From positions 1-64,000 of the forward strand of contig JACQUC010000268.1 of assembly GCA_016210495.1 (NCBI GenBank): a stretch of 64,000 bases of DNA, read 5' to 3'. Each line of letters starts with the position of its first letter. Within the stretch, counting starts at the first letter, position 1. This stretch comes from Chloroflexota bacterium (lineage in GTDB: Bacteria; Chloroflexota; FW602-bin22; JACPRP01). Below are positions 1-64,000 of this stretch, in pieces. Position numbers and translations under genes: made by a program. A model generated the notes under the pieces. The model searched no databases and was not told where the DNA came from. It saw only the letters and a program-made list of their open reading frames with translations.

Positions 1-1200
<1,200 letters not shown>

Positions 1201-1269
1201 TACGAGCGAGAGATGCGAAATGCGTGTTCCGTTCCAACGAGCGGCACGGCGGGCCGCCCGTTGGAACGG

Positions 1270-1558
1270 AGAGGTTTCTACCCACAAGCGTGCGTCCCTG
1301 CTCCTCGGCTGGCAGCTTCAGCAGGGGACGCAGGCTTCGTTCGGTGACGACTGGGTTGGACAGCGGGTCGCCGAGGCTGACGATCACTTCCAAGACGTCG
1401 GGTGGAAGATCAAGCAGGCTCATGACTTGAGTAACGCGGGCGCGGGTCACGCCGAGTTGGCGGGCCAGATCAACCCGAGAAGTGCATTGCCCCATATCCA
1501 GCATACTTTGCCATTCCCGTGTTGCAGGACCAGTTGGGCTGGTGTACACTGTCGATAG
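1270..1558 (-). pseudogene. Recombinase-associated helix-turn-helix fragment
   Basis: A reverse frame reads ATREWQSMLDMGQC, then SRVDLARQLGVTRARVTQVM, LDLPPDVLEVIVSLGDPL and RSLRPLLKLPAEEQ. This resembles the HTH tail found with resolvase/recombinase-type proteins (WQ..LD....SRA.LAR.LGV.RARVTQ). No credible start or SD precedes it: the frame simply continues into the antisense of the DUF433 gene, and at the other end runs into antisense katG. It is therefore probably a decayed fragment. Its upstream edge carries the motif TGTACACTGTCGATAGACAG (1543-1562), which recurs near 10950. Beyond this relic, the 1201-1639 interval shows nothing recognisable. Confidence 0.45.
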
Positions 1559-1639
1559 ACAGGTCTGCGGTGCGGAACCCAAACACCTACCGAACAAGAC
1601 CCGCCGCACTAAGGGTATTTCGAAGAAGAGGACCGAACA

Positions 1640-1954
1640 ATGGCTCAGTTGATCCAGGAACATATCGAAATCGTCCCCGGAGCTGGGGGGCCGAAGCCGC
1701 GAATCGCTCGGAGTCGAATCCGGGTGCAGGACGTGGTGATCTGGCACGAGAAGCTGGGGATGTCGCCGGATGAGATCGTGCACCATTATCCCACTATCAC
1801 GCTCGCCGACGTGTACGCTGCCCTGGCATACTACTGGGACCACCGAGATGAGATTGAGCGCGCCATCCATGAGGAGCACGCTCTTTTCGAGGAGTTCCGC
1901 AAAGGCCATACCAGCCCGTTGCAAGAGAAGCTGAAGCACCGTCGTCGTGGATAG
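1640..1954 (+). CDS. DUF433 antitoxin-like protein
   Basis: A 104-residue protein with the DUF433 pattern: a conserved 'RIxVQDVVxWHEKLGMSPDEIVHHYP-TLADVYAALAYYWDHRDEI' core (residues about 24-75) that forms an HTH-like fold, then a basic tail. GAGGA lies about 8 bases before the ATG. DUF433 proteins usually form a TA-like pair with a downstream DUF5615 PIN-like protein, and the following gene is exactly that, overlapping by 8 bases. DNA binding and autoregulation are family expectations, not visible here. Confidence 0.85.
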   Translation: MAQLIQEHIEIVPGAGGPKPRIARSRIRVQDVVIWHEKLGMSPDEIVHHYPTITLADVYAALAYYWDHRDEIERAIHEEHALFEEFRKGHTSPLQEKLKHRRRG

Positions 1955-2203
1955 GATCCGATTTCAACTGGACGAACACATCTCGCACGCGGTAGCTCTG
2001 TCGCTGCAACGCCGGGAATCGACGTAATGACTGCGGCCGAGGCCGGACTCCTCGGAACACTCGATGCGCAGATTCTCGACAGCTCCCGTGCCGCCGGCAG
2101 GGTGCTCGTAACACACGACACCGATTTCCTCCGACTGCACAACGAGCAAGGAGCAGCACTTCAATCGGTATCGGGCGATCACGCTCGAGTCCGCGCTCTA
2201 TGA
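1947..2203 (+). pseudogene. DUF5615 PIN-like toxin, frameshifted
   Basis: From GTG 1947 the frame reads DRIRFQLDEHISHAVALSLQ, the DUF5615 N-terminus with the acidic LDEH motif, then stops at 2025 (TAA). The continuation lies in another frame from about 2015: GIDVMTAAEAGLLGTLDAQI, GRVLVTHDTDFLRLH, with the family's T-x-D-x-D-F-L-R-L motif. One base appears missing in the CGCCGGGAATC run near 2013-2017. After LHNEQ the family match also fades, so the C-terminus is degraded. Either a real inactivation of the toxin or an assembly error; loss of the toxin beside an intact DUF433 partner would be tolerable. Confidence 0.7.
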
Positions 2204-2219
2204 GGGAAGCCGGTTTCCG

Positions 2220-2531
2220 GTGGGCGAGTACCTTTCGTTTTGCAGATCATTCGAGGGCGAGTGCCTGAGCAAGGCGTCGAACCGCGGCTACTGGGCGAAC
2301 CCGAGCACGATTGCACAGTTCGGACCTGCGGGCGCGCTTCGGGACTTGAATCCGCCCGGGTCGCCGCGGTGGAAACAGCGCGCGTTCTACGATTTCCTCA
2401 AGGACTTGGCGCCAGTTCTGATGGGTACCTCTGTCGCCAGGATTGCGATCTGGGACATGGTCGGGGTGGACGGGACTCGTGTGTCGGTCGATGATGACTC
2501 TGGTACCATAATGCTGTCATACATGCTATAA
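2220..2531 (+). CDS. Unrecognised ORF or gene remnant
   Basis: An open frame (stop-free from 2112) encodes about 103 residues from GTG 2220, including FCRSFEGECLSKASNRGYWA and DLNPPGSPRWKQRAFYDFLK. No SD precedes the GTG, and the frame can be read upstream through AITLESALYEGSRFPVGEY. The residue composition looks protein-like rather than random, but I recognise no family. It may be the 3' end of a gene whose start was lost when the DUF5615 relic formed. It ends 8 bases before the vapB start and overlaps that gene's -10 box. Confidence 0.3.
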   Translation: MGEYLSFCRSFEGECLSKASNRGYWANPSTIAQFGPAGALRDLNPPGSPRWKQRAFYDFLKDLAPVLMGTSVARIAIWDMVGVDGTRVSVDDDSGTIMLSYML

Positions 2532-2532
2532 T
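2524..2532 (+). promoter_or_regulatory. Extended -10 promoter giving leaderless vapB mRNA
   Basis: TGCTATAAT is a perfect extended -10 box. The vapB ATG starts at 2539, only 6 bases downstream, which is where transcription itself would begin, and no SD fits in TAGCCT. No good -35 is seen, as is common for extended -10 promoters. Confidence 0.6.
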
Positions 2533-2538
2533 TAGCCT

Positions 2539-2763
2539 ATGAAACGTACCACTATCGTGGCCCCGGATGACCTGATCGATCGGCTGCGGCGGGAGGCTGC
2601 CGAACGGGGAGTCTCGCTGGCGACTGTAATCCGTGAGGCACTGGAAGCGAAGGCTCGGAGCTGGCGGCCGAAGCCGCGTAGCCTTGGAATCGGCGACTCG
2701 GGCCGAACCGACATCGCGCGGCGCACAGGCGAGGAGTCGATCGTGCCCCAGCCGTGGCGCTAG
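2539..2763 (+). CDS. Ribbon-helix-helix antitoxin (VapB type)
   Basis: A 74-residue protein beginning KRTTIVAPDDLIDRLRREA, followed by ERGVSLATVIREALE. This is a CopG/Arc-type ribbon-helix-helix: the beta strand TTIVAP and two helices. The C-terminal 35 residues are Arg/Ser/Gly-rich and probably wrap the toxin. It overlaps the downstream PIN toxin gene by 10 bases, the usual VapBC arrangement. The ATG is set by the family N-terminus; the transcript appears leaderless. It is expected to neutralise the toxin and repress its own operon. Confidence 0.85.
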   Translation: MKRTTIVAPDDLIDRLRREAAERGVSLATVIREALEAKARSWRPKPRSLGIGDSGRTDIARRTGEESIVPQPWR

Positions 2764-3167
2764 TCCTCGACACCGGACCGATCTACGCCGCCCTGGACCG
2801 GCGAGATGCCGATTACCAGGCCTGCCGGCGTCTGGTCGAGCAGGCCCGCGAGCCACTCGTCATTCCGGCGCCGGTCCTCGTCGAAGTGGACTACTGGGTC
2901 CGGAAGTGGCTGCGCACTGGCGTCCTCGTCGCGTTTCTAGACGACATTGCGGTCGGGGCCTTTGAAGTGGAGGACCTCGTTCCCCAGGACTACCGGCGGG
3001 TGCGCGAGATCTGCGATCAGTACGCCGATGCGGATATTGGCTTCGTCGATGCAGGCGTGCTCGCGGTCGTCGAGCGGCTGAACGAACCGAAGCTCGGAAC
3101 TCTGGATCGGCGCCATTTCGGCATGCTGCGCCCTCGTCACGTGGACGCGCTTCAACTGCTCCCCTGA
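2754..3167 (+). CDS. vapC: PIN-domain ribonuclease toxin (VapC)
   Basis: A 137-residue PIN domain starting at GTG 2754 (M-A-L-V-L-D-T-G). The acidic catalytic set is intact: D6 (VLDTGPI), E44 (VLVEVDYW), D99 (GFVDAGVLAV) and D118 (TLDRRHFG). PIN toxins bind Mg/Mn and cleave RNA, commonly tRNA or rRNA. It is translationally coupled to the preceding RHH antitoxin through the 10-base overlap. All family hallmarks are present, so it is likely functional. Confidence 0.92.
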   Translation: MALVLDTGPIYAALDRRDADYQACRRLVEQAREPLVIPAPVLVEVDYWVRKWLRTGVLVAFLDDIAVGAFEVEDLVPQDYRRVREICDQYADADIGFVDAGVLAVVERLNEPKLGTLDRRHFGMLRPRHVDALQLLP

Positions 3168-3225
3168 CGAGCCGCCCGACGCTTCCAGTGATACGGAGAA
3201 GCATTTGCATGCTGGATTGGAGAAA

Positions 3226-3274
3226 GTTCGGGATTTCCCCCTCCTCGGGGAGCCAATTACCCCAAATCCCGAAC
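3226..3274. repeat. Inverted repeat, 11-bp arms
   Basis: GTTCGGGATTT (3226-3236) pairs with AAATCCCGAAC (3264-3274), with CCCC/GGGG able to pair inside. There is no T-run, so it is not a simple terminator; it could be an RNA structure or an operator. It lies between vapC and the terminator at 3333. Confidence 0.6.
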
Positions 3275-3332
3275 TCTTCCCGGCGTGGTTAACAATCCGG
3301 GGTTCGGCACATTCGGCAGCTGGTGAAGGGCG

Positions 3333-3368
3333 ATCCGCACGCGGTACCATCGCGTGCGGATTTTTCTT
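3333..3368 (+). terminator. Rho-independent terminator
   Basis: ATCCGCACGCG (3333-3343) and CGCGTGCGGAT (3351-3361) form a perfect 11-bp stem with a 7-base loop, followed by TTTTCTT. The polarity is for plus-strand transcripts, so it ends the vapBC message or an unannotated RNA from 3170-3330. The interval 3168-3534 otherwise holds only the inverted repeat at 3226. Confidence 0.85.
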
Positions 3369-3534
3369 GCAAAGGCCGTCGCCCCAGCCATCTTGGCCGC
3401 CTCGGCCGGCGACTCCCGTGGCGTCTCCCGCTCACTGCTCCGCTGCCTCCAAGCTTGGCATGCGCACGTCTCGCCGGGCGGCCGACGTCGGCTGGTTGCC
3501 AGGGTCCCTCGGTTCTCCGGAAGCCGCGCACGTT

Positions 3535-3708
3535 TCAGTCCGCAGCCCGCCGGGTTTTTGGCGAGTGGATGTGCGCGACCTTCTCGAGATCGTTCTCGAA
3601 CACCGCCTCGGTGTAGCCCGGGGAGACGCACTGGTCTCCCGAGAGAGCGTACAGCGCCAGCTTGGTCTTCTCGCGTGGCTTCTTCGGTCCGGTCGTCGCG
3701 TCCCTCAC
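3535..3708 (-). pseudogene. HNH-nuclease N-terminal remnant
   Basis: A 57-codon reverse frame starts at GTG 3708, overlapping the stop of the upstream 198-residue gene (GTGA). It reads PREKTKLALYALSGDQCVSP, then GYTEAVFENDLEKVAHIHS. This matches the start of many HNH endonucleases ('LWALSGGRCAFPGC...L....VGEIAHI'), but the second Cys of C..PGC is Tyr and the frame ends at 3535 before the N..LC..HH..VD core. No continuation was found in the other frames. It is probably a truncated nuclease still translationally coupled to its partner. Confidence 0.45.
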
Positions 3709-4301
3709 TCCCGCTCCTCCGCAGGCATCACCGTGACGTTCTCAGCCAGGCGCAGCATGAAGTCCGTCGAATAGACCGTGAAGTCAGGCAATTTGCCCAC
3801 GATGCGATAGATGGCGGCCGTCCGGATCGTCAGATGGATCTCGCTCATCTTGAACCACGCCTTCGGCCGCGCCAGCGCCCAGTCGTTCCGCGACGCGAAG
3901 CCGAGGATGAACGTCCTGCCCGCCGGGAAGTACTCGGCCTCCACGATCACGTCGGGGAGGTTGTCTGCTCGTAACTGCAGCCGCAGCGGGATGAGCCCAC
4001 CGCGCTGGTAGAGCGCACACGAGTCGCCGATGACGTAGTACGCCTCGAACTGAGCGGTCTCGTCCCTGAAGTCGAAGCCTAGCCAGTCGCGCGCAAAGCC
4101 CTCACGGTTTTCTTTCTGTAGGCGCGCCAGGTGACGCTGGCGCCATCTCTCGAGGTGCTTGCCCTGCTCGCTGCCGATGAAGCCGGCGTGAATTTTGTCG
4201 ATAGTCGACCTCCCGGTCTCCGCGACCCAAAGATCGGTCAGATGCCGGTCCCGCTCGCGCGACAGGAACACAGGCTGCCCGGCGACCCGGATGATGGGCA
4301 C
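3705..4301 (-). CDS. Hypothetical protein, 198 aa
   Basis: The frame starts at GTG 4301 with GGAG 6-8 bases upstream and begins PIIRVAGQPVFLSRERDRHL. It is rich in aromatic and charged residues, with no signal peptide or transmembrane segment, and is presumably cytoplasmic. Recognisable stretches such as YYVIGDSCALYQRGGLIPLR and WFKMSEIHLTIRTAAIYRIV look like alternating beta strands, but I do not recognise the family. Its stop overlaps the HNH remnant downstream by 4 bases, suggesting a two-gene nuclease-linked cassette that has lost its second half. Confidence 0.6.
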   Translation of the reverse strand: MPIIRVAGQPVFLSRERDRHLTDLWVAETGRSTIDKIHAGFIGSEQGKHLERWRQRHLARLQKENREGFARDWLGFDFRDETAQFEAYYVIGDSCALYQRGGLIPLRLQLRADNLPDVIVEAEYFPAGRTFILGFASRNDWALARPKAWFKMSEIHLTIRTAAIYRIVGKLPDFTVYSTDFMLRLAENVTVMPAEERE

Positions 4302-4571
4302 GAATCTCTCCTTCCTGGCGGATCAGGTTTTCGCCTTCAGCGTGGAACGTGGCCAGCTGCAGCTGAGCGAGCAGTAGGCGGACGACATTTTGCCACAGCG
4401 CTTGCTCGCGGCAGTTGCGGCAGATCTCTTCTTGCCGTTAGAGGGAGCTGTACTCGCTCATCGCCTAGCCGCCGGGGGACACTCTGGTATGGATCGCGCA
4501 TCTCGTTGGGGACATCTCCCGCCTCCGGACTCGCTGCCGGACCTGCTGATGGCCGGCCATGCGTATTGTAC

Positions 4572-4600
4572 TTGCGGGTCAGCAAAACATCAAGTATAAT
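4572..4600 (+). promoter_or_regulatory. Promoter giving leaderless AbiEi mRNA
   Basis: TTGCGG (4572-4577), 17-base spacer, TATAAT (4595-4600). The AbiEi ATG begins at 4608, seven bases after the -10 box, with TTGAGCT between and no SD. The rest of the gap 4302-4571 shows nothing I recognise. Confidence 0.65.
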
Positions 4601-4607
4601 TTGAGCT

Positions 4608-5243
4608 ATGGCTGACCCGATGATGAACGAGTCCGCATCACCTGCTACTCATCCTGACCGCCTGCGCCTCTTCGAGGTCGCGTCAGAGCAGGGTGGCTAC
4701 TTCACGGCCGAGCAGGCCCGGGAGAGCGGGTACAGCTTTGCCCTGCTCTCGCACCACGTCAAGAGCGGCCGGTTCATCCGCGTCCGGCGCGGTCTCTATC
4801 GCCTCCGCGAGTATCCTTCGTTCCCGCGCGAGGAGGTGCTGGCCGCCTGGCTTGCTGCCGGGAAGGACGTAGCCGTCGTCTCACATGAGAGCGCGCTCGA
4901 TCTGCTCAACCTGAGCGACGTCATCCCGGACGCGGTGCACCTCACCGTCCCCCGCTCCCGGCGCTACATTCCTGCGCCCCCCGGGGTGAAGATCCATACG
5001 ACCGAACGGCCGCTGGGGCCAAGCGACCTGACCTACCATGATGGCATGGTGACCACTGCGGCGACACGCACCATCCTCGACGCAGCCGAGGCCGGCACAG
5101 CGCCGGACCAGGTGGAGCTGGCGGTGGTCCAAGCGGTCGAGCGAGGTCTGGCCGCACCCGACCAGCTCCGGCGGGATGCCGTCCCGCGTGGCCGGCGGGT
5201 GACCGCGCTGATCGTGGGCGCGCTCCGCAGGGCTGCGGCGTGA
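4608..5243 (+). CDS. Type IV TA antitoxin, AbiEi family
   Basis: A 211-residue protein with the AbiEi N-terminal winged-helix domain (residues 20-70: LRLFEVASEQGGYFTAEQAR, HHVKSGRFIRVRRGLYRL) and the C-terminal domain (SHESALDLLNLSDVIPDAVH, TERPLGPSDLTYHDGMVTT, ATRTILDAAEAG). In AbiE systems the antitoxin represses its operon and opposes a nucleotidyltransferase toxin, AbiEii, encoded immediately downstream. Here the next gene starts in the right place, with GTG overlapping this stop, but is only a stub. This antitoxin is therefore an orphan. Confidence 0.9.
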   Translation: MADPMMNESASPATHPDRLRLFEVASEQGGYFTAEQARESGYSFALLSHHVKSGRFIRVRRGLYRLREYPSFPREEVLAAWLAAGKDVAVVSHESALDLLNLSDVIPDAVHLTVPRSRRYIPAPPGVKIHTTERPLGPSDLTYHDGMVTTAATRTILDAAEAGTAPDQVELAVVQAVERGLAAPDQLRRDAVPRGRRVTALIVGALRRAAA

Positions 5244-5287
5244 GATACGCGACCGCCGGCGCCTTCCGCACGGTCATCGAGCAGGCG
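5240..5287 (+). pseudogene. AbiEii toxin 5' stub
   Basis: GTG 5240 overlaps the AbiEi stop (GTGA) and reads RYATAGAFRTVIEQ, the typical AbiEii opening (MKYA.A.AFR.ALE). After about 15 codons the homology ends abruptly, and the nucleotidyltransferase GG..LL motif is nowhere nearby. The downstream sequence belongs to an oppositely oriented gene. The toxin has been removed by deletion or replacement. Confidence 0.6.
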
Positions 5288-5366
5288 ACGCCAGATAACA
5301 TCACGGGAGTGGGGCGATCCGTCTGGTTGCCGTTGCTGCCAACCAGGTCGCGCCACGCCTCCTCGA

Positions 5367-5627
5367 TCACGGCTCCCTCTCGGCCTGCAATGGGGCTGTG
5401 TCCGCTCCCATGGCCTTGTGGCGCAGCCCGGCACCGAAGCGCTTCTCGTAGATGGCGCGCACCCAATCCTCCACCGGTGCCTTCCACTGCTGTCTGGGCG
5501 ACGGGATGTTCTTGATTAGGCTCCTGGGGCTGAGGCCCAGCTCCTTGGCCATACGCAGCGCATCGTCGGACAGGCGGCAGCGCCGCTGCGCCTCCATCCA
5601 TAGCTGCTGCTGGTCGGACCTTTTCAT
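5367..5627 (-). CDS. Conserved small hypothetical protein
   Basis: An 86-residue protein beginning KRSDQQQLWMEAQRRCRLSD, then LRMAKELGLSPRSLIKNIPS, WKAPVEDWVRAIYEKRFG. This pattern (Q..LW.EA...C.LS....RMA.ELG..P..L......WK.P...W....Y..RFG) belongs to a widespread small conserved protein of unknown function. It has no signal peptide or membrane segment. It faces the AbiEii stub and may have arrived with the event that removed the toxin. The C-terminal tail after RFGAGLRHKAM is probably variable. Confidence 0.6.
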   Translation of the reverse strand: MKRSDQQQLWMEAQRRCRLSDDALRMAKELGLSPRSLIKNIPSPRQQWKAPVEDWVRAIYEKRFGAGLRHKAMGADTAPLQAEREP

Positions 5628-5730
5628 TTCGTCGCTCCGTACGATGTGCGGTTACTTCACTTAGCGACCGATCTCCTCGGTGGAATCGGCCGGGGATCAC
5701 GGTCCATCGACATCCGTTTCTTCTTCTACG

Positions 5731-6060
5731 CTACGTTCCGCGGCGCTGGTCTTGGCAATGAGGGCAGGAATGCAACGCGCGGTATCCCTCGGTAGTCGTG
5801 ATGGTTTCCGCAGCACGTAGGAAGAAGCGCAACGTCTCCTTGTCGCGCGGTAGCTTCCGGCACCGGTCGCTGTAGACCCGGTTCTTCGCCGGTCCTGCCA
5901 GGTTCGTGCCACAGTTTGGGACAGTCCCTCCGGCAGTGCGTAACGTGGGCCGGGACGTGGCAGTCGTCCGAACCTGGCCGCTGGGCGGGCATCTGGCCGG
6001 AGCGAGCCGGGTGGGACAGGCAGCCGTGGCTCACGCCCAATCGGGCAGCGGCCTCAGTAG
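5731..6060 (-). pseudogene. Frameshifted HTH / zinc-ribbon gene
   Basis: One reverse frame gives VITTEAAARLGVSHGCLSH and ARSGQMPAQR, an excisionase-type (HTH_17) DNA-binding domain. Near 5920 the coding signal shifts to another frame: VPNCGTNLAG, KNRVYSDRCRKLPRDKETLR, ALHSCPHCQDQRRG, stop at 5731. The second part has paired CxxC-like motifs typical of a small zinc ribbon. No single frame covers both and no start is obvious; the front overlaps the DUF3841 stop. It is best read as a decayed or mis-sequenced gene. Confidence 0.4.
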
Positions 6061-6072
6061 TAATGACCAGGG

Positions 6073-6684
6073 CTAGCGTCCACTCAAGCTTGCCGCAACC
6101 GCATTGTCATCAGCCAATGTTCGACGAGCCAGATTGAACGGCTTCGCCTTTGAGACCTCGGCTAGCTCGACGTACTCGACACACGCCTGGATATAGGGGT
6201 CTTGCCCTTCTACTGTCCAGAGCGGCGAACGAGACAGCGCCTCGAGATCGAAGATGCGCTCCCAACTTGCTTCGACGATTGCCTGATACTTGCGCGGCAT
6301 TCCTGCATAGCGACCGGGAGGCAGGACGTGGTTTTCGTAGTATTCGGACTCCTCGTCGCTCAGGGGCAGGTAGCCAGTGTTCAACACAGCGTGCCAGGCG
6401 TCAAAATCGGAAAGCAAGACGCGCTCTTTGGGCACTTCGACCATCAGAAGCACACTCGGCTCCTTCCACTGGTGCCGCCAGGAGCGAAGGTCCTCCTTGG
6501 GCTGATACCAGCCCCAGATGGGGTAGCCGCCACCATAACCAGGGATACGCGTAGCCATTTGGGAACGCATCCAGTCGTAGGCGAGCCTATACCCGTGCCA
6601 GACTCGCTCGGCATCGCAACGAAGGATTCTCTGTTGCAGAAAAGCCCGCCACGCCTGTATGCTCTGGACAGTGTAGATCAGCAA
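6073..6684 (-). CDS. DUF3841 family protein
   Basis: About 203 residues with the DUF3841 signature: LLIYTVQSIQAW at the start, YRLAYDWMRSQMATRI, YPIWGWYQPKEDLR, then VLLMVEVPKERVLLSDFDAW and HAVLNTGYLPLS. The function of the family is unknown; members are often found in mobile or defence-rich regions, as here. I place the start at TTG 6684, with GAGAGG six bases upstream, because the family begins at LLIYTVQ; an upstream TTG at 6726 would add 14 unconserved residues. Its 3' end overlaps the frameshifted HTH gene. Confidence 0.8.
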   Translation of the reverse strand: MLIYTVQSIQAWRAFLQQRILRCDAERVWHGYRLAYDWMRSQMATRIPGYGGGYPIWGWYQPKEDLRSWRHQWKEPSVLLMVEVPKERVLLSDFDAWHAVLNTGYLPLSDEESEYYENHVLPPGRYAGMPRKYQAIVEASWERIFDLEALSRSPLWTVEGQDPYIQACVEYVELAEVSKAKPFNLARRTLADDNAVAASLSGR

Positions 6685-6744
6685 GCGATGCCTCTCAGTT
6701 CTCGCACGGCTCGCAGGCAGGTCCAACGGGCGACCCGCCGGCAG

Positions 6745-7146
6745 CTACGACCGTCCTCTGGCCGGCGTGACGTCGGTCTGTGCGAAGTCGTCGCCTTTGA
6801 ATAGGAGCGGTTCGCCCGTGACCTTGGCGAGCGCGTAGGCGAAACAGTCGCCGAAGTTCAGCTGCGCCTGATGCCCGCTGCCCTTGCCGAAGTCCCGATA
6901 CGCTTCGCGGCCGCGCCGAGCCTGCTCCTCTGTCACTGGCTCGACGACGATGTCAGCGACCTTCAGGAGGTCGTCGAACCGGCGGCTGGAGATCGGGTCG
7001 TGGCTGGCATCGGTGACGATAGCAGCCTCGAGAAAACTGGCCGCGGAAATCCTACGGGTGGTCGCCTGGGCGATCGCCTCGGCACACGACCGCGCCTCCG
7101 GCTCGTCGCGTAGGATGGCCAGAACTGCGGAGGTGTCAATGATCAT
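6745..7146 (-). CDS. vapC: PIN-domain ribonuclease toxin (VapC)
   Basis: A 133-residue PIN domain of the Rv0624/VapC30 type. The acidic residues are D4 (MIIDTSAVLAIL), E40 (SAASFLEAAIV), D100 (LNFGDCFAYALA) and the GDD at 119-120 (LLFKGDDFAQTD). It starts inside the antitoxin gene (ATGA overlap), so the pair is translationally coupled. Predicted Mg-dependent RNA cleavage. The short C-terminal PARGRS tail is ordinary for the family. Confidence 0.93.
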   Translation of the reverse strand: MIIDTSAVLAILRDEPEARSCAEAIAQATTRRISAASFLEAAIVTDASHDPISSRRFDDLLKVADIVVEPVTEEQARRGREAYRDFGKGSGHQAQLNFGDCFAYALAKVTGEPLLFKGDDFAQTDVTPARGRS

Positions 7147-7397
7147 CGCGGCAGCCCACGCTCATCGTAGAGTAGCGTCCCGTGGTCGACGGATCGGTAC
7201 GGCTCCTTCATATGTGCCGCGCAGTCTCTGCCAATCGCGAGGAGATGGTCCACAAGGTTGACGTCCCGCTGGCGACGCACGCGATCGAGTCGCTCTCGTA
7301 CCGCCACTGTGACGGCTACCGTCAGGTTTTCCCCAGTTAGTTCTGCCAGTTCCCGCGCCAGACGATGCGTCTCCTCGTTCTTGATGTTCAGACTCAT
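7143..7397 (-). CDS. vapB: VapB antitoxin (Rv0623 type)
   Basis: An 84-residue protein starting at ATG 7397 (MSLNIKNEETHRLARELAEL), with GGTGGAAGG upstream. An earlier GTG would add 11 residues but lacks an SD. It has the type II PSK-factor/VapB N-terminal beta-helix-helix motif (TGENLTVAVTVAVRERLDRV), which binds DNA, and a C-terminal toxin-binding tail (HGTLLYDERGLPR). It overlaps vapC by four bases. It should repress the operon with its toxin. Confidence 0.9.
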   Translation of the reverse strand: MSLNIKNEETHRLARELAELTGENLTVAVTVAVRERLDRVRRQRDVNLVDHLLAIGRDCAAHMKEPYRSVDHGTLLYDERGLPR

Positions 7398-7515
7398 GCC
7401 TTCCACCTTTCCACCATGAACTACCCCCATTCTACCACATCGAAACCATCGAACGCGAGGTCTTCTCGGGACTGAGAAAACCTCTTCGCGTCTGCTTGCG
7501 GCGGAACCCCAAGGA

Positions 7516-7920
7516 TCACCTCTGCGCCCTCAGCACCTTGAGGCCCGCGCACGCCTCGATGACGTCGAAGTCGCCGTCTTTGTGAAGAAGGGCCAAGTCG
7601 TTTTCAATGCATATCGCGGCAATGATACAATCTACCGTCTTCCTGACCGTCTTGCCCTTCTTACGGCAATCCCTGTATATCTGCGCCGCTCGTAAGTACG
7701 TCTGGGTGCCTCGTGGTCTCTGGATGGGGAATTCCAGCAGATAGTCTTTCGCCTTCTGAAAATACTTGTCTTCTCTGATACCTTGCAGGATTTCCGTGAG
7801 GATTATCTCTGTAATAGAGACATCCTGCGCCTGCTCGATGAGGTTGTGGAGCTGGCGGTGCTCAAGCGAGTCCACACCGTTGAGGAAGTCAATCCACACG
7901 CTGGTGTCCGCGATGATCAT
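7516..7920 (-). CDS. vapC: PIN-domain ribonuclease toxin (VapC)
   Basis: A 134-residue PIN domain with D5 (MIIADTSVWIDFL), E43 (IILTEILQGI), D97 (KTVDCIIAAIC) and acidic D115/D117 (HKDGDFDVI). It resembles the VapC11/VapC-15 type, in which the second helix carries the ILTEILQG motif. Codon use is less GC-rich than that of its neighbours, as is the antitoxin's, which fits recent acquisition. It overlaps the upstream antitoxin gene by four bases (ATGA). Confidence 0.94.
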   Translation of the reverse strand: MIIADTSVWIDFLNGVDSLEHRQLHNLIEQAQDVSITEIILTEILQGIREDKYFQKAKDYLLEFPIQRPRGTQTYLRAAQIYRDCRKKGKTVRKTVDCIIAAICIENDLALLHKDGDFDVIEACAGLKVLRAQR

Positions 7921-8117
7921 ACCCTGCTCTCTCGCATCTCAGGGAGATTGCCAACCCATTCCACCTTGCCCTCGAGCTCGAGGACTCTCTTCCTCCTCTC
8001 CCTGCTGACGAGTTCTCGAATCGCGTAGTTCACAAGCTCCTTCTTGGTCCTTATTTGGGTGAGCTTCATGGCCTCCGCCACGAGGTCTTCGTCAAGCTCG
8101 ATATTCGTTCTTATCAT
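7917..8117 (-). CDS. vapB: VapB antitoxin (VapB11-like)
   Basis: A 66-residue protein starting at ATG 8117 behind GGAGG. Its N-terminus RTNIELDEDLVAEAMKLTQI, followed by TKKELVNYAIRELV, is a ribbon-helix-helix typical of VapB antitoxins ('RTTI.ID..L...A......KKE.V..AL'). The tail ELEGKVEWVGNLPEMR would contact the toxin groove. A promoter and overlapping palindrome lie just upstream (8137-8175), consistent with conditional cooperativity-type autoregulation. Confidence 0.92.
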   Translation of the reverse strand: MIRTNIELDEDLVAEAMKLTQIRTKKELVNYAIRELVSRERRKRVLELEGKVEWVGNLPEMRESRV

Positions 8118-8136
8118 GCAATCATCCTCCTTCCCG

Positions 8137-8175
8137 CCATACACAAAATATAGCATAGTTATGTGTATGGAGCAA
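8137..8175 (-). promoter_or_regulatory. vapBC promoter with embedded operator
   Basis: On the minus strand: TTGCTC (8175-8170), 17-base spacer, TATATT (8152-8147). An inverted repeat CCATACACA (8137-8145) / TGTGTATGG (8162-8170) straddles the -10 box and spacer, the expected operator position for VapB autoregulation. Confidence 0.75.
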
Positions 8176-8203
8176 GCGGGTGCTGCGCCAGCAACAACGG
8201 GTG

Positions 8204-8608
8204 TCATTGTCCCAATGACTGTTTCGTACCCAGCGCAGTCGGCTCGAACAAGGCGTTGTAGTCGGCCGGTAGCTGCGCGCGGACCTTGGCCACCAGGTTT
8301 GGCGACACTGCCTCGTGCACCATCTCCATCACGACCCGCGCGTGGAACGTCGCCTTTGGTCGCTCTACCCCTTCCCGGATGCATACACGATCGATGAACT
8401 CGGCGAAGTCGAAGCTCTCGCTCTTGCCGGCTTCCAGCAGGTAGAGCGCGATTTCTTTTGGAAGCTGGGCGGCGAGGTTTGCCGCCTCGCCACCAAAAAG
8501 GCGCTCCCCCAGTGTCTGCAAGGTGGCACGCGTTGCCGTAACCGCGTCCTCGAAATCCGCCAGACGCGCACGATGCTGAACTTGCCCTAAGAACTGATGA
8601 TATTCCAT
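8204..8608 (-). CDS. DUF2267 protein, copy 1
   Basis: 134 residues from ATG 8608 (MEYHQFLGQVQHRARL). The DUF2267 fold is evident: ATRATLQTLGERLFGGEA, NLAAQLPKEIALYLL, FIDRVCIREGV, VVMEMVHEAVSPNLVAKVRA and QLPADYNALF. These small all-helical proteins are of unknown function and are often linked to stress or envelope genes. It is about 85-90% identical by eye to the copy at 10363-10776, and similarity continues into the upstream flank. Predicted cytoplasmic. Confidence 0.9.
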   Translation of the reverse strand: MEYHQFLGQVQHRARLADFEDAVTATRATLQTLGERLFGGEAANLAAQLPKEIALYLLEAGKSESFDFAEFIDRVCIREGVERPKATFHARVVMEMVHEAVSPNLVAKVRAQLPADYNALFEPTALGTKQSLGQ

Positions 8609-8760
8609 CTTCGCACGCTCCTCCCAGGGCCGGTGTCCTCGCTCTTCGTCCGGGGTGCCCGGGCCTATTCCTGCCCGGGTACTGCGCCAGAGCCCGACCG
8701 CGTCGACAACCGGCTCATTTCTTGCGGGCAAGTGCTGTGCCAGAGGCAGCAAGGAGTAGA
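8215..8760. repeat. Direct repeat unit 1 (DUF2267 gene plus 5' flank)
   Basis: Closely matches 10378-10925 in the same orientation. The shared part includes the coding region and about 150 bases upstream of it (for example CGACCGCGTCGACA and the palindrome CTTGCGGGCAAG). It indicates a segmental duplication around the secreted-protein gene. Confidence 0.8.
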
Positions 8761-8787
8761 AAGTGTCACGGGGGAAGAGCAGCATCG

Positions 8788-8816
8788 TTGACATAAACAA
8801 CCGCTTGCACTATGCT
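8788..8816 (+). promoter_or_regulatory. Sigma-70-type promoter for secreted protein gene
   Basis: TTGACA (8788-8793), 17-base spacer, TATGCT (8811-8816). A 5' leader of about 100 bases precedes the ATG at 8922. Confidence 0.75.
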
Positions 8817-8921
8817 ATGCTCATCGCGCGAATGCTGCTTGCTTCGGGTGAGAACGCCGGACTCTAGATGCCGCCTGAGTTCTGCGGCGCCGGGGCTCAA
8901 TGCTATGACAGGAGGTATCCA

Positions 8922-10301
8922 ATGCGTACCCAAACGAACGGTTGGATCACGTGGTCTGCCCTCTCCCTGGCCGTGGCTAACCTGGTCTCGTTGGGCATGG
9001 GTGTAGTGTCGGGGCGCGAGAGCACGGTTCTCGCTCTCGCCCCGCTTGCCGTGGTTCAAAGCGTGCGGTCCCCCGATGGTCGCGCCTGGCTCGAGATTCC
9101 GGACGGTGCGCTACCCTCCGGCGTAACCATCGCCGACATCAGCATCACGGACATCTCCGCCGAAGCACGTACTGGCGCGCCTGAGGAGAACAGGCCGCTG
9201 GCCGCCTACAGGCTAGAGCCCGATGGCCTAGAGTTCAATGCGCCGGTCAACTTGACGATCAGGTCCCAGGTCACCGGATCGGATCTTCCGATTCCGATGT
9301 TGTTGAGCGTGAGTGGGGGGACGGTCGAACCGCTCGATGATCTTGAGGTCGAGTTCTGGCGAGAGACCGGCACGCTTGAGGTGAGGGGAACCCTTGTGCA
9401 TTTCAGCACCGTCGTGCTGGCGCACGGGCGCCACTTCCGCCTGTCTCTCGACGACGTCACGGACCACGCTGTGGGGGAGACCTTTGTTGTCGGCGCTTCG
9501 GTCGCCAAGACTGGGAATATCAACATGTATATGGTCGGGGACGTGCGATGGGAGGTCCGTTTCGTGGGCGAAGCGTGGGATCTAAATGGGGAGTTTAGGG
9601 CCCAACCCTCTTACATGCCGGTCCTAAGCCCAAGGGACAGGATTTACGGGCATCCAGGCGACACGATAATCTGGCCGCCGACGGAGAGCTATGAGACACA
9701 ACAGTCCTTTACCTGTGTGGGACCGGGAACCTACTCTGTCGGATACTGGGTCCACCTCGTTTATTCGACTGTTAGCGAAGCCTACGGGTACGGCGATTAC
9801 TTGAGCTTTACTTATGACCCGGAAACTGTCTCTGTCCGAGCTTCGGTCTATGGGGAGGATGCGCAGTGCCTGGCCGCGCCGGTGCCCGACGCTCCGCCTC
9901 CCAGTCCGACGCCGACCGACGCACCGCCGCCCGCTGAGACGCCCGTGCCCCCGGACGGTACGGGCGAGGCGTCGGATTGCGCCATCGGCTTGGCGTTGTC
10001 GCTCGAGGACATCCGCGTGATGCCGGGCGAGTACCACGAGGGCGTGGTCAGGATCCGGGCCGTCGATAGATCCACGGGACTTCCACTGCGTGGCGTCCGA
10101 GTCGACCTGGAGGCCCGAAGGTCCGACGGCCAGATTACACGGGGCAGCGCGACCACGAACGAGCAAGGGGAGGCGACGGCGCGTATGCGCACCACCGCCT
10201 ACGGCCAGAATACGCTGGTCGTGAGGCAGGCGACATCCTCGAACTGCCAATCGCCACGCCAGGAGGACTTACCCAAACTGACGTGGGAATCCCGACCTTG
10301 A
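8922..10301 (+). CDS. Secreted ZU5-like / Ig-like (Big_1) protein
   Basis: 459 residues from ATG 8922, set by ACAGGAGG six bases upstream. An N-terminal hydrophobic stretch (SALSLAVANLVSLGMGVV) is a signal peptide or anchor. Residues about 45-180 read like a ZU5/autoproteolytic-type module (PDGRAWLEIPDGALP, YRLEPDGLEFNAPVNLTI, LVHFSTVVLAHG). A central beta-rich part with YGHPGDTIIW follows, then a Pro/Thr linker (about 325-360), then a Big_1/invasin-type Ig domain (AVDRSTGLPLRGVRVDLEA, SATTNEQGEATARMRTTAYG). Probably a surface or extracellular protein. It is bracketed by the two DUF2267 copies. Confidence 0.85.
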   Translation: MRTQTNGWITWSALSLAVANLVSLGMGVVSGRESTVLALAPLAVVQSVRSPDGRAWLEIPDGALPSGVTIADISITDISAEARTGAPEENRPLAAYRLEPDGLEFNAPVNLTIRSQVTGSDLPIPMLLSVSGGTVEPLDDLEVEFWRETGTLEVRGTLVHFSTVVLAHGRHFRLSLDDVTDHAVGETFVVGASVAKTGNINMYMVGDVRWEVRFVGEAWDLNGEFRAQPSYMPVLSPRDRIYGHPGDTIIWPPTESYETQQSFTCVGPGTYSVGYWVHLVYSTVSEAYGYGDYLSFTYDPETVSVRASVYGEDAQCLAAPVPDAPPPSPTPTDAPPPAETPVPPDGTGEASDCAIGLALSLEDIRVMPGEYHEGVVRIRAVDRSTGLPLRGVRVDLEARRSDGQITRGSATTNEQGEATARMRTTAYGQNTLVVRQATSSNCQSPRQEDLPKLTWESRP

Positions 10302-10362
10302 GGATCGACCGGGCCGATGGCGGCTCCTTCTGTGCCTGATCGAGGACCCGGCGAGGTTGTCC

Positions 10363-10776
10363 TCAGAGCAGATCCTGAGGAGGCGACTCTCGGGTTCCCA
10401 CCCCCGTCGCCGCGAACAATGCGTTGTAGTCAGCCGGTAGCTGCGCGCGGACCTTGGCCAGCAGGCTTGGCGACACCGCCTCACGCACCAGTTCCATCAC
10501 GACGCGCGCGTGGAAGGTCGCTTTGGGCCGCTCTACTCCTTCCCGGATGCATACACGATCGATGAACTCGTCGAAGCCAAAGCTCTCACTCTTGGTAGCT
10601 TCCAGCAGATAGTGTCCGATCTCTTTCGGTAGCTGAGCGGCAAGATTGCCCGCTTCCCCACCAAAAAGGCGCTCCCCCAGTGTCTGCAAGGTAGCACGGG
10701 TAGCGGTAACGGCGTCCTCGAAATCCGCGAGACGCGCGCGATGTTGAACCTGCCCTAAGAACTGATGGTATTCCAT
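10363..10776 (-). CDS. DUF2267 protein, copy 2
   Basis: 137 residues from ATG 10776 (MEYHQFLGQVQHRARL). Domain features are the same as in the 8204-8608 copy, with scattered substitutions (HYLLEATKSESFGFDEF, MELVREAVSPSLLAKVRA) and a different C-terminus (ATGVGTRESPPQDLL). It is convergent to the secreted-protein gene, with 61 bases between stops. The duplication is old enough for synonymous and conservative changes, yet both frames remain intact, so both copies are probably used. Confidence 0.9.
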   Translation of the reverse strand: MEYHQFLGQVQHRARLADFEDAVTATRATLQTLGERLFGGEAGNLAAQLPKEIGHYLLEATKSESFGFDEFIDRVCIREGVERPKATFHARVVMELVREAVSPSLLAKVRAQLPADYNALFAATGVGTRESPPQDLL

Positions 10777-10925
10777 CTTCGCACTCTCCTCCCAGCGCCA
10801 GTGCCGTCGCTCTTCATGCCGGGTTCCCAGAACTCTTCTTGCCCGGGTCTTACATCAAGCTCGACCGCGTCGACACACTGGCTTGTTTCTTGCGGGCAAG
10901 AGCTATGCCACAGGCGTCGAATTGA
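10378..10925. repeat. Direct repeat unit 2 (DUF2267 gene plus 5' flank)
   Basis: Partner of the repeat at 8215-8760. The 5' flank (10777-10925) keeps CGACCGCGTCGACA and CTTGCGGGCAAG but has diverged more than the coding part. Confidence 0.8.
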
Positions 10926-10948
10926 GGAGGAGTTGCAGCAAGGTCCCT

Positions 10949-10975
10949 GCTAGTGTACACTATCGATAGACAAGC
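10949..10975 (-). repeat. Short copy of the recombinase-relic edge
   Basis: TGTACACTATCGATAGACAA here matches TGTACACTGTCGATAGACAG at 1543-1562 in 18 of 20 positions. On the minus strand both read CLS(I/T)VYTS, so both look like the same point of a decayed recombinase-type gene. Confidence 0.4.
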
Positions 10976-11115
10976 GTTTGGTACGCTGCCTGGACACTAG
11001 GCGATCTGGAAAGCAACTCCGGGAGTGGTCCGGCACTGGCGGAGTGACTCGCACCGCCTGCTATCGTACAGAGTTGGCGGAGGGAGGGATCGATCCCGTT
11101 GCCAAGGAGGCAAGT

Positions 11116-12882
11116 GTGGCGCGACAGGACGAGCCAAGCTACACGGACCTGGTGTACGAGGTCTTGAGATCGGCGGGAAGACCACTGACGTTCCAAGAGA
11201 TATTCGACCAGGTGAACTGCCGCCGGCCAGTTGCGACGCGGGACCCGAAAGGGACGATTCGCAACGCCCTGACGCAGGGAAGGCAACTGGTCAGCATTGG
11301 GGACGGTCGCTACGGCTATTTGCCCCAGTTGGTGAAGGGTAGTCTGCTGCGCGTCCTGCTGACAGAGGAGAAGCCGGCGGACCACGCACTCATCTACCCC
11401 GTTGAGGTTCGCCAGGCCTTGTGGCCGAGCTTTTTCGAATCGAAGAAGCGCACTATCGGACGGCCGTTCCAGGCCACGCTGGCCAACGGCAAGGATGTTC
11501 TTCTCTCTCTCGAATTCTTTGGCCACGGCGTTTGGGGTACGACGATGCCAGAGGGTCTCCGCCGCTATCTGACCGAGAATAATGCTGCGAGAGCAGACTC
11601 TTTGCTCATCAGGGTGGACGATGGGGAGGCAAGTCGGGGCCAGGCATGGGTCGAGGCCCGCCGCAAGCGGGACGAGGCCAAGGTGACCCGGCGGAACCGG
11701 GAGCTGGCCGATGCCACCCTCCAGATTCTCTGGAACAGCCGGTCTCGCGAGGTGCCAATCTGGGATATCGTCTGCCTCTTGCTGGCCCGCGGACTCTACC
11801 GTTCCGACGTGGCGCCGGACCCCTTGGAGTCGGTGCTGAAGGCCGATCGCCGCTTCGTGTACGTTGGCCTCGACACGTGGATTCCTGCAGAGATGGTAAC
11901 CCCGGATGTGCAGGAAACCATTCGACGCCGACACAAGTTGGACGCCCAGATGAAAAAGCCGAAGGAGGAGACCAAGGCAGACTTTGGGGATGCGCCTTCC
12001 CTTCCGGCCCTTCGCCACCGCATGGAACGGATCATGTCTGACCTGCGGGCGATGCTTTCGGAGCGGGAGTTCGGCTCCATTCAAGAGGCGAACGCCTTCG
12101 TTCAGGAAATGCTTGCCAAAGGCGGCGTGCCACGTCGGAGAGCCGAAACGCCACTCGAGAAGGCTCAGGACCTGATGTACCAAGCCTGGGAGGCCTCGAA
12201 CCCACGAGAGCGGGTTCGGCTGGCCAGAAAGGCGCTGGAAATGTCCCCGGACTGCTCCGACGCCTACGTGCTGCTGGCCGAGGAGACGGCTCGGGGCGCG
12301 AAAGAGGCAGCCGATCTGTACGCCAAGGGGGTAGCCGCCGGTGAGCGGGCTCTGGGCAGGGAGACCTTCGAGCAGGGCGCCGGCCACTTCTGGGGCATCA
12401 TCGAGACCCGGCCTTACATGCGGGCACGGGCCGGCCTTGCCCAGGCGCTCTGGGCAATGGGCAAGCGGCAGGAGGCTATCGAGCATATCTGGGACATGCT
12501 CAGGCTGAACCCAGGTGACAACCAGGGGATACGCTACCTTCTGCTCAACTGGCTTCTTGCAAGCGGCGAAGACGCCCGAGTGAAGGAACTGCTGAAGCGA
12601 TATCCTGACGACATCTCGGCCGTCTGGCAATATGGAGTCGCTCTTCTCGCCTATCGCACCGAGGGCGACACGAAGCGCGCCAGGAAGCTGCTGGCCGAGG
12701 CGGAGCGGGAGAACCCTTACGTACCCCCGTACCTGTTGGGTCGGAAGCGGCTGCCGAGTCGCCTTCCCGAGTTGATAAGCCTGGGAGACGAGACGGAGGC
12801 CATAGCCTGCGCCACCGAGCAAATGGCGGTGTGGCGCGAGACGCCCGGGGCGCTTGCCTGGCTAGACAGGTCTCTCGGATGA
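11116..12882 (+). CDS. Winged-helix plus TPR/ST7-like protein
   Basis: 588 residues from GTG 11116, with GGAGG five bases upstream; the open frame further upstream is not conserved in style. Residues 5-65 form a HARE/winged-helix-type HTH (YTDLVYEVLRSAGRPLTFQE, GTIRNALTQGRQLVSIGDGRYGY). A middle region (170-300) is helical and basic. The C-terminal 230 residues are TPR-like with an ST7-type signature: RARAGLAQALWAMGKRQEAI, MLRLNPGDNQGIRYLLLNWL, DISAVWQYGVALLAY, PYVPPYLLGRKRLP and LGDETEAIACA. The combination suggests a DNA-binding regulator or scaffold; its target is unknown. No other gene appears to share its operon. Confidence 0.8.
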   Translation: MARQDEPSYTDLVYEVLRSAGRPLTFQEIFDQVNCRRPVATRDPKGTIRNALTQGRQLVSIGDGRYGYLPQLVKGSLLRVLLTEEKPADHALIYPVEVRQALWPSFFESKKRTIGRPFQATLANGKDVLLSLEFFGHGVWGTTMPEGLRRYLTENNAARADSLLIRVDDGEASRGQAWVEARRKRDEAKVTRRNRELADATLQILWNSRSREVPIWDIVCLLLARGLYRSDVAPDPLESVLKADRRFVYVGLDTWIPAEMVTPDVQETIRRRHKLDAQMKKPKEETKADFGDAPSLPALRHRMERIMSDLRAMLSEREFGSIQEANAFVQEMLAKGGVPRRRAETPLEKAQDLMYQAWEASNPRERVRLARKALEMSPDCSDAYVLLAEETARGAKEAADLYAKGVAAGERALGRETFEQGAGHFWGIIETRPYMRARAGLAQALWAMGKRQEAIEHIWDMLRLNPGDNQGIRYLLLNWLLASGEDARVKELLKRYPDDISAVWQYGVALLAYRTEGDTKRARKLLAEAERENPYVPPYLLGRKRLPSRLPELISLGDETEAIACATEQMAVWRETPGALAWLDRSLG

Positions 12883-12909
12883 GAACGGGCCTAGCCGGTA
12901 AACGAAGCA

Positions 12910-14583
12910 TCAGCCTCTTGCCTTGAGCAAGTAAACCGGCATCTGCCCCTTGTTCTTTATCTCGATCATACCCCGTGGTTCGAACACGTATCTGCCTCGC
13001 AAGCGCTCGTAGACCGCCGCCGTCACCGCCACGTGGTCCGGAACTCCATGCGACTCCATCCGGCTCGCCGTGTTCACGGTGTCACCCCACAGATCGTAAG
13101 CGAACTTGTTCCGGCCGATGACGCCGGCCACCACAGGGCCGCTGTTCATCCCGATTCTGATGCTAAAGGGCTTGCCGATCTCGGCTCGGACTTGCGCCAC
13201 TGCCTGAAGTATGTCGAGCGCCATCTCCGCGGCGGCTTCGACGTGGTCTGCACGCGGTGTGGGGAGGCCCGCCACCGCCATATAGGCGTCGCCGATGGTC
13301 TTGATCTTCTCCAAGCCGTGTCGCTCGCCCAGGTGGTCCAACGCGGAGAATATGTGGTTGAGCACCGCCACCAACTCCTTTGGCGGCGTCACCGAGGAGA
13401 TCTGGGTGAACCCCACCAGGTCGGCAAAAAGCACGGTGGCTTCAGCAAAGCTATCGGCAATTGGCGCTTCACCTCGCTTCAAGCGCTCGGCGATCGGTTG
13501 TGGCAGGACGTTAAGCAGCAATCGCTCTGACTTCTCCCTCTCCAGGCGCAACTGCTCCAAGTACTCTTGCTCTCGGTCGCGAAGTCGTTTCTTCTCCAGG
13601 CAGGCGCCGATGCGGGCTTTGAGCAAGATCGGGTTAAACGGCTTAGGCAAGTAGTCGTCGGCACCCATTTCGATGCACCGCACGACGGCGTCAGTTTCGT
13701 CCAAAGCCGAGATCATAATGACCGGAATGTGTCGCAGCCCGACATCGGTCTTCAGTCGCTGCAGCACCTGATACCCGTTCATCTCGGGCATAACCATATC
13801 GAGAAGCACCAGATCGAACCTCTTTGATCCGATCAAGTCCAGCGCCCGGCGCCCGTTTTCTGCGACCGAGACTTCGTAGCCCTGACGCTGCAGATGCCGG
13901 GACAGCATGTCACGGTTCATCTCGTTGTCGTCCACTATGAGTAGAGAGCCAGTTTCGATCGCCGCGGCGCCGAGATCATCACGGTAGAGCGAGCGGATGG
14001 TCGTAACCACGTCTCGGACCATAGAGGACTCACCCGAAGCCTCCAGGTCCAGGATCGTCTTGCCGGCTTCGATCTTGGAGAGATTGATGACGTCCTCGAG
14101 ATGCGCGAACAAGCGCTGGCCCGCCGTGTGGACTTTGCGCAGGTCGGGGATCAAGTCGTCCTGCGCGGCGTCTTCGGCGGCCTCCAACAACATCTCGCTG
14201 TACCCGATGACCGCGTTCAATGGCGTACGGAGCTCGTGTCTGACGTGAGCCCCGAAGGCCTCTGAAGTGACATCCACTTTGCCGGCTTCGATCTTGGCCG
14301 GATCCAGCAGGTCGTCGAGAAGTGCCAGGAGACGTTTGCCGGCGGTGTTGATCTTCTGAAGGTCGGCAATGAAGCTATCGTAGCCTAACTGCTGGGCATC
14401 TTCGACCAGCATCTCGCTGTAGCCGAGGATGGCATTAATCGGGGTGCGCAGCTCGTGGCGCATATTGGAGATGAGCGCCCTCCTGGCACGAGTGGTTTCC
14501 AGCGGATGGTCCGCGCCAGTTCTGGCATCCTGCGCTTTCTCGCGCTGCTGGGAAGATCCGTCGTCGGCTTCCTCGAGGGTCAC
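12910..14583 (-). CDS. Adenylate cyclase with two DHp domains and a receiver, no kinase ATPase
   Basis: 557 residues. Two tandem HisKA/DHp modules carry H43 (MRHELRTPINAILGYSEML) and H116 (VRHELRTPLNAVIGYSEML), each followed by the KIEAGK end of the DHp helices, but no HATPase domain (no N, G1 or G2 box) follows either. A receiver follows at about 212-330 with phospho-acceptor D262 (LVLLDMVMP). A helical linker leads into a class III cyclase at about 375-555, with metal D388 and D432, adenine-selecting K428 and D497, transition-state N504 and R508. This is the adenylate-type set. It is the last gene of a three-gene operon, its ATG overlapping the receiver gene's stop. It probably takes phosphate from the upstream kinase and converts it to a cAMP signal. 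Confidence 0.93.
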   Translation of the reverse strand: MTLEEADDGSSQQREKAQDARTGADHPLETTRARRALISNMRHELRTPINAILGYSEMLVEDAQQLGYDSFIADLQKINTAGKRLLALLDDLLDPAKIEAGKVDVTSEAFGAHVRHELRTPLNAVIGYSEMLLEAAEDAAQDDLIPDLRKVHTAGQRLFAHLEDVINLSKIEAGKTILDLEASGESSMVRDVVTTIRSLYRDDLGAAAIETGSLLIVDDNEMNRDMLSRHLQRQGYEVSVAENGRRALDLIGSKRFDLVLLDMVMPEMNGYQVLQRLKTDVGLRHIPVIMISALDETDAVVRCIEMGADDYLPKPFNPILLKARIGACLEKKRLRDREQEYLEQLRLEREKSERLLLNVLPQPIAERLKRGEAPIADSFAEATVLFADLVGFTQISSVTPPKELVAVLNHIFSALDHLGERHGLEKIKTIGDAYMAVAGLPTPRADHVEAAAEMALDILQAVAQVRAEIGKPFSIRIGMNSGPVVAGVIGRNKFAYDLWGDTVNTASRMESHGVPDHVAVTAAVYERLRGRYVFEPRGMIEIKNKGQMPVYLLKARG

Positions 14584-14957
14584 GGCCCCCCCTTCCCTTG
14601 CAGGATAGCATCGATTTTCGACAGCAGCCGAGGCAGCTCTATGGGCTTCGAGTCGTAGTCATCACATCCCACCTCGATGGCCATCTGCCGATCGCCCACC
14701 ATAGCGTGGGCCGTAAGCGCGATGATGGGTATGGAGCTTGTCTCGGGCGATGACTTGAGCTGCTTGGTTGCCGCCCAGCCGTCGAGCACGGGCAGGCTCA
14801 TATCCATGAGAATCAAGTCTGGCGCTTCCGACCTGGCCATCGCAACGCCGAGCTCCCCATCCGCAGCCGTCACCACGACGTAGCCCTTGCGAGCCAGGCG
14901 TCGCGACAGCATATCCCGATTCATCTCGTCATCTTCAACGTACAGGATCTTTGGCAC
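14580..14957 (-). CDS. Single-domain response regulator (CheY-like)
   Basis: A 125-residue receiver: acidic pocket EDD (residues 8-10, [20 protein letters not shown]), phospho-acceptor Asp in [13 protein letters not shown], conserved Thr/Ala in [11 protein letters not shown] and Lys in [11 protein letters not shown]. There is no output domain. It starts 23 bases inside the end of the hybrid kinase gene and its stop overlaps the cyclase ATG, so the three are one translational unit. It is likely a shuttle between the kinase and the cyclase DHp domains. Confidence 0.93.
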
Positions 14958-17691
14958 CGATTCCCTCCTTGTTGGTTACGCCCTTGTTGCACGCGCAGGC
15001 GTTGACCAGCTCGCCGAGCTCGCGCAGCAGGTCTTCGCGAGTGTGCGCCCCCTTGCGAAGGATCCTCTCCACGCTGCCACTGAGGCGCAGGTGGTCCTCT
15101 GTGCTGAGCTCCTTGGCGGTGACGACGATAATGGGGATAGATCGCCACTCCTCGCGCCGGCGCAACTCCACAACGAACTCGAATCCGTCCATCTCCGGCA
15201 TCAATAGGTCGAGCACGATCAGCTCGGGGCGGTTCGCCGATACACTCTCCAGTGCAACGCGACCGTTCTCTGCCTCAGCGACTGTCCAGCCCGCCTTCTC
15301 CACCGTACGCCGCAGCATGTCCCGCGTGGTGGGATCATCCTCGACGACAAGAATTGGGGCCTGCGTGCCACGCCGCTGATACTTTCTGATGTTGGCCAAC
15401 AGACGGTCTCTATCCACGGGCTTGGTCATATAGTCCGATGCTCCAAGCGCGAACCCGAGGTTCTTCTCGTCCACGATTGTCAGCATGATCACGGGGATGT
15501 CAGCGAGCTCGGGATCGGCCTTCAGAGCCGTCAGGACCGCCCAACCATCCACGCCGGGCATGAGGACGTCGAGAGTTATCACGTTGGGGCGGAGCTCTTT
15601 GGCTAGGCGTAGCCCCTCCTCGCCACCCAGCGCCGTCACCGCCCGAAAACCTTCCTTGGCAAGGAAGCGCGCCAGCAGGTCCTGCACGGTTGGATCGTCG
15701 TCGATGACAAGCACCGTGGTCGCACCGTTTGCTGGCAGCGCCTTGATCTCCGCGCTAACACGCGACGGCTCTGGCTTGCGTTGAGCTACGTCCGCCGGAA
15801 GCCGAACGGTAAACGTGCTCCCCTTGCCGACCTCGCTTTCGACGAATATGTCCCCGCCCATCATCTCGCAAAAGCGCTTGCTGATGGCCAGCCCCAGGCC
15901 GGTACCACCGTACTTGCGCGTCGTCGACGCATCCGCTTGCGTGAACTTCTGGAACAGCTTTCCCATCTGCTCGGGCGTCATGCCGATGCCGGTATCGCGT
16001 ACCGCGAAAACGATCCAGTCCGCGCCATCCACCGTCTCTCGCAAACCGTCAAGCCGGACGGTGCCGTGCTCGGTGAACTTGCAGGCGTTGCTGAGAAGGT
16101 TGAACAGTACCTGACGCACTCTAGTGATATCGGCGTACACCGTGCCAAGGTCGTCGGCAAGGCGAAGGTCCAGCATGTTGGCGTTCTTGCTCACCAATGG
16201 CTGGATAGTGCCGACCACGTCCTGGATCACCGGGGTGAGGCTGAATTTCTCCAGGTGAAGCTCGAGCTTGTCGGCTTCGATTTTCGACAGATCGAGGATA
16301 TCGTTGATGAGCTGGAGCAGGTGCTTCCCGGCGACGTTGATCTTTTCGAGATCGGGGAGGTATTCCGGTTGTCCCGCGTCTTCGGCTTCCTCCATCAGCA
16401 TCTCACTGTAGCCGATAATGGCATTCATCGGCGTGCGCAGCTCGTGGCTCATGTTAGCCAGGAACTCGCTCTTGGCGCGCGTGGCTGCCTCGGCAAGAGA
16501 GCGTGCCTCTTCAGCCTGGCGGGTGGCCTGCGCGAGCTCGGCAGTGCGTGCCTCCACCAGGTCCTCGAGATGCTCTTGATACCTCCGCAGCGATGCCTCT
16601 GCCCGGTTGCGCTCGGCCTCACGTTCTCCCAGCGCGGTGACCATTTGGTCGAAGGAGCGAGCCAGTTGGCTCAGCTCGCCTATGCCATAGCTAAGGCCCG
16701 TGCGCGCCGCGAGATCACCCGATGCCAGTCGCTGGGTCGCGTGTACCAGGGCGCTCACCTGTCGAAGTACAAATACATTAGTGCTGACCCAAACCGCCAA
16801 GAGGGCCACGACGGCTACCAAACCCAGCAGACCCAGGTTGCGAGCCAGAGCACGATCGGCCTCGGCATAAGCGACTTCGGCCGGAATACCTATGGTCAGG
16901 TACATGTCCTTGGTCTGCAAGCCACTTTGCAGCAAAGTTGTCGCGTGCAAGTACTTCGTACCGCCCGTGTCGATTTCCGCGGCACCCTGGCTGCTCGAGA
17001 TCGTCCTGAATAGTGAGCTATCGGCCAGAGAGTAGCCCACCCACTTCTCTGGCTCCGGATGGCGCGCCAGTATGGTGCCCTTGCGATCTATGATGGAGAG
17101 CGCCGAGCCTTCGGGCAGATGAACTTCGCTCGCGAGACGATTGAGCCACTCCAGGTCCAGCCCGGCAGAGACCACACCCTGAAGTCGTCCGGACGCGTCG
17201 AGGACAGGATATGCGACGTGTACTTCCGCCTTCCCGGTCAATTGGCCGATCTCGTATTGCCCGATGACGAATTCACGGGTTTGAATGGTCTGACGCAGCC
17301 ATTCGCGATCGGCGATGTTGTAAGGCTTTCCGACACGGGGCACGGCGCTGCAGAAGGCGTCTCCATTTGTGTCTACCGCGATCAGGTTCACGTAGCGCGG
17401 ATACTGTTTCAGAATGTTAGCGAAAAGCGTCGAACAGGCAGTGGCATCGTGGCTGCGCACTTCAGAAAGCTGCGCCATGGCCAGTAGGAGCTGACGCGAG
17501 CCTTCGATGAGCGATTCGTGGCTGCTGGCGCCCAATCGGGCCAGTTGTAGGGCACGATCCTCCGCGTCGACGGCAGCCTGGCGGCGCTGCTCGATGCCCG
17601 TGTAAAGCATGAGAGCAATCGCCGGGACGACGGCAAGGAGGACGACGAGTAGCAACCGGAGGCGAAGGCTGCCCAGGGACAGATGTTGCAT
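14935..17691 (-). CDS. Membrane hybrid histidine kinase with two receivers
   Basis: 918 residues from ATG 17691; a longer frame from 17760 would start inside the -35 box, so it is rejected. Order: TM1 (about 8-30), extracellular dCache sensor (30-275, with [20 protein letters not shown]), TM2 (285-305), HAMP, coiled coil, HisKA with [19 protein letters not shown] (about residue 420), HATPase with [14 protein letters not shown] and GGTGLGL boxes, then two receivers ([10 protein letters not shown] and [10 protein letters not shown]). It senses a small external ligand and starts the phosphorelay to the receiver and cyclase downstream. All catalytic motifs are intact. Confidence 0.95.
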
Positions 17692-17731
17692 TTTTGTCAA
17701 CTCCCGGTGAAGGCTAATAATGGACAGGTAG

Positions 17732-17760
17732 ATTGTAACAGCCAAAGTCTGTGTCGTCAA
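17732..17760 (-). promoter_or_regulatory. Promoter of hybrid kinase-receiver-cyclase operon
   Basis: On the minus strand: TTGACG (17760-17755), 17-base spacer, TACAAT (17737-17732). Transcription would start near 17725, so the ATG at 17691 is the first usable start. Confidence 0.75.
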
Positions 17761-17765
17761 TACGA

Positions 17766-17794
17766 TTGACTTGTCGTCGACGGCCGGCTACAAT
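17766..17794 (+). promoter_or_regulatory. Promoter of the MoxR/DUF58 operon
   Basis: TTGACT (17766-17771), 17-base spacer, TACAAT (17789-17794). It is five bases from the divergent promoter. Its -10 box overlaps an ATG at 17793, which therefore cannot be the translation start; the next in-frame start is GTG 17841. Confidence 0.75.
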
Positions 17795-17840
17795 GGGCCA
17801 GGACCAGCGAAATCAAGCGCGGCAAGATGGGGGCGACACG

Positions 17841-18821
17841 GTGCAGTGCGGCGCATGCGGCGCGGCGAATCCCGAAGGTAGCCAGGTGTGCGCATTCTGC
17901 GGCGCTCCGCTTCCGCCGGTCTCCCCAACCTCACTTGGAGTGTTCGGTCCATCGCGGATTGGCCGTGAGCTGCGCCCGATGGGCGCGGGCGACATTCTCG
18001 ACGAGGCAATTCGCCTCTACCGTCACAACTTCCGTACCTTCGTCGGCATCGTCGCCGTGCTACAGGTACCCATCCTGCTACTGCAGATGATTCAGCTCGC
18101 TATTGTGGGGCCAAATATCCTCGATTTTTCGCGACTCGGCAGAAGCAGTGAGCCGCTCCCAGGATCGCTCATCTTCGGGAGCGTGTCCAGCCTGGCCCTT
18201 GGCGGGCTCAGCTTCCTCGCCTTTCTATTTATAGAGGCGGCGCTGGCCGCCGCCATCTCCGAGCGCTACCTGGGCCGCCGGATTACTGTCGGGCGGGCCT
18301 ATCGCGCCACGATTTCTTGCTTCTGGCGTATGCTCGGCACAGTGTTGGTCACCGGCCTGATCCTGATTTTCCTGGCCATCACTATCGTATTCATCCCCGC
18401 CGCCGTGTTTTTTGGCATCCGCTGGGCCTTCGTCGTCCAGGCCATCGCCATCGAAAGAGCCGGCGTGCGCCGAGCGTTGTTCCGCAGTTCCAGGCTCGTC
18501 AAAGGAAGCTGGTGGCGCGTGTTGGCCATTGTGATCCTCGCCGCGATCCTCCAGCTTATGGTGGCTGGCCTCCCCGCCTCGATGATCGGGGCCGTCCTTG
18601 GTGGGGCTGCGATGCTACTCTCTCCAGGAGGTTTGTTCGCATTCAGCGTGGTGAACACGCTCGTCGGGTCCGTCTTTGGCATCCTGGCAGCACCGCTCAT
18701 ACCCATTATCGCCACTCTGCTCTATTACGACCTCCGCGTTCGCAATGAGGGTTTTGATCTTCAGGTACTGGCCGAGCGCCTGGCCCAGGCGCGAGTGCAA
18801 GCGGGCGAGGGCCAGACCTAG
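17841..18821 (+). CDS. Zinc-ribbon multi-pass membrane protein
   Basis: 326 residues from GTG 17841. The N-terminus is a zinc ribbon (QCGACGAANPEGSQVCAFCG, Cys pairs at about 3/6 and 17/20), then a linker and a membrane domain of about six helices, with the family-like opening LRPMGAGDILDEAIRLYRHN and the RAYRATISCFWRMLGTVL and RSSRLVKGSWWRVLAIVI segments. This is the glycerophosphodiester-phosphodiesterase-type membrane domain without the enzyme. It ends directly before the DUF4129 gene. It heads the operon leading to MoxR and DUF58 and is probably an accessory membrane component of that system. Confidence 0.85.
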   Translation: MQCGACGAANPEGSQVCAFCGAPLPPVSPTSLGVFGPSRIGRELRPMGAGDILDEAIRLYRHNFRTFVGIVAVLQVPILLLQMIQLAIVGPNILDFSRLGRSSEPLPGSLIFGSVSSLALGGLSFLAFLFIEAALAAAISERYLGRRITVGRAYRATISCFWRMLGTVLVTGLILIFLAITIVFIPAAVFFGIRWAFVVQAIAIERAGVRRALFRSSRLVKGSWWRVLAIVILAAILQLMVAGLPASMIGAVLGGAAMLLSPGGLFAFSVVNTLVGSVFGILAAPLIPIIATLLYYDLRVRNEGFDLQVLAERLAQARVQAGEGQT

Positions 18822-19808
18822 ATGCGCCGCGGATTACTATTGCTGCTCGCCGGCTTCTTGCTTTGGCCGACCGGCGTCTTTGCCGAGACGCCAGCCGAAT
18901 ATCGGCTCATCTTCGAGGAGGTGCTTCAGGCCGCCGAGGCTGCTCAGTCTTCCCTACCAGCGGAAGCTTCGCTTGGCGACTACTTGCGGCTGCGTCAAGC
19001 GCTCGCACGTCTTGAGGCCATCCCCAGCGTCACGACGGATTCCGGCACAATCGTAACCATAGATAATCGCGCTCTGATCAGCCGGCTGCAAGGCAGCCGT
19101 GATGAAGGGCGGCAGGCCTTTGAAACGCTTCGCCAGTTGGCCAGCGCGCTGGACGCGTCGCTTGAAAAGGCGCAATGGACCGGCGAGGTCGAGCCTCGCG
19201 TGGAGCTGCATCGGGTGCTGTCACAGCCCGAGTTCCGCAGTGCTGGAAGCAACCCCATCGGGCGCTTTCTGGACGACCTGCGCGCTCGGCTCTTTCAGTG
19301 GATCGAAAGCTTGTTCCCGGGGCTTCGTGTTCCCCAATTGCCCGGACTCGACCTCGAGAAACCGGGTGAGGTGATCTTCTGGCTCATCACAGCCGCGCTG
19401 ATCAGCTTCGTCGTCGTCTTCCTCGCTTACACGTGGCGTAGCGCCCGTTTAGGGCTGGCGCGCTGTGCCGCGCTGCAGGATTCACGCTCAACCGCTCGGG
19501 AGGATGCTCGTAGCGCCAGAATGGCCGCGGAAAAGGCTGCTGGCGATGGCGACTACCGCCAGGCCATTCACTATCTCTATCTCTGGGCGATCCTACACAT
19601 GTCGGAGCACGGCCGACTACGCTACGATCGCTCGCTGACCAATCGCGAGCAATTGCGCAGCCTGTCAGATGGCGGTGAGGTCGCGGAGCTCTTCCAGTTG
19701 GCTGTCGACGCCTTCGACATCATTTGGTACGGGTGTGCCGCTTGCACGTCGAACGAGTACGGCCACTTCAGGGCAATAGTCGAGCGCATCGTTGGGGCAG
19801 CGGCATGA
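18822..19808 (+). CDS. DUF4129 membrane protein
   Basis: 328 residues with an N-terminal signal peptide (LLLLLAGFLLWPTGVFAE), an external helical part (about 20-175), one TM helix (VIFWLITAALISFVVVFLAY, about 185-205) and the C-terminal DUF4129 domain (GDYRQAIHYLYLWAILHMSE, RLRYDRSLTNREQLR, FDIIWYGCAACTSNEY). DUF4129 proteins are habitual partners of MoxR-DUF58-DUF4350 operons. The gene abuts the preceding stop, and its TGA overlaps the next ATG. A role in envelope or chaperone-like assembly is inferred from the operon only. Confidence 0.9.
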   Translation: MRRGLLLLLAGFLLWPTGVFAETPAEYRLIFEEVLQAAEAAQSSLPAEASLGDYLRLRQALARLEAIPSVTTDSGTIVTIDNRALISRLQGSRDEGRQAFETLRQLASALDASLEKAQWTGEVEPRVELHRVLSQPEFRSAGSNPIGRFLDDLRARLFQWIESLFPGLRVPQLPGLDLEKPGEVIFWLITAALISFVVVFLAYTWRSARLGLARCAALQDSRSTAREDARSARMAAEKAAGDGDYRQAIHYLYLWAILHMSEHGRLRYDRSLTNREQLRSLSDGGEVAELFQLAVDAFDIIWYGCAACTSNEYGHFRAIVERIVGAAA

Positions 19809-21010
19809 GAATACCGTGGGAGCTCTCGCTTGTGCTAATGATTCTCTCGATCGCGGCCGTGGCGGTGCAGCAAACCACGCCCGACCGGACGACTCCATCA
19901 CCGCCCGACCTTGCCAGCAGCTCAGCCGCGCCTGGAGGCTCTCGGGCGCTGTACCTGTGGCTGCAATCCCTGGGTTATCGCGTCGACCGTCTGGAAGATG
20001 GCGATTTCCGTCTTGACCAGACCACGACGGTGCTTCTCGTTTTGGCGCCCACCGCACCATGGGCTAAAGACCAGCTTGCCACCTTACGTCGCTGGGTGGA
20101 ACGCGGCGGCACTTTGATCATCGTGGGCAGCTCCCAGCTTCCTTTGCCGCCGTGGCCGGCCGACCGATCGGCAGAGGGGCGCAATGCTTTGGCCGCACTT
20201 CTGGGCGAGTTCGGTCTGTCACTGCGCGTGCTCAGCCTTCCCAAGCCGGATGTAACGCCAACCCAGCCGCTGCTGCTGAGACCGCCCGCGAGCGCGGTGC
20301 GGGTTGAAGCGACGAGTCACATCGCCGGCCCGGCCGGCCTCGTCCCCTATCTCGGCGAGCCTGAGCGACCTATCGCGGCAGGGCTCGCCCTCGGCCAGGG
20401 CAGGGTTTATGCCCTCGCCAGCACCTACGCCGTTTCCAACCGCGGGCTCGGAGAAGCGGACAATGCCGCATTCCTGCTGAATTGGCTGCCGGCCCCTGTC
20501 GAGGCCGGCGCCGTCGTCTTCGACGAGTTTCACCACGGCCGCTCTGAGGATCGCTCTCTGCTGTACCTCATGGTTCACGAACCCTGGGGCTGGGCAGTTC
20601 TCTACGCACTCGGGCTGATCTTTGTATATCTGCTGCTCGACGGTCGCCGTTTCGGACGCGCGGCGCCGAGCGTCGTCGACAGGCGACGGCTTGCTGTCGA
20701 GTACGTGATATCGCTGGCCAGCCTCCTGCGCAGGGGTGGCAAGCGCCAGTGGGTAGCTCAACACTACGAGCGCACCTTGCGCCGCCAATTGGCCACCACG
20801 GTCGGGCTCGACCCTACGCTCGATACCGGAGACTTGGCGGCCCGTCTCGAGCGGGTGGAAAGGCTGGCGGCTGGCTTCGAGGGGAGTCAGGTCGCGCGGC
20901 TTCTGCTTCAGTTGCGCGACGCCGGTGAAGGGATTTCTGAAGAACGCCTCGTGAGATTGGCGGCGGATGCCGACCAGATAATACGAGCTTGCACCGGGAG
21001 GCGAAGATGA
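19805..21010 (+). CDS. DUF4350 membrane protein
   Basis: 401 residues starting at ATG 19805 (overlap ATGA), with TM1 at the N-terminus ([16 protein letters not shown]). A DUF4350 domain follows ([47 protein letters not shown]), then a second TM ([18 protein letters not shown]) and a cytoplasmic helical tail. The domain resembles a glutamine-amidotransferase-like fold without its catalytic Cys. It sits between DUF4129 and MoxR in a tightly overlapping operon. Confidence 0.9.
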
Positions 21011-21954
21011 CGACGCGGGAAGTCTACGAGATGATTTGTGCCGAAGCACGGCGCGTGCTGGTGGGCCAGGAAGAAGCCTTTGAGCTTATCCTGGTTGCGC
21101 TTCTAGCGGGCGGCCACGTGCTCATCGAGGGTGTGCCGGGCACGGCGAAGACGCTTATGGCCAAGACGCTGGCCATCTTGATCGGCGGCGCCTTCGAGCG
21201 CGTGCAGTTCACGCCCGACTTGATGCCGTCAGACATCGTCGGCACGAACGTCTACGACCTATCCAGCGGCCAGTTTCGCCTGCGCCGCGGCCCGGTTTTC
21301 ACTAACGTCTTGCTCGCGGACGAAATCAATCGTGCACCCGCCAAGGCCCAATCGGCGCTTCTCGAGGCGATGGAGGAGCGGCAGGTGACCATCGACGGCA
21401 CGCGCCATCCCCTGCCCGAGGTCTATTTCGTCGTCGCCACGCAAAACCCCGTCGAGTACGAGGGAACCTACCCCCTGCCGGAAGCGCAGCTCGACCGCTT
21501 CTTCTTCAAGGTTCTGCTCCGACAGGCACCGCAGGACATTGAAAACGAGGTGCTGCGGCGCTTTCACCGTGGCTTCGATCCCCGGCGTCTCGAGGACCTC
21601 GGCCTGCACCCTGTTCTCGACGCGACGACGTTTGCCGAGTGCAGTCGTGAGATCGCGGCGGTAGAAGTAGACGATGGTATCATCAGCTACATTACAGGCA
21701 TCGCTCAGCAGTCGCGGCGTTCGCCGGACCTGGTGCTGGGCGCATCGGCCCGGGCCTCCATCACGCTGCTGCTTGGCAGCAAGGTGCTCGCGGCGTTGCG
21801 CGGACGCAGCTACGTCATTCCGGACGATACAAAGTACCTGGCGCCGGCCGCGTACCGGCATCGGCTCATCCTCCGGCCCGAGGCAGAAATCGAGGGTCTC
21901 GACGCCGACAGAGTGGTGGCCAAGCTCTTATCAAGCGTGGCCGTGCCGAGGTGA
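21007..21954 (+). CDS. MoxR-family AAA+ ATPase
   Basis: 315 residues from ATG 21007 (ATGA overlap with DUF4350). Walker A GVPGTAKT (residues 42-49), Walker [12 protein letters not shown], sensor 1 VVATQNP, the MoxR-type [20 protein letters not shown] segment and a C-terminal lid ([20 protein letters not shown]). MoxR ATPases act as chaperones that mature or assemble partner complexes, working with VWA/DUF58 proteins, which the next gene encodes. All ATPase motifs are intact. Confidence 0.96.
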
Positions 21955-21957
21955 GAG

Positions 21958-23269
21958 GTGCAGCTTACTCCCCGCGCCCTAGCCCTGCTCCTAGCCGGAG
22001 CGCTGCCCCTGAGCATTACGGCACTGTGGTCGCCCGCGCTGTTCGTCGCCTCGGCCTACTTCGCCGTCGCCCTCGGTCTGATTTTCGCCGATCTGATCAT
22101 CAGCCCGGGGCGCAGACATTTCGAGGTCACCAGGGTTTGCGACAGCAAGCTCTCTCTGGCAGCGGACAACGCCGTCGAGCTCCACCTGTACAACGGCAGC
22201 CCGTATGCCGTTCGCCTTGCGCTCCGTGACGAGTTCCCTGTGGGATTCCGGACCGACCACTGGCACGTGGATGGCGTAGCTGCCCCGCGAAGCGTTCTGT
22301 TGCTCACATACAGCGTAAAACCGCTACGGCGGGGAGACTACCGCTTCGGCGACATAAACCTGCGCTATCGCTGCCGCCTCGGCCTCGTCGTGCGGCAGGA
22401 GCGCTACTCTGCCGCCGTCGCCGTCAAAGTCTACCCGAACCTTCTCGAGCTACGCCGCTACGAGCTTCTCGCGCGCCGAGGACAGCTAACTGAAATTGGG
22501 CTCAGGCACGCACGCATGCTCGGACGTGGCACCGAATTCGAGCGCCTGCGTGATTACCAGCCCGACGACGACTACCGCCGCATCAACTGGAAGGCCACCG
22601 CCCGGCGCGGGCGACCGATGAGCGTTGAGTACGAAACGGAGCGCAGCCAGAACGTAATCCTGATGCTGGACGCCGGCCGTCTGATGGCCTCGCCCATTGG
22701 TCCTCTCGCCAAACTGGACCACGCGGTTAACACGGCCCTGATGCTCGCCTACGTCGCCGTACGCCAGGGCGATAACGTGGGGCTGCTGGCATTCGCCGAT
22801 CGCATCGGCGTACACCTGCCCCCTCGGCGTGGCAAGCGTCAGTTTCTGGCCATGCTGGAGGCTCTCTATCGGCTGCCGCCGCATTTGACCGAGCCGGACT
22901 ACAACCTGGCTTTCCGCTACTTGGCGACGCACGCCCGCAAGCGTTCGCTGGTCGTGCTTTTCACCGATCTCATCGACGCCGAGACCTCGCGCTTGCTGGT
23001 TAGCCACATCGCCGCTCTGTCGCCTCACCACCTGGTCATCTGCGTCACCATCGCAGACCCCGGCATCACCAGGCTGGCCGCCAATCATCCCGACAACTCG
23101 CGCTCGACGTATGCAACGAGCCGTCGCCGAGCATATTCTCGGCGAGCGGCGGCAGGCCCTGGAGGCACTGCGGCAACGCGGCACAATCGCGCTCGACCTT
23201 CCCGCCGACCACCTCACCGCTTCAGTCGTCAACCGGTATCTGGAGCTGAAAGCGCGCACCCAGCTTTGA
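21958..23269 (+). CDS. DUF58 (VWA-like) protein, frameshifted near its 3' end
   Basis: From GTG 21958 the frame encodes two N-terminal TM segments, a beta-rich domain and the DUF58 signature FERLRDYQPDDDYRRINWKA, then a VWA-like fold with a weak MIDAS (MLDAGRLM). After about 23105 this frame turns into Arg-rich sequence, while frame +1 continues with the normal family ending: MQRAVAEHILGERRQALEAL, RGTIALDLPADHLTASVVNR, stop 23267-23269. A one-base indel near 23105-23112 explains this. Either the C-terminal 50 residues are lost or the assembly has an error. Operon partner of MoxR. Confidence 0.9.
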
Positions 23270-23334
23270 GAGTCCGCGCTGCCTGCGGGGCTCCGGTGCA
23301 GAATGGACTCTTGCGCCCGGAACTCATTTCCTCG

Positions 23335-23874
23335 TCAAAGCGAAACCCGGAACGTGCCGGCGGGTGACACGGGCAGCAAGAACCGTTTGGGATCGGGCGC
23401 CAGCTTCTCGAGAAAGACCACGAGAATCCAGCGATCTGGATGATCGAGCAGAGCCATAGACGGGACGAGAATTCCCTGCGCGTCGGTGGTGGCGCGAACA
23501 AACCTGGCCGTTGCCCGCGCCACTTTCTTATCCAAGAAACACTTCGGGGCGTCGTCCAGGGAGAGGGCAGCGAGGCACGCGTCATCACGCAAATCCAGCA
23601 CACGCTGCAACGACACCTCCAGTTTGTAAAGGCACCGCCTTATCGTCAGCGGAGCGATCTCGGCGGGACGGCTCACCTCGAGGTGGCGCGCATATTCGGC
23701 GAGGGCGACGCCGCTGTCGCCCGCCAAGTACAGGGTGGCCTCCCCAGGATAGTTCCATCGGTTGTCGGAGGCGGATGCGGCGAAACGAAAGTCCAGCACG
23801 TGGTACGGGGAGCCATCGGGAATGTGGCGAAAGGCAGGCCCGCGCCACGGTTTTAGAAGGGAGCTAAGGCTCAA
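23335..23874 (-). CDS. RES-domain toxin
   Basis: 179 residues; TTG start at 23874 overlapping the upstream stop (TTGA). The RES pattern is clear: FRHIPDGSPYHVLDFRFA, NRWNYPGEATLYLAGD, VALAEYARHL and VPSMALLDHPDRWILVVFLE. RES toxins (MbcT/ParT type) degrade or ADP-ribosylate using NAD and arrest growth; the Arg-Glu-Ser set is represented by the R of RHIP, the E of ALAEY and downstream Ser. It is paired with the Xre/MbcA-type antitoxin directly upstream. Confidence 0.92.
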   Translation of the reverse strand: MSLSSLLKPWRGPAFRHIPDGSPYHVLDFRFAASASDNRWNYPGEATLYLAGDSGVALAEYARHLEVSRPAEIAPLTIRRCLYKLEVSLQRVLDLRDDACLAALSLDDAPKCFLDKKVARATARFVRATTDAQGILVPSMALLDHPDRWILVVFLEKLAPDPKRFLLPVSPAGTFRVSL

Positions 23875-24230
23875 TAGCCAAGACCTTCGTAGTCGGCGGC
23901 CAGTGCCGCGAGCACCCTATCAGCTTGCCCGATCTCGATAAGCTGGAGAGCCGTGCGCCCGTCGAACTCGGCCAAGGGGGTGGTAAGGAACCGGCGAAAA
24001 CCCTCCGGCGTGTACACCGCTTGACCAAGCCTCACGATCTCCTGAATCTTGGCCAGCTTGTTGACCAACTCCCGCGTGCCCGGCAGAGAACTGCGTTCCT
24101 CCCAGCGCTCGACCGTCTTTGAGGTAACATCCAGGAGGCGCCCCATGCGCTCGCGCGATATTCTTAGCTCCTCGCGTATCTGGCGTGGGCTGATGTGACC
24201 CTCAGGATAATCCTTGCGCGCTGTCACCAT
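23871..24230 (-). CDS. Xre/MbcA-type antitoxin
   Basis: 119 residues from ATG 24230 behind AGGGAGAG. The N-terminal HTH (ISPRQIREELRISRERMGRL, LDVTSKTVERWEER) is followed by the toxin-binding region (FRRFLTTPLAEFDGRTALQL, IEIGQADRVLAALAADYEG). It is the cognate partner of the RES toxin. A promoter and a perfect 12-bp palindrome upstream suggest autorepression. Confidence 0.92.
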   Translation of the reverse strand: MVTARKDYPEGHISPRQIREELRISRERMGRLLDVTSKTVERWEERSSLPGTRELVNKLAKIQEIVRLGQAVYTPEGFRRFLTTPLAEFDGRTALQLIEIGQADRVLAALAADYEGLGY

Positions 24231-24256
24231 CGGAGACTCTCCCTTCCTCTAGGGAC

Positions 24257-24290
24257 ATTATAGCTCTTATCCATACATATGTCTAGACAT
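24257..24290 (-). promoter_or_regulatory. RES-Xre promoter and palindromic operator
   Basis: On the minus strand: TAGACA (24285-24280), 17-base spacer, TATAAT (24262-24257). The perfect palindrome ATGTCTAGACAT (24279-24290) covers the -35 box. Confidence 0.8.
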
Positions 24291-24379
24291 GATGGACGCA
24301 GCGTTACCTGCCCAGTCTGCAGAAACTCGGGCACCAAATGCGATTCCAGGCAGGCGTCGGCACGCCATGCCGTGCCACG

Positions 24380-25354
24380 CTAAGACATGAGGCCGCCTGT
24401 TTCGTGAGGCACCTTGCGTCCCGCCAGCAACAGGTAGCTGTAAAGCAGTAAGCCACTGATCGCACCGACGGCAAGCTTCACCTCAGGCAGCAATGCCGAT
24501 GGCGAGACGAAACCCTCAATGGTGCCGGCGATGACCAGCAACGGGACGCAGCCGAAAAGCACCTTGACGGCCTGGCGTGCTGCCAGCGTCAGAGATTCTC
24601 GGCGTGTCTGGAAGCCCGGATGTACCAGGGCGTAGCCGAGTCGAAGCCCGGCACCCCCGGCGATGAAGATGACCGTCAATTCGATGAAACCGTGCGGCGC
24701 CACAAAAGACCAGAGGCGCAGACTCAAGCCGTAGACCTGGCACATTCCCGCGATGGAGCCGAGCATCAAACCGTTCACGAGCAGAACGTAAAACGTGGCC
24801 ACGCCAAAAAGCACCCCGCCGGCGAAGGCGAGCAGCGTAACCTGTATGTTGTTGGTCATTATGACGCTGGCCATCAACTGCGCCGGCAGTCCCACTTCCT
24901 CAGTCCACATGCGCCGCTCCCTGATGGATGCGGCCAGAGGCTCGGGCACGAGGTAGGTCGCGCTGTCGGGCACAAGCAAAACGGCAGAGAAGCCGGCAGC
25001 GGCCGCGAGGGTGAACACGAGGAAGGCGGCGCCCGTGAATGCCAACGTCTCGCGAAAGATCAGCGGGAATCCTTGGGTGAAAAACGCGACTATCGCGCGC
25101 CACTCACCCGCCTCGGCGCGATAGACAGCCGCGTGCGCCCTGGCGACGAGTTGGTTGAGATACATAGCGACGCGCTCGGCAGGGAAATCGCGACGGGCGA
25201 CGGCCAGGTCGGCCACCGCTCGCCGGTAGAGATAACCCATCTCGACGATCTCCTCGGCCGAGAGCGCGCCGATACGCTTGCCCTTGCCAAGCGACACAAG
25301 CTTCTCCAAGCGGTCCCAGTCACTCTTTCGCCGAGACACGAAACGTTCTACCAC
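24380..25354 (-). CDS. Stage II sporulation protein M-like membrane protein
   Basis: 324 residues from GTG 25354 with GGAGG upstream. A soluble N-terminal helical part (VERFVSRRKSDWDRLEKLVS, MGYLYRRAVADLAVARRDFP) precedes about five to six TM helices, including NNIQVTLLAFAGGVLFGVAT and LLVNGLMLGSIAGM, and FVAPHGFIELTVIFIAGGAG, the SpoIIM signature. In non-sporulating bacteria, SpoIIM-like proteins sit with MoxR-DUF58 and RDD genes, as here. The function is probably in envelope organisation; no sporulation genes are present. Confidence 0.92.
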   Translation of the reverse strand: MVERFVSRRKSDWDRLEKLVSLGKGKRIGALSAEEIVEMGYLYRRAVADLAVARRDFPAERVAMYLNQLVARAHAAVYRAEAGEWRAIVAFFTQGFPLIFRETLAFTGAAFLVFTLAAAAGFSAVLLVPDSATYLVPEPLAASIRERRMWTEEVGLPAQLMASVIMTNNIQVTLLAFAGGVLFGVATFYVLLVNGLMLGSIAGMCQVYGLSLRLWSFVAPHGFIELTVIFIAGGAGLRLGYALVHPGFQTRRESLTLAARQAVKVLFGCVPLLVIAGTIEGFVSPSALLPEVKLAVGAISGLLLYSYLLLAGRKVPHETGGLMS

Positions 25355-25427
25355 TTGTGCGCGCCTCCACCGTGTGCTAGACTGGTTCGCGGTGCGAAAA
25401 GGCTGCGACCCCCCCCAGCCCCAACCC

Positions 25428-25452
25428 GGGCGTCCGCCTCAGGCGGACGCCC
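25428..25452. repeat. Perfect 11-bp hairpin between divergent genes
   Basis: GGGCGTCCGCC (25428-25438), loop TCA, GGCGGACGCCC (25442-25452). No T-run. The core GTCCGCCTCAGGCGGAC recurs at 60151-60167, so this is likely a dispersed palindrome rather than a terminator. Confidence 0.75.
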
Positions 25453-25520
25453 CTGCGACAGTGTGTTTTCTGCACTGGGGACTGGACCTAGTGCCTGAGA
25501 GCTCCCCTTGAGGTGAGATA

Positions 25521-26477
25521 CTGGACCAACAGCATACGCTGACAACACCTGAAAACGTGCCGATTACATACGACCTTGCCGGAGTGGGCTCCCGCTTCGT
25601 GGCCGCTTTGCTGGACAACCTCATCATCTTCGGCGTTCAGGCAGGCCTGTTCATCACGGCTGCCATCGTGTCTGCTATCTCGGGTCTCCCGTCGGCAGTG
25701 ACCGGGTGGGTCTTCGCGATCATCGTCCTGTTTTCGTTTACGCTATTGTTCGGCTACCCTGTGCTTTTTGAGATCGTTTGGAACGGCCAAACCCCGGGCA
25801 AGCTGAAGACGGGCATTAGAATCGTCCGCGACGATGGCGGCCCCATCACGGCCACGGCGGCGGTGATCCGCAACGTGGTGCGGTTGGCCGACTTTCTGCC
25901 CGCGTATTATATCATCGGGGTCGTGGTCATGCTAATCGACAAGAAGGGCCGACGGCTGGGAGACATGGCCGCCGGCACGATCTGCATCAAGGAGCGGCGC
26001 GACGCGAGCATTGGCGGCCTCGCCCCCAGGACTCCGCCAGAGGAGAAGACAGCAGAGGAGGCACTCGTCGACGCCCTCGGTCTCTCCCGCGAAGAAGCAG
26101 AGGTGGCAATGGCATACCTGTTACTCCGCCGTGAGATGGCAGAAGTGCCGGCTTCTCCACTGGCGGCGCGCATCGCTACCCACGTTGCCACGAGGCTTGG
26201 CGTACGGGTTGACGACGAATCGGCGCAGGGGTTCCTGGACCGCGTTGCAGAAGCAGAGTCCCCCTTCGATGTTCACGGTCTTTCCTACGACGACACCTAC
26301 CTCGTGAAGGAATATCTGAGACGCCGCCATCAGATGACAATAGGGCCAGCCCACGTCCTAGCGACGCGCATCGCCAATACCATCGCCGCGAAGCTCGGCG
26401 TGCAGGTAGCGGACGAATCAGCGGAGGAGTTCCTGGCCGTCGTCGCAGTGGCTATCGAGCGGCGGGGAAAGCGATAG
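25521..26477 (+). CDS. RDD-family membrane protein with duplicated C-terminal segment
   Basis: The RDD domain begins LTTPENVPITYDLAGVGSRF, with ALLDN (R..A..LD), TMs near 25-50, 60-85 and 130-150, and NGQTPGKLKTGIRIV and RNVVRLADFLPA. The homologous N-terminus lies upstream of the first GTG (25557), and GAGGTGA sits just before CTG 25521, so a non-ATG start near 25521 is likely. A soluble tail of about 160 residues contains two copies of a 32-residue segment: SPLAARIATHVATRLGVRV and HVLATRIANTIAAKLGVQV, each followed by (D/A)DESA. Commonly found beside SpoIIM and MoxR genes. The transport or stability role of RDD proteins is not settled. Confidence 0.88.
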   Translation: MDQQHTLTTPENVPITYDLAGVGSRFVAALLDNLIIFGVQAGLFITAAIVSAISGLPSAVTGWVFAIIVLFSFTLLFGYPVLFEIVWNGQTPGKLKTGIRIVRDDGGPITATAAVIRNVVRLADFLPAYYIIGVVVMLIDKKGRRLGDMAAGTICIKERRDASIGGLAPRTPPEEKTAEEALVDALGLSREEAEVAMAYLLLRREMAEVPASPLAARIATHVATRLGVRVDDESAQGFLDRVAEAESPFDVHGLSYDDTYLVKEYLRRRHQMTIGPAHVLATRIANTIAAKLGVQVADESAEEFLAVVAVAIERRGKR

Positions 26478-26516
26478 ACGCGCCTGGCCCGTGCGTTTGA
26501 ACCTCTCACGACCTTC

Positions 26517-26927
26517 TCACGAAAGCCGCGGAATACCCATACGTTCCGCGGCTTGCCCCAACCGAGTATCCTGCGTGGCCAGAGGTACGCCCAGTCGTGC
26601 GGCAAGCTCCAGGTACGCAGCATCGTAGGCTGACAGGCTATACCAGCGTCCAATAGCCAGCACCTCTGCTGACATCCCTTTGGATGCTTCGCTGTCCACC
26701 TCGATGGGCAACGCGTGAAGGAGTTGCACGAATCGCACAGATTGGGCCTGGGTAAGTCGACCGCGTCGCTCACCGACCAGCAAGACGTTGGCTACCTCCA
26801 ATGTCCAGATTGCTGGCACGACTGCTTCTTCTTCGCCAAGACGGTCAAGCACCGCCTCCGTGAAGGAATTCGCCTCGTCCTCGAAGCACCACGCCATCGA
26901 AACAGAGGTATCGACGACGAAAGACAT
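26517..26927 (-). CDS. vapC: PIN-domain toxin (VapC)
   Basis: A 136-residue PIN domain: D6 (FVVDTSVSMAWCF), E44 (WTLEVANVLL), D102 (SAYDAAYLELA) and D120 (LATQDTRL). This is the sub-type with 'SAYDAAYLELA..LG.PLAT.D', typically paired with Phd/YefM antitoxins. Its ATG overlaps the antitoxin's TGA by one base (TGATG). Confidence 0.94.
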   Translation of the reverse strand: MSFVVDTSVSMAWCFEDEANSFTEAVLDRLGEEEAVVPAIWTLEVANVLLVGERRGRLTQAQSVRFVQLLHALPIEVDSEASKGMSAEVLAIGRWYSLSAYDAAYLELAARLGVPLATQDTRLGQAAERMGIPRLS

Positions 26928-27166
26928 CAGCGGCGGCCTTCGTCGATCATCTCGCGAAGCGAAGCCCCACCCAGCGTAATGCCCCGCCGGAACTCCCGCA
27001 GGGCGCCTATCACTCCAGCCGCGTCAGGTCGTCGCGCAGGGGAGGGAGGCGCCAGCACGGCGACGGGCACTCCATGCTTTGTGATCGTGATCGTCTCACC
27101 GCTGGCCACCTGGTCCAGCAGTCGAGGCAGATGTGTCTTTGCCTCGTACGCGCCGATTCTCTTCAT
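26927..27166 (-). CDS. Phd/YefM-type antitoxin
   Basis: A 79-residue protein with the Phd fold: MKRIGAYEAKTHLPRLLDQV, ASGETITITKHGVPVAVLAP, followed by a C-terminal toxin-binding helix (ALREFRRGITLGGASLREMI). It is cognate to the adjacent PIN toxin. A promoter with direct and inverted CTAGTCT/AGACTAG motifs lies upstream. Confidence 0.93.
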   Translation of the reverse strand: MKRIGAYEAKTHLPRLLDQVASGETITITKHGVPVAVLAPPSPARRPDAAGVIGALREFRRGITLGGASLREMIDEGRR

Positions 27167-27187
27167 AATCGTCCTCGCACCACGTTC

Positions 27188-27232
27188 AGACTAGTCTTAG
27201 CCTAGTCTAGCAGATCGCCAAGTATTGGTCAA
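27188..27232 (-). promoter_or_regulatory. Phd-VapC promoter and operator
   Basis: On the minus strand: TTGACC (27232-27227), 17-base spacer, TAGACT (27209-27204). Inverted repeat AGACTAG (27188-27194) / CTAGTCT (27202-27208) overlaps the -10 box and the transcription start. Confidence 0.75.
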
Positions 27233-27287
27233 GTTTGTTCTAAACTCGCCCGGTCACGGTGGGCAAGGAACCGCCAACACAAGGCCA

Positions 27288-27316
27288 TTGACTCCCCTGC
27301 TTCGGTCAGGTATACT
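27288..27316 (+). promoter_or_regulatory. Promoter of SBP-1
   Basis: TTGACT (27288-27293), 17-base spacer, TATACT (27311-27316); leader of about 75 bases to ATG 27400. Confidence 0.8.
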
Positions 27317-27399
27317 CAGCGGTGCGCACGTCCCTTCGGGCTTTGCTGGCCTGGTTCATGCCAGGGCCAATACGAGCTAGAACCACAGGAGGTTGCAAC

Positions 27400-28605
27400 A
27401 TGACGGTCATTCGAACGCTGCTTGTGACCATCGCGGCCGCACTATTGGGAACTTTAGTTGCCTGCGCCCCGGCGGCTGTGCCGCCCACGCCCACAGTCGT
27501 TGCACCCAAGCCGGTTGCCACGTCTGCGCCGTCTCCTCCGTCTTCTCCGACGCCCGTCGCTGCTAAGCCTGCTGCGACCGCAGCGCCGCCAAGCGCGCCG
27601 ACGACAGCGCCTTCTGCCCTCGCCCAGGTCATCGAAGGGGCCAAGAAAGAGGGACAGGTGACCGTGTCGCTGACGGGGAACTTCACCAAGAAAGGGCTCG
27701 ACCGCCTCCGAGACGAGCTAAAACAAACCTACGGCTTCGACCTGCGGCTTGAATTCGAGCCGGCCACGAGTTATGCTGGAATGACCGCCAAGATCATTGC
27801 GGAGCACAAAGCAGGAGCCAAGTCCACTTACGACCTCATCCAGTCGTCCGACGTCAGCGTTTCTCAAGCCGTCGACGCGGGCGCCGTGCTGAAGGTGGAT
27901 TGGAAGCCCTTGCTTGCCCAGGGAACAGCCCCGGAGACCGTGCAGTGGGACGGGCACGCCCTCCAGATCTATAGCGGCCATGTGGGCCTCGTTTTCAACC
28001 CGAGGGTGATCCCGCCGAGCGAAGCTCCTAAGTCCTTCGTGGACCTGAGCAATCCCAAGTGGCAGGGCAAGATGACGATGAATAACAGCACCTCGAACAT
28101 CTTGAAGCGGGCCATCGTCCTGGGCGTCGATCGATCACTGTCCGATCTTCGCGCTGTGATCAAGAACCAGCCGGTGCTGGACACCTATGCCGCTATGACG
28201 ACGCGCTACCTATCGGGCGAGTACCCTCTGGGGGTCCTGATCGGCTCACCCTACTACGAGAACATTCGTCGCCAGAACTACCCTGTCGAGTGGCGCTCGC
28301 TGGATATCTCCGACCTGGCCTCTCACGTGATGCTGGTCTTGAAAAACTCCGCGCATCCTAACTCGGCAATGCTGGTGGCCTTGTTCATAGCCAGTCCGCA
28401 GGGCCGGAAACTGGTGCAAGAGGAAGCCAATGGGGGCAGCATATTCTACTCCGGCAACTACGAATACGAAATCCACCAGCAGGATGTGAAAGCAGGAATG
28501 AAGGTCTTCAGCGTCCAGGATTGGCCCGGCGCGAAGGACTTCCTGCAATCCGACAAGGGCAAGGAGGTCGATAAGGAGATCGGCGAGATCATGAAGGGCA
28601 GGTAG
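27400..28605 (+). CDS. Lipoprotein solute-binding protein, type A (SBP-1)
   Basis: 401 residues from ATG 27400 (AGGAGG upstream). A lipoprotein signal ends in LVAC (Cys22); a Pro/Ala/Thr linker runs to about residue 70; then comes a periplasmic-binding fold of the family-1 Fe(III)/AfuA-like kind (LAQVIEGAKKEGQVTVSLTG, YGFDLRLEFEPATSYAGMTA, SGHVGLVFNPRVIPP, KWQGKMTMN, GEYPLGVLIGSPYYENIRR). Secreted, lipid-anchored, binding an unknown solute. No permease or ATPase is nearby. It has the type A features shared with SBP-2 and SBP-6 (GLDRLRDELK-type helix; 'IHQQDVKAG' near the C-terminus). Confidence 0.92.
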   Translation: MTVIRTLLVTIAAALLGTLVACAPAAVPPTPTVVAPKPVATSAPSPPSSPTPVAAKPAATAAPPSAPTTAPSALAQVIEGAKKEGQVTVSLTGNFTKKGLDRLRDELKQTYGFDLRLEFEPATSYAGMTAKIIAEHKAGAKSTYDLIQSSDVSVSQAVDAGAVLKVDWKPLLAQGTAPETVQWDGHALQIYSGHVGLVFNPRVIPPSEAPKSFVDLSNPKWQGKMTMNNSTSNILKRAIVLGVDRSLSDLRAVIKNQPVLDTYAAMTTRYLSGEYPLGVLIGSPYYENIRRQNYPVEWRSLDISDLASHVMLVLKNSAHPNSAMLVALFIASPQGRKLVQEEANGGSIFYSGNYEYEIHQQDVKAGMKVFSVQDWPGAKDFLQSDKGKEVDKEIGEIMKGR

Positions 28606-28610
28606 AAGAC

Positions 28611-28676
28611 CTATTGCAGGTGCTCGCCCCATTTGGCGAGCACCTGCTGCTTCAGCTCGGGGCTGATCGTGATAGC
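28611..28676 (-). pseudogene. UbiD C-terminal relic
   Basis: A minus-strand frame reads AITISPELKQQVLAKWGEHL, then Q and stop (28611-28613). It matches the C-terminus of the UbiD at 44963-46417 (RISSELKQQVLSKWGDVLRA). It overlaps the 3' end of the FAD dehydrogenase gene in another frame, so the dehydrogenase was apparently joined onto the remains of a UbiD gene. A 13-bp stem (28616-28628/28635-28647) lies within this stretch. Confidence 0.7.
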
Positions 28677-30082
28677 GCTTCCAGCGCCGCATTCCTGCCT
28701 GCAATTCTGCCGAAGGTCAGCGCGGTTGCCAGGCCGGAAGCCATTGGTGCGTGGTAGCTCCCCTTGAAGCTGATAACGTCTCCCAACCTGTACTGCTTAC
28801 CGAAAGCCCAGTTGGCTATTACGCCCGCAGCATATAGGCCGGCGATGGGTCCGTTATCCTGATTCAGCACCTGGCATTTTGCGTTGATTTTTAGTCCCCC
28901 CAGCGGGTGGTTAAGGCCCGGGAGCACCGGATAGAAGGCATAAAACGGAGGCCTTTCGATCTTCGTCGCGTGCCGCGTCTTAGGCACAGGCAGCAGGTGC
29001 GCCTCACCTTGAGCTACTGCCAGGTTGAACTGCTTGATGGTGGCGGTGAAAGTGCGTGGATCTACTCCGATTTTCTCTGCCAGATGTTCGAGGCTCCGGG
29101 CTAACTGAATGGTTTTCTCCTTGTTGGGGTATTTCTTCCATTCGTCGGGAAAAGCGGCACGGGTAGCTTCGTCAAAAACAAGGGCAGCCTTGTGCCCTGG
29201 TTGGTAAACTATGGCATTTGCAATGGTATCGCTGTCGGCAGTGCCCTCGTCCAGGAAGCGCCGACATTCCATATTGAGGTAAATTCCCCTGGGATAGATG
29301 TTCTCCATCGCTCGACTGGGACCCCTGGCGTGCAGGGCGTCCATAGTTCGGACGTGGCAAGCGCTCACGTTAATCATCTGCGCTCCCAGCTTCACAGCCA
29401 TAATGTGGCCGTCGCCCGTATTGGTGGGACAGCCCGTGAGCACAGTGCCATAGGCCATCTCTGGCCCCGCGTACTTGACGAGCATTTCCTGGTTGCCCTG
29501 GAAGCCCCCTGTGGCCAGGACCACAGCGCCGCCATAGAACTCCGTTTCCCCCCGGGGTCCGCTGGCCTTCGCCCCTACGACCGCATTCCTGTGATCGGTG
29601 ATGAGCTCAGTTGCCCTCGTCTCAAAGTGGAGTGTCACCTTCCTCTTGGACACCTCTTTGATGAGGAAGCGGCACAGGCCCGGACCCATGCCTCTGATGC
29701 GTGTTGCTGAGACATAAGGGGCCCGCAGTTCGTCTCTCAGCCAGCGGCAGTCGTCCACGATTCTTTCCAGGTAGGCCCTGATGAGGTCGGGGTCGGCCTG
29801 TCCCCAGCTACGTTCCAGATGTTCTTCGAGTTGCTGCTCCACAGGAGCCTGGCTCTCGAAGCGGCCGAGTCCGGCTCCTCCGGACTTGGCCGTATCATTG
29901 CCCGGGCCGCCAGGCAGAACCGGAACCACCTTTTCTTCGGCCATAGACCTCAGCTTATCGATCACGGTCACCCTGGAGCCCGCGGCCACGGCCTCCAGCG
30001 AAGCGACCAAGCCCGCCATTCCCGCGCCAATAACCAGCACTTCACCCGACATGGCTCTTACGCTTTCTGACTTTCGTTGCAA
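28652..30082 (-). CDS. FAD-dependent dehydrogenase (fumarate reductase flavoprotein/TcuA-like)
   Basis: 476 residues. TTG 30082 has AGGAGG five bases upstream; the internal ATG 30052 has no SD. The N-terminal FAD site is VLVIGAGMAGLVASLEAVAAG; the capping and core motifs are GGAVVLATGGFQGNQEML, TNTGDGHIMAVKLGAQM, YAFYPVLPGLNHPLGGLKI and GLYAAGVIANWAFG. It belongs to the succinate dehydrogenase/fumarate reductase flavoprotein group (tricarballylate dehydrogenase, ketosteroid dehydrogenase). Cytoplasmic; the substrate is an unknown acid or ketone. It is transcribed divergently from LLM-1. Confidence 0.88.
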   Translation of the reverse strand: MQRKSESVRAMSGEVLVIGAGMAGLVASLEAVAAGSRVTVIDKLRSMAEEKVVPVLPGGPGNDTAKSGGAGLGRFESQAPVEQQLEEHLERSWGQADPDLIRAYLERIVDDCRWLRDELRAPYVSATRIRGMGPGLCRFLIKEVSKRKVTLHFETRATELITDHRNAVVGAKASGPRGETEFYGGAVVLATGGFQGNQEMLVKYAGPEMAYGTVLTGCPTNTGDGHIMAVKLGAQMINVSACHVRTMDALHARGPSRAMENIYPRGIYLNMECRRFLDEGTADSDTIANAIVYQPGHKAALVFDEATRAAFPDEWKKYPNKEKTIQLARSLEHLAEKIGVDPRTFTATIKQFNLAVAQGEAHLLPVPKTRHATKIERPPFYAFYPVLPGLNHPLGGLKINAKCQVLNQDNGPIAGLYAAGVIANWAFGKQYRLGDVISFKGSYHAPMASGLATALTFGRIAGRNAALEALSRSAPS

Positions 30083-30179
30083 AGAGGCCTCCTTTCAAAG
30101 TCCCGATTGTTTGGAACGGCGTTGTGACCGATGGCGGTCTGGTTGCCGTCTGGAAGCAGGTCGTGAAGGTCACGTGCCT

Positions 30180-30208
30180 TTTATAACAGAAGCCCCAAAC
30201 CGTGTCAA
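30180..30208 (-). promoter_or_regulatory. Promoter of FAD dehydrogenase gene
   Basis: On the minus strand: TTGACA (30208-30203), 17-base spacer, TATAAA (30185-30180); leader about 90 bases to TTG 30082. Confidence 0.8.
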
Positions 30209-30246
30209 TAGCGTTCGCCCGAGTGCCAGAGTGCTTTGCTGACGTA

Positions 30247-30275
30247 TTGACACTGGTTACCGGCTGTGCTAGCAT
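30247..30275 (+). promoter_or_regulatory. Promoter of LLM-1
   Basis: TTGACA (30247-30252), 17-base spacer, TAGCAT (30270-30275); leader about 125 bases to ATG 30409. Divergent to the promoter at 30180-30208, whose -35 box lies 38 bases away. Confidence 0.78.
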
Positions 30276-30408
30276 CCTGACACGCACCTATCATCTCGCA
30301 CTGACCAAGCGCACAAGGCGCAGACGACCCATTGGTGGCGGGCAGTAAGGGAATCCCAGACAACCGATCCTGCCGTCCCTGGACCGCTCCACGAAGTGAG
30401 GAGGCGCG

Positions 30409-31389
30409 ATGACCAGCATCAATATCGGCTTCAGGGTCGAAGGAATCGAGATCGTAGACTTCGTCCAGCGGGCGGACGAGCTGGGGTTCGAGTCCGTGTG
30501 GCTCCCCGAGGCCTCCACATTTGAGCCAGGCCTGTGCCTGGCCGCGGCCGCGGCCAAGAGTAGCCGCATCAAGCTGGGTACCTCGGTGACAGTGGTGCCA
30601 TACTACCATCCCTGGATATTGGCCCGGCGCGTGGTGACTTTGGACCATATCTCAGGCGGCCGCTACATCTTCGGCGTCGGGGTTGGCTGGCGACCACCGG
30701 AGTTTGAGGTGGCCGGGGTTCCTTTTAATGCCAGAGGCGCTTACACCGACGAGGCCGTGGGCATTATCCGCACTATCCTGACGGAGGGAAACATACACCA
30801 CGAGGGGCGGTTCTTCAAGATTCCGGAGCTGGTCGGTGAGTTCCCTCGGCCGATCCAGAAGCCCTATCCCCCGATTATGATCGGAGGCGGGGTGTCGGCT
30901 ATCCACAGGGAAAGGCCCGCCTGGCCGGGAGCGAGGCGCGCCGACCCGGAGGCAGCGCTGAAGCGCACAGCGCGATACGGCGACATCTATGCACCTCCGC
31001 CCTTCAACGACCTTCCCGCGTATCAGTATGCCTACGAGCAGGTGCTGAAATACGCCGCCGAGGAGGGCAGGAAGATGCCCGAGCGTTTTATGACGGTCAC
31101 GCTCAGCCCCGTGAACATCCAATCGACCGTCGATGAAGCCCTGGCTGACATCAGGACGCGGGACGAGCGGATGGGCAAATGGTGGAAGGGGGTCTACAGG
31201 TCGACCGGCAACCCTTCCCCGGAGGAGCGACAGAAGTTCGGTGCCGTGGGCCCTCCCGAGCGGTGCATCGAGCGGATCAAGGAGTTGGCGCGGGTGCCCG
31301 GGCTCCAGCGGGTAATCGTGGATTTCGTCTCCACCGACCAGTCGGAGCAGCTCGAGCGGTTCCATCAGGAGGTTGCACCGCATATCTAG
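30409..31389 (+). CDS. LLM-class flavin-dependent oxidoreductase (LLM-1)
   Basis: 326 residues behind GAGGAGG. A luciferase-like TIM barrel: GFRVEGIEIVDFVQRADELG, FESVWLPE, AAAAAKSSRIKLGTSVTVVP, GGRYIFGVGVGWRPPEFEVA, IMIGGG near residue 160. Members use FMN or F420 to oxidise or dehydrogenate small organics; the substrate is unknown. It is the most divergent of the four LLM proteins here, with extra sequence at 165-190 (RERPAWPGARRADPEAALKR). Its stop overlaps the convergent M24 gene's stop by four bases. Confidence 0.93.
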   Translation: MTSINIGFRVEGIEIVDFVQRADELGFESVWLPEASTFEPGLCLAAAAAKSSRIKLGTSVTVVPYYHPWILARRVVTLDHISGGRYIFGVGVGWRPPEFEVAGVPFNARGAYTDEAVGIIRTILTEGNIHHEGRFFKIPELVGEFPRPIQKPYPPIMIGGGVSAIHRERPAWPGARRADPEAALKRTARYGDIYAPPPFNDLPAYQYAYEQVLKYAAEEGRKMPERFMTVTLSPVNIQSTVDEALADIRTRDERMGKWWKGVYRSTGNPSPEERQKFGAVGPPERCIERIKELARVPGLQRVIVDFVSTDQSEQLERFHQEVAPHI

Positions 31390-32654
31390 ATGATAAGCCA
31401 ATGCATAGGCGTCCGGCTGAGTCGTCGGGCCCCCGAGGGAGTCACCAGGATCGGGTCTCCGACGTGAACACCCTGGCGCTGGTCCGTTGTCACCGCGTTG
31501 GGCTCGAATGCCAGCAGCATGCCGGGCTGCACGGGGATGGCCTCCAATCGCGTCTGGTGCTCCTGCCATCTGGCCATATCCTGCGCCTGGGCGAGCCTGC
31601 GGCCGGCAGGGGAGAAAGAGATAGGGTAGTTGGGATTGAGGCCGTGGTAATACGGCGTGATCGAGACGAACCCTGCCGCCTCGATGGGCCCGGCCATGGC
31701 CCGTGAGACGTCTCCAAAAGTGTTGCCGGGCTTGAGCACCTCAAGGCCCCTCTCGTAGGAAGCCAGGGCGGCGTCGAAGAGGCGTCCGTACAGTTCCGGC
31801 ATATGTCCTATCACGAGCGCGCGCTGGAACTGTGCCTCGTAGCCCCGGACAAAGGGGCTGTACTCGGTCAGAACGACGTGCCCCGGCTGTAGGATGTGGG
31901 TGTCTGGCACCCAAACGCCGTGAACCGGGCTGGGCCCGGCGTCCCACAGTACAAAGGGCGTGCCGGAGCCGTTTTCGAGCATCGAGTGTATCAGGTGAGC
32001 GTACACGGCGCGAGATGATACCCCGGCCTTGGCATACCCCGCCATCGCCTCGAAGGCCCGGTCGCCGATCTCCGCGGCTTTCTCGAGCAGCGCTACCTCC
32101 TCTTCGCTCTTGATCAGGCGGACATTCTCAATTAGGTCGGTCGCGTCCTCCCATGTCGCCGTGGGCAGGAGCTCGCTGCCGCGGCCGATCAGCACCCGCG
32201 CCGAGCCCCCCTCGGGCGTCAGCGCTCCCCCGGCGCCGACCACGCCGATTCGCCCGTTCTCCAGCCCCTGCTCCCGCAGCCGGTCTACCGTGGTCTTCGA
32301 CCAGGAGATAGGCTGTGATGCCGCCAGGATGTCCGGTACCCAGTCCTGCGACTGGCGCCACATTTCCAAATTGGCCAGGTTGCCGGCCATGTGCACAGTG
32401 ACCTCGCCATGTCGGGGAAAAATGACGAGGATGCCGCCGGCGCCCGGCAGATACACCGAGCTGATGTAGGCCGCGTTGCCCATGTCGCCCCACATCCCAA
32501 TGACCACTATGGCAAGGCAGTCAAGTCCTCTATCATCCATTTGCCGGCGGATCAAAGCCCAGCGCCGGTCCCTCTCCGCCAGGGACAATCGGGGCACGCG
32601 ATCCCCAACGGTGGTCCCTGATCTACTCTGCGCAACACCAGTGTTTTGGTCCAA
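31386..32654 (-). CDS. M24-family (creatinase-like) hydrolase, metal site altered (M24-1)
   Basis: 422 residues from TTG 32654, chosen because AGGAGG lies seven bases upstream and because the N-terminus (LSLAERDRRWALIRRQMDDR) then aligns with M24-2 and M24-3; the frame is open further upstream. It has a creatinase N-terminal domain followed by the pita-bread domain (RLIKSEEEVALLEKAAEIGD, FVLWDAGPSPVHGV, LTEYSPFVRGYEAQFQRAL, YYHGLNPNY, LLAFEPN). At the two metal Asp positions it has Glu and Gln, and the last metal Glu is Gly (VHVGDPILVT). It is therefore unlikely to be a metallo-aminopeptidase; a creatinase-type C-N hydrolase is more plausible. Confidence 0.87.
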   Translation of the reverse strand: MDQNTGVAQSRSGTTVGDRVPRLSLAERDRRWALIRRQMDDRGLDCLAIVVIGMWGDMGNAAYISSVYLPGAGGILVIFPRHGEVTVHMAGNLANLEMWRQSQDWVPDILAASQPISWSKTTVDRLREQGLENGRIGVVGAGGALTPEGGSARVLIGRGSELLPTATWEDATDLIENVRLIKSEEEVALLEKAAEIGDRAFEAMAGYAKAGVSSRAVYAHLIHSMLENGSGTPFVLWDAGPSPVHGVWVPDTHILQPGHVVLTEYSPFVRGYEAQFQRALVIGHMPELYGRLFDAALASYERGLEVLKPGNTFGDVSRAMAGPIEAAGFVSITPYYHGLNPNYPISFSPAGRRLAQAQDMARWQEHQTRLEAIPVQPGMLLAFEPNAVTTDQRQGVHVGDPILVTPSGARRLSRTPMHWLII

Positions 32655-32767
32655 TTGCCTGCCTCCTGTTCTGGAGTGCTTCGGCAACGTGCCGATCTGG
32701 CCAAATCGTCGGTTCAACAGCAGCCGGCACGTCGCCGCTTGCGGCAGAACCGGCCTCTGCTCAGCCC

Positions 32768-32796
32768 ACTGTAGCACATCACTTGTGCTTCATCAA
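32768..32796 (-). promoter_or_regulatory. Promoter of M24-1
   Basis: On the minus strand: TTGATG (32796-32791), 17-base spacer, TACAGT (32773-32768); leader about 105 bases to TTG 32654. Confidence 0.6.
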
Positions 32797-32821
32797 GATG
32801 TCTGGCGGCTTTCCAACGCGC

Positions 32822-32850
32822 TTGACACGCCGGGGGCGAACGTGTATGCT
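32822..32850 (+). promoter_or_regulatory. Promoter of the SBP-2 operon
   Basis: TTGACA (32822-32827), 17-base spacer, TATGCT (32845-32850). The leader to ATG 33074 is about 215 bases; no gene or clear riboswitch is seen in it. Confidence 0.78.
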
Positions 32851-33073
32851 TGGCTCCATCAAAGCGGTGACTTCCGGTCGCCGGACGAATCAGGCGCAAT
32901 GGCTTTTGCGATCGCAAGGGCCGCGAGCGTCTTCGGCATTTTTCATGCGTCGCGGAGTTGCAGCACTCCGCGTGCCCCTTTGGTTTACGTCGTCGGTCAC
33001 CTGTGTGGTTACATCAATTCGGACCAGCGCTTCCCTTCTGGTGCCGATCAGACGACTTACGGAGGTCAAAAAG

Positions 33074-34303
33074 ATGTCAAGGCTCGCTTCTGGAAATTGC
33101 GTCGCCAGATCAAAGCCGGAAGTCGCTGTGTCTGCGCTTCTCCTGTGCATCTTGCTCGTGGTATTCGCCTGCGCCCCTGCCGCAAGTCCGCCAGCGCCCT
33201 CGCCAATCCCAGCAACGCCGACGTCGTCTCCTGCCAAAGCTACCACCGCACCTGCCCCAACGCCCGTACCTCCGGCCAAGCCCACCGCGGGCCCTGCCAC
33301 GAAGGCACCGCCGGCCGCTTTGACTCAGCTAATCGAGGGCGCCAAGAAGGAGGCCAAGGTCTCCACGACGCTGACGGACAACCTGACCGAGCAGGGTGTC
33401 CAGCGCCTGAGAAAGGAGATCAAAGAGAAGTTCGGCGTCGACCTGGAGATTCAGTTTGAGCCTGTTGGTAGCTATTCGGCCCGCCTCCCCCAGGCCATCG
33501 CGCAATACAAGGCCGAGGTGACGCCGACCTTCGACTTGATGCAGTCAAACGACCTCCTGATACGCCGCTACATCGATGCGGCGGTGATCGAGAAGCCGGA
33601 CTGGGGGCCCTTGCTGGCCGAGGGCACGCCTCGCGAAGTGATCATGTGGGACGGCTACGCTCTCTCGACGCAGACCAGCCATATCGGCATGATTTTCGAT
33701 CCCAAGGTTGTCCCGCCCGCCGACGCCCCGAAATCTCTCAGCGACCTGGCCAATCCCAGGTGGCGGGGCAAGTTCATTGGGCTGTCGGCTCCAAGCAGCT
33801 ACGTGAGCTACGCCTTCGTCAGAGGCGTTGACCGCACGCTGTCGGATCTTCGAGCAATGATTAAGAACGAGCCGGTAATCGAGACCTACGCGCGTGCGCT
33901 TACACGCTACTCCGCCGGCGAATACCCGATCGCGATGATATCGTCGAACTACCACGAGAATGCCCGCCAGCAAGGTGTCTCGGTGGAATGGCGGTCTCTG
34001 GATATGTCCTACCTCTCCGTCATCGGCGTAATGGTTCTTAAGCGTGCTGCACATCCCAACGCCGCGAAGCTGGTCGCCGCCTATCTTGCCAGTCCCGCCG
34101 GGCACAAGCTGATCCTCGAGGAGGCGAAGAACGGCAGCGCTCTCCATCCAGGCAACCCCGAATTCGAGAAACACCAGCAAGACGTCAAGGCAGGTCTGCC
34201 GCTCTTCAATCCAACGCAGTGGCCCGGGGCGGCGGATTTCCTCCTATCGGAGAAAGGGCAGCAGTTGGAGAAAGAGATCGCGGAGATACTTAAAGGAGGC
34301 TAG
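33074..34303 (+). CDS. Lipoprotein solute-binding protein, type A (SBP-2)
   Basis: 409 residues from ATG 33074 with GGAGGT seven bases upstream. Signal peptide with lipobox VFAC (Cys33), Pro/Ala/Thr linker to about 85, then the binding fold: LTQLIEGAKKEAKVSTTLTD, EQGVQRLRKEIKEKFGVDLE, FEPVGSYSARLPQAIAQYKA, TSHIGMIFDPKVVPP, KWRGK-type motif (NPRWRGKFIGL), GEYPIAMISSNYHENARQ. It is close to SBP-6 (shared VGSYSARLPQAIA) and belongs to type A. First gene of the SBP-2/LLM-2/M24-2/LLM-3/UbiD-1 operon. Confidence 0.93.
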   Translation: MSRLASGNCVARSKPEVAVSALLLCILLVVFACAPAASPPAPSPIPATPTSSPAKATTAPAPTPVPPAKPTAGPATKAPPAALTQLIEGAKKEAKVSTTLTDNLTEQGVQRLRKEIKEKFGVDLEIQFEPVGSYSARLPQAIAQYKAEVTPTFDLMQSNDLLIRRYIDAAVIEKPDWGPLLAEGTPREVIMWDGYALSTQTSHIGMIFDPKVVPPADAPKSLSDLANPRWRGKFIGLSAPSSYVSYAFVRGVDRTLSDLRAMIKNEPVIETYARALTRYSAGEYPIAMISSNYHENARQQGVSVEWRSLDMSYLSVIGVMVLKRAAHPNAAKLVAAYLASPAGHKLILEEAKNGSALHPGNPEFEKHQQDVKAGLPLFNPTQWPGAADFLLSEKGQQLEKEIAEILKGG

Positions 34304-34305
34304 CC

Positions 34306-35331
34306 TTGGTAGAAATCGATTTCAGAAAGTCCGCGTTTCCGCCCTCGGCCGAGCAGAACCGAAGCTACGTCGAGGAGTTGGATCGTTGTGGCTACGGCTT
34401 CTGGTATCCTCACACGATTGCGAGAGAGGTTCCGGCTCTCGATACGCTGAGCGTCCTGGCTGCGGCGGCCGAGCGCACGAGCAGAATCAAGCTGGGCACC
34501 GCGGTGCTTCAGATACCCTTGTACGCTCCCTTCGCTCTCGCGCAGGCCCTGATGAGTATCGACGTCATCTCGAACGGCCGACTTGTCTTGGGTGCGGGCA
34601 CCGGCTGGGTGCCAAAGGAGTTCGACAACCTGGGCGTTCCGTTCAAAGAGCGCGCGGGGCGCACGGACGAAGCCCTCGAGATCATCAAGCGTCTCTGGAC
34701 AGAGGAAGAGGTCAGCCACGAAGGCAGGTACTATGCCCTGCGCGAGGCAAGACTGATGCCGAAACCGGTGCAGAAGCCGCATCCGAAGATCCTCATCGGT
34801 GGCGTCTACAACGTTGGCCAGAGGGGGTATCCGGGCGAGAAGCCTCGACCCGAGTGGAGCGAGAGGGCCATCCGGCGTATCGCCAAAGTGGGCGATGGGT
34901 GGATAACGCCTCATAGCATCTCGCTCGACAGTGCGGTCGAGGTGCTGCAGGAAGCGTTGGAGAGAATCAGAGCCGCGGCGCGCGACTTGGGCCGCACCTT
35001 CCCCGACGACGAGTTCGAGTTGGTCGCCGAAACAGCTCCGTTCAACGTCAACGAGGACCGCGAGAAAGCCATCGAGGAGGCGCGGGAGTTCTACTTCTCG
35101 CGCTGGTCAGGCGGCTTCCTTCAGGTCGCGGGGAATCCATCCTTCGAGCACTTCCTGGCCGCCGGGCTGTGCGGCCCGGCAGAAGAGGTGGCAGCCTTCG
35201 TCCAGGGCTGGCTGGACGTCAAGAAAAGCGTCCCCGCGCTGAAGCGAATCCAGCTCAATCCCGCATCCGTCAGGCCCATCGAGCAACTGAGGAAGTTCCA
35301 CGAGCAGGTACGGCCGCTGCTGAGGCGGTGA
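34306..35331 (+). CDS. LLM-class flavin-dependent oxidoreductase (LLM-2)
   Basis: 341 residues from TTG 34306, with GGAGG at the end of SBP-2 as its SD. It begins VEIDFRKSAFPPSAEQNRSY. LLM motifs: LDTLSVLAAAAERTSRIKLG, NGRLVLGAGTGWVPKEFDNL, ERAGRTDEALEIIKRLWTEE, PKILIGGVYN, RIAKVGDGWIT, LCGPAEEVAAFVQGWLD. It is strongly similar to LLM-3 and LLM-4, which share the VEIDFR start and the PGEK(P/T) insertion. Flavin- or F420-dependent monooxygenase or dehydrogenase; substrate unknown. Confidence 0.94.
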   Translation: MVEIDFRKSAFPPSAEQNRSYVEELDRCGYGFWYPHTIAREVPALDTLSVLAAAAERTSRIKLGTAVLQIPLYAPFALAQALMSIDVISNGRLVLGAGTGWVPKEFDNLGVPFKERAGRTDEALEIIKRLWTEEEVSHEGRYYALREARLMPKPVQKPHPKILIGGVYNVGQRGYPGEKPRPEWSERAIRRIAKVGDGWITPHSISLDSAVEVLQEALERIRAAARDLGRTFPDDEFELVAETAPFNVNEDREKAIEEAREFYFSRWSGGFLQVAGNPSFEHFLAAGLCGPAEEVAAFVQGWLDVKKSVPALKRIQLNPASVRPIEQLRKFHEQVRPLLRR

Positions 35332-35354
35332 GTCCAAGATGGAGGTTGAAAGTC

Positions 35355-36629
35355 GTGGCTGAGAATACTCAGGATTTTGAAGATAGCAAGTGGCCGGGGC
35401 TCTCGGTGAAGGAGCGAGACCGGCGGTGGTCGCGGGTTCGGGAGATGATGAGATCCCGAGGCCTGGCTTGCCTGGTGGTGTTTGGCCTGAAAGGTCGGGG
35501 CCAGTACGACAACTACCTGACCAACGATCGCACCGGCGGAGTGGTCATTTTTCCGCTGGAGGACGAGCTGGTCCACCTGAGCTGGACGAATTTCGACGTG
35601 TCGGCGCATTTGGAGAGCAGTCTAAGGGGAGAGGCGTCCTGGGTGCAGGATTTCCGGGCGGGCGCGAGCGGGGCCGGCGTCGTGAAGGTGCTGCTCGAGA
35701 AAGGCTGTGAGCGTGCCCACGTCGGCGTCGTGGGGCTGGCAATGTACGCCCCTGGCGAGGTGGAAGGGTACGTGCCGTATCCCACCTGGAGCCACGTTCT
35801 CGAAAACCTTCCTCACGCCACCTTTCACAACGTTTCGCAAGCCTTTGCCGAGCTCGTCGCCGTCAAGAGCGAGGAGGAGCTGCGAATGGTGCGCCGGGCC
35901 GCCGAGATCGGCGAGCTTGCGGCTCAGGCGATGATCGACGCAGCTCGCCCGGGCGCCGGCGAAAACGAGGTATACGCGGCGGGAATGTACCAGTTGTTTC
36001 TGAACGGGGCCAACGGCAGCCCATCACCTTATATCACCTCGATGATCTTGCACTCGGGGCCGGACAATCCAAGCTGGGGCGCCCCGATGTGGCTGATAAG
36101 GGGCCAGCCTCCGCGCACCCTCCAGCGGGGCGACATACTTCAAGCGGAGATTTTTTCTCGCTACAACGGCCTGGAGGCGCAGCTTCAACTTGCCGTGGCC
36201 ATCGGCGAGCCCGATCCGGTCAACAGGGAGTGCGCGGCCATAGCCCGCCGCTCGTACGAGGCGGGTCTGCTGGCGATAGGTCCCGGAAAGAGGTTTAGCG
36301 ATGTGGTGGAGGCGATGGCAGAGCCTCTGAGGCAGGCGGGAGCGTGGCACCTGACGCCATTGATCCACAGCATGAATCCGCAGGGCTGGGTTAGCACCTC
36401 GGGCGTGGGCATGGAGAAGCTGCCGGGGATCGAAGCGTACAAGAACGTGGGCGCGAGGCCTACTATCGGTGGTGACAGGCTGGTCGAGCCGGGGACGGTG
36501 TGGGAGCTCGAGCCCAACGCCTGTCTGGGAAAGAGAAGGGTGAACATCGGCGGAACGGTGATCATCACGGAAGAGGGGATAGTCGAGCTCAACGTGTTGC
36601 CTACCAGGCTGCGTGTCGTCGACCTGTAA
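35355..36629 (+). CDS. M24-family (creatinase-like) hydrolase, metal site altered (M24-2)
   Basis: 424 residues from GTG 35355 (GGAGG nine bases upstream). N-terminal creatinase domain (KERDRRWSRVREMMRSRGLA, YDNYLTNDRTGGVVIFP), then the pita-bread fold (AVKSEEELRMVRRAAEIGEL, LHSGPDNPSWGAPMWL, GDILQAEIFSRYNGLEAQLQ, VWELEPNACLGKRRVNIGGT). Relative to aminopeptidase P the metal Asp pair reads Glu and Gln and the final Glu reads Gly, as in the other two paralogs. It lies inside the SBP-2 operon between two LLM genes. Confidence 0.9.
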   Translation: MAENTQDFEDSKWPGLSVKERDRRWSRVREMMRSRGLACLVVFGLKGRGQYDNYLTNDRTGGVVIFPLEDELVHLSWTNFDVSAHLESSLRGEASWVQDFRAGASGAGVVKVLLEKGCERAHVGVVGLAMYAPGEVEGYVPYPTWSHVLENLPHATFHNVSQAFAELVAVKSEEELRMVRRAAEIGELAAQAMIDAARPGAGENEVYAAGMYQLFLNGANGSPSPYITSMILHSGPDNPSWGAPMWLIRGQPPRTLQRGDILQAEIFSRYNGLEAQLQLAVAIGEPDPVNRECAAIARRSYEAGLLAIGPGKRFSDVVEAMAEPLRQAGAWHLTPLIHSMNPQGWVSTSGVGMEKLPGIEAYKNVGARPTIGGDRLVEPGTVWELEPNACLGKRRVNIGGTVIITEEGIVELNVLPTRLRVVDL

Positions 36630-36648
36630 GTATTAAGGAGAGTCACCA

Positions 36649-37677
36649 ATGGTCGAAATCGATTTTAGAAAGTCTGTCTTTCCGCCGTCGCGCGAGGAGA
36701 ACTTTGCCTACGTCGAGGAGATCGAGCGGCTCGGTTACGGTGGCTTCTGGTACCCCCACTTCATCACGCGGGATATCCCTTCACTCGACGCGCTCAGCGT
36801 TCTCGCCGCCGCCGCCGCGCGGACCAACAGGATCATGTTGGGAACCGCTGTGCTACAGGTACCGCTGTACTCGCCCGTGGCCCTCGCGCAGGCGCTGATG
36901 AGCATCGACGTTCTATCAAACGGTCGACTCGTGCTCGGGGCCGGCACAGGTTGGCTGCCCAAAGAATACGAGAACCTGGGTCTGCTTTTCAAAGAGAGAG
37001 CAGGGCGAATGGACGAGGTGCTCGAAATCATCAGGCGCTTGTGGACCGAAGAAGAGGTAACCTACGAGGGCAAGTACTACGCCATCCGGGAAGTAAGGAT
37101 GATGCCCAAACCGGTCCAAAAGCCGTATCCCAAGATACTCATCGGCGGCGTCTACAACGCCGGGCAGCGAGGCTATCCGGGCGAGAAGCCGCGGTCAGAG
37201 TGGAGCGAGAGGGCTATTCGACGCATCGCCAAGGTAGGAGACGGCTGGATCACCACCGCCCACATCCCGGTCGAGAACGCGGTCGAGGTTATGTCGGAGG
37301 CGATGGAGAGGCTCAAAGCCACGGGACGGGAAATGGGTCGGATCTTCACCGACGACGAATTCGAGCTCGTGGTCGAAACCTCTCCTTTCAACATTAACGA
37401 CGACAGACAGAAGGCTATGGAGGAGGCGCAGGAGTTCTATTTCTCGCGCTGGTCGGGCGGGTTCCTTCAGGTTTCGGGCAATCCATCGCTGGAGTATCAG
37501 TTGGAGCGTGGCGTGTGCGGTCCGGCGGAAGAGGTCGCGGCCTTTGTTCAGCGTTGGCTCGACGTCAAGAAAGGCGTACCGGCCATGAAGCGGATTCAGC
37601 TCAACCCGGCCTCCATCAGGCCCACAGAGCAGTTGCGGAAGTTTCACGAGCAGGTCAGGCCATTGCTAAGGAGATAG
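36649..37677 (+). CDS. LLM-class flavin-dependent oxidoreductase (LLM-3)
   Basis: 342 residues from ATG 36649 with AAGGAGAG upstream; begins VEIDFRKSVFPPSREENFAY. It has the same motif order as LLM-2 (LDALSVLAAAAARTNRIMLG, NGRLVLGAGTGWLPKEYENL, KILIGGVYNAGQRGYPGEKP) and roughly 75-80% identity to it by eye, which marks a relatively recent duplication within the operon. Followed after four bases by UbiD-1. Confidence 0.94.
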   Translation: MVEIDFRKSVFPPSREENFAYVEEIERLGYGGFWYPHFITRDIPSLDALSVLAAAAARTNRIMLGTAVLQVPLYSPVALAQALMSIDVLSNGRLVLGAGTGWLPKEYENLGLLFKERAGRMDEVLEIIRRLWTEEEVTYEGKYYAIREVRMMPKPVQKPYPKILIGGVYNAGQRGYPGEKPRSEWSERAIRRIAKVGDGWITTAHIPVENAVEVMSEAMERLKATGREMGRIFTDDEFELVVETSPFNINDDRQKAMEEAQEFYFSRWSGGFLQVSGNPSLEYQLERGVCGPAEEVAAFVQRWLDVKKGVPAMKRIQLNPASIRPTEQLRKFHEQVRPLLRR

Positions 37678-37681
37678 CGGC

Positions 37682-39130
37682 TTGATTTTCGATGACTTCA
37701 GAGGCTTCTTGAAACGGGCAGACGAATTGGGCCTGTGCAAAACGATCGAAGGATCTGACTGGGATTTGGAGATAGGCGGCATTACCGAGCTGGGCCTATC
37801 GGATCCGAACTCGCGGTTACTCGTATTCGACAGGATCAAAGGCTACCCGGAAGGATACCGCGTCGTCTCCAACTTCCTGAATTCGCCATCCTTGGTTGCG
37901 CTGGCCTACGGCCTGCCTCCGGAAACCAGCGGCCTCGACCAGGCGCGGGCCTGGCGGGACAAGGTCAACGAGGTCTTCAAGGCCGTTCCACCCGTGGATG
38001 TCGAAAGCGGGCCCGTGAGGGAGAACGTGCACACGGGCGATGACGTCGACCTCTTCGAGTTCCCGGTGCCCAGATGGCACCATCTCGATGGCGGCAGATA
38101 CATCGGCACGGCCTGTATGGTTGTGCAGCGCGACCCCGATGAGGGCTGGGTGAATCTGGGCACGTACAGGGTTCAGGTTCACGACAAGAACACGGCGACC
38201 ATCTTCATTATCGAGTCCCATCACGGGGATTACATCAGAAAGAAGTACTGGGACAGGGGGCAAACCTGCCCCGCCGCCGTCGTCTGCGGGCAGGACCCCC
38301 TACTGTGGAGCGTCGCTCACAGCAGCATCAAGGCCGGGGTCAGCGAATACGATTACGCGGGCTGGCTGCGAGGCAAGCCTGTCGAAGTCGTCCGAGGTGA
38401 AGTCACCGACCTGCCCATTCCGGCGACGGCCGAGATCGTGTTGGAGGGAGAGATCCTGCCGCCGGGGACTGAAGCTAGGGATGAGGGCCCTTTCGGGGAG
38501 TGGACCGGTTACTATGTCACGGGTTCCCGCGAAGAGCCCGCGTTCAAGGTAAGGGCGGTGCTGCACAGGAACGATCCCATCATCCTGGGCGCGCCGCCGC
38601 AAATCGGGCGTTACAACTACTGGTTTGGCAGGCATATCCAAAGATCGGGCTTCGCGTGGGCCGAGCTGGACAGGAACGTCCCGGGCATCGTGGGTGTCTG
38701 GTCACCACCCGAGGCAAGGATGCAGTGCATGGTCATCGCCTCGGTGAAGCAGCAGTACTCGGGACATGCCAAGCAGGTCGCAAATCTACTGACCGGCATT
38801 CGGCACGCGGCATACCTGTGCCGGTTTGCGATCGTGGTTGACGACGATATCGATCCCTCGAATCTCTCGGAGGTTCTGTGGGCGCTCGGGACTAGGTGCG
38901 AGCCCGAGACGTCCATCGACATAATCAGGGGCTGCTGGGGCAGCATGATGGACAGCATGCTTTCGCCCGAGAAGAAGAGCCGGGGCGATTCCTCGCACTC
39001 GCAGGCCGTCATCGTGGCCTGCAAGCCCTATCACTGGATCAAGGAGTTCCCGACGTCGGTCAAGAGCAGCCCTCAAACACTGAGCGTTATCAGGGAGAAG
39101 TGGGGTAAACTGCTGTTTGGCACCACGTAG
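37682..39130 (+). CDS. UbiD-family decarboxylase (UbiD-1)
   Basis: 482 residues from TTG 37682 (AAGGAGATAG at the end of LLM-3 as SD). UbiD fold: IEGSDWDLEIGGITELGL, VVSNFLNSPSLVALAYGLPP, ENVHTGDDVDLFEFPVPRWH, NLGTYRVQVHDKNTATIFII (prFMN-site Arg in TYRVQ), DEGPFGEWTGYYVTG (the E...E acid pair), VIASVKQQYSGHAKQVANLL, VVDDDIDPSNLSEVLWALGT. It uses prenylated FMN for reversible decarboxylation of aromatic or unsaturated acids; no UbiX prenyltransferase is in this window. Last gene of the SBP-2 operon; the TAG stop forms part of the first hairpin of the repeat element that follows. Confidence 0.95.
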   Translation: MIFDDFRGFLKRADELGLCKTIEGSDWDLEIGGITELGLSDPNSRLLVFDRIKGYPEGYRVVSNFLNSPSLVALAYGLPPETSGLDQARAWRDKVNEVFKAVPPVDVESGPVRENVHTGDDVDLFEFPVPRWHHLDGGRYIGTACMVVQRDPDEGWVNLGTYRVQVHDKNTATIFIIESHHGDYIRKKYWDRGQTCPAAVVCGQDPLLWSVAHSSIKAGVSEYDYAGWLRGKPVEVVRGEVTDLPIPATAEIVLEGEILPPGTEARDEGPFGEWTGYYVTGSREEPAFKVRAVLHRNDPIILGAPPQIGRYNYWFGRHIQRSGFAWAELDRNVPGIVGVWSPPEARMQCMVIASVKQQYSGHAKQVANLLTGIRHAAYLCRFAIVVDDDIDPSNLSEVLWALGTRCEPETSIDIIRGCWGSMMDSMLSPEKKSRGDSSHSQAVIVACKPYHWIKEFPTSVKSSPQTLSVIREKWGKLLFGTT

Positions 39131-39525
39131 GGACGTTGCGTGCAACGTCCCATGCGCATCAAGTTAACGTGCGAACGGTCATCTAGAGTCTGTAGTGCAG
39201 GGGCTTGTCCCCTGCTCGTAGCTAGAGTCTGTAGTGCAGGGGCTTGTCCCCTGCTCGTAGCCGGCTTGATAGCCTAATCTCGCTGGAAGCAGGCTTGACG
39301 CTGCCACTGCAGACGGAACTTCGCAAGTGCTCGATAACGTGACGTCCAGATGATGTCACGCAAGGCTGCACTAGCGAATCGGATGTGTTTTCGATCGGGC
39401 CTGCGCTCTCGTGGCTAGCTTTTGTTGTAGCACTGGCAAGCAGGGGACAAGCCCCTGCACTACGGACTACGGAACCTGAAATGCCTAGCTTGATGCCTAT
39501 GGGACGTTGCAAGCAACGTCCCTAC
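39127..39525. repeat. Nested palindromic element A
   Basis: Outer ends: hairpin GGGACGTTGC/GCAACGTCCC at 39130-39151 and its inverted partner at 39501-39525, each flanked by GTAG/CTAC. Inner ends: hairpin GCAGGGGCTTGTCCCCTGC at 39197-39215 (repeated in tandem at 39236-39254), with the exact inverse at 39440-39458. No ORF of note is seen inside. It occupies the whole gap between UbiD-1 and SBP-3 and resembles a MITE-like element inserted in another. Confidence 0.8.
39184..39261 (+). repeat. Two perfect 39-bp tandem copies
   Basis: 39184-39222 and 39223-39261 are identical. Each contains the hairpin GCAGGGGCTTGTCCCCTGC. Part of element A. Confidence 0.95.
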
Positions 39526-39564
39526 GTGAACGACACTTATTCCAAGATATTGCCAGGAGGCTAA

Positions 39565-40776
39565 ATGAGAACACGGATCACCAGCACATCGACAAAAGGA
39601 TTGACGCTGATCGCAGCCCTGCTTGTGGCGGCCGCGGCGTGTGCGCCGGCCGCGGCGCCTACACCCGTTCCACCAAGTCCAACATCCGCGACCAAGGCCG
39701 CTTCTGTTGCGCCAGCGGCAACTGCGCCTCCGGCGGCGAAGCCTACCTCTGCCCCCGCTGCCCCGGCTACGGCGACTCCCGCTGCCAAGGGCCCGTCCAA
39801 CGAGCTCGCTCAATTGGTCGAGGCCGCCAAGAAAGAAGGAAAGGTTTCTGTCAGGCTGCACCCATTCCTCGAGGTGCCGCCTATTAGAGAAGGCATCAAG
39901 AAGAAGTACGGCGTGGATCTCCAAATCGATTCGGTGCCCAACGAGAGCTACGCCACGCACGTTGCGGCGGCAATCGCGGAGTTCAAGGCCGGGGCGCCCC
40001 CCAGCTTCGATCTCTTGCCATTTTCGGACAGTACTTCGCTCCAGGCGATCAACGCCGGCGTGGTGGAGAAGGTGAACTGGGCGCCTTTGCTGGCCCCAGG
40101 AACCCCCAAGGAGGTCGTTCAATCGGACGGCCACGCCCTGTCCGTCTACACCGGCCATATCGGCCTGATGTACGATCCAAGAGTTATCTCCGCTGCGGAT
40201 GCTCCTAAGTCCTTTGCCGACCTGGGAAATCCCAAGTGGAAAGGAAAGCTCGCCGTCTATAACTCCACGGCCAATTACGTGAACTATGCTTTCGTTAGGG
40301 GAATCGATAAGACGCTGGCCGACCTACGTGCCATAATGAAGAACAGCCCCCCGGTCGAGGCTTACTCGCGTGGCCAGACGCGCTACACGGCCGGCGAATA
40401 TCCCATCGTGCTCATCGGATCGTCGATGTACGGGAGCGTCAAGACAAAAGGCATGCCGGTGGAGTGGGTGTCTCCGGACATCTCCTTCTTCTCTGTTCAT
40501 TCCTTCCACGTGATGAAGGGTGCTAAGCAGCCGAATGCCGCCAAGTTACTTGCCATCTTTCTCGCGAGTCCCGAGGGCCACAAGATCTACAATGACACCG
40601 GCGTCGGGAGCATGTTCTACACCGGGAACATCGAGTCTGATATTCACCAGCAAGACGTGAAGGCGGGGCTCAAGCAGTATAACCCAATGACTTGGCCCGG
40701 CGCCCTGGACTTTCTGCAGTCCGAGCAGGGCAAGAGGGTGGAACAAGAGGTCGGGCGCATCTTGAAGGGGGAGTAA
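39565..40776 (+). CDS. Lipoprotein solute-binding protein, type B (SBP-3)
   Basis: 403 residues from ATG 39565 behind CAGGAGG. Lipobox AAAC (Cys26), long Ala/Pro/Thr linker to about 75, then the binding fold with type B features: LAQLVEAAKKEGKVSVRLHP, IREGIKKKYGVDLQIDSVPN, LPFSDSTSLQAINAG, YTGHIGLMYDPRVIS, SPEGHKIYNDTGVGSMFYTG. It abuts UbiD-2 with no spacing, so the two are co-translated. Substrate unknown; lipid-anchored outside the membrane. Confidence 0.93.
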   Translation: MRTRITSTSTKGLTLIAALLVAAAACAPAAAPTPVPPSPTSATKAASVAPAATAPPAAKPTSAPAAPATATPAAKGPSNELAQLVEAAKKEGKVSVRLHPFLEVPPIREGIKKKYGVDLQIDSVPNESYATHVAAAIAEFKAGAPPSFDLLPFSDSTSLQAINAGVVEKVNWAPLLAPGTPKEVVQSDGHALSVYTGHIGLMYDPRVISAADAPKSFADLGNPKWKGKLAVYNSTANYVNYAFVRGIDKTLADLRAIMKNSPPVEAYSRGQTRYTAGEYPIVLIGSSMYGSVKTKGMPVEWVSPDISFFSVHSFHVMKGAKQPNAAKLLAIFLASPEGHKIYNDTGVGSMFYTGNIESDIHQQDVKAGLKQYNPMTWPGALDFLQSEQGKRVEQEVGRILKGE

Positions 40777-42219
40777 ATGTTTGACGACCTGAGGGAGTTC
40801 CTCAAGCGATCCGACGAATTGGGCCTTTGTAAGACCGTCGAAGGCGCGGATTGGAACCTGGAAATAGGAGGGATCACCGAGCTGGGGCTTTCGGTGCCGA
40901 CCTCGCCCATGCTGGTCTTCGATCGGATCAAGGGCTACCCGGCGGGATACCGGGTTGTCTCCAACTTCCAGAACAGGCCGGAGTTGGTAGCGCTGACCTT
41001 TGGTCTGCCTCCGGAGACCAGTGGCTTGGATCAGGCGCGGGCCTGGCGTGACAAAGTCAACCAGGGTTTCGTGCCCGTGCCGCCGGTGGAGGTGTCGACC
41101 GGCCCGGTTCGGGAGAATGTCCACGTCGGCGACGACGTCGACCTGTTCGAGTTTCCCGTTCCTCGGTGGCACGAGCGGGATGGTGGGAGGTATATCGGCA
41201 CGGGCGGCGTCGTCATCCAGCGCGATCCCGACGAGGGTTTCGTGAACCTGGGCACGTACAGGGTACAGGTCCACGACAAAAACACGGCGACGATCTTCAT
41301 CGTCGAGTCGCACCACGGCGAGGCCATCAGAAAGAAATGGTGGGCCAGAGGACTGCCCTGCCCTGCCGTCGTCGTCTGCGGGGAGGATCCGCTGCTCTGG
41401 AGCGTGTCTACCAGCAACATCAAAGCCGGCGTAAGCGAATACGACTACGCAGGCTGGCTCAGGGGCAGGCCCGTCGAGGTGGTCAGAGGAGAGTTCACAG
41501 ACCTCCCGATTCCGGCCGGAGCGGAGATTGCTCTGGAAGGAGAGATAGTCCCGCCGGGGACCGAAACGCGCGAAGAGGGCCCGTTTGGGGAGTGGACCGG
41601 CTACTATGTCACGGGCTCCCGCGAAGAGCCCGCCTTCAGGGTCAAGGCTGTGCTGCACAGGAACGATCCCATCATCCTCGGCGCGCCGCCCCAGATCGGC
41701 ACCTACGACTACTCGTTTGGCAAGCACATAATGAGATCAGGGTTTGCGTGGGCCGAACTCGATAGAAACGTGCCGGGCGTCAAGGGAGTCTGGACCCTTG
41801 CGGAGGCCAAAGGTCCCAGCATAATGATAGCCTCTGTCAAGCAGCAGTACGCCGGACACGCCAAGCAGGCGGCAAACTTCCTTTCCGGCTGCCGCCACGC
41901 GGCATATATGTGCCGGTTCTTGATCGTCGTCGACGACGACATAGACCCCTCAAATATCGCCGAGGTGCTCTGGGCGCTCGGCACCCGTTGTGAGCCCGAG
42001 ACGTCCATCGACATACTGAGGGGATGCTGGGGGAGCATGATGGACAGCATGCTATCGCCCGAGAAGCGAAGGTCGGGCGATTTCTCGCATTCGCAGGCGG
42101 TCATCGTAGCCTGCAAGCCCTATCACTGGATCAAGGACTTCCCCGTTTCGGTGAAGAGCAGCCCGGAGGCTTTGCGCGGCATCAAGGAGAAGTGGGGGAA
42201 GACGCTGTTTGGCGCGTGA
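40777..42219 (+). CDS. UbiD-family decarboxylase (UbiD-2)
   Basis: 480 residues from ATG 40777 with GGGGGAG overlapping the SBP-3 stop. It is very similar to UbiD-1 throughout (DDLREFLKRSDELGLCKTVE, NLGTYRVQVHDKNTATIFIV, EEGPFGEWTGYYVTG, VDDDIDPSNIAEVLWALGTR), with about 80% identity by eye. The prFMN-site Arg and both acid residues are kept. The two differ in a few substrate-side segments (for example PVPPVEVSTGPV, YDYSFGKHIMRSGF). Second gene of a two-gene SBP-UbiD unit flanked by elements A and B. Confidence 0.95.
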   Translation: MFDDLREFLKRSDELGLCKTVEGADWNLEIGGITELGLSVPTSPMLVFDRIKGYPAGYRVVSNFQNRPELVALTFGLPPETSGLDQARAWRDKVNQGFVPVPPVEVSTGPVRENVHVGDDVDLFEFPVPRWHERDGGRYIGTGGVVIQRDPDEGFVNLGTYRVQVHDKNTATIFIVESHHGEAIRKKWWARGLPCPAVVVCGEDPLLWSVSTSNIKAGVSEYDYAGWLRGRPVEVVRGEFTDLPIPAGAEIALEGEIVPPGTETREEGPFGEWTGYYVTGSREEPAFRVKAVLHRNDPIILGAPPQIGTYDYSFGKHIMRSGFAWAELDRNVPGVKGVWTLAEAKGPSIMIASVKQQYAGHAKQAANFLSGCRHAAYMCRFLIVVDDDIDPSNIAEVLWALGTRCEPETSIDILRGCWGSMMDSMLSPEKRRSGDFSHSQAVIVACKPYHWIKDFPVSVKSSPEALRGIKEKWGKTLFGA

Positions 42220-42226
42220 TCCAGCC

Positions 42227-42537
42227 GCAGGGACGTTGCTTCCAAGATCCCAAGCGTATCAACCTAGCGTCAATGCGGATTCAAGGGATATTGACTGGGG
42301 ACATTGTTAACGTAGGGGCGAACGGCGTTCGCCCGCAACGTTGGTTCGCAGATGTGAGAAATCGGCGTACACACCGATCAGAAGGCATCGGGCGGACGTT
42401 TTGCACACTGGTTAGGTGTCCAGGTCGGATCGGGCACGGGCGAACGCCGTTCGCCCCTACATTACGACGGTCGAACGGCTAAGAGCACGAGGGTTGCTCA
42501 GGTTGATGCCTATTGGATGTTGCACACAACGTCCCTA
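42227..42537. repeat. Nested palindromic element B
   Basis: Inner ends: hairpin with arms GGGCGAACG/CGTTCGCCC at 42312-42334 (preceded by GTAG) and its exact inverse at 42438-42460 (followed by CTAC after C). Outer ends: degenerate GCAGGGACGTTGC (42227-42239) and ATGTTGCACACAACGT (42517-42532). The inner 103 bases resemble those of element C. It fills most of the UbiD-2 to SBP-4 gap. Confidence 0.8.
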
Positions 42538-42571
42538 CTGCGGCCCCGATTCAGGTTCTTGGGAGGGCAAG

Positions 42572-43765
42572 ATGAAAACCCAATGGACCTCGAGGTTCCG
42601 AGAAGACTTGGCGACAATCGCAACTCTGCTTCTAGTGGTCGCCGCATGTGCTCCCGCGGCACCGCCCACGCCGCAGCCGCCCAGTCCAACTGCCGCGACC
42701 AAGGCCGCTCCGGCGCCCGCCCCTGCCGCTGCCAGCCCGGCTCCCGCCGCAAAGGCAACGCCGGCCCCGGCCGCCAAGGGCCCGTCTGGCGAGCTCGCTC
42801 AACTGATCGAGGCAGCAAAAAAGGAGGGCCGGGTCTCGGTGCAGTTGCAGTCAGGTGTCGAAGCTCAACCCATAAGAGATGGAATCAGGAAGAAGTACGG
42901 GGTTGACTTGCAGATCGAGTCCCAGCCCAGCGCCAGCTACCCGGCGGCGGCTGCCCAGATGATTGCCGAGGGCAAAGCGGGTGTGACGCCCAGCTTCGAC
43001 GCATTGCCGCTTTCTGACGTAAGCTCTCTGGAGCTTACCGCTGCGGGCTTCGTGGAGAAGGTGGATTGGGCGCCCTTGCTGGCGGAGGGCACGCCTAAGG
43101 AAGTGATACAACTGGGCGGTTTGGGCATCTCTATGTTCACCGGCCACGTCGGGATGATCTACAACCCCACGGCGATCCCTTCTGCTGAAGCTCCGAAGAC
43201 CTTCGGCGACCTGGCAAATCCCAAGTGGCGCGGCAAGATCGCGGCCTACAACTACGCCAATCTCTATGTGCACTACGCTTTTGTGCGGGGCATAGAGAAA
43301 ACGCTGCCCGAGCTTCGGGCGTTCATGAAGAACGAGCCGCCCTTGGAGATCTACGCCCGGGGCGGGACGCGGTACCTGGCTGGTGAGTACCCAATCCTGC
43401 TTACTTCGTCGGTCTATCTTCTGGAAGCCAGAAACAAACGGGTTCCCGTCGAATGGGTCTCGCTCGACGTGTCGTGGATCGCCACCCACATGTTCCACGT
43501 GATGAAGGGTGCCAAGAACCCCAATGCGGCCAAACTGATCGCCGTGTTCCTGGCCAGTCCGGAGGGGCACAAGATATATAACGACTCCGGCCGCGGGAGT
43601 CTGTTCTATCCGGGTAACGCCGAATTCGAGATCCACGATCGGGATATGAAGGCGGGCCTGCCGCTATTCAGCCCATTGACGTGGCCTGGTGCCGTGGAGT
43701 TCGTCCTGTCCGAGAAGGGCAAGCAACTGCAAGATCAGGTTGGGCGGATATTGCAGGGAGAGTAA
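42572..43765 (+). CDS. Lipoprotein solute-binding protein, type B (SBP-4)
   Basis: 397 residues from ATG 42572 with GGGAGG seven bases upstream; the open frame before it runs through element B and is not coding. Lipobox VAAC (Cys26), Ala/Pro linker, then type B features: LAQLIEAAKKEGRVSVQLQS, IRKKYGVDLQIESQPSASYP, ALPLSDVSSLELTAAG, FTGHVGMIYNPTAIP, HKIYNDSGRGSLFYPG. Closest relative here is SBP-5 (shared QLQSGVEA and QPSASYPAA). First gene of the SBP-4/LLM-4/UbiD-3 unit. Confidence 0.93.
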   Translation: MKTQWTSRFREDLATIATLLLVVAACAPAAPPTPQPPSPTAATKAAPAPAPAAASPAPAAKATPAPAAKGPSGELAQLIEAAKKEGRVSVQLQSGVEAQPIRDGIRKKYGVDLQIESQPSASYPAAAAQMIAEGKAGVTPSFDALPLSDVSSLELTAAGFVEKVDWAPLLAEGTPKEVIQLGGLGISMFTGHVGMIYNPTAIPSAEAPKTFGDLANPKWRGKIAAYNYANLYVHYAFVRGIEKTLPELRAFMKNEPPLEIYARGGTRYLAGEYPILLTSSVYLLEARNKRVPVEWVSLDVSWIATHMFHVMKGAKNPNAAKLIAVFLASPEGHKIYNDSGRGSLFYPGNAEFEIHDRDMKAGLPLFSPLTWPGAVEFVLSEKGKQLQDQVGRILQGE

Positions 43766-43811
43766 CGCACGTCTCGGCGTTCCATCTATCACTGTGGTTG
43801 GGAGGATCGAA

Positions 43812-44846
43812 ATGGTAGAGATCGATTTTCGCTGCGGCATTCTTGGCTCGACCGATAAGGTGCTGACCTTTGCTGAAGAAGTGGAGAACCTGGGTTACGG
43901 CGGTCTTTGGTTTAGCCATAGCGTTGGCCGAGACTTTCGCCGCCACGACACCTTGATGCTCCTGGCGGCCGTTGCCGCCCGCACCAGCCGCATCAAGCTG
44001 GGGACAGGCGTTTTCCAGGCTTGCCTCTATCCTCCCGTGGCTCTGACGCGCATGCTCACAACCATCGACCATCTGTCCAACGGGCGGCTCATGCTGGGCG
44101 TCGGCACCGGTTGGGTTCCTAAGGAGTTCGAGAACCTGGGCGTGCCGTTCCGAGAGCGAGCAGGTCGCACTGACGAAGCCCTGGAGATCATCAAGCGGCT
44201 GTGGACGGAGAAGGAAGTCACCTACGAGGGAAAGTATTACAAGATCAGGGAGGCAAAGCTCGACCCCAAGCCGGTGGCGACCCCGCACCCAAAGATACTG
44301 ATGGGTGGCGTCTACAATAAGGGACAGCGCGGCGCACCGGGAGAGAAGACGCCGAAGGTGTGGAGCGAGAAGGCGCTGCGGCGCCTTGCTCGATTTGCGG
44401 ACGGATGGGTTACCCCATCCTCGATTGACTTCGAGGATGCCCCCGAGGTGTTGCCGGAGGCAATGGAGCGGATAAAGGCTGCCGCAAGGGAAATAGGCCG
44501 CATCATTACCGACGAGGAGTTCATACTGGTAGCCGAGTCGGGCCCATTCAACATCGACGAGAGCAAGGAAAAGGCTCTCCAGGATGCCGAGCAGGCATAT
44601 CTGTATCGCACGGCCGGCGGCTTCTTCCAGGTAGCGGGGAACCCATCGTTTGAGCAGTTGCTGTCGGCCGGCGTCTGCGGCCCCGCCGAAGATGTGGCCG
44701 CCTTTGTGAACAAGTGGCTGGCCATGGGAAAGAGTGTCCCTGCGCTGAAGAGAATCCAGTTCAACATCGCCTCGACCGACCCAGTCGAGCAACTGCGGCG
44801 GTTTCACACCCAGGTTCGGCCGATGCTGACGGGCGCTGCCCCGTAG
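43812..44846 (+). CDS. LLM-class flavin-dependent oxidoreductase (LLM-4)
   Basis: 344 residues from ATG 43812 (GGAGG seven bases upstream). Begins VEIDFRCGILGSTDKVLTFA. It keeps the luciferase-like motifs (DTLMLLAAVAARTSRIKLGT, NGRLMLGVGTGWVPKEFENL, AGRTDEALEIIKRLWTEKEV, KILMGGVYNKGQRGAPGEKT, VCGPAEDVAAFVNKWL). It groups with LLM-2 and LLM-3 but is more distant from both than they are from each other. It lies between SBP-4 and UbiD-3. Confidence 0.94.
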   Translation: MVEIDFRCGILGSTDKVLTFAEEVENLGYGGLWFSHSVGRDFRRHDTLMLLAAVAARTSRIKLGTGVFQACLYPPVALTRMLTTIDHLSNGRLMLGVGTGWVPKEFENLGVPFRERAGRTDEALEIIKRLWTEKEVTYEGKYYKIREAKLDPKPVATPHPKILMGGVYNKGQRGAPGEKTPKVWSEKALRRLARFADGWVTPSSIDFEDAPEVLPEAMERIKAAAREIGRIITDEEFILVAESGPFNIDESKEKALQDAEQAYLYRTAGGFFQVAGNPSFEQLLSAGVCGPAEDVAAFVNKWLAMGKSVPALKRIQFNIASTDPVEQLRRFHTQVRPMLTGAAP

Positions 44847-44898
44847 GTGCGGGTTTGCACCCGTAGGGGCGGACGGCCCTGAACGGCCCTGTCCGCCC
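44846..44898. repeat. Two small palindromes after LLM-4
   Basis: GGTGC/GCACC (44846-44850 and 44857-44861) and GGGCGGAC/GTCCGCCC (44867-44874 and 44891-44898), the second preceded by GTAG as in elements A-C. No T-run. Confidence 0.6.
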
Positions 44899-44962
44899 TG
44901 GGTGGGGCGAGGGACTGCTCTCGTTTCACTCGACGGATTAACTAATCACCTGGAGGTGCAAA

Positions 44963-46417
44963 ATGGCTTATAGAGATGTCAGAGAATGGATCGAGCAGGT
45001 CGATGCCGTCGGGGAGCTTACCAGGATCGAGGGTGCTCACTGGGACCTGGAGGCAAGCGCCGTGTGCGCCGTCTCGCCTCGGCCCGTGCTTTTCGACAGA
45101 TTCCCCGGCTACCCGCCGGGATTCAGACTCCTGGCGAGGAAGCTGGATGCGCAACAGTCGCGGAAAGTCTTCTTCATCACCGCCGGTTGGTCCAGCGAGG
45201 CGGAAGGCGTGGCCCTGACTAAAGCCTGGTTGGACCGCCTGCGGCAGTTCCGGCCCGTTCCTCCTGAAGAGGTGAGCGACGGGCCTATCCTGGAGAACGT
45301 CTTGACGGGCGACGACATCGATGTGCTCAGGTTCCCTGTGCCCCGAGGGTACGTGCTTGACGCCGGTCGCTATGTCGGCACCGGGCACTGCGTGATTGTC
45401 AAGGATCCGGATGATGGCCGGATCAACCTCGGTACCTACCGGATGCAGGTGCACGACAAGGCGAGCACGGGGATGTTCATCATTGAGGGACAAGACGGCC
45501 AGATGATCGTGGACAAGTACCACCAGCGCGGGCAGCCTTGTCCGATGGTGGCCGTCGTCGGCATCGACCCAGGCCTTTTTATGGCTTCCACCTACCGCAT
45601 TACACATATCGATGGGGCCGAGCTGGACTTCGCGGGCTGGCTCAAAGGTTGTCCGGAGCAGTTGGTGAAGGGAGAGTACACCGGCCTGCCAATGCCCGCC
45701 CGCGCCGAGATTGCCCTGGAAGGGGAGGTCTCGCCGGGCGACACCCGAACCGAAGCCCCGTTTGCCGAATGGACAGGATTCTGCCAGGCCACTAACGCGC
45801 CTGTGTTCCGTATCAAGGCCATCTACCATAGGAACGATCCCATCCTGACCGTCTCTCTAGGGAGAGAGGTTTATCCTCCCGGCAAGGGCGGAATCAGGGG
45901 AGGATTCACGGGCTCGGCCCTTGTCTGGGATCAAATGGAGAGGGCTGGAGTCAGAGGCATCAAGGGGGTCTCGTTCTCGCACGGTGGGCGCCTTATGGTT
46001 GTTTCGATCAAGAACTCCTACGCCGGGCACTCAAAGCAGGCAGGTCTCGTGGCTTCGCAGACCCACGCCGGGGGCCATTCCGGCGGCTACGTGATCGTCG
46101 TGGACGAGGACATCGACCCGTCAAACCTTAGCGACGTAATGTGGGCCATAATTATGAGAACCAATCCCGCTCGGGCCGTCCAGGTTCTGGAGCACTGCTG
46201 GGGCAGCCAGACGACCCTACAGGATCCCTCCCGCGTCCAGCCCGCGCCATACGCCATGCGGCCCGAAAAAGCCACGTACAACTCGTTTGCCATCATCGAC
46301 GCCTGCAAGCCCCTGGAATGGGATCCGTCCTGGCACCAGGAAGTCAGGATTAGCTCAGAGCTGAAACAGCAGGTGCTATCAAAGTGGGGCGACGTCCTGC
46401 GTGCCAGACCGGAGTGA
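44963..46417 (+). CDS. UbiD-family decarboxylase (UbiD-3)
   Basis: 484 residues from ATG 44963 behind TGGAGGTG. UbiD motifs: RIEGAHWDLEASAVCAVSPR, ENVLTGDDIDVLRFPVPRGY, NLGTYRMQVHDKASTGMFII (prFMN Arg kept), TEAPFAEWTGF (acid pair kept), GVSFSHGGRLMVVSIKNSYA, VVDEDIDPSNLSDVMWAI. More divergent from UbiD-1/2, with a longer insert near residue 420 (DPSRVQPAPYAMRPEKATYN) like classical phenolic-acid UbiDs. Its C-terminus (SSELKQQVLSKWGDVL) matches the detached relic at 28611. Confidence 0.94.
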   Translation: MAYRDVREWIEQVDAVGELTRIEGAHWDLEASAVCAVSPRPVLFDRFPGYPPGFRLLARKLDAQQSRKVFFITAGWSSEAEGVALTKAWLDRLRQFRPVPPEEVSDGPILENVLTGDDIDVLRFPVPRGYVLDAGRYVGTGHCVIVKDPDDGRINLGTYRMQVHDKASTGMFIIEGQDGQMIVDKYHQRGQPCPMVAVVGIDPGLFMASTYRITHIDGAELDFAGWLKGCPEQLVKGEYTGLPMPARAEIALEGEVSPGDTRTEAPFAEWTGFCQATNAPVFRIKAIYHRNDPILTVSLGREVYPPGKGGIRGGFTGSALVWDQMERAGVRGIKGVSFSHGGRLMVVSIKNSYAGHSKQAGLVASQTHAGGHSGGYVIVVDEDIDPSNLSDVMWAIIMRTNPARAVQVLEHCWGSQTTLQDPSRVQPAPYAMRPEKATYNSFAIIDACKPLEWDPSWHQEVRISSELKQQVLSKWGDVLRARPE

Positions 46418-46453
46418 CCCGTATGGTTCGCCGCCGCCGACGCACGACCGTCT

Positions 46454-46777
46454 GTAGAGACGACCCGGCGGGTCGTCTCACAGGGATCACGTTAAGGCCA
46501 ACGCCGATTTGGGGGGACACCGGCTGAAGACGCAGTTAGCGTAGGGGCGAACGGCGTTCGCCCGCGACGTTGGTGTGCAGATGTGAGAAAATCGGCGTGT
46601 ACACCGATGATGGAGCGTCGGGCCAATGTCTTTCACGCTGGACAGGTGTCTCGGTCGGATCGAGAGACGGGTTCGGGCGAACGCCGTTCGCCCCTACGAT
46701 ATGGTGGTCGAACGCCTATGGGCATAAGGGTTGGTAAGGCTGATAGCTACGAGACGACCCGCCCGGGTCGTCTCTGC
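46454..46777. repeat. Nested palindromic element C
   Basis: Outer ends: hairpin GAGACGACCCGGCGGGTCGT at 46458-46477 (within GTAG...TCTC) and its inverse at 46751-46774. Inner ends: GGGCGAACG/CGTTCGCCC hairpin at 46541-46563 and its exact inverse at 46675-46697, the same as in element B. The inner 111 bases resemble element B (GTTGG, GCAGATGTGAGAAA, AATCGGCGT, ACACCGAT). It fills most of the gap between UbiD-3 and SBP-5, and no gene is seen inside. Confidence 0.8.
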
Positions 46778-46814
46778 CGGAGGAAAGCCAGCCTAAGCGA
46801 TGCAGATTTGTAGC

Positions 46815-46834
46815 GGCGGACACGGACGTCCGCC
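46815..46834. repeat. Short hairpin upstream of SBP-5
   Basis: GGCGGAC (46815-46821) / GTCCGCC (46828-46834), preceded by GTAGC. It lies in the leader of SBP-5 and shares its stem with the hairpin at 44868. Confidence 0.6.
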
Positions 46835-46892
46835 AGGGGCGCGGGGCCGAGGCAGTCCCGCGTCAACGATGTTGAATGTTGGAGGTAGAAAC

Positions 46893-48107
46893 GTGAAATC
46901 GCCTAGTATCTCGAGGCGGCGCTACCGCGCCGTCAGCGCCATTATCCCGACGGTGGCAATCCTGCTCTTGCTCGCAGCCTGCGCCCCCGCGGCGGCGCCA
47001 CAGCCGGCGGCCACGGCAACCCCCGCGGCGCCACAGCCGGCGGCTACGGCAGTCCCTGCAGCGGCGCCCAAGGCACCGGTTGCCACTCCCACCGCGGTCA
47101 GCGCCGCTCCGGCGCCGAAAGCTATCAGCCCTGCCCTGGCCCAGGTCATTGAAGGGGCTAAGAAGGAGGGTAGGGTAACCGTCCAGTTGCAGTCGGGCGT
47201 CGAAGCCAAGCTTGTTAGGGAAGGGATCAAGAAGAAGTACGGGGTGGACTTGCAGATCGAGTCCCAGCCCAGCGCCAGCTACCCGGCCGCGCTGGCCAAG
47301 GCCCTAGCTGAGCAGAAAGCCGGTGCGGTGCCCAGCTATGATGTGTTGCCGCTGTCCGACACGACCTCGGTTGAAGCCGCCCGGGCCAACCTCGCCGAGA
47401 AGGTAGATTGGGAGCCCCTGCTGGCCCAAGGTACTCCTCGCGAAATGATCCAACTGGACGGCTATGGTGTCTCGGTGTTCAATAATCACGTCGGCATGGT
47501 CTACAACCCCAAAGTGGTTCCGCCTGCCGAGTCGCCGAAGTCTTTCACCGATTTGGGCAACCCAAAGTGGCGTGGCAAGATCGCCGCGTTCAACTACGCA
47601 AACCAGTATCTGCTCTACGCCTTTGTGAGAGGCGTCGATCGAACCCTCGCCGAGTTCCGGGCATTTATGAAGAACAGCCCTCCTATGGAGGTGTATGCTA
47701 ACGGCGCCACGCGGTATATGTCCGGCGAATACCCGATTATCTTCTCTACCTCGACCTACTACCTGGAAGCCCAGAAGGCAGGCGTGCCGGCGGAGTGGGC
47801 CTCGCTTGACGTATCCTGGGTGACCACGGCCATGTTTCACGCAATCAAGGGAGCCAAGAACCCGAATGCGGCCAAGCTCTTCATCGTGTTCCTGGCCAGT
47901 CCGGAAGGGCACAAGATCTACAACGACTCGGGTCGAGGCAGCATGTTCTATCCCGGCAGCGTCGAGTTCAAGATCAACGAGTTGGACGTGAAGGCAGGCC
48001 TGCCGATCTACGTTCCCATCAAATGGCCGGGCGCGATGGATTTCTATTTGTCCGAGAAGGGGCAACAGGCAATGGACGAAATCTCACGAATTATGAAAGG
48101 GGAATAG
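46893..48107 (+). CDS. Lipoprotein solute-binding protein, type B (SBP-5)
   Basis: 404 residues from GTG 46893, chosen because GGAGG lies seven bases before it; an ATG at 46869 has no SD. Lipobox LAAC (Cys30), a repeated APQPAATA linker, then LAQVIEGAKKEGRVTVQLQS, IKKKYGVDLQIESQPSASYP, VLPLSDTTSVEAARAN, FNNHVGMVYNPKVVPP, KIYNDSGRGSMFYPG. Closest to SBP-4. It follows element C and is followed after 66 bases by SBP-6, the only place where a type B and a type A binder are adjacent. Confidence 0.93.
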   Translation: MKSPSISRRRYRAVSAIIPTVAILLLLAACAPAAAPQPAATATPAAPQPAATAVPAAAPKAPVATPTAVSAAPAPKAISPALAQVIEGAKKEGRVTVQLQSGVEAKLVREGIKKKYGVDLQIESQPSASYPAALAKALAEQKAGAVPSYDVLPLSDTTSVEAARANLAEKVDWEPLLAQGTPREMIQLDGYGVSVFNNHVGMVYNPKVVPPAESPKSFTDLGNPKWRGKIAAFNYANQYLLYAFVRGVDRTLAEFRAFMKNSPPMEVYANGATRYMSGEYPIIFSTSTYYLEAQKAGVPAEWASLDVSWVTTAMFHAIKGAKNPNAAKLFIVFLASPEGHKIYNDSGRGSMFYPGSVEFKINELDVKAGLPIYVPIKWPGAMDFYLSEKGQQAMDEISRIMKGE

Positions 48108-48173
48108 GAGCGAGGGAGAGATGATTGGCTCTTCGTGTGCGCCAGCGGATTATTCTTGAACGGAGGGGGAAGA

Positions 48174-49391
48174 ATGAACGCAATGTGCAGGATGTCCAAA
48201 ACGCGTTTCCTTTCGACCAGTGGCCTATTAGTCACCGTGCTGGCTGCGCTGCTCGCGGCGTGTGCCCCTGCCGCGGCACCCACGCCTGTACCAACGGCGC
48301 CGCCCTCGAAGCCGCCGGCCGCGACCGCGGCAACTCCCGCGGTGCCCCAGCCTACCCCGGCTCCAAAGCCGGCTCCTGTCTCAACCCCGGTGCCTACGAC
48401 CTCGCCGCTGTCTCAGATCGTCGACGCAGCCAGGAAAGAGGGCCGGGTGTCCTTGACCCTGTCCTCCGAGCTAGCGGGCAAGGGAATCGAGCGCCTCAAG
48501 AGGGATATCGGCGCGAAGTACGGCGTGGACTTGCAGATCGATTACCAGCCTGTGGGAAGCTATTCGGCCAGGCTCCCTCAGGCTATCGCGGAGTACAAGG
48601 CAGGAGCCACGCCCAGTTTTGACCTTATGGTCTCCTCCGACCTCTTGATCGGCCAGGCTATCGACGCGGGCATCGTGGAAAAGGTGGACTGGAAGCCGTT
48701 GCTGGCCCCTGGGACCGCGCCTGAAGCGATACAGTGGGATGGCCACGCCTTGACCACGCACACCGGACACATCGGCATGATATTCAACCCGAACGTGGTC
48801 CGTTCCGAGGACGCCCCGAAGTCCCTGGGGGACCTCGGCGACCAAAAATGGAAGGGGAAGATCATGGGCCTGTCGGCCCCGACTAGCTATCTAAGCTGGG
48901 CCGTCGTCAAAGGTGTCGACAAAACACTGGCCGACGTCCGCGCCATGATGAAGAACGACCCGGTGATAGATATTTACGCGCGCACTTTCACGCGTTACTC
49001 GACGGGAGAGTATCCTATTAGCCTGATCTCTTCAAGCTACTACGGAGGTGCCCGCGAAAAGAGCATTCCGGTGGGATGGCGGTCTCTCGATATGTCGTAT
49101 GTCTCGGTCCACGCGGTGTTGCTCCTGAAGCGAGCTGCACACCCCAGCGCGGCAAAACTGGTGGCCGCTTTCCTTGCCGGTCCGGATGGCCACAAATTTA
49201 TGGTCCAGGAGGCGAACAGCGGCACCATTTTCTATCCCAACAACCACGAGCAAGACATCCATCAGCAAGACCTGAAGGCTGGACTGCCTGTCTACACTCC
49301 ACAGCAATGGCCGGGAGCAAAGGATTTCCTCTCGTCAGACAGGGCCAAGCAAGTGGAGGCGGAAATCGGCCGCATACTGAAGGGCGAGTAG
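48174..49391 (+). CDS. Lipoprotein solute-binding protein, type A (SBP-6)
   Basis: 405 residues from ATG 48174 (CGGAGGGGG upstream). Lipobox LAAC (Cys30), Pro/Ala linker to about 90, then SQIVDAARKEGRVSLTLSSE, GIERLKRDIGAKYGVDLQID, YQPVGSYSARLPQAIAEYKA, HTGHIGMIFNPNVV, KWKGKIMGLSAPTSYLSWAV, NNHEQDIHQQDLKAGLPVYT. Type A; it pairs with SBP-2 over its whole length. Followed after 10 bases by M24-3. Confidence 0.93.
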   Translation: MNAMCRMSKTRFLSTSGLLVTVLAALLAACAPAAAPTPVPTAPPSKPPAATAATPAVPQPTPAPKPAPVSTPVPTTSPLSQIVDAARKEGRVSLTLSSELAGKGIERLKRDIGAKYGVDLQIDYQPVGSYSARLPQAIAEYKAGATPSFDLMVSSDLLIGQAIDAGIVEKVDWKPLLAPGTAPEAIQWDGHALTTHTGHIGMIFNPNVVRSEDAPKSLGDLGDQKWKGKIMGLSAPTSYLSWAVVKGVDKTLADVRAMMKNDPVIDIYARTFTRYSTGEYPISLISSSYYGGAREKSIPVGWRSLDMSYVSVHAVLLLKRAAHPSAAKLVAAFLAGPDGHKFMVQEANSGTIFYPNNHEQDIHQQDLKAGLPVYTPQQWPGAKDFLSSDRAKQVEAEIGRILKGE

Positions 49392-49401
49392 GAGGTCAAG
49401 C

Positions 49402-50661
49402 ATGCATGCAGAAAATCGACCCGAAGATTGGTATCCCACCCTTTCACTCGCCGAGCGCGACTGGCGCTGGACGAGGGTCAGGGACTTCATGACAAATCGG
49501 GCGCTGGATTGCCTGCTCATAGCTGGCCTGGCGAGCAAGGATCAGTTGCAGCAGTACGTGACCAACGACCATAGCGACGGGTACGTCATCTTTCCTTCTA
49601 AGGGTGAGCCGGTCATGCTCGTGTGGACCGCCTCCCGGGTTACCTCGCATCTCGACGCGGCCTCGAAAGGGGAGATACCGTGGGTGACCGACTCAAGAGT
49701 TGGGTCGAACGCTGCCACGGTAGTCAAGGTGATCCTTGAAAAAGGCCACGATCGCGCGACCATCGGCGTCGTCGGCCTTGGGGGACTGGGCGCGCGCCAA
49801 ACGGAGGGATGGATCCCGTACCGGGCGTGGGCGACGGTCCTCGAGGAGCTACCCGGCGCCAAGTTCATAGATGTCACCGAGGGCTTTTCGGAAGTGACCT
49901 TTGTCAAGAGCGAGGAGTCCTTGAAGGTCATTCGGCGGGCCGCTGAAGTGGGTGACCTGGCGGGTGAGGCCTTGCTGCACGTCACCCGCGCCGGCGTCAG
50001 GGAGAGCGACATCGCTGCCGCCGTTATGCAGGTGCTGTACAGGGAGGCCGCCGCCGGCGAACGGGCCTACATCATCCTCCACTCGGGTCCGCACAACCCC
50101 AGTTGGGGCCCACCGCTATGGCTGGTCCGGCCACAGCGACCTCGCGTTATCGAGGAGGGAGATATCGTCCAGGCGGAGATCTTTCCCTCCTTCGGCAGGC
50201 TCGAGGTTCAGTTGCAGATGTCCATCGCCGTCAGGCCCGTCAGTTCGATCAACGAGCAGTGCGCTCGCGTCGCCAGACAGTCGTATGAGGAGGGGCTCAA
50301 AGCCCTGCGACCCGGAATTGCGTTCGCCGAGGTGGTCGATGCGATGGCCAGGCCCCTGGCCGCTGCCGGCGCCTGGAATCTGACGCCTTTGATTCACAGT
50401 TTGAGCCCGATGCTTGCCATCGGTGGCAGAGGGGTGGGCCTGGAACAGTTGCCTGGAATCGACGGTTACAAAGGAATGCACTCTCTTTCGATTACCAGAC
50501 CTACGAGGGGGGATATGCTTGTCGAGCCGAACACGTTGTACGAGCTTGAGCCGAACGTTTGCCTCGGCAGCCATAGAGTCAACATCGGCGGCACCGTGAT
50601 CGTGACGGGAGAGGGCATCGAGGAGCTGAACAAGATCTCTGCGCGGATGCACGTAGTTTGA
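49402..50661 (+). CDS. M24-family (creatinase-like) hydrolase, metal site altered (M24-3)
   Basis: 419 residues from ATG 49402 with AGGAGG six bases upstream. Closest to M24-2 (TLSLAERDWRWTRVRDFMTN, QQYVTNDHSDGYVIFPSKGE, FVKSEESLKVIRRAAEVGDL, LHSGPHNPSWGPPLWLV, GDIVQAEIFPSFGRLEVQLQ, LYELEPNVCLGSHRVNIGGT). The metal positions again read Glu, Gln and Gly instead of Asp, Asp and Glu. In the same unit as SBP-6; cytoplasmic, no signal peptide. Confidence 0.9.
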   Translation: MHAENRPEDWYPTLSLAERDWRWTRVRDFMTNRALDCLLIAGLASKDQLQQYVTNDHSDGYVIFPSKGEPVMLVWTASRVTSHLDAASKGEIPWVTDSRVGSNAATVVKVILEKGHDRATIGVVGLGGLGARQTEGWIPYRAWATVLEELPGAKFIDVTEGFSEVTFVKSEESLKVIRRAAEVGDLAGEALLHVTRAGVRESDIAAAVMQVLYREAAAGERAYIILHSGPHNPSWGPPLWLVRPQRPRVIEEGDIVQAEIFPSFGRLEVQLQMSIAVRPVSSINEQCARVARQSYEEGLKALRPGIAFAEVVDAMARPLAAAGAWNLTPLIHSLSPMLAIGGRGVGLEQLPGIDGYKGMHSLSITRPTRGDMLVEPNTLYELEPNVCLGSHRVNIGGTVIVTGEGIEELNKISARMHVV

Positions 50662-50740
50662 GGCCAAGCATCTTTCGATGTGCCCCAAGATTGTGGGCAC
50701 CGAGGTGGGGTGGAAATCGCGGCCCTGAAGGGACCGCTCC

Positions 50741-50766
50741 TCCGAAGGAGTCCGGAGTCCTTCGGA
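50741..50766. repeat. Hairpin between M24-3 and the molybdoenzyme gene
   Basis: TCCGAAGGA (50741-50749) / TCCTTCGGA (50758-50766), 8-base loop, no T-run. The gap 50662-50870 holds nothing else that I recognise. Confidence 0.65.
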
Positions 50767-50870
50767 CAGGCCGCTTGGCGGAATCTGCTGCCGGTTTGCA
50801 GCCTGAAGCGGTTGCTTTAGCGCCGCGACGCCAGTATTACCCAGAGATCTCCTAGCCAGAGTAATTCAGG

Positions 50871-53690
50871 TTGAACACGAAGCTCACAACGATCCGCCTC
50901 ACGATCAACGGCTCTCCTACCATCGCCGAGGTACCCGGCGACCTCACCTTGCTGCGCTTCTTGCGCGACGAGCTCCACCTGACAGGAACCAAGAACGGCT
51001 GCTCGCAGGGCGATTGCTGGGCCTGCACCGTGCTGATCGACGGCGTGCCCACGCGAGCCTGCCTGACCAAGGCTTCGTGCCTGGATGGCAAGACCATCCA
51101 AACCATCGAGAGCCTCGCTCGCGACGGCACGTTGCACCCTCTCCAGCGGGCCTTCGTCGACTACGGCGCCGTGCAATGTGGCTTCTGTACCCCGGGTATG
51201 ATTGTGCACGCTAAGTCTTTGCTCGACAGAAACCCCAGTCCGTCGGCGGAGGAAATAGTCTCCTCGATGGGCGATCACCTCTGCCGCTGCACCGGCTACG
51301 TGAGTATTGTCGAGGCGGTGCAGAGCGCCGCGAGGGTGCTGCGAGGCGCAAGGGCGCCGGAGGACGACTCCTATCGCGGCAAGGCCTACGGAGAGCAGAT
51401 TCTTGGCGCCCCTATCCACGACAAGGATGGAGCGGCCAGGGTCACCGGGCAGTTGAAGTTTGCGGACGATCTCTACTTCGAGGGCATGCTCTGGGGAAAG
51501 ATCCTTTTCGCCGGCCTGCCACACGCGGAAATCCTCTCGATAGATACCTCCGAGGCGGAGGCGATGGCGGGCGTTCGCGCTGTCCTCACCGCCGGGGACG
51601 TACGAGGGCCCAACCTTCTCGGGCAGTTCCCGCCTGATCGCCCGGTGCTTTGCAAGGACAAAGTGAGGCTGCTCGGGGATATGGTGGCGGCGGTGTTTGC
51701 TGATACCCTCAAGCAGGCCGAGCGGGCCGTCCGAAAAATCAGGGTCGAGTATCGCCCACTCGAGGTGATCAGCTCACCACAACGGGCGCTGGAGTCCGAT
51801 GCACCTCTGATCCACGCTCGCGGCAACCTGTTGAAGCACGCGACCATCAGAAGAGGAGACATCGCCAATGCCTTCGGCGCATCCAACGTGATTGTGGAAG
51901 GCCACTACGAGACGCAGTTCGTCGAGCACGCCTACCTGGAGCCCGAGGCGGGCGTGGCGCGACCGACTCCCGACGGAGGCGTCGAGGTCTACTTCCCCAC
52001 GCAGATGCCCTTCAACGCCCGCGCTGCCATTGCCAGAAACCTGGCGCTGCCCGAGGAAAAGGTGCGGCTGATCTCCACTCCGCTCGGCGGCGGATTTGGC
52101 GGTAAGATTGACATAACGTTGGAGGTCCTTCTTGCGCTCGGAGCGCTGCGTACGGGGCGTCCGGTCAAGATGACCCTGACCCGCGCCGAGTCGCTGCGCA
52201 CCAGCGGCAAGCGGCATCCTTACTCGATGGACTACAAGATCGGCGCACGTAAGGACGGTAGGTTGATGGCTCTTCAGGCCAGGGTGGTCGAGGACGCTGG
52301 CGGCTACGCCGGACTCAGCGCCGCGATTCTCGAACAGGCGCTAGTGTTTGCGGGAGGCCCCTACCGCTGGGCGAGCGTCCTCGTCGAAGGCTACGCGGCG
52401 AACACCAACAACCCCTCCGGAACGGCTTTCCGGGGTTTTGGCATCAACCAGGTCAACTTCGCGCTGGAATCGACCCTGGACGAGCTTGCACGTAAGCTTG
52501 GGATGGATCCGATTGAGTTGCGGCTGAAGAACGCGCTCAGGAACGGCAACCTCACCATCACTGGTGAGAAGCTCAAACGAGGGGTAGCCATCGGGGCTGT
52601 TCTGCGGGAGGCACGAAAAGCCCTAGCCGAGATGCGACCGATCCGGAGCGACAAGAGAATCGGTATCGGCGTCGCCGCCGGTCACAAGAATATCGCCAGC
52701 GGTCGGGGCGAGGTCAACACGGGCGGCGCTATCGTGGAGCTCCTGGAGAACGGCGAGCTGCTGGTGCGCTCGTCGGCGGTAGATATGGGCCAGGGCACGC
52801 GCACGGTTCTGGGGCAGATAGCCGCCGCGGCGACGGGCGTTGCCTACGACAGGATCGGCATCATAACCGGAGACACCGGCCTTGTCCCGCCGGGCAGCGG
52901 GGCGGTTGCCCAGCGACAAACCGTGGTGCACGGCAATGCCGTGCTCAGGGCGGCGAGTAAGTTCAGGGAAGCCCTTCAGACCTACGTCGCGCAGCAGTGT
53001 GGCATCGCCGCTGAGCGAGTCGGCATCGCGGGAGACTACGTCGTCGACACAGGCGCGGGCGGCCGCGTCCTGCTGAGCCTCGACGAGCTAGCTAGATTGA
53101 CGGCGTCGGAGGGCGAAGTGCTGCGCGCGGAGGCTCGCTACGACGGACCCCGTACGTATCCCATCAAGGGCGACGAGGAATCCGTCTATGTCAAATTCCG
53201 TGGTGCCACGTTCGACGCTCCAAAGGACGACTATCGCAATTATATCGACTACAACTACCAGGCGCAGGTCGCGGTTGTCGAGGTGGACGAGGCCACGGGA
53301 GAGGTCAGGCTACGTCGGATAATCTCGAGCCACGAGGTTGGTCGTGCCCTCAATCGCCAGAAGATAAAGGGCCAGTTAGAGGGCGCCGCGGTGATGGGCA
53401 TGGGCTACGCCCTCAGCGAGGAGTTCGTCGTCGTAAACGGGCTCTATCGCACCGTGACCCTGAAGAAGTGTGGCGTGCCGTCCATGCGCCAGACACCGGT
53501 AGTTGTGCTTCGCATAGTCGAGGACCCGACCAGCGAAGGTCCCTTCGGCGCCAAAGCGGTCTCCGAGGTGGCGATGGTGCCCACGGCGGCAGCCATCGCC
53601 AACGCCATCTACGACGCCGTCGGTGTGCGCGTAACCACGCTGCCGGCTACGAGGGAGAAGGTGCTGCGCGGGCTCTCTCGATCAGGTTAA
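50871..53690 (+). CDS. Fused xanthine-dehydrogenase-type molybdoenzyme (2Fe-2S + Mo subunits)
   Basis: 939 residues from TTG 50871; no better start exists and the N-terminus TTIRLTINGSPTIAEVPGDL matches the family. Residues 1-155 are the small subunit: ferredoxin cluster C44/C49/C52/C64 and the second cluster C103/C106/C138/C140 (CGFCTPGM, CRCTGY). Residues 175-935 are the molybdenum subunit (GAARVTGQLKFADDL, LGGGFGGKIDITLEV, TAFRGFGINQVNFALESTLD, AVDMGQGTRTVLGQIAAAA, EGPFGAKAVSEVAMVP with the catalytic-type Glu). The FAD subunit is absent from the polypeptide and its surroundings. Likely hydroxylates an N-heterocycle or aldehyde. Confidence 0.93.
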   Translation: MNTKLTTIRLTINGSPTIAEVPGDLTLLRFLRDELHLTGTKNGCSQGDCWACTVLIDGVPTRACLTKASCLDGKTIQTIESLARDGTLHPLQRAFVDYGAVQCGFCTPGMIVHAKSLLDRNPSPSAEEIVSSMGDHLCRCTGYVSIVEAVQSAARVLRGARAPEDDSYRGKAYGEQILGAPIHDKDGAARVTGQLKFADDLYFEGMLWGKILFAGLPHAEILSIDTSEAEAMAGVRAVLTAGDVRGPNLLGQFPPDRPVLCKDKVRLLGDMVAAVFADTLKQAERAVRKIRVEYRPLEVISSPQRALESDAPLIHARGNLLKHATIRRGDIANAFGASNVIVEGHYETQFVEHAYLEPEAGVARPTPDGGVEVYFPTQMPFNARAAIARNLALPEEKVRLISTPLGGGFGGKIDITLEVLLALGALRTGRPVKMTLTRAESLRTSGKRHPYSMDYKIGARKDGRLMALQARVVEDAGGYAGLSAAILEQALVFAGGPYRWASVLVEGYAANTNNPSGTAFRGFGINQVNFALESTLDELARKLGMDPIELRLKNALRNGNLTITGEKLKRGVAIGAVLREARKALAEMRPIRSDKRIGIGVAAGHKNIASGRGEVNTGGAIVELLENGELLVRSSAVDMGQGTRTVLGQIAAAATGVAYDRIGIITGDTGLVPPGSGAVAQRQTVVHGNAVLRAASKFREALQTYVAQQCGIAAERVGIAGDYVVDTGAGGRVLLSLDELARLTASEGEVLRAEARYDGPRTYPIKGDEESVYVKFRGATFDAPKDDYRNYIDYNYQAQVAVVEVDEATGEVRLRRIISSHEVGRALNRQKIKGQLEGAAVMGMGYALSEEFVVVNGLYRTVTLKKCGVPSMRQTPVVVLRIVEDPTSEGPFGAKAVSEVAMVPTAAAIANAIYDAVGVRVTTLPATREKVLRGLSRSG

Positions 53691-53716
53691 GCTACGGTGG
53701 CCAGACCTCAGCCGCC

Positions 53717-53745
53717 TTGATTGTCCCTGGGCGATTTGGTATGCT
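53717..53745 (+). promoter_or_regulatory. Promoter of the 53.8-kb VapBC module
   Basis: TTGATT (53717-53722), 17-base spacer, TATGCT (53740-53745); leader about 22 bases to ATG 53775, with GGGAG as SD. Confidence 0.75.
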
Positions 53746-53774
53746 TCCTGTGAGCGAGAAAGGGAGTGATACGA

Positions 53775-54068
53775 ATGCCGAGAGCGCTCAAACGTGTAGA
53801 CATAAGTGAGATGCCGGAGCTACTGCGCCTCGTTGACGAGGCGCGGAAGGCCGACGAGTCCCGGGTGCTCAGCCGCGGCAGAGAAGATGTTGCTGTTTTG
53901 AGACCGTTAAAGCCTGCACTCCGCCGCACAAGGCGGCAGAAGACGAAGGCGGACTACGCAGCCTTCCTTTCCGCGGCTGGAAGCTGGAGAGACGTGGACA
54001 CCGAAAAGCTCAAGTCGGACATCTACGAAAGCCGCCGTCGGTCTACGCGTCCGCCGGTTGAGCTATGA
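53775..54068 (+). CDS. Antitoxin of PIN toxin (VapB-like)
   Basis: 97 residues from ATG 53775 (AGGGAGTG eight bases upstream). The N-terminus KRVDISEMPELLRLVDEARK, then ESRVLSRGREDVAVLRPL, resembles the Phd/prevent-host-death type ('V.IS..PEL.RLV.E......R.L...GE..AVL.P'). The C-terminal half (KTKADYAAFLSAAGSWRDVD) is the likely toxin-binding tail. Its stop overlaps the vapC ATG (ATGA). Confidence 0.85.
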   Translation: MPRALKRVDISEMPELLRLVDEARKADESRVLSRGREDVAVLRPLKPALRRTRRQKTKADYAAFLSAAGSWRDVDTEKLKSDIYESRRRSTRPPVEL

Positions 54069-54451
54069 CGCACCTGGTGGACAGCGATTGGATTGCCGAT
54101 TACCTGAAGGGCAGACCAGAGGCGATCACTCTCCTTTCATCATTGGCAGAACGTGGGCTAGCAATGAGCCTGGTCAGCTACGGCGAGATTTATGAAGGTA
54201 TTTACTATGGCTCTGATGTGAAAGCCCATGAGAGAAGCTTCTACCGTCTGGTTCGTTGGGTTGACGTGCTGCCACTCCGCAAGCCTGTGATGCGTCGTTT
54301 TGCCCGCATCCGGGGCAACCTCCGACAGCGCGGTCAGCTTATTGGGGACCCAGATATCCTGATCGCCGCCACCGCACAGCACTACGATCTTGTTTTGGTT
54401 ACGCGAAACCTCAAAGACTTCCAGCGGATTCCGGATCTCAAGCTTTACTAA
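54065..54451 (+). CDS. vapC: PIN-domain toxin (VapC)
   Basis: A 128-residue PIN domain: D6/D8 (HLVDSDWIADYL), E41 (VSYGEIYEGIYYG), D95/D97 (IGDPDILIAATA) and a final N-K-D (RNLKDFQRI). This is the 'YGE...G' VapC type. It lacks similarity to the other PIN toxins in the window beyond the fold, so it was acquired independently. Translationally coupled to the upstream antitoxin. Confidence 0.94.
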   Translation: MTHLVDSDWIADYLKGRPEAITLLSSLAERGLAMSLVSYGEIYEGIYYGSDVKAHERSFYRLVRWVDVLPLRKPVMRRFARIRGNLRQRGQLIGDPDILIAATAQHYDLVLVTRNLKDFQRIPDLKLY

Positions 54452-54556
54452 GTGGTTTTTCGTGCGAAATTGCTGCGATCTCATCCCGCGTCTCTTGGGT
54501 GTGCCTGGCAGATGCCTGTTAGGCCAGGGCCGCGACGACAACGATAGGGAGGAACT

Positions 54557-56233
54557 ATGGAACTCACCGGTGCGGAAATCCTGATCGAGGGCTTGAAATC
54601 AGTAGGAGTCAAGGACATCTTTGGCGTTTCGGGGAGCTCGCTACTAAGGACCATGGACGTGCTCTACCGAACCCCGGAGATACGGTACGTCCAGTCCCAG
54701 CACGAAGGGGCGGCCATGTACATGGCCAACGGATACTCTCGACAATCGCGAGGGCTCGGCATCTGCCTGGTAAGTCCCGGGCCAGCCGAGACCAATTGCC
54801 TCTCCGGTGTGGCTCAGGCGTTTTACACGTCCACCCCCGCCGTCCTCATTGCGGCGGTGGAGAGCTCGGACAACCTCGGCCTAGGGGCCGCGGTGCACCA
54901 CGATCTGGACTCGCCCCGCATCTTCGCGCCGGTCACCAAGATGGCGGCCAGGGTGGAACGCAAGGACAGACTTCAGGAGTTCCTGCAAAGGACGCTCGTT
55001 ACTGCCCTGGGCGGCAGGAAAGGGCCGTGCTTCCTGGCGATTCCCACCGATTTTCTGAGGGAAAAAGCCGCCGTCGATCAGCCGGGCCTTCGGCTCTGTC
55101 GTCCCCAGCCACCACGAGGGAACCTCCACGACATCGAAGCCGTCGCCATTCTTCTGGAGGAAGCCAAGAGGCCTCTCCTCCTGGCGGGAGGAGGGATTAA
55201 CTGGTCCGGTGCTCACCAGGAGCTGCTGCAACTGGCAGAGCTGTTGGGCGTCCCCGTCGCGGCCACAAAAGGGCACAGCGGCGTCTTTCCGGAAGACCAT
55301 CCTCTGAGCCTGGGCACGATCCAGCCAGCGGCGTCATGGCCCGCGATGCAGACCTACTACGAGGCGGATTTGATCGTGGGCATCGGCTGCGCCTTCGGGT
55401 ACCTTGCAGGCAGCGGGTTTTGTTCCCCGGTGCCGAAGACCGCCAGGGTCGTTCATATCGACATTGACGCCACCGGTATAGGCAACGTCATACCCGTCGA
55501 GGCGGCTGTGGTAGGAGACGCGAGGATGGTGCTTCAGGACCTCCTGGAGGTCTTGAAAGACAGGGGCCGTGCGGGGGGGTGGCCCGAGTCGCAATCGGAA
55601 TGGTCGCGCGAGGTGGCGCGGCGAAAGGCCGACTGGGCGGCGCACATGGCGCCCCTGCAAAACTCGAGTAAGGTGCCCATCCGGACCCCCCGGCTTCTGA
55701 GCGACCTGAGAAAGGCTTTGCCGCGCAACGCCATAGTTGCCGCGGAGTCCGGCGGCACCGGGAGCTGGTTTGACCACGCCTTCCAGGGCCTGGCTCCCAA
55801 TTCCATCGGTGGCTGGCATCCCCTGGGCGCCGAGTTTTGCGAGGCCATGGGCGTGAAGGTGGCGTCCCCGGAGGTTCCGGTAGTCTGCCTGATCGGCGAT
55901 GGCTCGATGATGATGAGTTTGCAGGAATGGGCCACGGCTGCCGCCAACAATATCCCTGTCATTTGCGCTGTGACGCATAATGGCGTCTTCGGCAACATGC
56001 GTCAAACGCAGATCGAGAGATTCGGTAGTCGTTTCATAGGCACCGACCTGCCGATCCCCAATTTCACCAACATCGCCCGCGAGTTCGGCGCCTACGCCGA
56101 GAGGGTCGAGGACCCTGCCGACATAATCCCGGCCGTTGGACGGGCTCTGGAATCACGCCGGCTCGCCGTCTTGGAGTTCATGGTCGACCCCTCGGCCGAA
56201 AACCTCCACCCGCCGAAATACCAGCCCAGGTAG
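54557..56233 (+). CDS. Thiamine-diphosphate-dependent enzyme (acetolactate synthase/benzoylformate decarboxylase type)
   Basis: 558 residues from ATG 54557 behind AGGGAGGA. N-terminal PYR domain with the cofactor-activating Glu50 (VQSQHEGAAMYMANGYSRQS) and GVSGSSL; central domain (LLEEAKRPLLLAGGGINWSG, ADLIVGIGCAFGY); C-terminal PP domain with GDGSMMMSLQEWATAA and, after about 26 residues, VTHNGVFGNM (the GDG-x-N metal/TPP motif). Cleaves or forms C-C bonds next to a 2-oxo acid; the exact reaction cannot be read. It lies 105 bases after vapC and may belong to the degradation array or stand alone. Confidence 0.93.
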   Translation: MELTGAEILIEGLKSVGVKDIFGVSGSSLLRTMDVLYRTPEIRYVQSQHEGAAMYMANGYSRQSRGLGICLVSPGPAETNCLSGVAQAFYTSTPAVLIAAVESSDNLGLGAAVHHDLDSPRIFAPVTKMAARVERKDRLQEFLQRTLVTALGGRKGPCFLAIPTDFLREKAAVDQPGLRLCRPQPPRGNLHDIEAVAILLEEAKRPLLLAGGGINWSGAHQELLQLAELLGVPVAATKGHSGVFPEDHPLSLGTIQPAASWPAMQTYYEADLIVGIGCAFGYLAGSGFCSPVPKTARVVHIDIDATGIGNVIPVEAAVVGDARMVLQDLLEVLKDRGRAGGWPESQSEWSREVARRKADWAAHMAPLQNSSKVPIRTPRLLSDLRKALPRNAIVAAESGGTGSWFDHAFQGLAPNSIGGWHPLGAEFCEAMGVKVASPEVPVVCLIGDGSMMMSLQEWATAAANNIPVICAVTHNGVFGNMRQTQIERFGSRFIGTDLPIPNFTNIAREFGAYAERVEDPADIIPAVGRALESRRLAVLEFMVDPSAENLHPPKYQPR

Positions 56234-56699
56234 TTCAGGGTCGGGCGGAAACGGATTCGCCGTCGGGGCAAGCATCCAGTCTATGCGGTCGACTAAGAGC
56301 CAATTCATTTGCTGTCGACATCACGCGGAGAATTTGATACTATCATTCCAACATTCTCCCTCGTGTCAGTTCCGGTGTAGCGGTGGGGGAGCCGTGGAGA
56401 CGCGCCAGAGGGGTATGCGTCTTTGTTGTTGCTTGGCCAAGCGAATGTGGGACTGCTGGATAGGATCGGGCAGAAAGAGATGCAGAGAGAGCCGGGACGA
56501 CTGGATGGTTTGGGTTGACCCGGCGACTGCAAGTGCAATGGCAATGATATGTGTGTTCTGCTAGCGGGAGGCGCTTGGATTGCAGGCGCCTTTCGTGCTA
56601 TCTGGGCCTGCAGTTGACTTGGCTTGTGCCTGCGGCTCGGAGGTAGCCGCTTGACACGAAGGTAGTGCGTGAACCTCAGCTACCGGTGAAGGGGGCCAT
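56234..56699 (+). other. 466-bp gap with no recognised gene
   Basis: No convincing ORF, tRNA or known riboswitch is seen. AGGCGC/GCGCCT (near 56567 and 56589) followed by TTTCGT could be a weak terminator for the TPP-enzyme gene. TTGACA at 56652 may be the -35 box of the kinase promoter, but no good -10 box follows at 17-18 bases. GAAGGGGG precedes the kinase ATG. Confidence 0.4.
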
Positions 56700-59384
56700 A
56701 TGTCGGAGAGCGTTAGAGACTTCGAAACCGACACCACAGCCGGCAGTCCGGGAGTATCTGCGTCGAGTGCCTTAGAAACCGCTGGCCGGCCACAAAGTGG
56801 ATCGCCAGGCCGTTATGAGACGGCCACCGCAGCACCTGCCGAGAAGTCGGAGCCGCGTATCACCACCCTGCAATGGGGCATCGGCGTCTTCTGTGCGTTC
56901 ATTGCCGCGCTCATACTGGTGGCGCCGCATCAGTTCGGCGGCCTGTTCTGGAGCGGCTTGGGTGAGCACCTGGTCTGGGTGGGAGCCTTTTACCTCGTGG
57001 TGGCGTCAGCGCTGTTCGGCAGTGTGCTGTTGGGGGCGCCGCGCCGCTGGGTGCTCGTATGCCATTTCGCCGCCTCGTCTACCCCGCTCGCGTTCGTCTA
57101 CAACAGCCTCGTGATCGGAGTAGTGTCGGGTGGTGCCTTTAATCTTACCCTCGCCGTGGGTTCGGCCCTGGCGCTGTTCGTTCCCGGCGTGGAGAGAGCG
57201 GGACGTCTCAGGAGCGGCTATCTTTTCGCCCTCGTATTCGGCGCGGTCATCGCCGTCCTCGGCCTGATACAGCTCCTGCTCCCCGGGCAGTTCAGCTCCC
57301 CGGTCTGGAGCCCCGTGCGGCCGTACCTCTGGCTGTATGGAGGAGGCTTCCTGGTCACCGGCGTCGCGCTCAGCTTCGTCCAGTTCCGCCCGCGGCTGCC
57401 GGCGGCGATCGTCTGGACAGCGCATCTGGCGGTCCTGGTGCCGTCCACGGCCTATGCGCTGGCCGTTTCCATCCCCTCAGTGGCGTGGGTAAGTATCCTG
57501 TTCTTCTGTGGTTTCTCCCCCCTTGTGGCGTCACTGCCCTGGACCGGGCCTCGCCTGAGGCGGCTGGATCCGCGTTCCTTCTCCGTCCGGCTCGCCTTCG
57601 CGCTGGCCCTCGCCGCTGCTCTGCCACTGATCCTGGCGATGGCGCTGCTGACCGCCCAACAGGAACGGATGGTGCGGGCTGAGGCGGAGGCTAGCCAGAA
57701 AGCCCTCGCCGTCGCGCTGGCCAGCGACGTGTCCAAGTACGTCGGATCGTATCGCAGCTCATTAACAGCGCTGGCCGGCTACCCCGGAGTCCTGACGCTG
57801 CCGCTGAGCGAACAGCATGCGGTATTGCGGAGCTTCATACGCGCCTTCCCGAACGGAATAACCTACGGCACCTACGACGCGACGGGGAAGGAACTCGCGC
57901 GGAGCGATGACCGACCACCAACCTCAATAGCGGGACGGGATGTTTTTGAGGATGCGCGCCGGACCAACGGTCCATCAGTGTATGTGGCTGTGTCGGCCAA
58001 TTACGGTGTCCCCGTCTTCGGCTTTGGAGAACCGGTCCGCGACGCCGATGGCAAGTTCGTGGGGATGGTGGGAAATGCTCTTGCGTCCTCGCAGCTCGCC
58101 GCAATCCTTAACCAGGCTAGGCCGGCTCCTGGCAGTCCAGTGTACTTGGTCGATGCCTCAGGCCGTGCCATCGCCCACCCAAACCAGAGTCTGGTGGCAA
58201 CCTTCGCCGTCCTATCCGCCACGCCGGCGGTCGCGACGGCGCTCGCATCCCTCGACGAGTCGGGCGTTGCCTCGCCAGAGGGGGCTGGCGGCGAACTGAT
58301 CGTAGCGTTCGCCCGCGTGCCGGACCTGGGCTGGTTCGTGTTGGTAGAGCGCCCGACCAGCGACGCGCTGGCGACGGTGAGGAACGGACGAGATGCTTCT
58401 TTCGGACTGCTGCTCATCGGCATCGTGCTGGCCGTCGTGGCGGGTACCTGGCTGTCCAGAAGGCTGACGGCGCCACTTGCCATCATGGCCCGGGCGAGTG
58501 GTGAGCTGGCGCAGGGCAGCGTCGCGAGCTCTTTGCCGCGCGGCGGCACGAGCGAGATACGGGCACTCGTGGCCGCCTTCGGCGAGATGCGAGATCGGCT
58601 GATCGCCCGGACGGCCGAGCGCGAGCAGTTGCTCCTGGAGGTGCAGCGCCACGCGGCAGAGCTAAACACGGCCAACAAGAAACTGGACGCAACTAACAAG
58701 GACTTGAGTGCAGCCAACAAGGAACTGGAAGCCTTCACCTACTCGGTAGCACACGATCTGCGCTCACCGGTGGGGCACAGGGACGGCTTCAGCAAGGTGC
58801 TCCTGCAAGACTACGGCGACAAGCTCGACGAGCGCGGCCATCAGCACCTGCAGTTCGTGCGGGAAGGCAGCGTGAAGATGGGGCAGCTCATCGACGATCT
58901 GCTGGGGCTGACGCGCGTGACGCGTGGTGAGTTGCTTCGCACGGCTGTCGACTTGAGCGAGATTGCGCGCTCAGTGGCAGCGGAACTTCGGGCGGAGCAG
59001 CCCGAACGACGAATTGACTTGGTCATTGCTCCGCAGCTAGTGGCGAAGGGAGATCTAGGGCTGCTGCGGGTTGTTCTCGAAAACCTCCTGGGCAACGCCT
59101 GGAAGTTCACCTCCAAGCGCGAGAGTGCGAGAGTAGAGTTCGACGCTGTGCAGCAAGATGGCGAAGCGGTATACTGCGTGCGCGACGACGGCGTCGGCTT
59201 CGATATGGTCTACGCGGACAAGCTATTTCGCGCCTTCGAGCGCTTGCACAGTGCCGACGAGTTTCCTGGCACCGGTATAGGACTGGCTACGGTAGAGCGG
59301 ATTGTTCGCCGTCACGGCGGACGCGTGTGGGCTGAAGCGGAGGTGAACAAGGGAGCGAAGTTCTACTTTACGCTGGGCTGCTAG
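56700..59384 (+). CDS. Multi-pass membrane sensor histidine kinase
   Basis: 894 residues. A disordered Ser/Thr/Ala-rich N-terminus (1-50), about seven or eight TM helices (55-285), a further TM (about 300-322), an extracellular Cache domain (325-555, with NGITYGTYDATGKELARSDD), a TM (about 562-582), HAMP, a coiled coil with NK.L.A.NK.L repeats, a phytochrome-type HisKA (AFTYSVAHDLRSPV) and HATPase with NLLGNAWKFT, DDGVGFDM and GTGIGLATV boxes. It lacks an attached receiver; the next gene supplies one. The double sensor part (membrane plus Cache) is unusual but coherent. Confidence 0.93.
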   Translation: MSESVRDFETDTTAGSPGVSASSALETAGRPQSGSPGRYETATAAPAEKSEPRITTLQWGIGVFCAFIAALILVAPHQFGGLFWSGLGEHLVWVGAFYLVVASALFGSVLLGAPRRWVLVCHFAASSTPLAFVYNSLVIGVVSGGAFNLTLAVGSALALFVPGVERAGRLRSGYLFALVFGAVIAVLGLIQLLLPGQFSSPVWSPVRPYLWLYGGGFLVTGVALSFVQFRPRLPAAIVWTAHLAVLVPSTAYALAVSIPSVAWVSILFFCGFSPLVASLPWTGPRLRRLDPRSFSVRLAFALALAAALPLILAMALLTAQQERMVRAEAEASQKALAVALASDVSKYVGSYRSSLTALAGYPGVLTLPLSEQHAVLRSFIRAFPNGITYGTYDATGKELARSDDRPPTSIAGRDVFEDARRTNGPSVYVAVSANYGVPVFGFGEPVRDADGKFVGMVGNALASSQLAAILNQARPAPGSPVYLVDASGRAIAHPNQSLVATFAVLSATPAVATALASLDESGVASPEGAGGELIVAFARVPDLGWFVLVERPTSDALATVRNGRDASFGLLLIGIVLAVVAGTWLSRRLTAPLAIMARASGELAQGSVASSLPRGGTSEIRALVAAFGEMRDRLIARTAEREQLLLEVQRHAAELNTANKKLDATNKDLSAANKELEAFTYSVAHDLRSPVGHRDGFSKVLLQDYGDKLDERGHQHLQFVREGSVKMGQLIDDLLGLTRVTRGELLRTAVDLSEIARSVAAELRAEQPERRIDLVIAPQLVAKGDLGLLRVVLENLLGNAWKFTSKRESARVEFDAVQQDGEAVYCVRDDGVGFDMVYADKLFRAFERLHSADEFPGTGIGLATVERIVRRHGGRVWAEAEVNKGAKFYFTLGC

Positions 59385-59400
59385 GAGGAAGGCAGATCAA

Positions 59401-59970
59401 ATGAGAAAACCACTACGCGTGCTAATTGTCGAGGACTCCAAAGCCGACGCCGAGCTGCTTCTGATCGAGCTGGAGAAGAGCGGCTACGATCCTACCTCTG
59501 AGCGAGTCGACACGGCTGCGGGAATGAGTGAGGCGCTGGATCGTCACAACTGGGACGTCATCCTCGCCGATTACGTGATGCCGCGCTTCAGTGGTCTCGC
59601 TGCGCTGGAGTTACTGCAAGCCAGGGGCATCGATCTGCCATTCATCGTCCTGTCGGGTCAGATCGGCGAGGAGATCGCGGTGGCCACAATGAAGGCGGGC
59701 GCATCCGATTACATCTTGAAAGGGCACTGTGCGCGGCTGATCCCTGCCATCGAGCGGGAGCTGCGGGAAGCGGAGGTGCGGAGGCAGCGCAGGAAGGCTG
59801 AAGAAGAGCGTGACCGGCTGATGGAGCAGTTGCGGGAAGTCAACCAGCAGTTGGTGCTTAGCAACCTTCGAACCCAGGACCAGGCGACCGAAATGGCTGC
59901 TTTCATCGCGGCTATCGAAGAGGCACTGGCACGCTACAAGGCTAGCGGGAAGTCCCCGGCATTAGGATGA
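59401..59970 (+). CDS. Response regulator receiver with C-terminal coiled coil
   Basis: 189 residues from ATG 59401 (AGGAGGAAGG upstream). Receiver at 1-130: [20 protein letters not shown], phospho-acceptor in [33 protein letters not shown]. The remaining 60 residues are a charged coiled coil ([20 protein letters not shown]) without a DNA-binding domain. In this family such tails normally continue into PAS/HisKA domains, which are missing; the kinase remnant that follows suggests truncation of a longer hybrid. Confidence 0.92.
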
Positions 59971-60116
59971 AAGGTGACGAGTTCCCAGGCGATGGCATCG
60001 GCCTGGCGACTGTGCAGCGCATTATCCACCGACACGGTGGCCGAACCTGGGCCGAAGGGGCGGTGGAAAAGGGAGCGACTTTCTACTTCAGTTTGGGTGC
60101 AGATAAGGAGGCCTAG
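59967..60116 (+). pseudogene. Histidine-kinase C-terminal remnant
   Basis: ATG 59967 overlaps the receiver stop (ATGA) and encodes 49 residues: [40 protein letters not shown]. This is only the G2 box and last strands of a HATPase domain, about 75% identical to the end of the kinase at 56700-59384. The HisKA domain and the rest of the ATPase are gone; probably an internal deletion after duplication. Confidence 0.8.
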
Positions 60117-60140
60117 TGCTACAACCGTAGATCGCAGACT

Positions 60141-60284
60141 GTCATTCTGAGTCCGCCTCAGGCGGACGAAGAATCTCAACTGTCGGTTGATGCAACAAGC
60201 TCAGTTTGGTTGCCAGAAGCGACGGATGAGATTCTTCGTCGCTCCCCTCCCCACCCGGCATCCCCACCACGCTCTCAGAATGAC
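60141..60284. mobile_element. MITE-like inverted-repeat element D
   Basis: Terminal repeats GTCATTCTGAG (60141-60151) / CTCAGAATGAC (60274-60284), internal repeats CGAAGAATCTCA (60167-60178) / TGAGATTCTTCG (60227-60238), and the hairpin GTCCGCC-TCA-GGCGGAC (60151-60167). The TCATTCTGAG...GAATCTC pattern is a common dispersed hairpin element in bacterial genomes. No coding capacity. Confidence 0.75.
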
Positions 60285-60304
60285 AACTACGGGTGTAGTA
60301 CTAA

Positions 60305-60400
60305 GTGAGCGTACCCGAACTCTCCCGCCTCGGCCCAACCGGGCCTGTTCCTCGTACTCGTCGGGCCAGATGCCCAGCAAGGTGCCGGCGCACTGCACCA
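60305..60400 (-). pseudogene. Duplicated UbiD-4 3' tail
   Basis: On the minus strand this reads GTLLGIWPDEYEEQARL, matching the C-terminal GTSLGIWPDEYEEQARLAEA of UbiD-4. At the DNA level it closely matches 61224-61310. It is a detached copy of about 90 bases lying beyond the TA module that follows UbiD-4. Confidence 0.75.
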
Positions 60401-60461
60401 CCCGGGGAACGCCGAGGCCGAGATCCACGATCGCTCCGGCTGCATCGGTAGATCATTACTC

Positions 60462-60677
60462 TCAGCTTAGATCTAGCATCGCCTCCCACATACCTCCGCC
60501 ACTGAACGACGGCGGCGGCGCCATCGCCACTGCCTGAAGGATAGCGAGCAGCGTACTCGAAACCTTTCTGGGGCACGACGCAAGGAATTCCTCGGTAGGG
60601 CACGTCTCGCTTGAATCGTCCTCGGGATGCCTCCTTAAGAAGCGTATCTCCCATTGCTCGCCTCGTCGTGCCGGCAC
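60462..60677 (-). pseudogene. RelE/HigB-type toxin, C-terminally truncated
   Basis: 71 codons: PARRGEQWEIRFLRRHPED, CPTEEFLASCPRKVSSTLLA, ILQAVAMAPPPSFSGGGMWE, then AMLDLS and stop. This is the N-terminal two-thirds of a Gp49/HigB-like toxin ('SGGG.WEAM'), normally about 110 residues; the strands with the catalytic Arg/Lys are missing. The cut point lies next to the duplicated UbiD-4 tail, so the rearrangement that brought the tail probably destroyed the toxin. Confidence 0.7.
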
Positions 60678-61075
60678 TATGCCGAACTCTTCACAGATGT
60701 TCTGCGGTGTGGCTTTGTCCTGGTCGCCTTCGTAGAGCTCCGAGTTCGTGCCTGTCGCGCTCGCTTTGGTCTCAGCTCAATATCGATGTTGAGGATAGAC
60801 AGGACATCAAGAACGGTTCTCAGCGTCGGGTTGCTCGACTTGCTCGAGAATAGCCGACGAATCACCGAAGCGTCAGCACCGATTCGGCGGGCCAATTCCG
60901 CCTTCGACACGCCTGCCCGCTTTCTCTCCGCGTCGATGACCATCAGGAACCTGCGAATCAGCATAACCGTTCGCACGGTTTTCTCGTAATGCTCGATTTC
61001 ATCAGGTGTGTTTGCATACTTTGCCCTGAGTTCATCGAACTTCTGACCAAACCTTGCCCCTGCGATTTCGCTCAT
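60677..61075 (-). CDS. Xre-family antitoxin (HigA-like)
   Basis: 132 residues from ATG 61075 (GAGAGGA upstream). The HTH lies at about 65-105 (GVSKAELARRIGADASVIRR, LFSSKSSNPTLRTVLDVLSI) and the tail is Arg/Lys/Thr-rich. Its stop overlaps the truncated toxin's start. With the toxin broken, it may persist as an orphan repressor. Confidence 0.85.
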   Translation of the reverse strand: MSEIAGARFGQKFDELRAKYANTPDEIEHYEKTVRTVMLIRRFLMVIDAERKRAGVSKAELARRIGADASVIRRLFSSKSSNPTLRTVLDVLSILNIDIELRPKRARQARTRSSTKATRTKPHRRTSVKSSA

Positions 61076-61185
61076 CGTGGAGTCCTCTCGGAAGATTTGA
61101 TTCTGCTCCAAATCGTGGCGTTTGTGCCACGTCTCATGCACAGTTTATGCTATGAGGAAATCCTTGTCAAGCTCCAAGATGTTCT

Positions 61186-62814
61186 TCACACCCTCTTCGC
61201 CCCCCTCAGCAGCAGCGCCGCCACCTTCTCGAACTCTCCCGCCTCCGCCAACCGGGCCTGTTCCTCGTATTCGTCGGGCCAGATGCCCAGCGAGGTGCCG
61301 AACCACGGCACCCTGGGCCTCAGGGCAGGATAACCGAGTTCCTCCCAGATCGTTCTGGCCCGCTCCATGTACTCTCGCTTGGGTAGGGCGATGGGTGTGT
61401 AGTCCCATTTGCGCGTGGCGTCGACGAGCATCGAGGAGCCACGTTCGGCGTCGATGATCGCTTCCTTCCCCGGAAGCCTCCCGTGGTCGCCGGGTCCTTT
61501 GCCGTAAGGGGTCACCGATTGATCGAGCTCGCGAGCTCGGCTGCCCACGATGCGCGTGTCCCGCTCGGGCTGCCACCGGAAGCTCATCGCCCACAGCACC
61601 GACTCCAGGTCGTGCGGGTCGATGTCCTCGTCCACGACGATGACCAGCTTCGGCCACGCCTCCGACTTGGCCAGCGCAGCGTACAGGGTACGCCACACCG
61701 TGGAATGGGCAGTGCGCACTCCCGCTACGTTCTGAAGCTGGATCGAGCAGATCCGCCAGCCCCCGGCGCAGTGATGGAAGGCCACGTCCTTGACCTGCGG
61801 GATGCCGCACTCGGTCTGGAGAAATGCGCGAAACATCCCTTCGCCGCCGATGCCACGAATGGTGCTGGACTCGCTGGGTGGCATCTGGCTGATGTAGTCG
61901 TGCCAGATGGGCCGCTTGCGGTGGGTGATACACTTGATATGAAAGGCGTTAACCATCCCACTGAGAATAGTGTAGCCAGTATGCTCGCCGCTGGCGGCGT
62001 CTGGCTCCAGGTAGTCCGGGGGTACCTCGCCCTCGAGCACTACCTCGGCCGAGGCGGGCACCTCGAGATCGACGGTCTCGCACTTGACCACTTCCAGCGG
62101 TCGCCCCATAATGCCTCCCGCCACGGCCAGCTCGTTCATTCCATATGGCAGCCTCGTAACGCTAACCATAGAGACGGCCGGCGCGGCCCCCAGCACCGCG
62201 GCCGCCTGCAAAGGGATGCCCCGCGCCCGGCACTTTCGCCAGTGCAGCGCGAAATCCCGGCCCGTGCCCACCCTGCAAGAGGTCCGCAGGGGGCCGACCA
62301 ACGTCCCGTTGTACGTGCCCACGTTGGTTACGCCGGTGTCCGGGTCCTTGCTGTGCCACGAAACGGCCGTCAGGCGCGGCAGGCCCTCCCAGCCATTGGT
62401 CGCCATCGGGATCGGAAACTCCCACAGCCCGCCGTGCTCCAACAGGCCTTCGCCCTTGTGGATCTCTTCCTTGACCGGTCCCCAATCGACCAGCCGAGGC
62501 TCCTGCTGGCGCCGATAAGCCTCGACCCACTTTTGCCCGATCTGGTCCGGCTCGCACCGCATAGCTACGGCGTACATCTCTCGATTCGCGGCGATGACGG
62601 CCGTGGCGACGGAGGCGTTGTACTGGCGCCCCTTGACGTCGGTCAGGTTCTCGAACAGGAAGCCGGTCCGCTGGCTTTCCTCCAACCCTCGAAACTGCCA
62701 GCGAACGAGCGGGTGCAGCTCCGTGTCCTTGTTGATCAGGCGGGTAACCGTGCGCAGCATCCCGGCCTTGTCCAGGGCTTCCAGGTACTCTCGCAGGTCT
62801 TCGTAGTAGGCCAT
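61186..62814 (-). CDS. Divergent UbiD-family decarboxylase (UbiD-4)
   Basis: 542 residues from ATG 62814 (GGGAGA upstream). UbiD architecture: YEDLREYLEALDKAGMLRTV, PLVRWQFRGL, GFLFENLTDVKGRQYNASVA, VLEGEVPPDYLEPDAASGEHTG interrupted here for length, VVDEDIDPHDLESVLWAMSF. It is longer than UbiD-1 to -3 and has a different acid pair (D...E). The prFMN-contacting Arg of the usual 'GTYR.Q' motif is absent: the sequence reads NVGTYNGTLVGP. It therefore belongs to a separate subfamily, with altered or uncertain chemistry. It is co-transcribed with the alpha/beta hydrolase 17 bases upstream. Confidence 0.9.
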   Translation of the reverse strand: MAYYEDLREYLEALDKAGMLRTVTRLINKDTELHPLVRWQFRGLEESQRTGFLFENLTDVKGRQYNASVATAVIAANREMYAVAMRCEPDQIGQKWVEAYRRQQEPRLVDWGPVKEEIHKGEGLLEHGGLWEFPIPMATNGWEGLPRLTAVSWHSKDPDTGVTNVGTYNGTLVGPLRTSCRVGTGRDFALHWRKCRARGIPLQAAAVLGAAPAVSMVSVTRLPYGMNELAVAGGIMGRPLEVVKCETVDLEVPASAEVVLEGEVPPDYLEPDAASGEHTGYTILSGMVNAFHIKCITHRKRPIWHDYISQMPPSESSTIRGIGGEGMFRAFLQTECGIPQVKDVAFHHCAGGWRICSIQLQNVAGVRTAHSTVWRTLYAALAKSEAWPKLVIVVDEDIDPHDLESVLWAMSFRWQPERDTRIVGSRARELDQSVTPYGKGPGDHGRLPGKEAIIDAERGSSMLVDATRKWDYTPIALPKREYMERARTIWEELGYPALRPRVPWFGTSLGIWPDEYEEQARLAEAGEFEKVAALLLRGAKRV

Positions 62815-62831
62815 TTTCTTTTCTCCCAAAC

Positions 62832-63701
62832 CTATGACTGTCGCACGAAATTGACGACGAGTTGGTTCATCTCGCGCGGATGTTCTCTAAACACGTAATG
62901 CCCGGCCTCGTTGAACACGTGGAACTGTGTCCGCCTCACAGCCGAGCTTATCAGCCGAAATAGGTCCCAGCCGAGATTCACGGGAGCCGACGCGTCGTTC
63001 AAGCCCCAGATGATCAACGTGGGCGCCTTCAGCCTTCCAGCCTTGATCATGTCCAGGGTCTCGTATTTCCTTGTTCGCATATCGGCGACGTACTGAGTCT
63101 CCAGCGAGTAGTACATCTTGTTCCGCGCCTCGACCGTCTTCGGCAGGAAGGCTATCTTCAGCATCGCCTCGACGAAGTCGGGCGTGAGATGAGCGGTGGA
63201 GAACGAGTTTGCCTCCGGCTCTCTGCGCACCGCGGCCTCGTTCGGTATGGGAGGTGCACCCTCGTACAGTTTCCTATAGAAGTCCTTGGGGGAAGACGGA
63301 TCCTCGGCCGGCAGCGTGGCGCTGTCCAGAATGATGAGTGCCTTGACCATCTCGGGATGCTCCACGGCGATGCGGGTTACTGCCAGCGCGCCCCGCGAGT
63401 GGCCAAGCAGCGTCGCCCTCCCGATGTCCAGGGCGCGCAGGAACCCGAAGAAGTGCTCGATAACCGCGCTCATCGTGTATTCGCCATCGCTCTTGGGGTT
63501 GTCGGTGAAGCCCTGCCCCAGCTTGTCCACCGCGTAGACGTGGAAGTGCTCGGCCAGACCGTCGAAGTTCAGGCTCCAGTGATCCGCCGAATAGTAGGAA
63601 CCCGGCACGCCACCGATGACCAGCACCAATGGTTCCCCGCTGCCCGCCTCGAAGTACCTGGTCCGAATGCCGCCGACATTGATGAATTTAGGATTATCCA
63701 T
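62832..63701 (-). CDS. Alpha/beta hydrolase (MhpC/BphD-like)
   Basis: 289 residues from ATG 63701 (AAGGATG upstream). Oxyanion-hole region VIGGVPGS; nucleophile S102 in LLGHSRGALA; catalytic D236 (IIWGLNDASAPV) and H268 (FNEAGHYVFREHP). The triad is complete and the size is typical of meta-cleavage-product hydrolases that split C-C bonds in aromatic-ring degradation, though ester or lactone hydrolysis cannot be excluded. First gene of an operon with UbiD-4, which supports a role in aromatic or cyclic-acid breakdown. Confidence 0.92.
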   Translation of the reverse strand: MDNPKFINVGGIRTRYFEAGSGEPLVLVIGGVPGSYYSADHWSLNFDGLAEHFHVYAVDKLGQGFTDNPKSDGEYTMSAVIEHFFGFLRALDIGRATLLGHSRGALAVTRIAVEHPEMVKALIILDSATLPAEDPSSPKDFYRKLYEGAPPIPNEAAVRREPEANSFSTAHLTPDFVEAMLKIAFLPKTVEARNKMYYSLETQYVADMRTRKYETLDMIKAGRLKAPTLIIWGLNDASAPVNLGWDLFRLISSAVRRTQFHVFNEAGHYVFREHPREMNQLVVNFVRQS

Positions 63702-63764
63702 CAGCTACATCCTTTCTGCCAGCGATCTCACACAATCAGCCGTGCGTCTGCCGTTTAGCTTAAC

Positions 63765-63873
63765 GTAGCCGCACCCTTCAGGGTGCGCGTTCCTGTTTGT
63801 GGTTTGAGCACCCGGGCATAGCAGGCGTGCACGCCTGTCGAACAGCCCCGCGCACCCTGAAGGGTGCGGCTAC
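63765..63873. repeat. Palindromic element E
   Basis: Ends are GTAGCCGCACCCTTCAGGGT (63765-63784, continuing GCGCG) and the exact 25-bp inverse at 63849-63873, each itself a hairpin (GCACCCT/AGGGTGC). A third palindrome CAGGCGTGCACGCCTG (63822-63837) lies between. It has the same double-hairpin design, with GTAG ends, as elements A-C but different stem sequence. Confidence 0.85.
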
Positions 63874-63891
63874 GGGTTATCGGGCTGCTGC

Positions 63892-64000
63892 CTATGGCCG
63901 ATACCTGAACCTCTCCACTGGCACAGGCTCCGTGTACATCTGTATCTCGTCGCCCGCGCGCTTTTGCACGATCCAGCACAGCCAGTTCGCGTCGTCTCGC
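63892..64000 (-). CDS. 3' end of an unidentified gene (5' part outside window)
   Basis: A minus-strand frame open to the window edge reads RDDANWLCWIVQKRAGDEIQ, MYTEPVPVERFRYRP, stop at 63892-63894. Only 35 residues are visible. Composition and ending look like a genuine protein C-terminus, but no family can be assigned. Confidence 0.5.
   Translation of the reverse strand, partial: RDDANWLCWIVQKRAGDEIQMYTEPVPVERFRYRP

What the first reader, a model, noticed from the sequence alone, without database searches (positions are those of the whole stretch)
27400..53690. Two SBP sequence types segregate with two different enzyme families
The six lipoprotein binders split by sequence. Type A (SBP-1, -2, -6) has a '(G/E)xxRL(K/R)xxI' helix and, in SBP-2 and SBP-6, VGSYSARLPQAIA. 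Type B (SBP-3, -4, -5) has IxKKYGVDLQI plus KIYND(S/T)G. Type A genes lie with M24-fold genes (SBP-2 operon, SBP-6/M24-3, SBP-1 in the FAD/LLM-1/M24-1 block). Type B genes lie with UbiD genes or, for SBP-5, directly after UbiD-3. This suggests co-evolved capture-and-degrade cassettes in which the binder specifies the substrate class handled by the enzyme.
Basis: partly seen in the sequence, partly recalled or inferred. Interest (0 to 1): 0.75.

Follow-up and report, generated by a model that had tools for sequence, protein, structure and literature searches.

The report
Paralogous binding proteins beside catabolic enzymes
Six related nutrient-binding lipoproteins in one stretch of a Chloroflexi genome do fall into two real families, but the idea that each family goes with its own kind of degradative enzyme does not hold up; the apparent pairing looks like a leftover of local gene duplication.

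Summary
The six lipoprotein binders are real. They form two well-supported sister clades: A = SBP1/2/6 and B = SBP3/4/5 (100/97 and 100/99). The quoted motifs are present with one small exception, though the type A "RL" helix is ancestral, not diagnostic.

The enzyme half fails. The tightly packed run headed by type A SBP2 holds both an M24 and a UbiD gene. Type B SBP5 and type A SBP6 lie 66 bp apart in front of M24-3. UbiD1 and UbiD2 are 81% identical, yet one ends the SBP2 run and the other directly follows SBP3. Only immediate adjacency to UbiD separates A from B (2 of 20 labelings as extreme). In relative G002, two binders have both M24 and UbiD within 3 kb, and binder–UbiD pairings are not kept.

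All three UbiD-to-type-B gaps carry nested inverted repeats, 40 of the window's 51 exact 16-mer inverted seed pairs. I read the B/UbiD link as tandem duplication of a [UbiD–repeat–SBP-B] module. A and B may still bind different ligands. A/B neighbours in other genomes could not be seen. Ordinary paralogue expansion; low to moderate interest.

The parts
27400..28605 (+). SBP1, type A lipoprotein binder (SBP_bac_6)
   Evidence: Pfam; tree; start taken at Met27 before the lipobox
28652..30082 (-). FAD_binding_2 flavoprotein, convergent with SBP1 (46 bp); longest ORF given
   Evidence: Pfam; gap
30409..31389 (+). LLM1, luciferase-like oxidoreductase
   Evidence: Pfam; only 34-36% identical to LLM2-4
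31386..32777 (-). M24-1, pita-bread hydrolase, 30-32% identical to M24-2/3; divergent from SBP2; longest ORF given
   Evidence: Pfam
33074..34303 (+). SBP2, type A; heads the run SBP2-LLM2-M24-2-LLM3-UbiD1
   Evidence: Pfam; gaps
34306..35331 (+). LLM2
   Evidence: Pfam
35346..36629 (+). M24-2 (start approximate, TTG); 70% identical to a G002 protein
   Evidence: Pfam
36649..37677 (+). LLM3, 77% identical to LLM2
   Evidence: Pfam
37682..39130 (+). UbiD1, last gene of the SBP2 run (gap 4 bp); 81% identical to UbiD2
   Evidence: Pfam
39124..39528 (.). Nested inverted repeats in the UbiD1-SBP3 gap (43-nt outer arms, 30-nt inner arms)
39565..40776 (+). SBP3, type B
   Evidence: Pfam; tree
40777..42219 (+). 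UbiD2, follows SBP3 with gap 0
   Evidence: Pfam
42224..42541 (.). Nested inverted repeats in the UbiD2-SBP4 gap; 42306-42507 is 79% identical to 46535-46744
42572..43765 (+). SBP4, type B
   Evidence: Pfam; tree
43812..44846 (+). LLM4, 61-63% identical to LLM2/3
   Evidence: Pfam
44963..46417 (+). UbiD3, 38-41% identical to UbiD1/2
   Evidence: Pfam
46464..46766 (.). Nested inverted repeats in the UbiD3-SBP5 gap
46893..48107 (+). SBP5, type B (GTG start); 475 bp after UbiD3, 66 bp before SBP6
   Evidence: Pfam
48174..49391 (+). SBP6, type A; 10 bp before M24-3
   Evidence: Pfam
49402..50661 (+). M24-3, 51% identical to M24-2
   Evidence: Pfam
50871..53690 (+). Fused molybdenum hydroxylase (Fer2 + MoCoBD, xanthine-dehydrogenase type), 209 bp after M24-3
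   Evidence: Pfam

Best explanation
This is a catabolic gene array of a Chloroflexi bacterium. It carries an expanded family of lipoprotein receptors of the ferric/metal-citrate binding-protein fold, next to luciferase-like oxidoreductases, UbiD decarboxylases, M24 hydrolases and a molybdenum hydroxylase. The receptors split once into two clades (shown). The clades probably bind different small organic acids or their metal complexes (inferred). The association of type B with UbiD is mainly a trace of tandem duplication of a [UbiD - inverted-repeat element - SBP-B] module inside one co-directional array (inferred from the repeated junctions). M24 and UbiD genes are shared within runs and are not alternative partners. 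The receptors would deliver ligand to an ABC permease and ATPase encoded outside the window, of the kind that relatives encode near their binders (inferred). Type does not dictate enzyme family.
For: Two clades, 100/97 and 100/99. Mixed runs and gaps. UbiD1 and UbiD2 81% identical but placed with an A run and a B gene. UbiD and SBP trees disagree. G002: UbiDs of L132 and L117 82% identical beside binders 24% identical (the L117 binder is an outgroup row of the tree); binders of L125 and L127 77% identical beside UbiDs 36% identical. G002 loci L119 and L120 have both M24 and UbiD within 3 kb of one binder. The three UbiD-to-SBP-B gaps all carry nested inverted repeats: 40 of 51 exact 16-mer inverted seed pairs of the window; 19 of 20 Markov controls had none, one had one. 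J4/J5 share 210 bp at 79%; J3/J4 share 196 bp at 78%, of which about 148 are UbiD coding and the rest gap. A permease with two BPD_transp_1 stretches and an ABC ATPase lie near binders in G001, and a permease in G002. No permease or transport ATPase appeared among the 30 window proteins scanned with Pfam, of 56 ORFs picked, or by tblastn of three permeases and one ATPase (best E 0.13). Models of SBP6 and SBP4 (pLDDT 95.1, 94.7) both match metal-citrate protein MctA first.
Against: UbiD adjacency is clustered on the SBP tree: 3 changes against 5.6 in shuffles, 1 of 500 shuffles as low; part of this comes from outside the window (L125 and L127; 39 of 500 without the window). Strict adjacency does put UbiD with 3 of 3 B and 0 of 3 A. 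The inverted repeats could have inserted independently rather than been copied. If the gaps of 296-475 bp are old promoters rather than insertions, the units are smaller than I assume. The J4/J5 identity covers mostly the repeat itself, and most of the J3/J4 identity is coding.
Confidence: 0.6

Rival explanations
1. One reading: co-evolved capture-and-degrade cassettes, type A binders for M24 substrates and type B binders for UbiD substrates (aromatic acids).
For: A and B are clades. Immediate UbiD neighbours: B 3 of 3, A 0 of 3. UbiD adjacency is clustered on the tree (1 of 500 shuffles) and M24 adjacency weakly so (29 of 500). A and B differ at the position that aligns with MctA Ser26 (A: T/T/S/T; B: Q or H in 7 of 8). 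SBP2/SBP6 are sisters and M24-2/M24-3 are 51% identical.
Against: SBP2's run contains UbiD1; the SBP5-SBP6-M24-3 run mixes types. UbiD1/2 are 81% identical across types. Pairings not kept in G002. M24 within two genes is random on the tree (211 of 500 shuffles). Only six genes in one array, not independent.
Confidence: 0.17
2. A receptor pool: many interchangeable binders feed one ABC permease/ATPase, and gene neighbours say little about ligand.
For: No permease or transport ATPase found in the window beside six binders (30 of 56 ORFs scanned; tblastn). In G001 contig C162 five binders (four of them in the tree) lie within 7.2 kb, interrupted by one LLM gene, with one permease and one ATPase on that side; the other half of the contig has two more permeases and an ATPase.
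Against: The rest of the window's contig was not readable, so private permeases may exist. M24 genes are enriched near the family in G002 (P 0.0001), so neighbours are not random.
Confidence: 0.18

Closest known systems
FbpA/HitA and MctA-type (ferric iron / metal-citrate) ABC solute-binding proteins, Pfam SBP_bac_6 and SBP_bac_8
   Same: Same fold and family: MctA is the first match of both models, about 21% identical; HitA is the best sequence match.
   Different: The adjacent tyrosine pair of HitA (iron-ligand role recalled) is not kept: as HMMER aligns it 0 of 6 binders have both tyrosines; with a shift of one residue 3 of 6 do (SBP1, 5, 6). It does not follow type.
Paralogue expansions of catabolic enzymes in SAR202 Chloroflexi (PMC6946804; search listing and 12 found passages seen)
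   Same: Many paralogous flavin-dependent monooxygenases (COG2141) in Chloroflexi, read there as widening of substrate range.
   Different: Here the expanded family looked at is the binding protein; the passages I saw name dipeptide-transport COGs (0747, 0601, 1173) but no binders of this family. I did not read the whole paper.
UbiD-family decarboxylases (phenylphosphate carboxylase beta type)
   Same: UbiD1-3 score best against TIGR02724, phenylphosphate carboxylase beta.
   Different: All three are below its cut-off and reach no equivalog cut-off, so no substrate can be named; UbiD1 alone of the three passes the general subfamily cut-off TIGR00148 (266.5 against 244.85).

Membership tests
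SBP_bac_6 / SBP_bac_8 solute-binding proteins | Pfam score above the curated cut-off | tested here: met
   Six of six pass PF13343; five of six pass PF13416 (SBP1 25.2 against 27)
SBP_bac_6 / SBP_bac_8 solute-binding proteins | Two-lobed fold of the ferric/metal-citrate-binding group | tested here: met
   Two of the six modelled: SBP6 and SBP4, pLDDT 95.1 and 94.7, TM about 0.75 to MctA
Ferric-binding FbpA/HitA | Adjacent tyrosine pair at the iron site (recalled) | tested here: not met
   HMMER alignment: 0 of 6 have both; shifted by one residue 3 of 6 (SBP1, 5, 6), with YH in SBP2, MY in SBP3, YL in SBP4
ABC importer | Permease and ATPase with the binder | tested here: inconclusive
   None found in the window (30 of 56 ORFs scanned; tblastn); present near relatives; rest of contig not readable
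   SBP2 run has both; SBP5/SBP6 share one run with M24-3
   SBP4+SBP5 are sisters (99/95), UbiD1+UbiD2 are sisters (100/100)
   no neighbourhood of P0005-P0010 could be reached
   needs purified proteins

The most novel reading that the evidence does not exclude
The nested inverted repeats found in front of all three type B binders and none of the three type A binders are a working part: a recurrent insertion and recombination site by which binder genes are copied next to different UbiD genes, or an RNA hairpin that sets binder expression apart from the enzymes. Receptor diversification would then be driven by a small mobile element.
Probability: 0.15. Interest if true: 0.55.

Novelty: new member of a known kind. 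Interest (0 to 1): 0.3.

Why it matters
If type predicted enzyme, binder sequence alone could be used to guess substrates in uncultured bacteria. The evidence here says that would mislead: neighbours are shuffled and mixed. What may be useful is the expanded binder family itself, found beside diverse catabolic enzymes in three other genomes, and the repeat elements at the junctions as a possible route of amplification.

Tried and rejected
In some searches only about 4-6 candidates per genome were scored, at E limits of 1e-40 to 1e-60. Viral contigs: no relative. Plasmids: 10 records, 26-30% identity in the five rows shown. Rfam on 26000-54500: one sub-threshold match. Sigma-70 promoter scan (1 found, 4.1 expected) and terminator scan (15 found, 13.6 expected) of 33000-51000 not informative. 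Paper searches: searches returned no paper; others (10 of 32 listed; 6 of 11 listed) listed nothing to the point and none of those was read.

Rejected: LLM adjacency as the shared partner. It clusters outside the window (5 of 500), but G002 has no LLM match at E 1e-15, so genome membership explains it. UbiD enrichment near the family in G002: 5 of 89 within 3 kb, 2.0 expected, P 0.054; within 5 kb P 0.16, not convincing.

Rows not counted: the 15 database proteins without context, L133:2 and L138:163 (contig edges), five outgroup rows; and, left out of the tree, fragments L134:9497 and L135:9967 and eight distant binders. Neighbour states were coded by hand; the M24 beside L122:323 is a partial frame at a contig end.
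Full report
WHAT IS THERE. The window (61.7% GC) appears to come from a 108,598-bp contig; the three named proteins with that contig length (P0005, P0006, P0010) are called Chloroflexi bacterium MAG by their sources. Four window-encoded binders are listed with that contig length too, while P0005, P0006 and P0010 are not in the window. That all seven share one contig is inferred from the equal length. Pfam gives, from 27.4 to 53.7 kb: SBP1, an FAD enzyme (-), LLM1, M24-1 (-), SBP2, LLM2, M24-2, LLM3, UbiD1, SBP3, UbiD2, SBP4, LLM4, UbiD3, SBP5, SBP6, M24-3 and a fused molybdenum hydroxylase. All six binders have a lipobox before C-A-P-A-A.

THE TWO TYPES ARE REAL. In a 52-row tree (window, protein-database relatives, G001, G002, G1010, five of them outgroup rows) A = SBP1, SBP2, SBP6, P0006 (100/97). 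B = SBP3, SBP4, SBP5, P0005 and P0007-P0010 (100/99). The two are sisters (97/93); the 50-row tree has the same two clades. The best diagnostic is a one-residue deletion shared by 8 of 8 B rows and none of the other 13 rows of alignment A2. The RL helix named for A is ancestral, because P0011-P0014 outside A+B have RLK or RLR too. In 35 alignment columns A (4 rows) and B (8 rows) share no letter, gaps included. One is the column that the HMMER alignment pairs with MctA Ser26, a site mutated in an MctA entry (title; alignment): T/T/S/T in A, H or Q in seven of eight B rows with V in the other. The outer rows P0011-P0014 have H there. Different ligands for A and B are thus plausible, not shown.

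THE ENZYME SPLIT IS NOT. Gaps (M24-2 start taken as the TTG at 35346) give tightly packed runs: SBP2-LLM2-M24-2-LLM3-UbiD1; SBP3-UbiD2; SBP4-LLM4-UbiD3; SBP5-SBP6-M24-3, with the molybdenum hydroxylase 209 bp on. SBP2 (A) therefore heads a run with both enzyme families, and SBP5 (B) and SBP6 (A) share a run. Over all 20 labelings of the six genes, the split is as extreme in 2 for UbiD as immediate neighbour, 8 for M24 as immediate neighbour, 8 and 20 for UbiD and M24 within two genes, and 20 for both by run. UbiD1 and UbiD2 are 81% identical and LLM2 and LLM4 63% identical, yet they stand with binders of different type. Trees: UbiD1+UbiD2 with UbiD3 apart (100/100), but SBP4+SBP5 together (99/95) and SBP3 with P0005 (90/75).

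OTHER GENOMES. Three genomes with close members and readable neighbourhoods were found: G001 (a Tectomicrobia MAG), G002 (labelled Desulfobacterales) and G1010 (in the class of G003, a Dehalococcoidia MAG), after 297, 291, 400 and 393 genomes, with few candidates scored per genome. None holds A or B proper. The nearest, G001 L111, 55% identical to SBP6, has no UbiD, M24 or LLM match on its 17.9-kb contig. In G002 binders stand beside UbiD, M24, FAD enzymes, an amidohydrolase, an S15 hydrolase, an adenine deaminase or an AMP-binding enzyme; 10 of the 17 coded G002 rows have a UbiD or M24 within two genes or an FAD gene adjacent, 7 do not. In G1010 both binders stand beside FAD enzymes. Hand-coded neighbours of 30 rows on the tree: UbiD adjacent, 6 rows, 3 changes against 5.6 in shuffles, 1 of 500 shuffles as low; without the window 39 of 500. 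M24 adjacent: 29 of 500 for all rows. UbiD within two genes: 26 of 500. M24 within two genes: 211 of 500. FAD adjacent: 185 of 500. LLM adjacent: 24 of 500. So UbiD adjacency does follow the tree somewhat, but SBP3-5 are one tandem array and count as three. In G002, 4 of 12 M24 genes lie within 3 kb of a family member (0.28 expected, P 0.0001) and 5 of 89 UbiD genes (2.04 expected, P 0.054) (genome size rounded to 4.8 Mb, 20 binder places including fragments). Two of those binders, L119 and L120, have both. Pairing is loose: UbiDs of L132 and L117 are 82% identical beside binders 24% identical (the L117 binder is one of the outgroup rows); binders of L125 and L127 are 77% identical beside UbiDs 36% identical.

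JUNCTION REPEATS. The gaps before SBP3, SBP4 and SBP5 are filled by nested inverted repeats (39124-39528, 42224-42541, 46464-46766). Of 51 exact 16-mer inverted seed pairs within 500 nt in the window, 40 fall in the 500-bp bins of these three gaps and 11 near 63.7 kb; 19 of 20 Markov controls have none and one has one. No such pair is in front of SBP1, SBP2 or SBP6. The looser search also lists a 75% palindrome inside UbiD2. J4 and J5 share 210 bp at 79%. J3 and J4 share 196 bp at 78%, about 148 of them UbiD coding and the rest gap, plus 39 bp at the far end at 87%. Subtracting the lengths of these elements, the gaps from SBP2 to M24-3 would be about 116 bp or less, except about 170 bp before SBP5. 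I infer duplication of a [UbiD-repeat-SBP-B] module, which makes the B/UbiD link historical. Independent insertion is not excluded.

FUNCTION. Models of SBP6 (A) and SBP4 (B) are confident (pLDDT 95.1, 94.7). Both match MctA first; further down come a Campylobacter binder, PotD, HitA, FutA and others. Binders of citrate-like or metal-carboxylate ligands are therefore the best guess, but the match is about 21% identical, and HitA's tyrosine pair is not kept. No permease or transport ATPase was found in the window (30 of 56 ORFs scanned; tblastn); relatives have a permease with two BPD_transp_1 stretches and, in G001, an ABC ATPase with TOBE domain near binders. The M24 proteins score best among NCBIfam models against PepQ (M24-1) or ectoine hydrolase (M24-2, M24-3), all far below cut-off. 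By alignment and recalled ligand positions they lack the usual di-metal aspartates, so they may act like creatinase or ectoine hydrolase. No substrate is named.

VERDICT. Two real paralogue clades; no demonstrated rule from type to enzyme; ordinary expansion with an unexplained set of junction repeats.

Noticed in passing
39124-39528, 42224-42541, 46464-46766: Nested inverted repeats with arms of 26-43 nt in the three gaps in front of type B binders; apart from a weak palindrome inside UbiD2 (41906-41957) no other pair of 20 nt or more is listed in the 27-54 kb cluster; two of them share a 210-bp stretch at 79% identity.
   Followed up: partly
63764-63874: A further 34-nt inverted repeat (91% complementary, 43 nt apart) near the window's right end.
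   Followed up: no
G002 (genome of L002): 89 UbiD-family matches in a 4.8-Mb MAG, and 17 in the 2.9-Mb G001: a very large UbiD expansion.
   Followed up: no
L112 and L113 (G001 contig C162): A 28-kb array of binders, luciferase-like enzymes, one UbiD, a MutL-like protein and ABC permease/ATPase genes, similar in kind to the window's array but in a genome labelled Tectomicrobia.
   Followed up: partly
L120:1409-14076: G002 locus with a 70% identical M24-2 relative, a second M24, two UbiDs, an FAD enzyme and one family binder within 13 kb.
   Followed up: partly
61186-62829 (-): UbiD4, 27-28% identical to UbiD1-3, with no binder of this family beside it.
   Followed up: no
L121:11465-12508: A cas1 gene directly upstream of a family binder in G002.
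   Followed up: no
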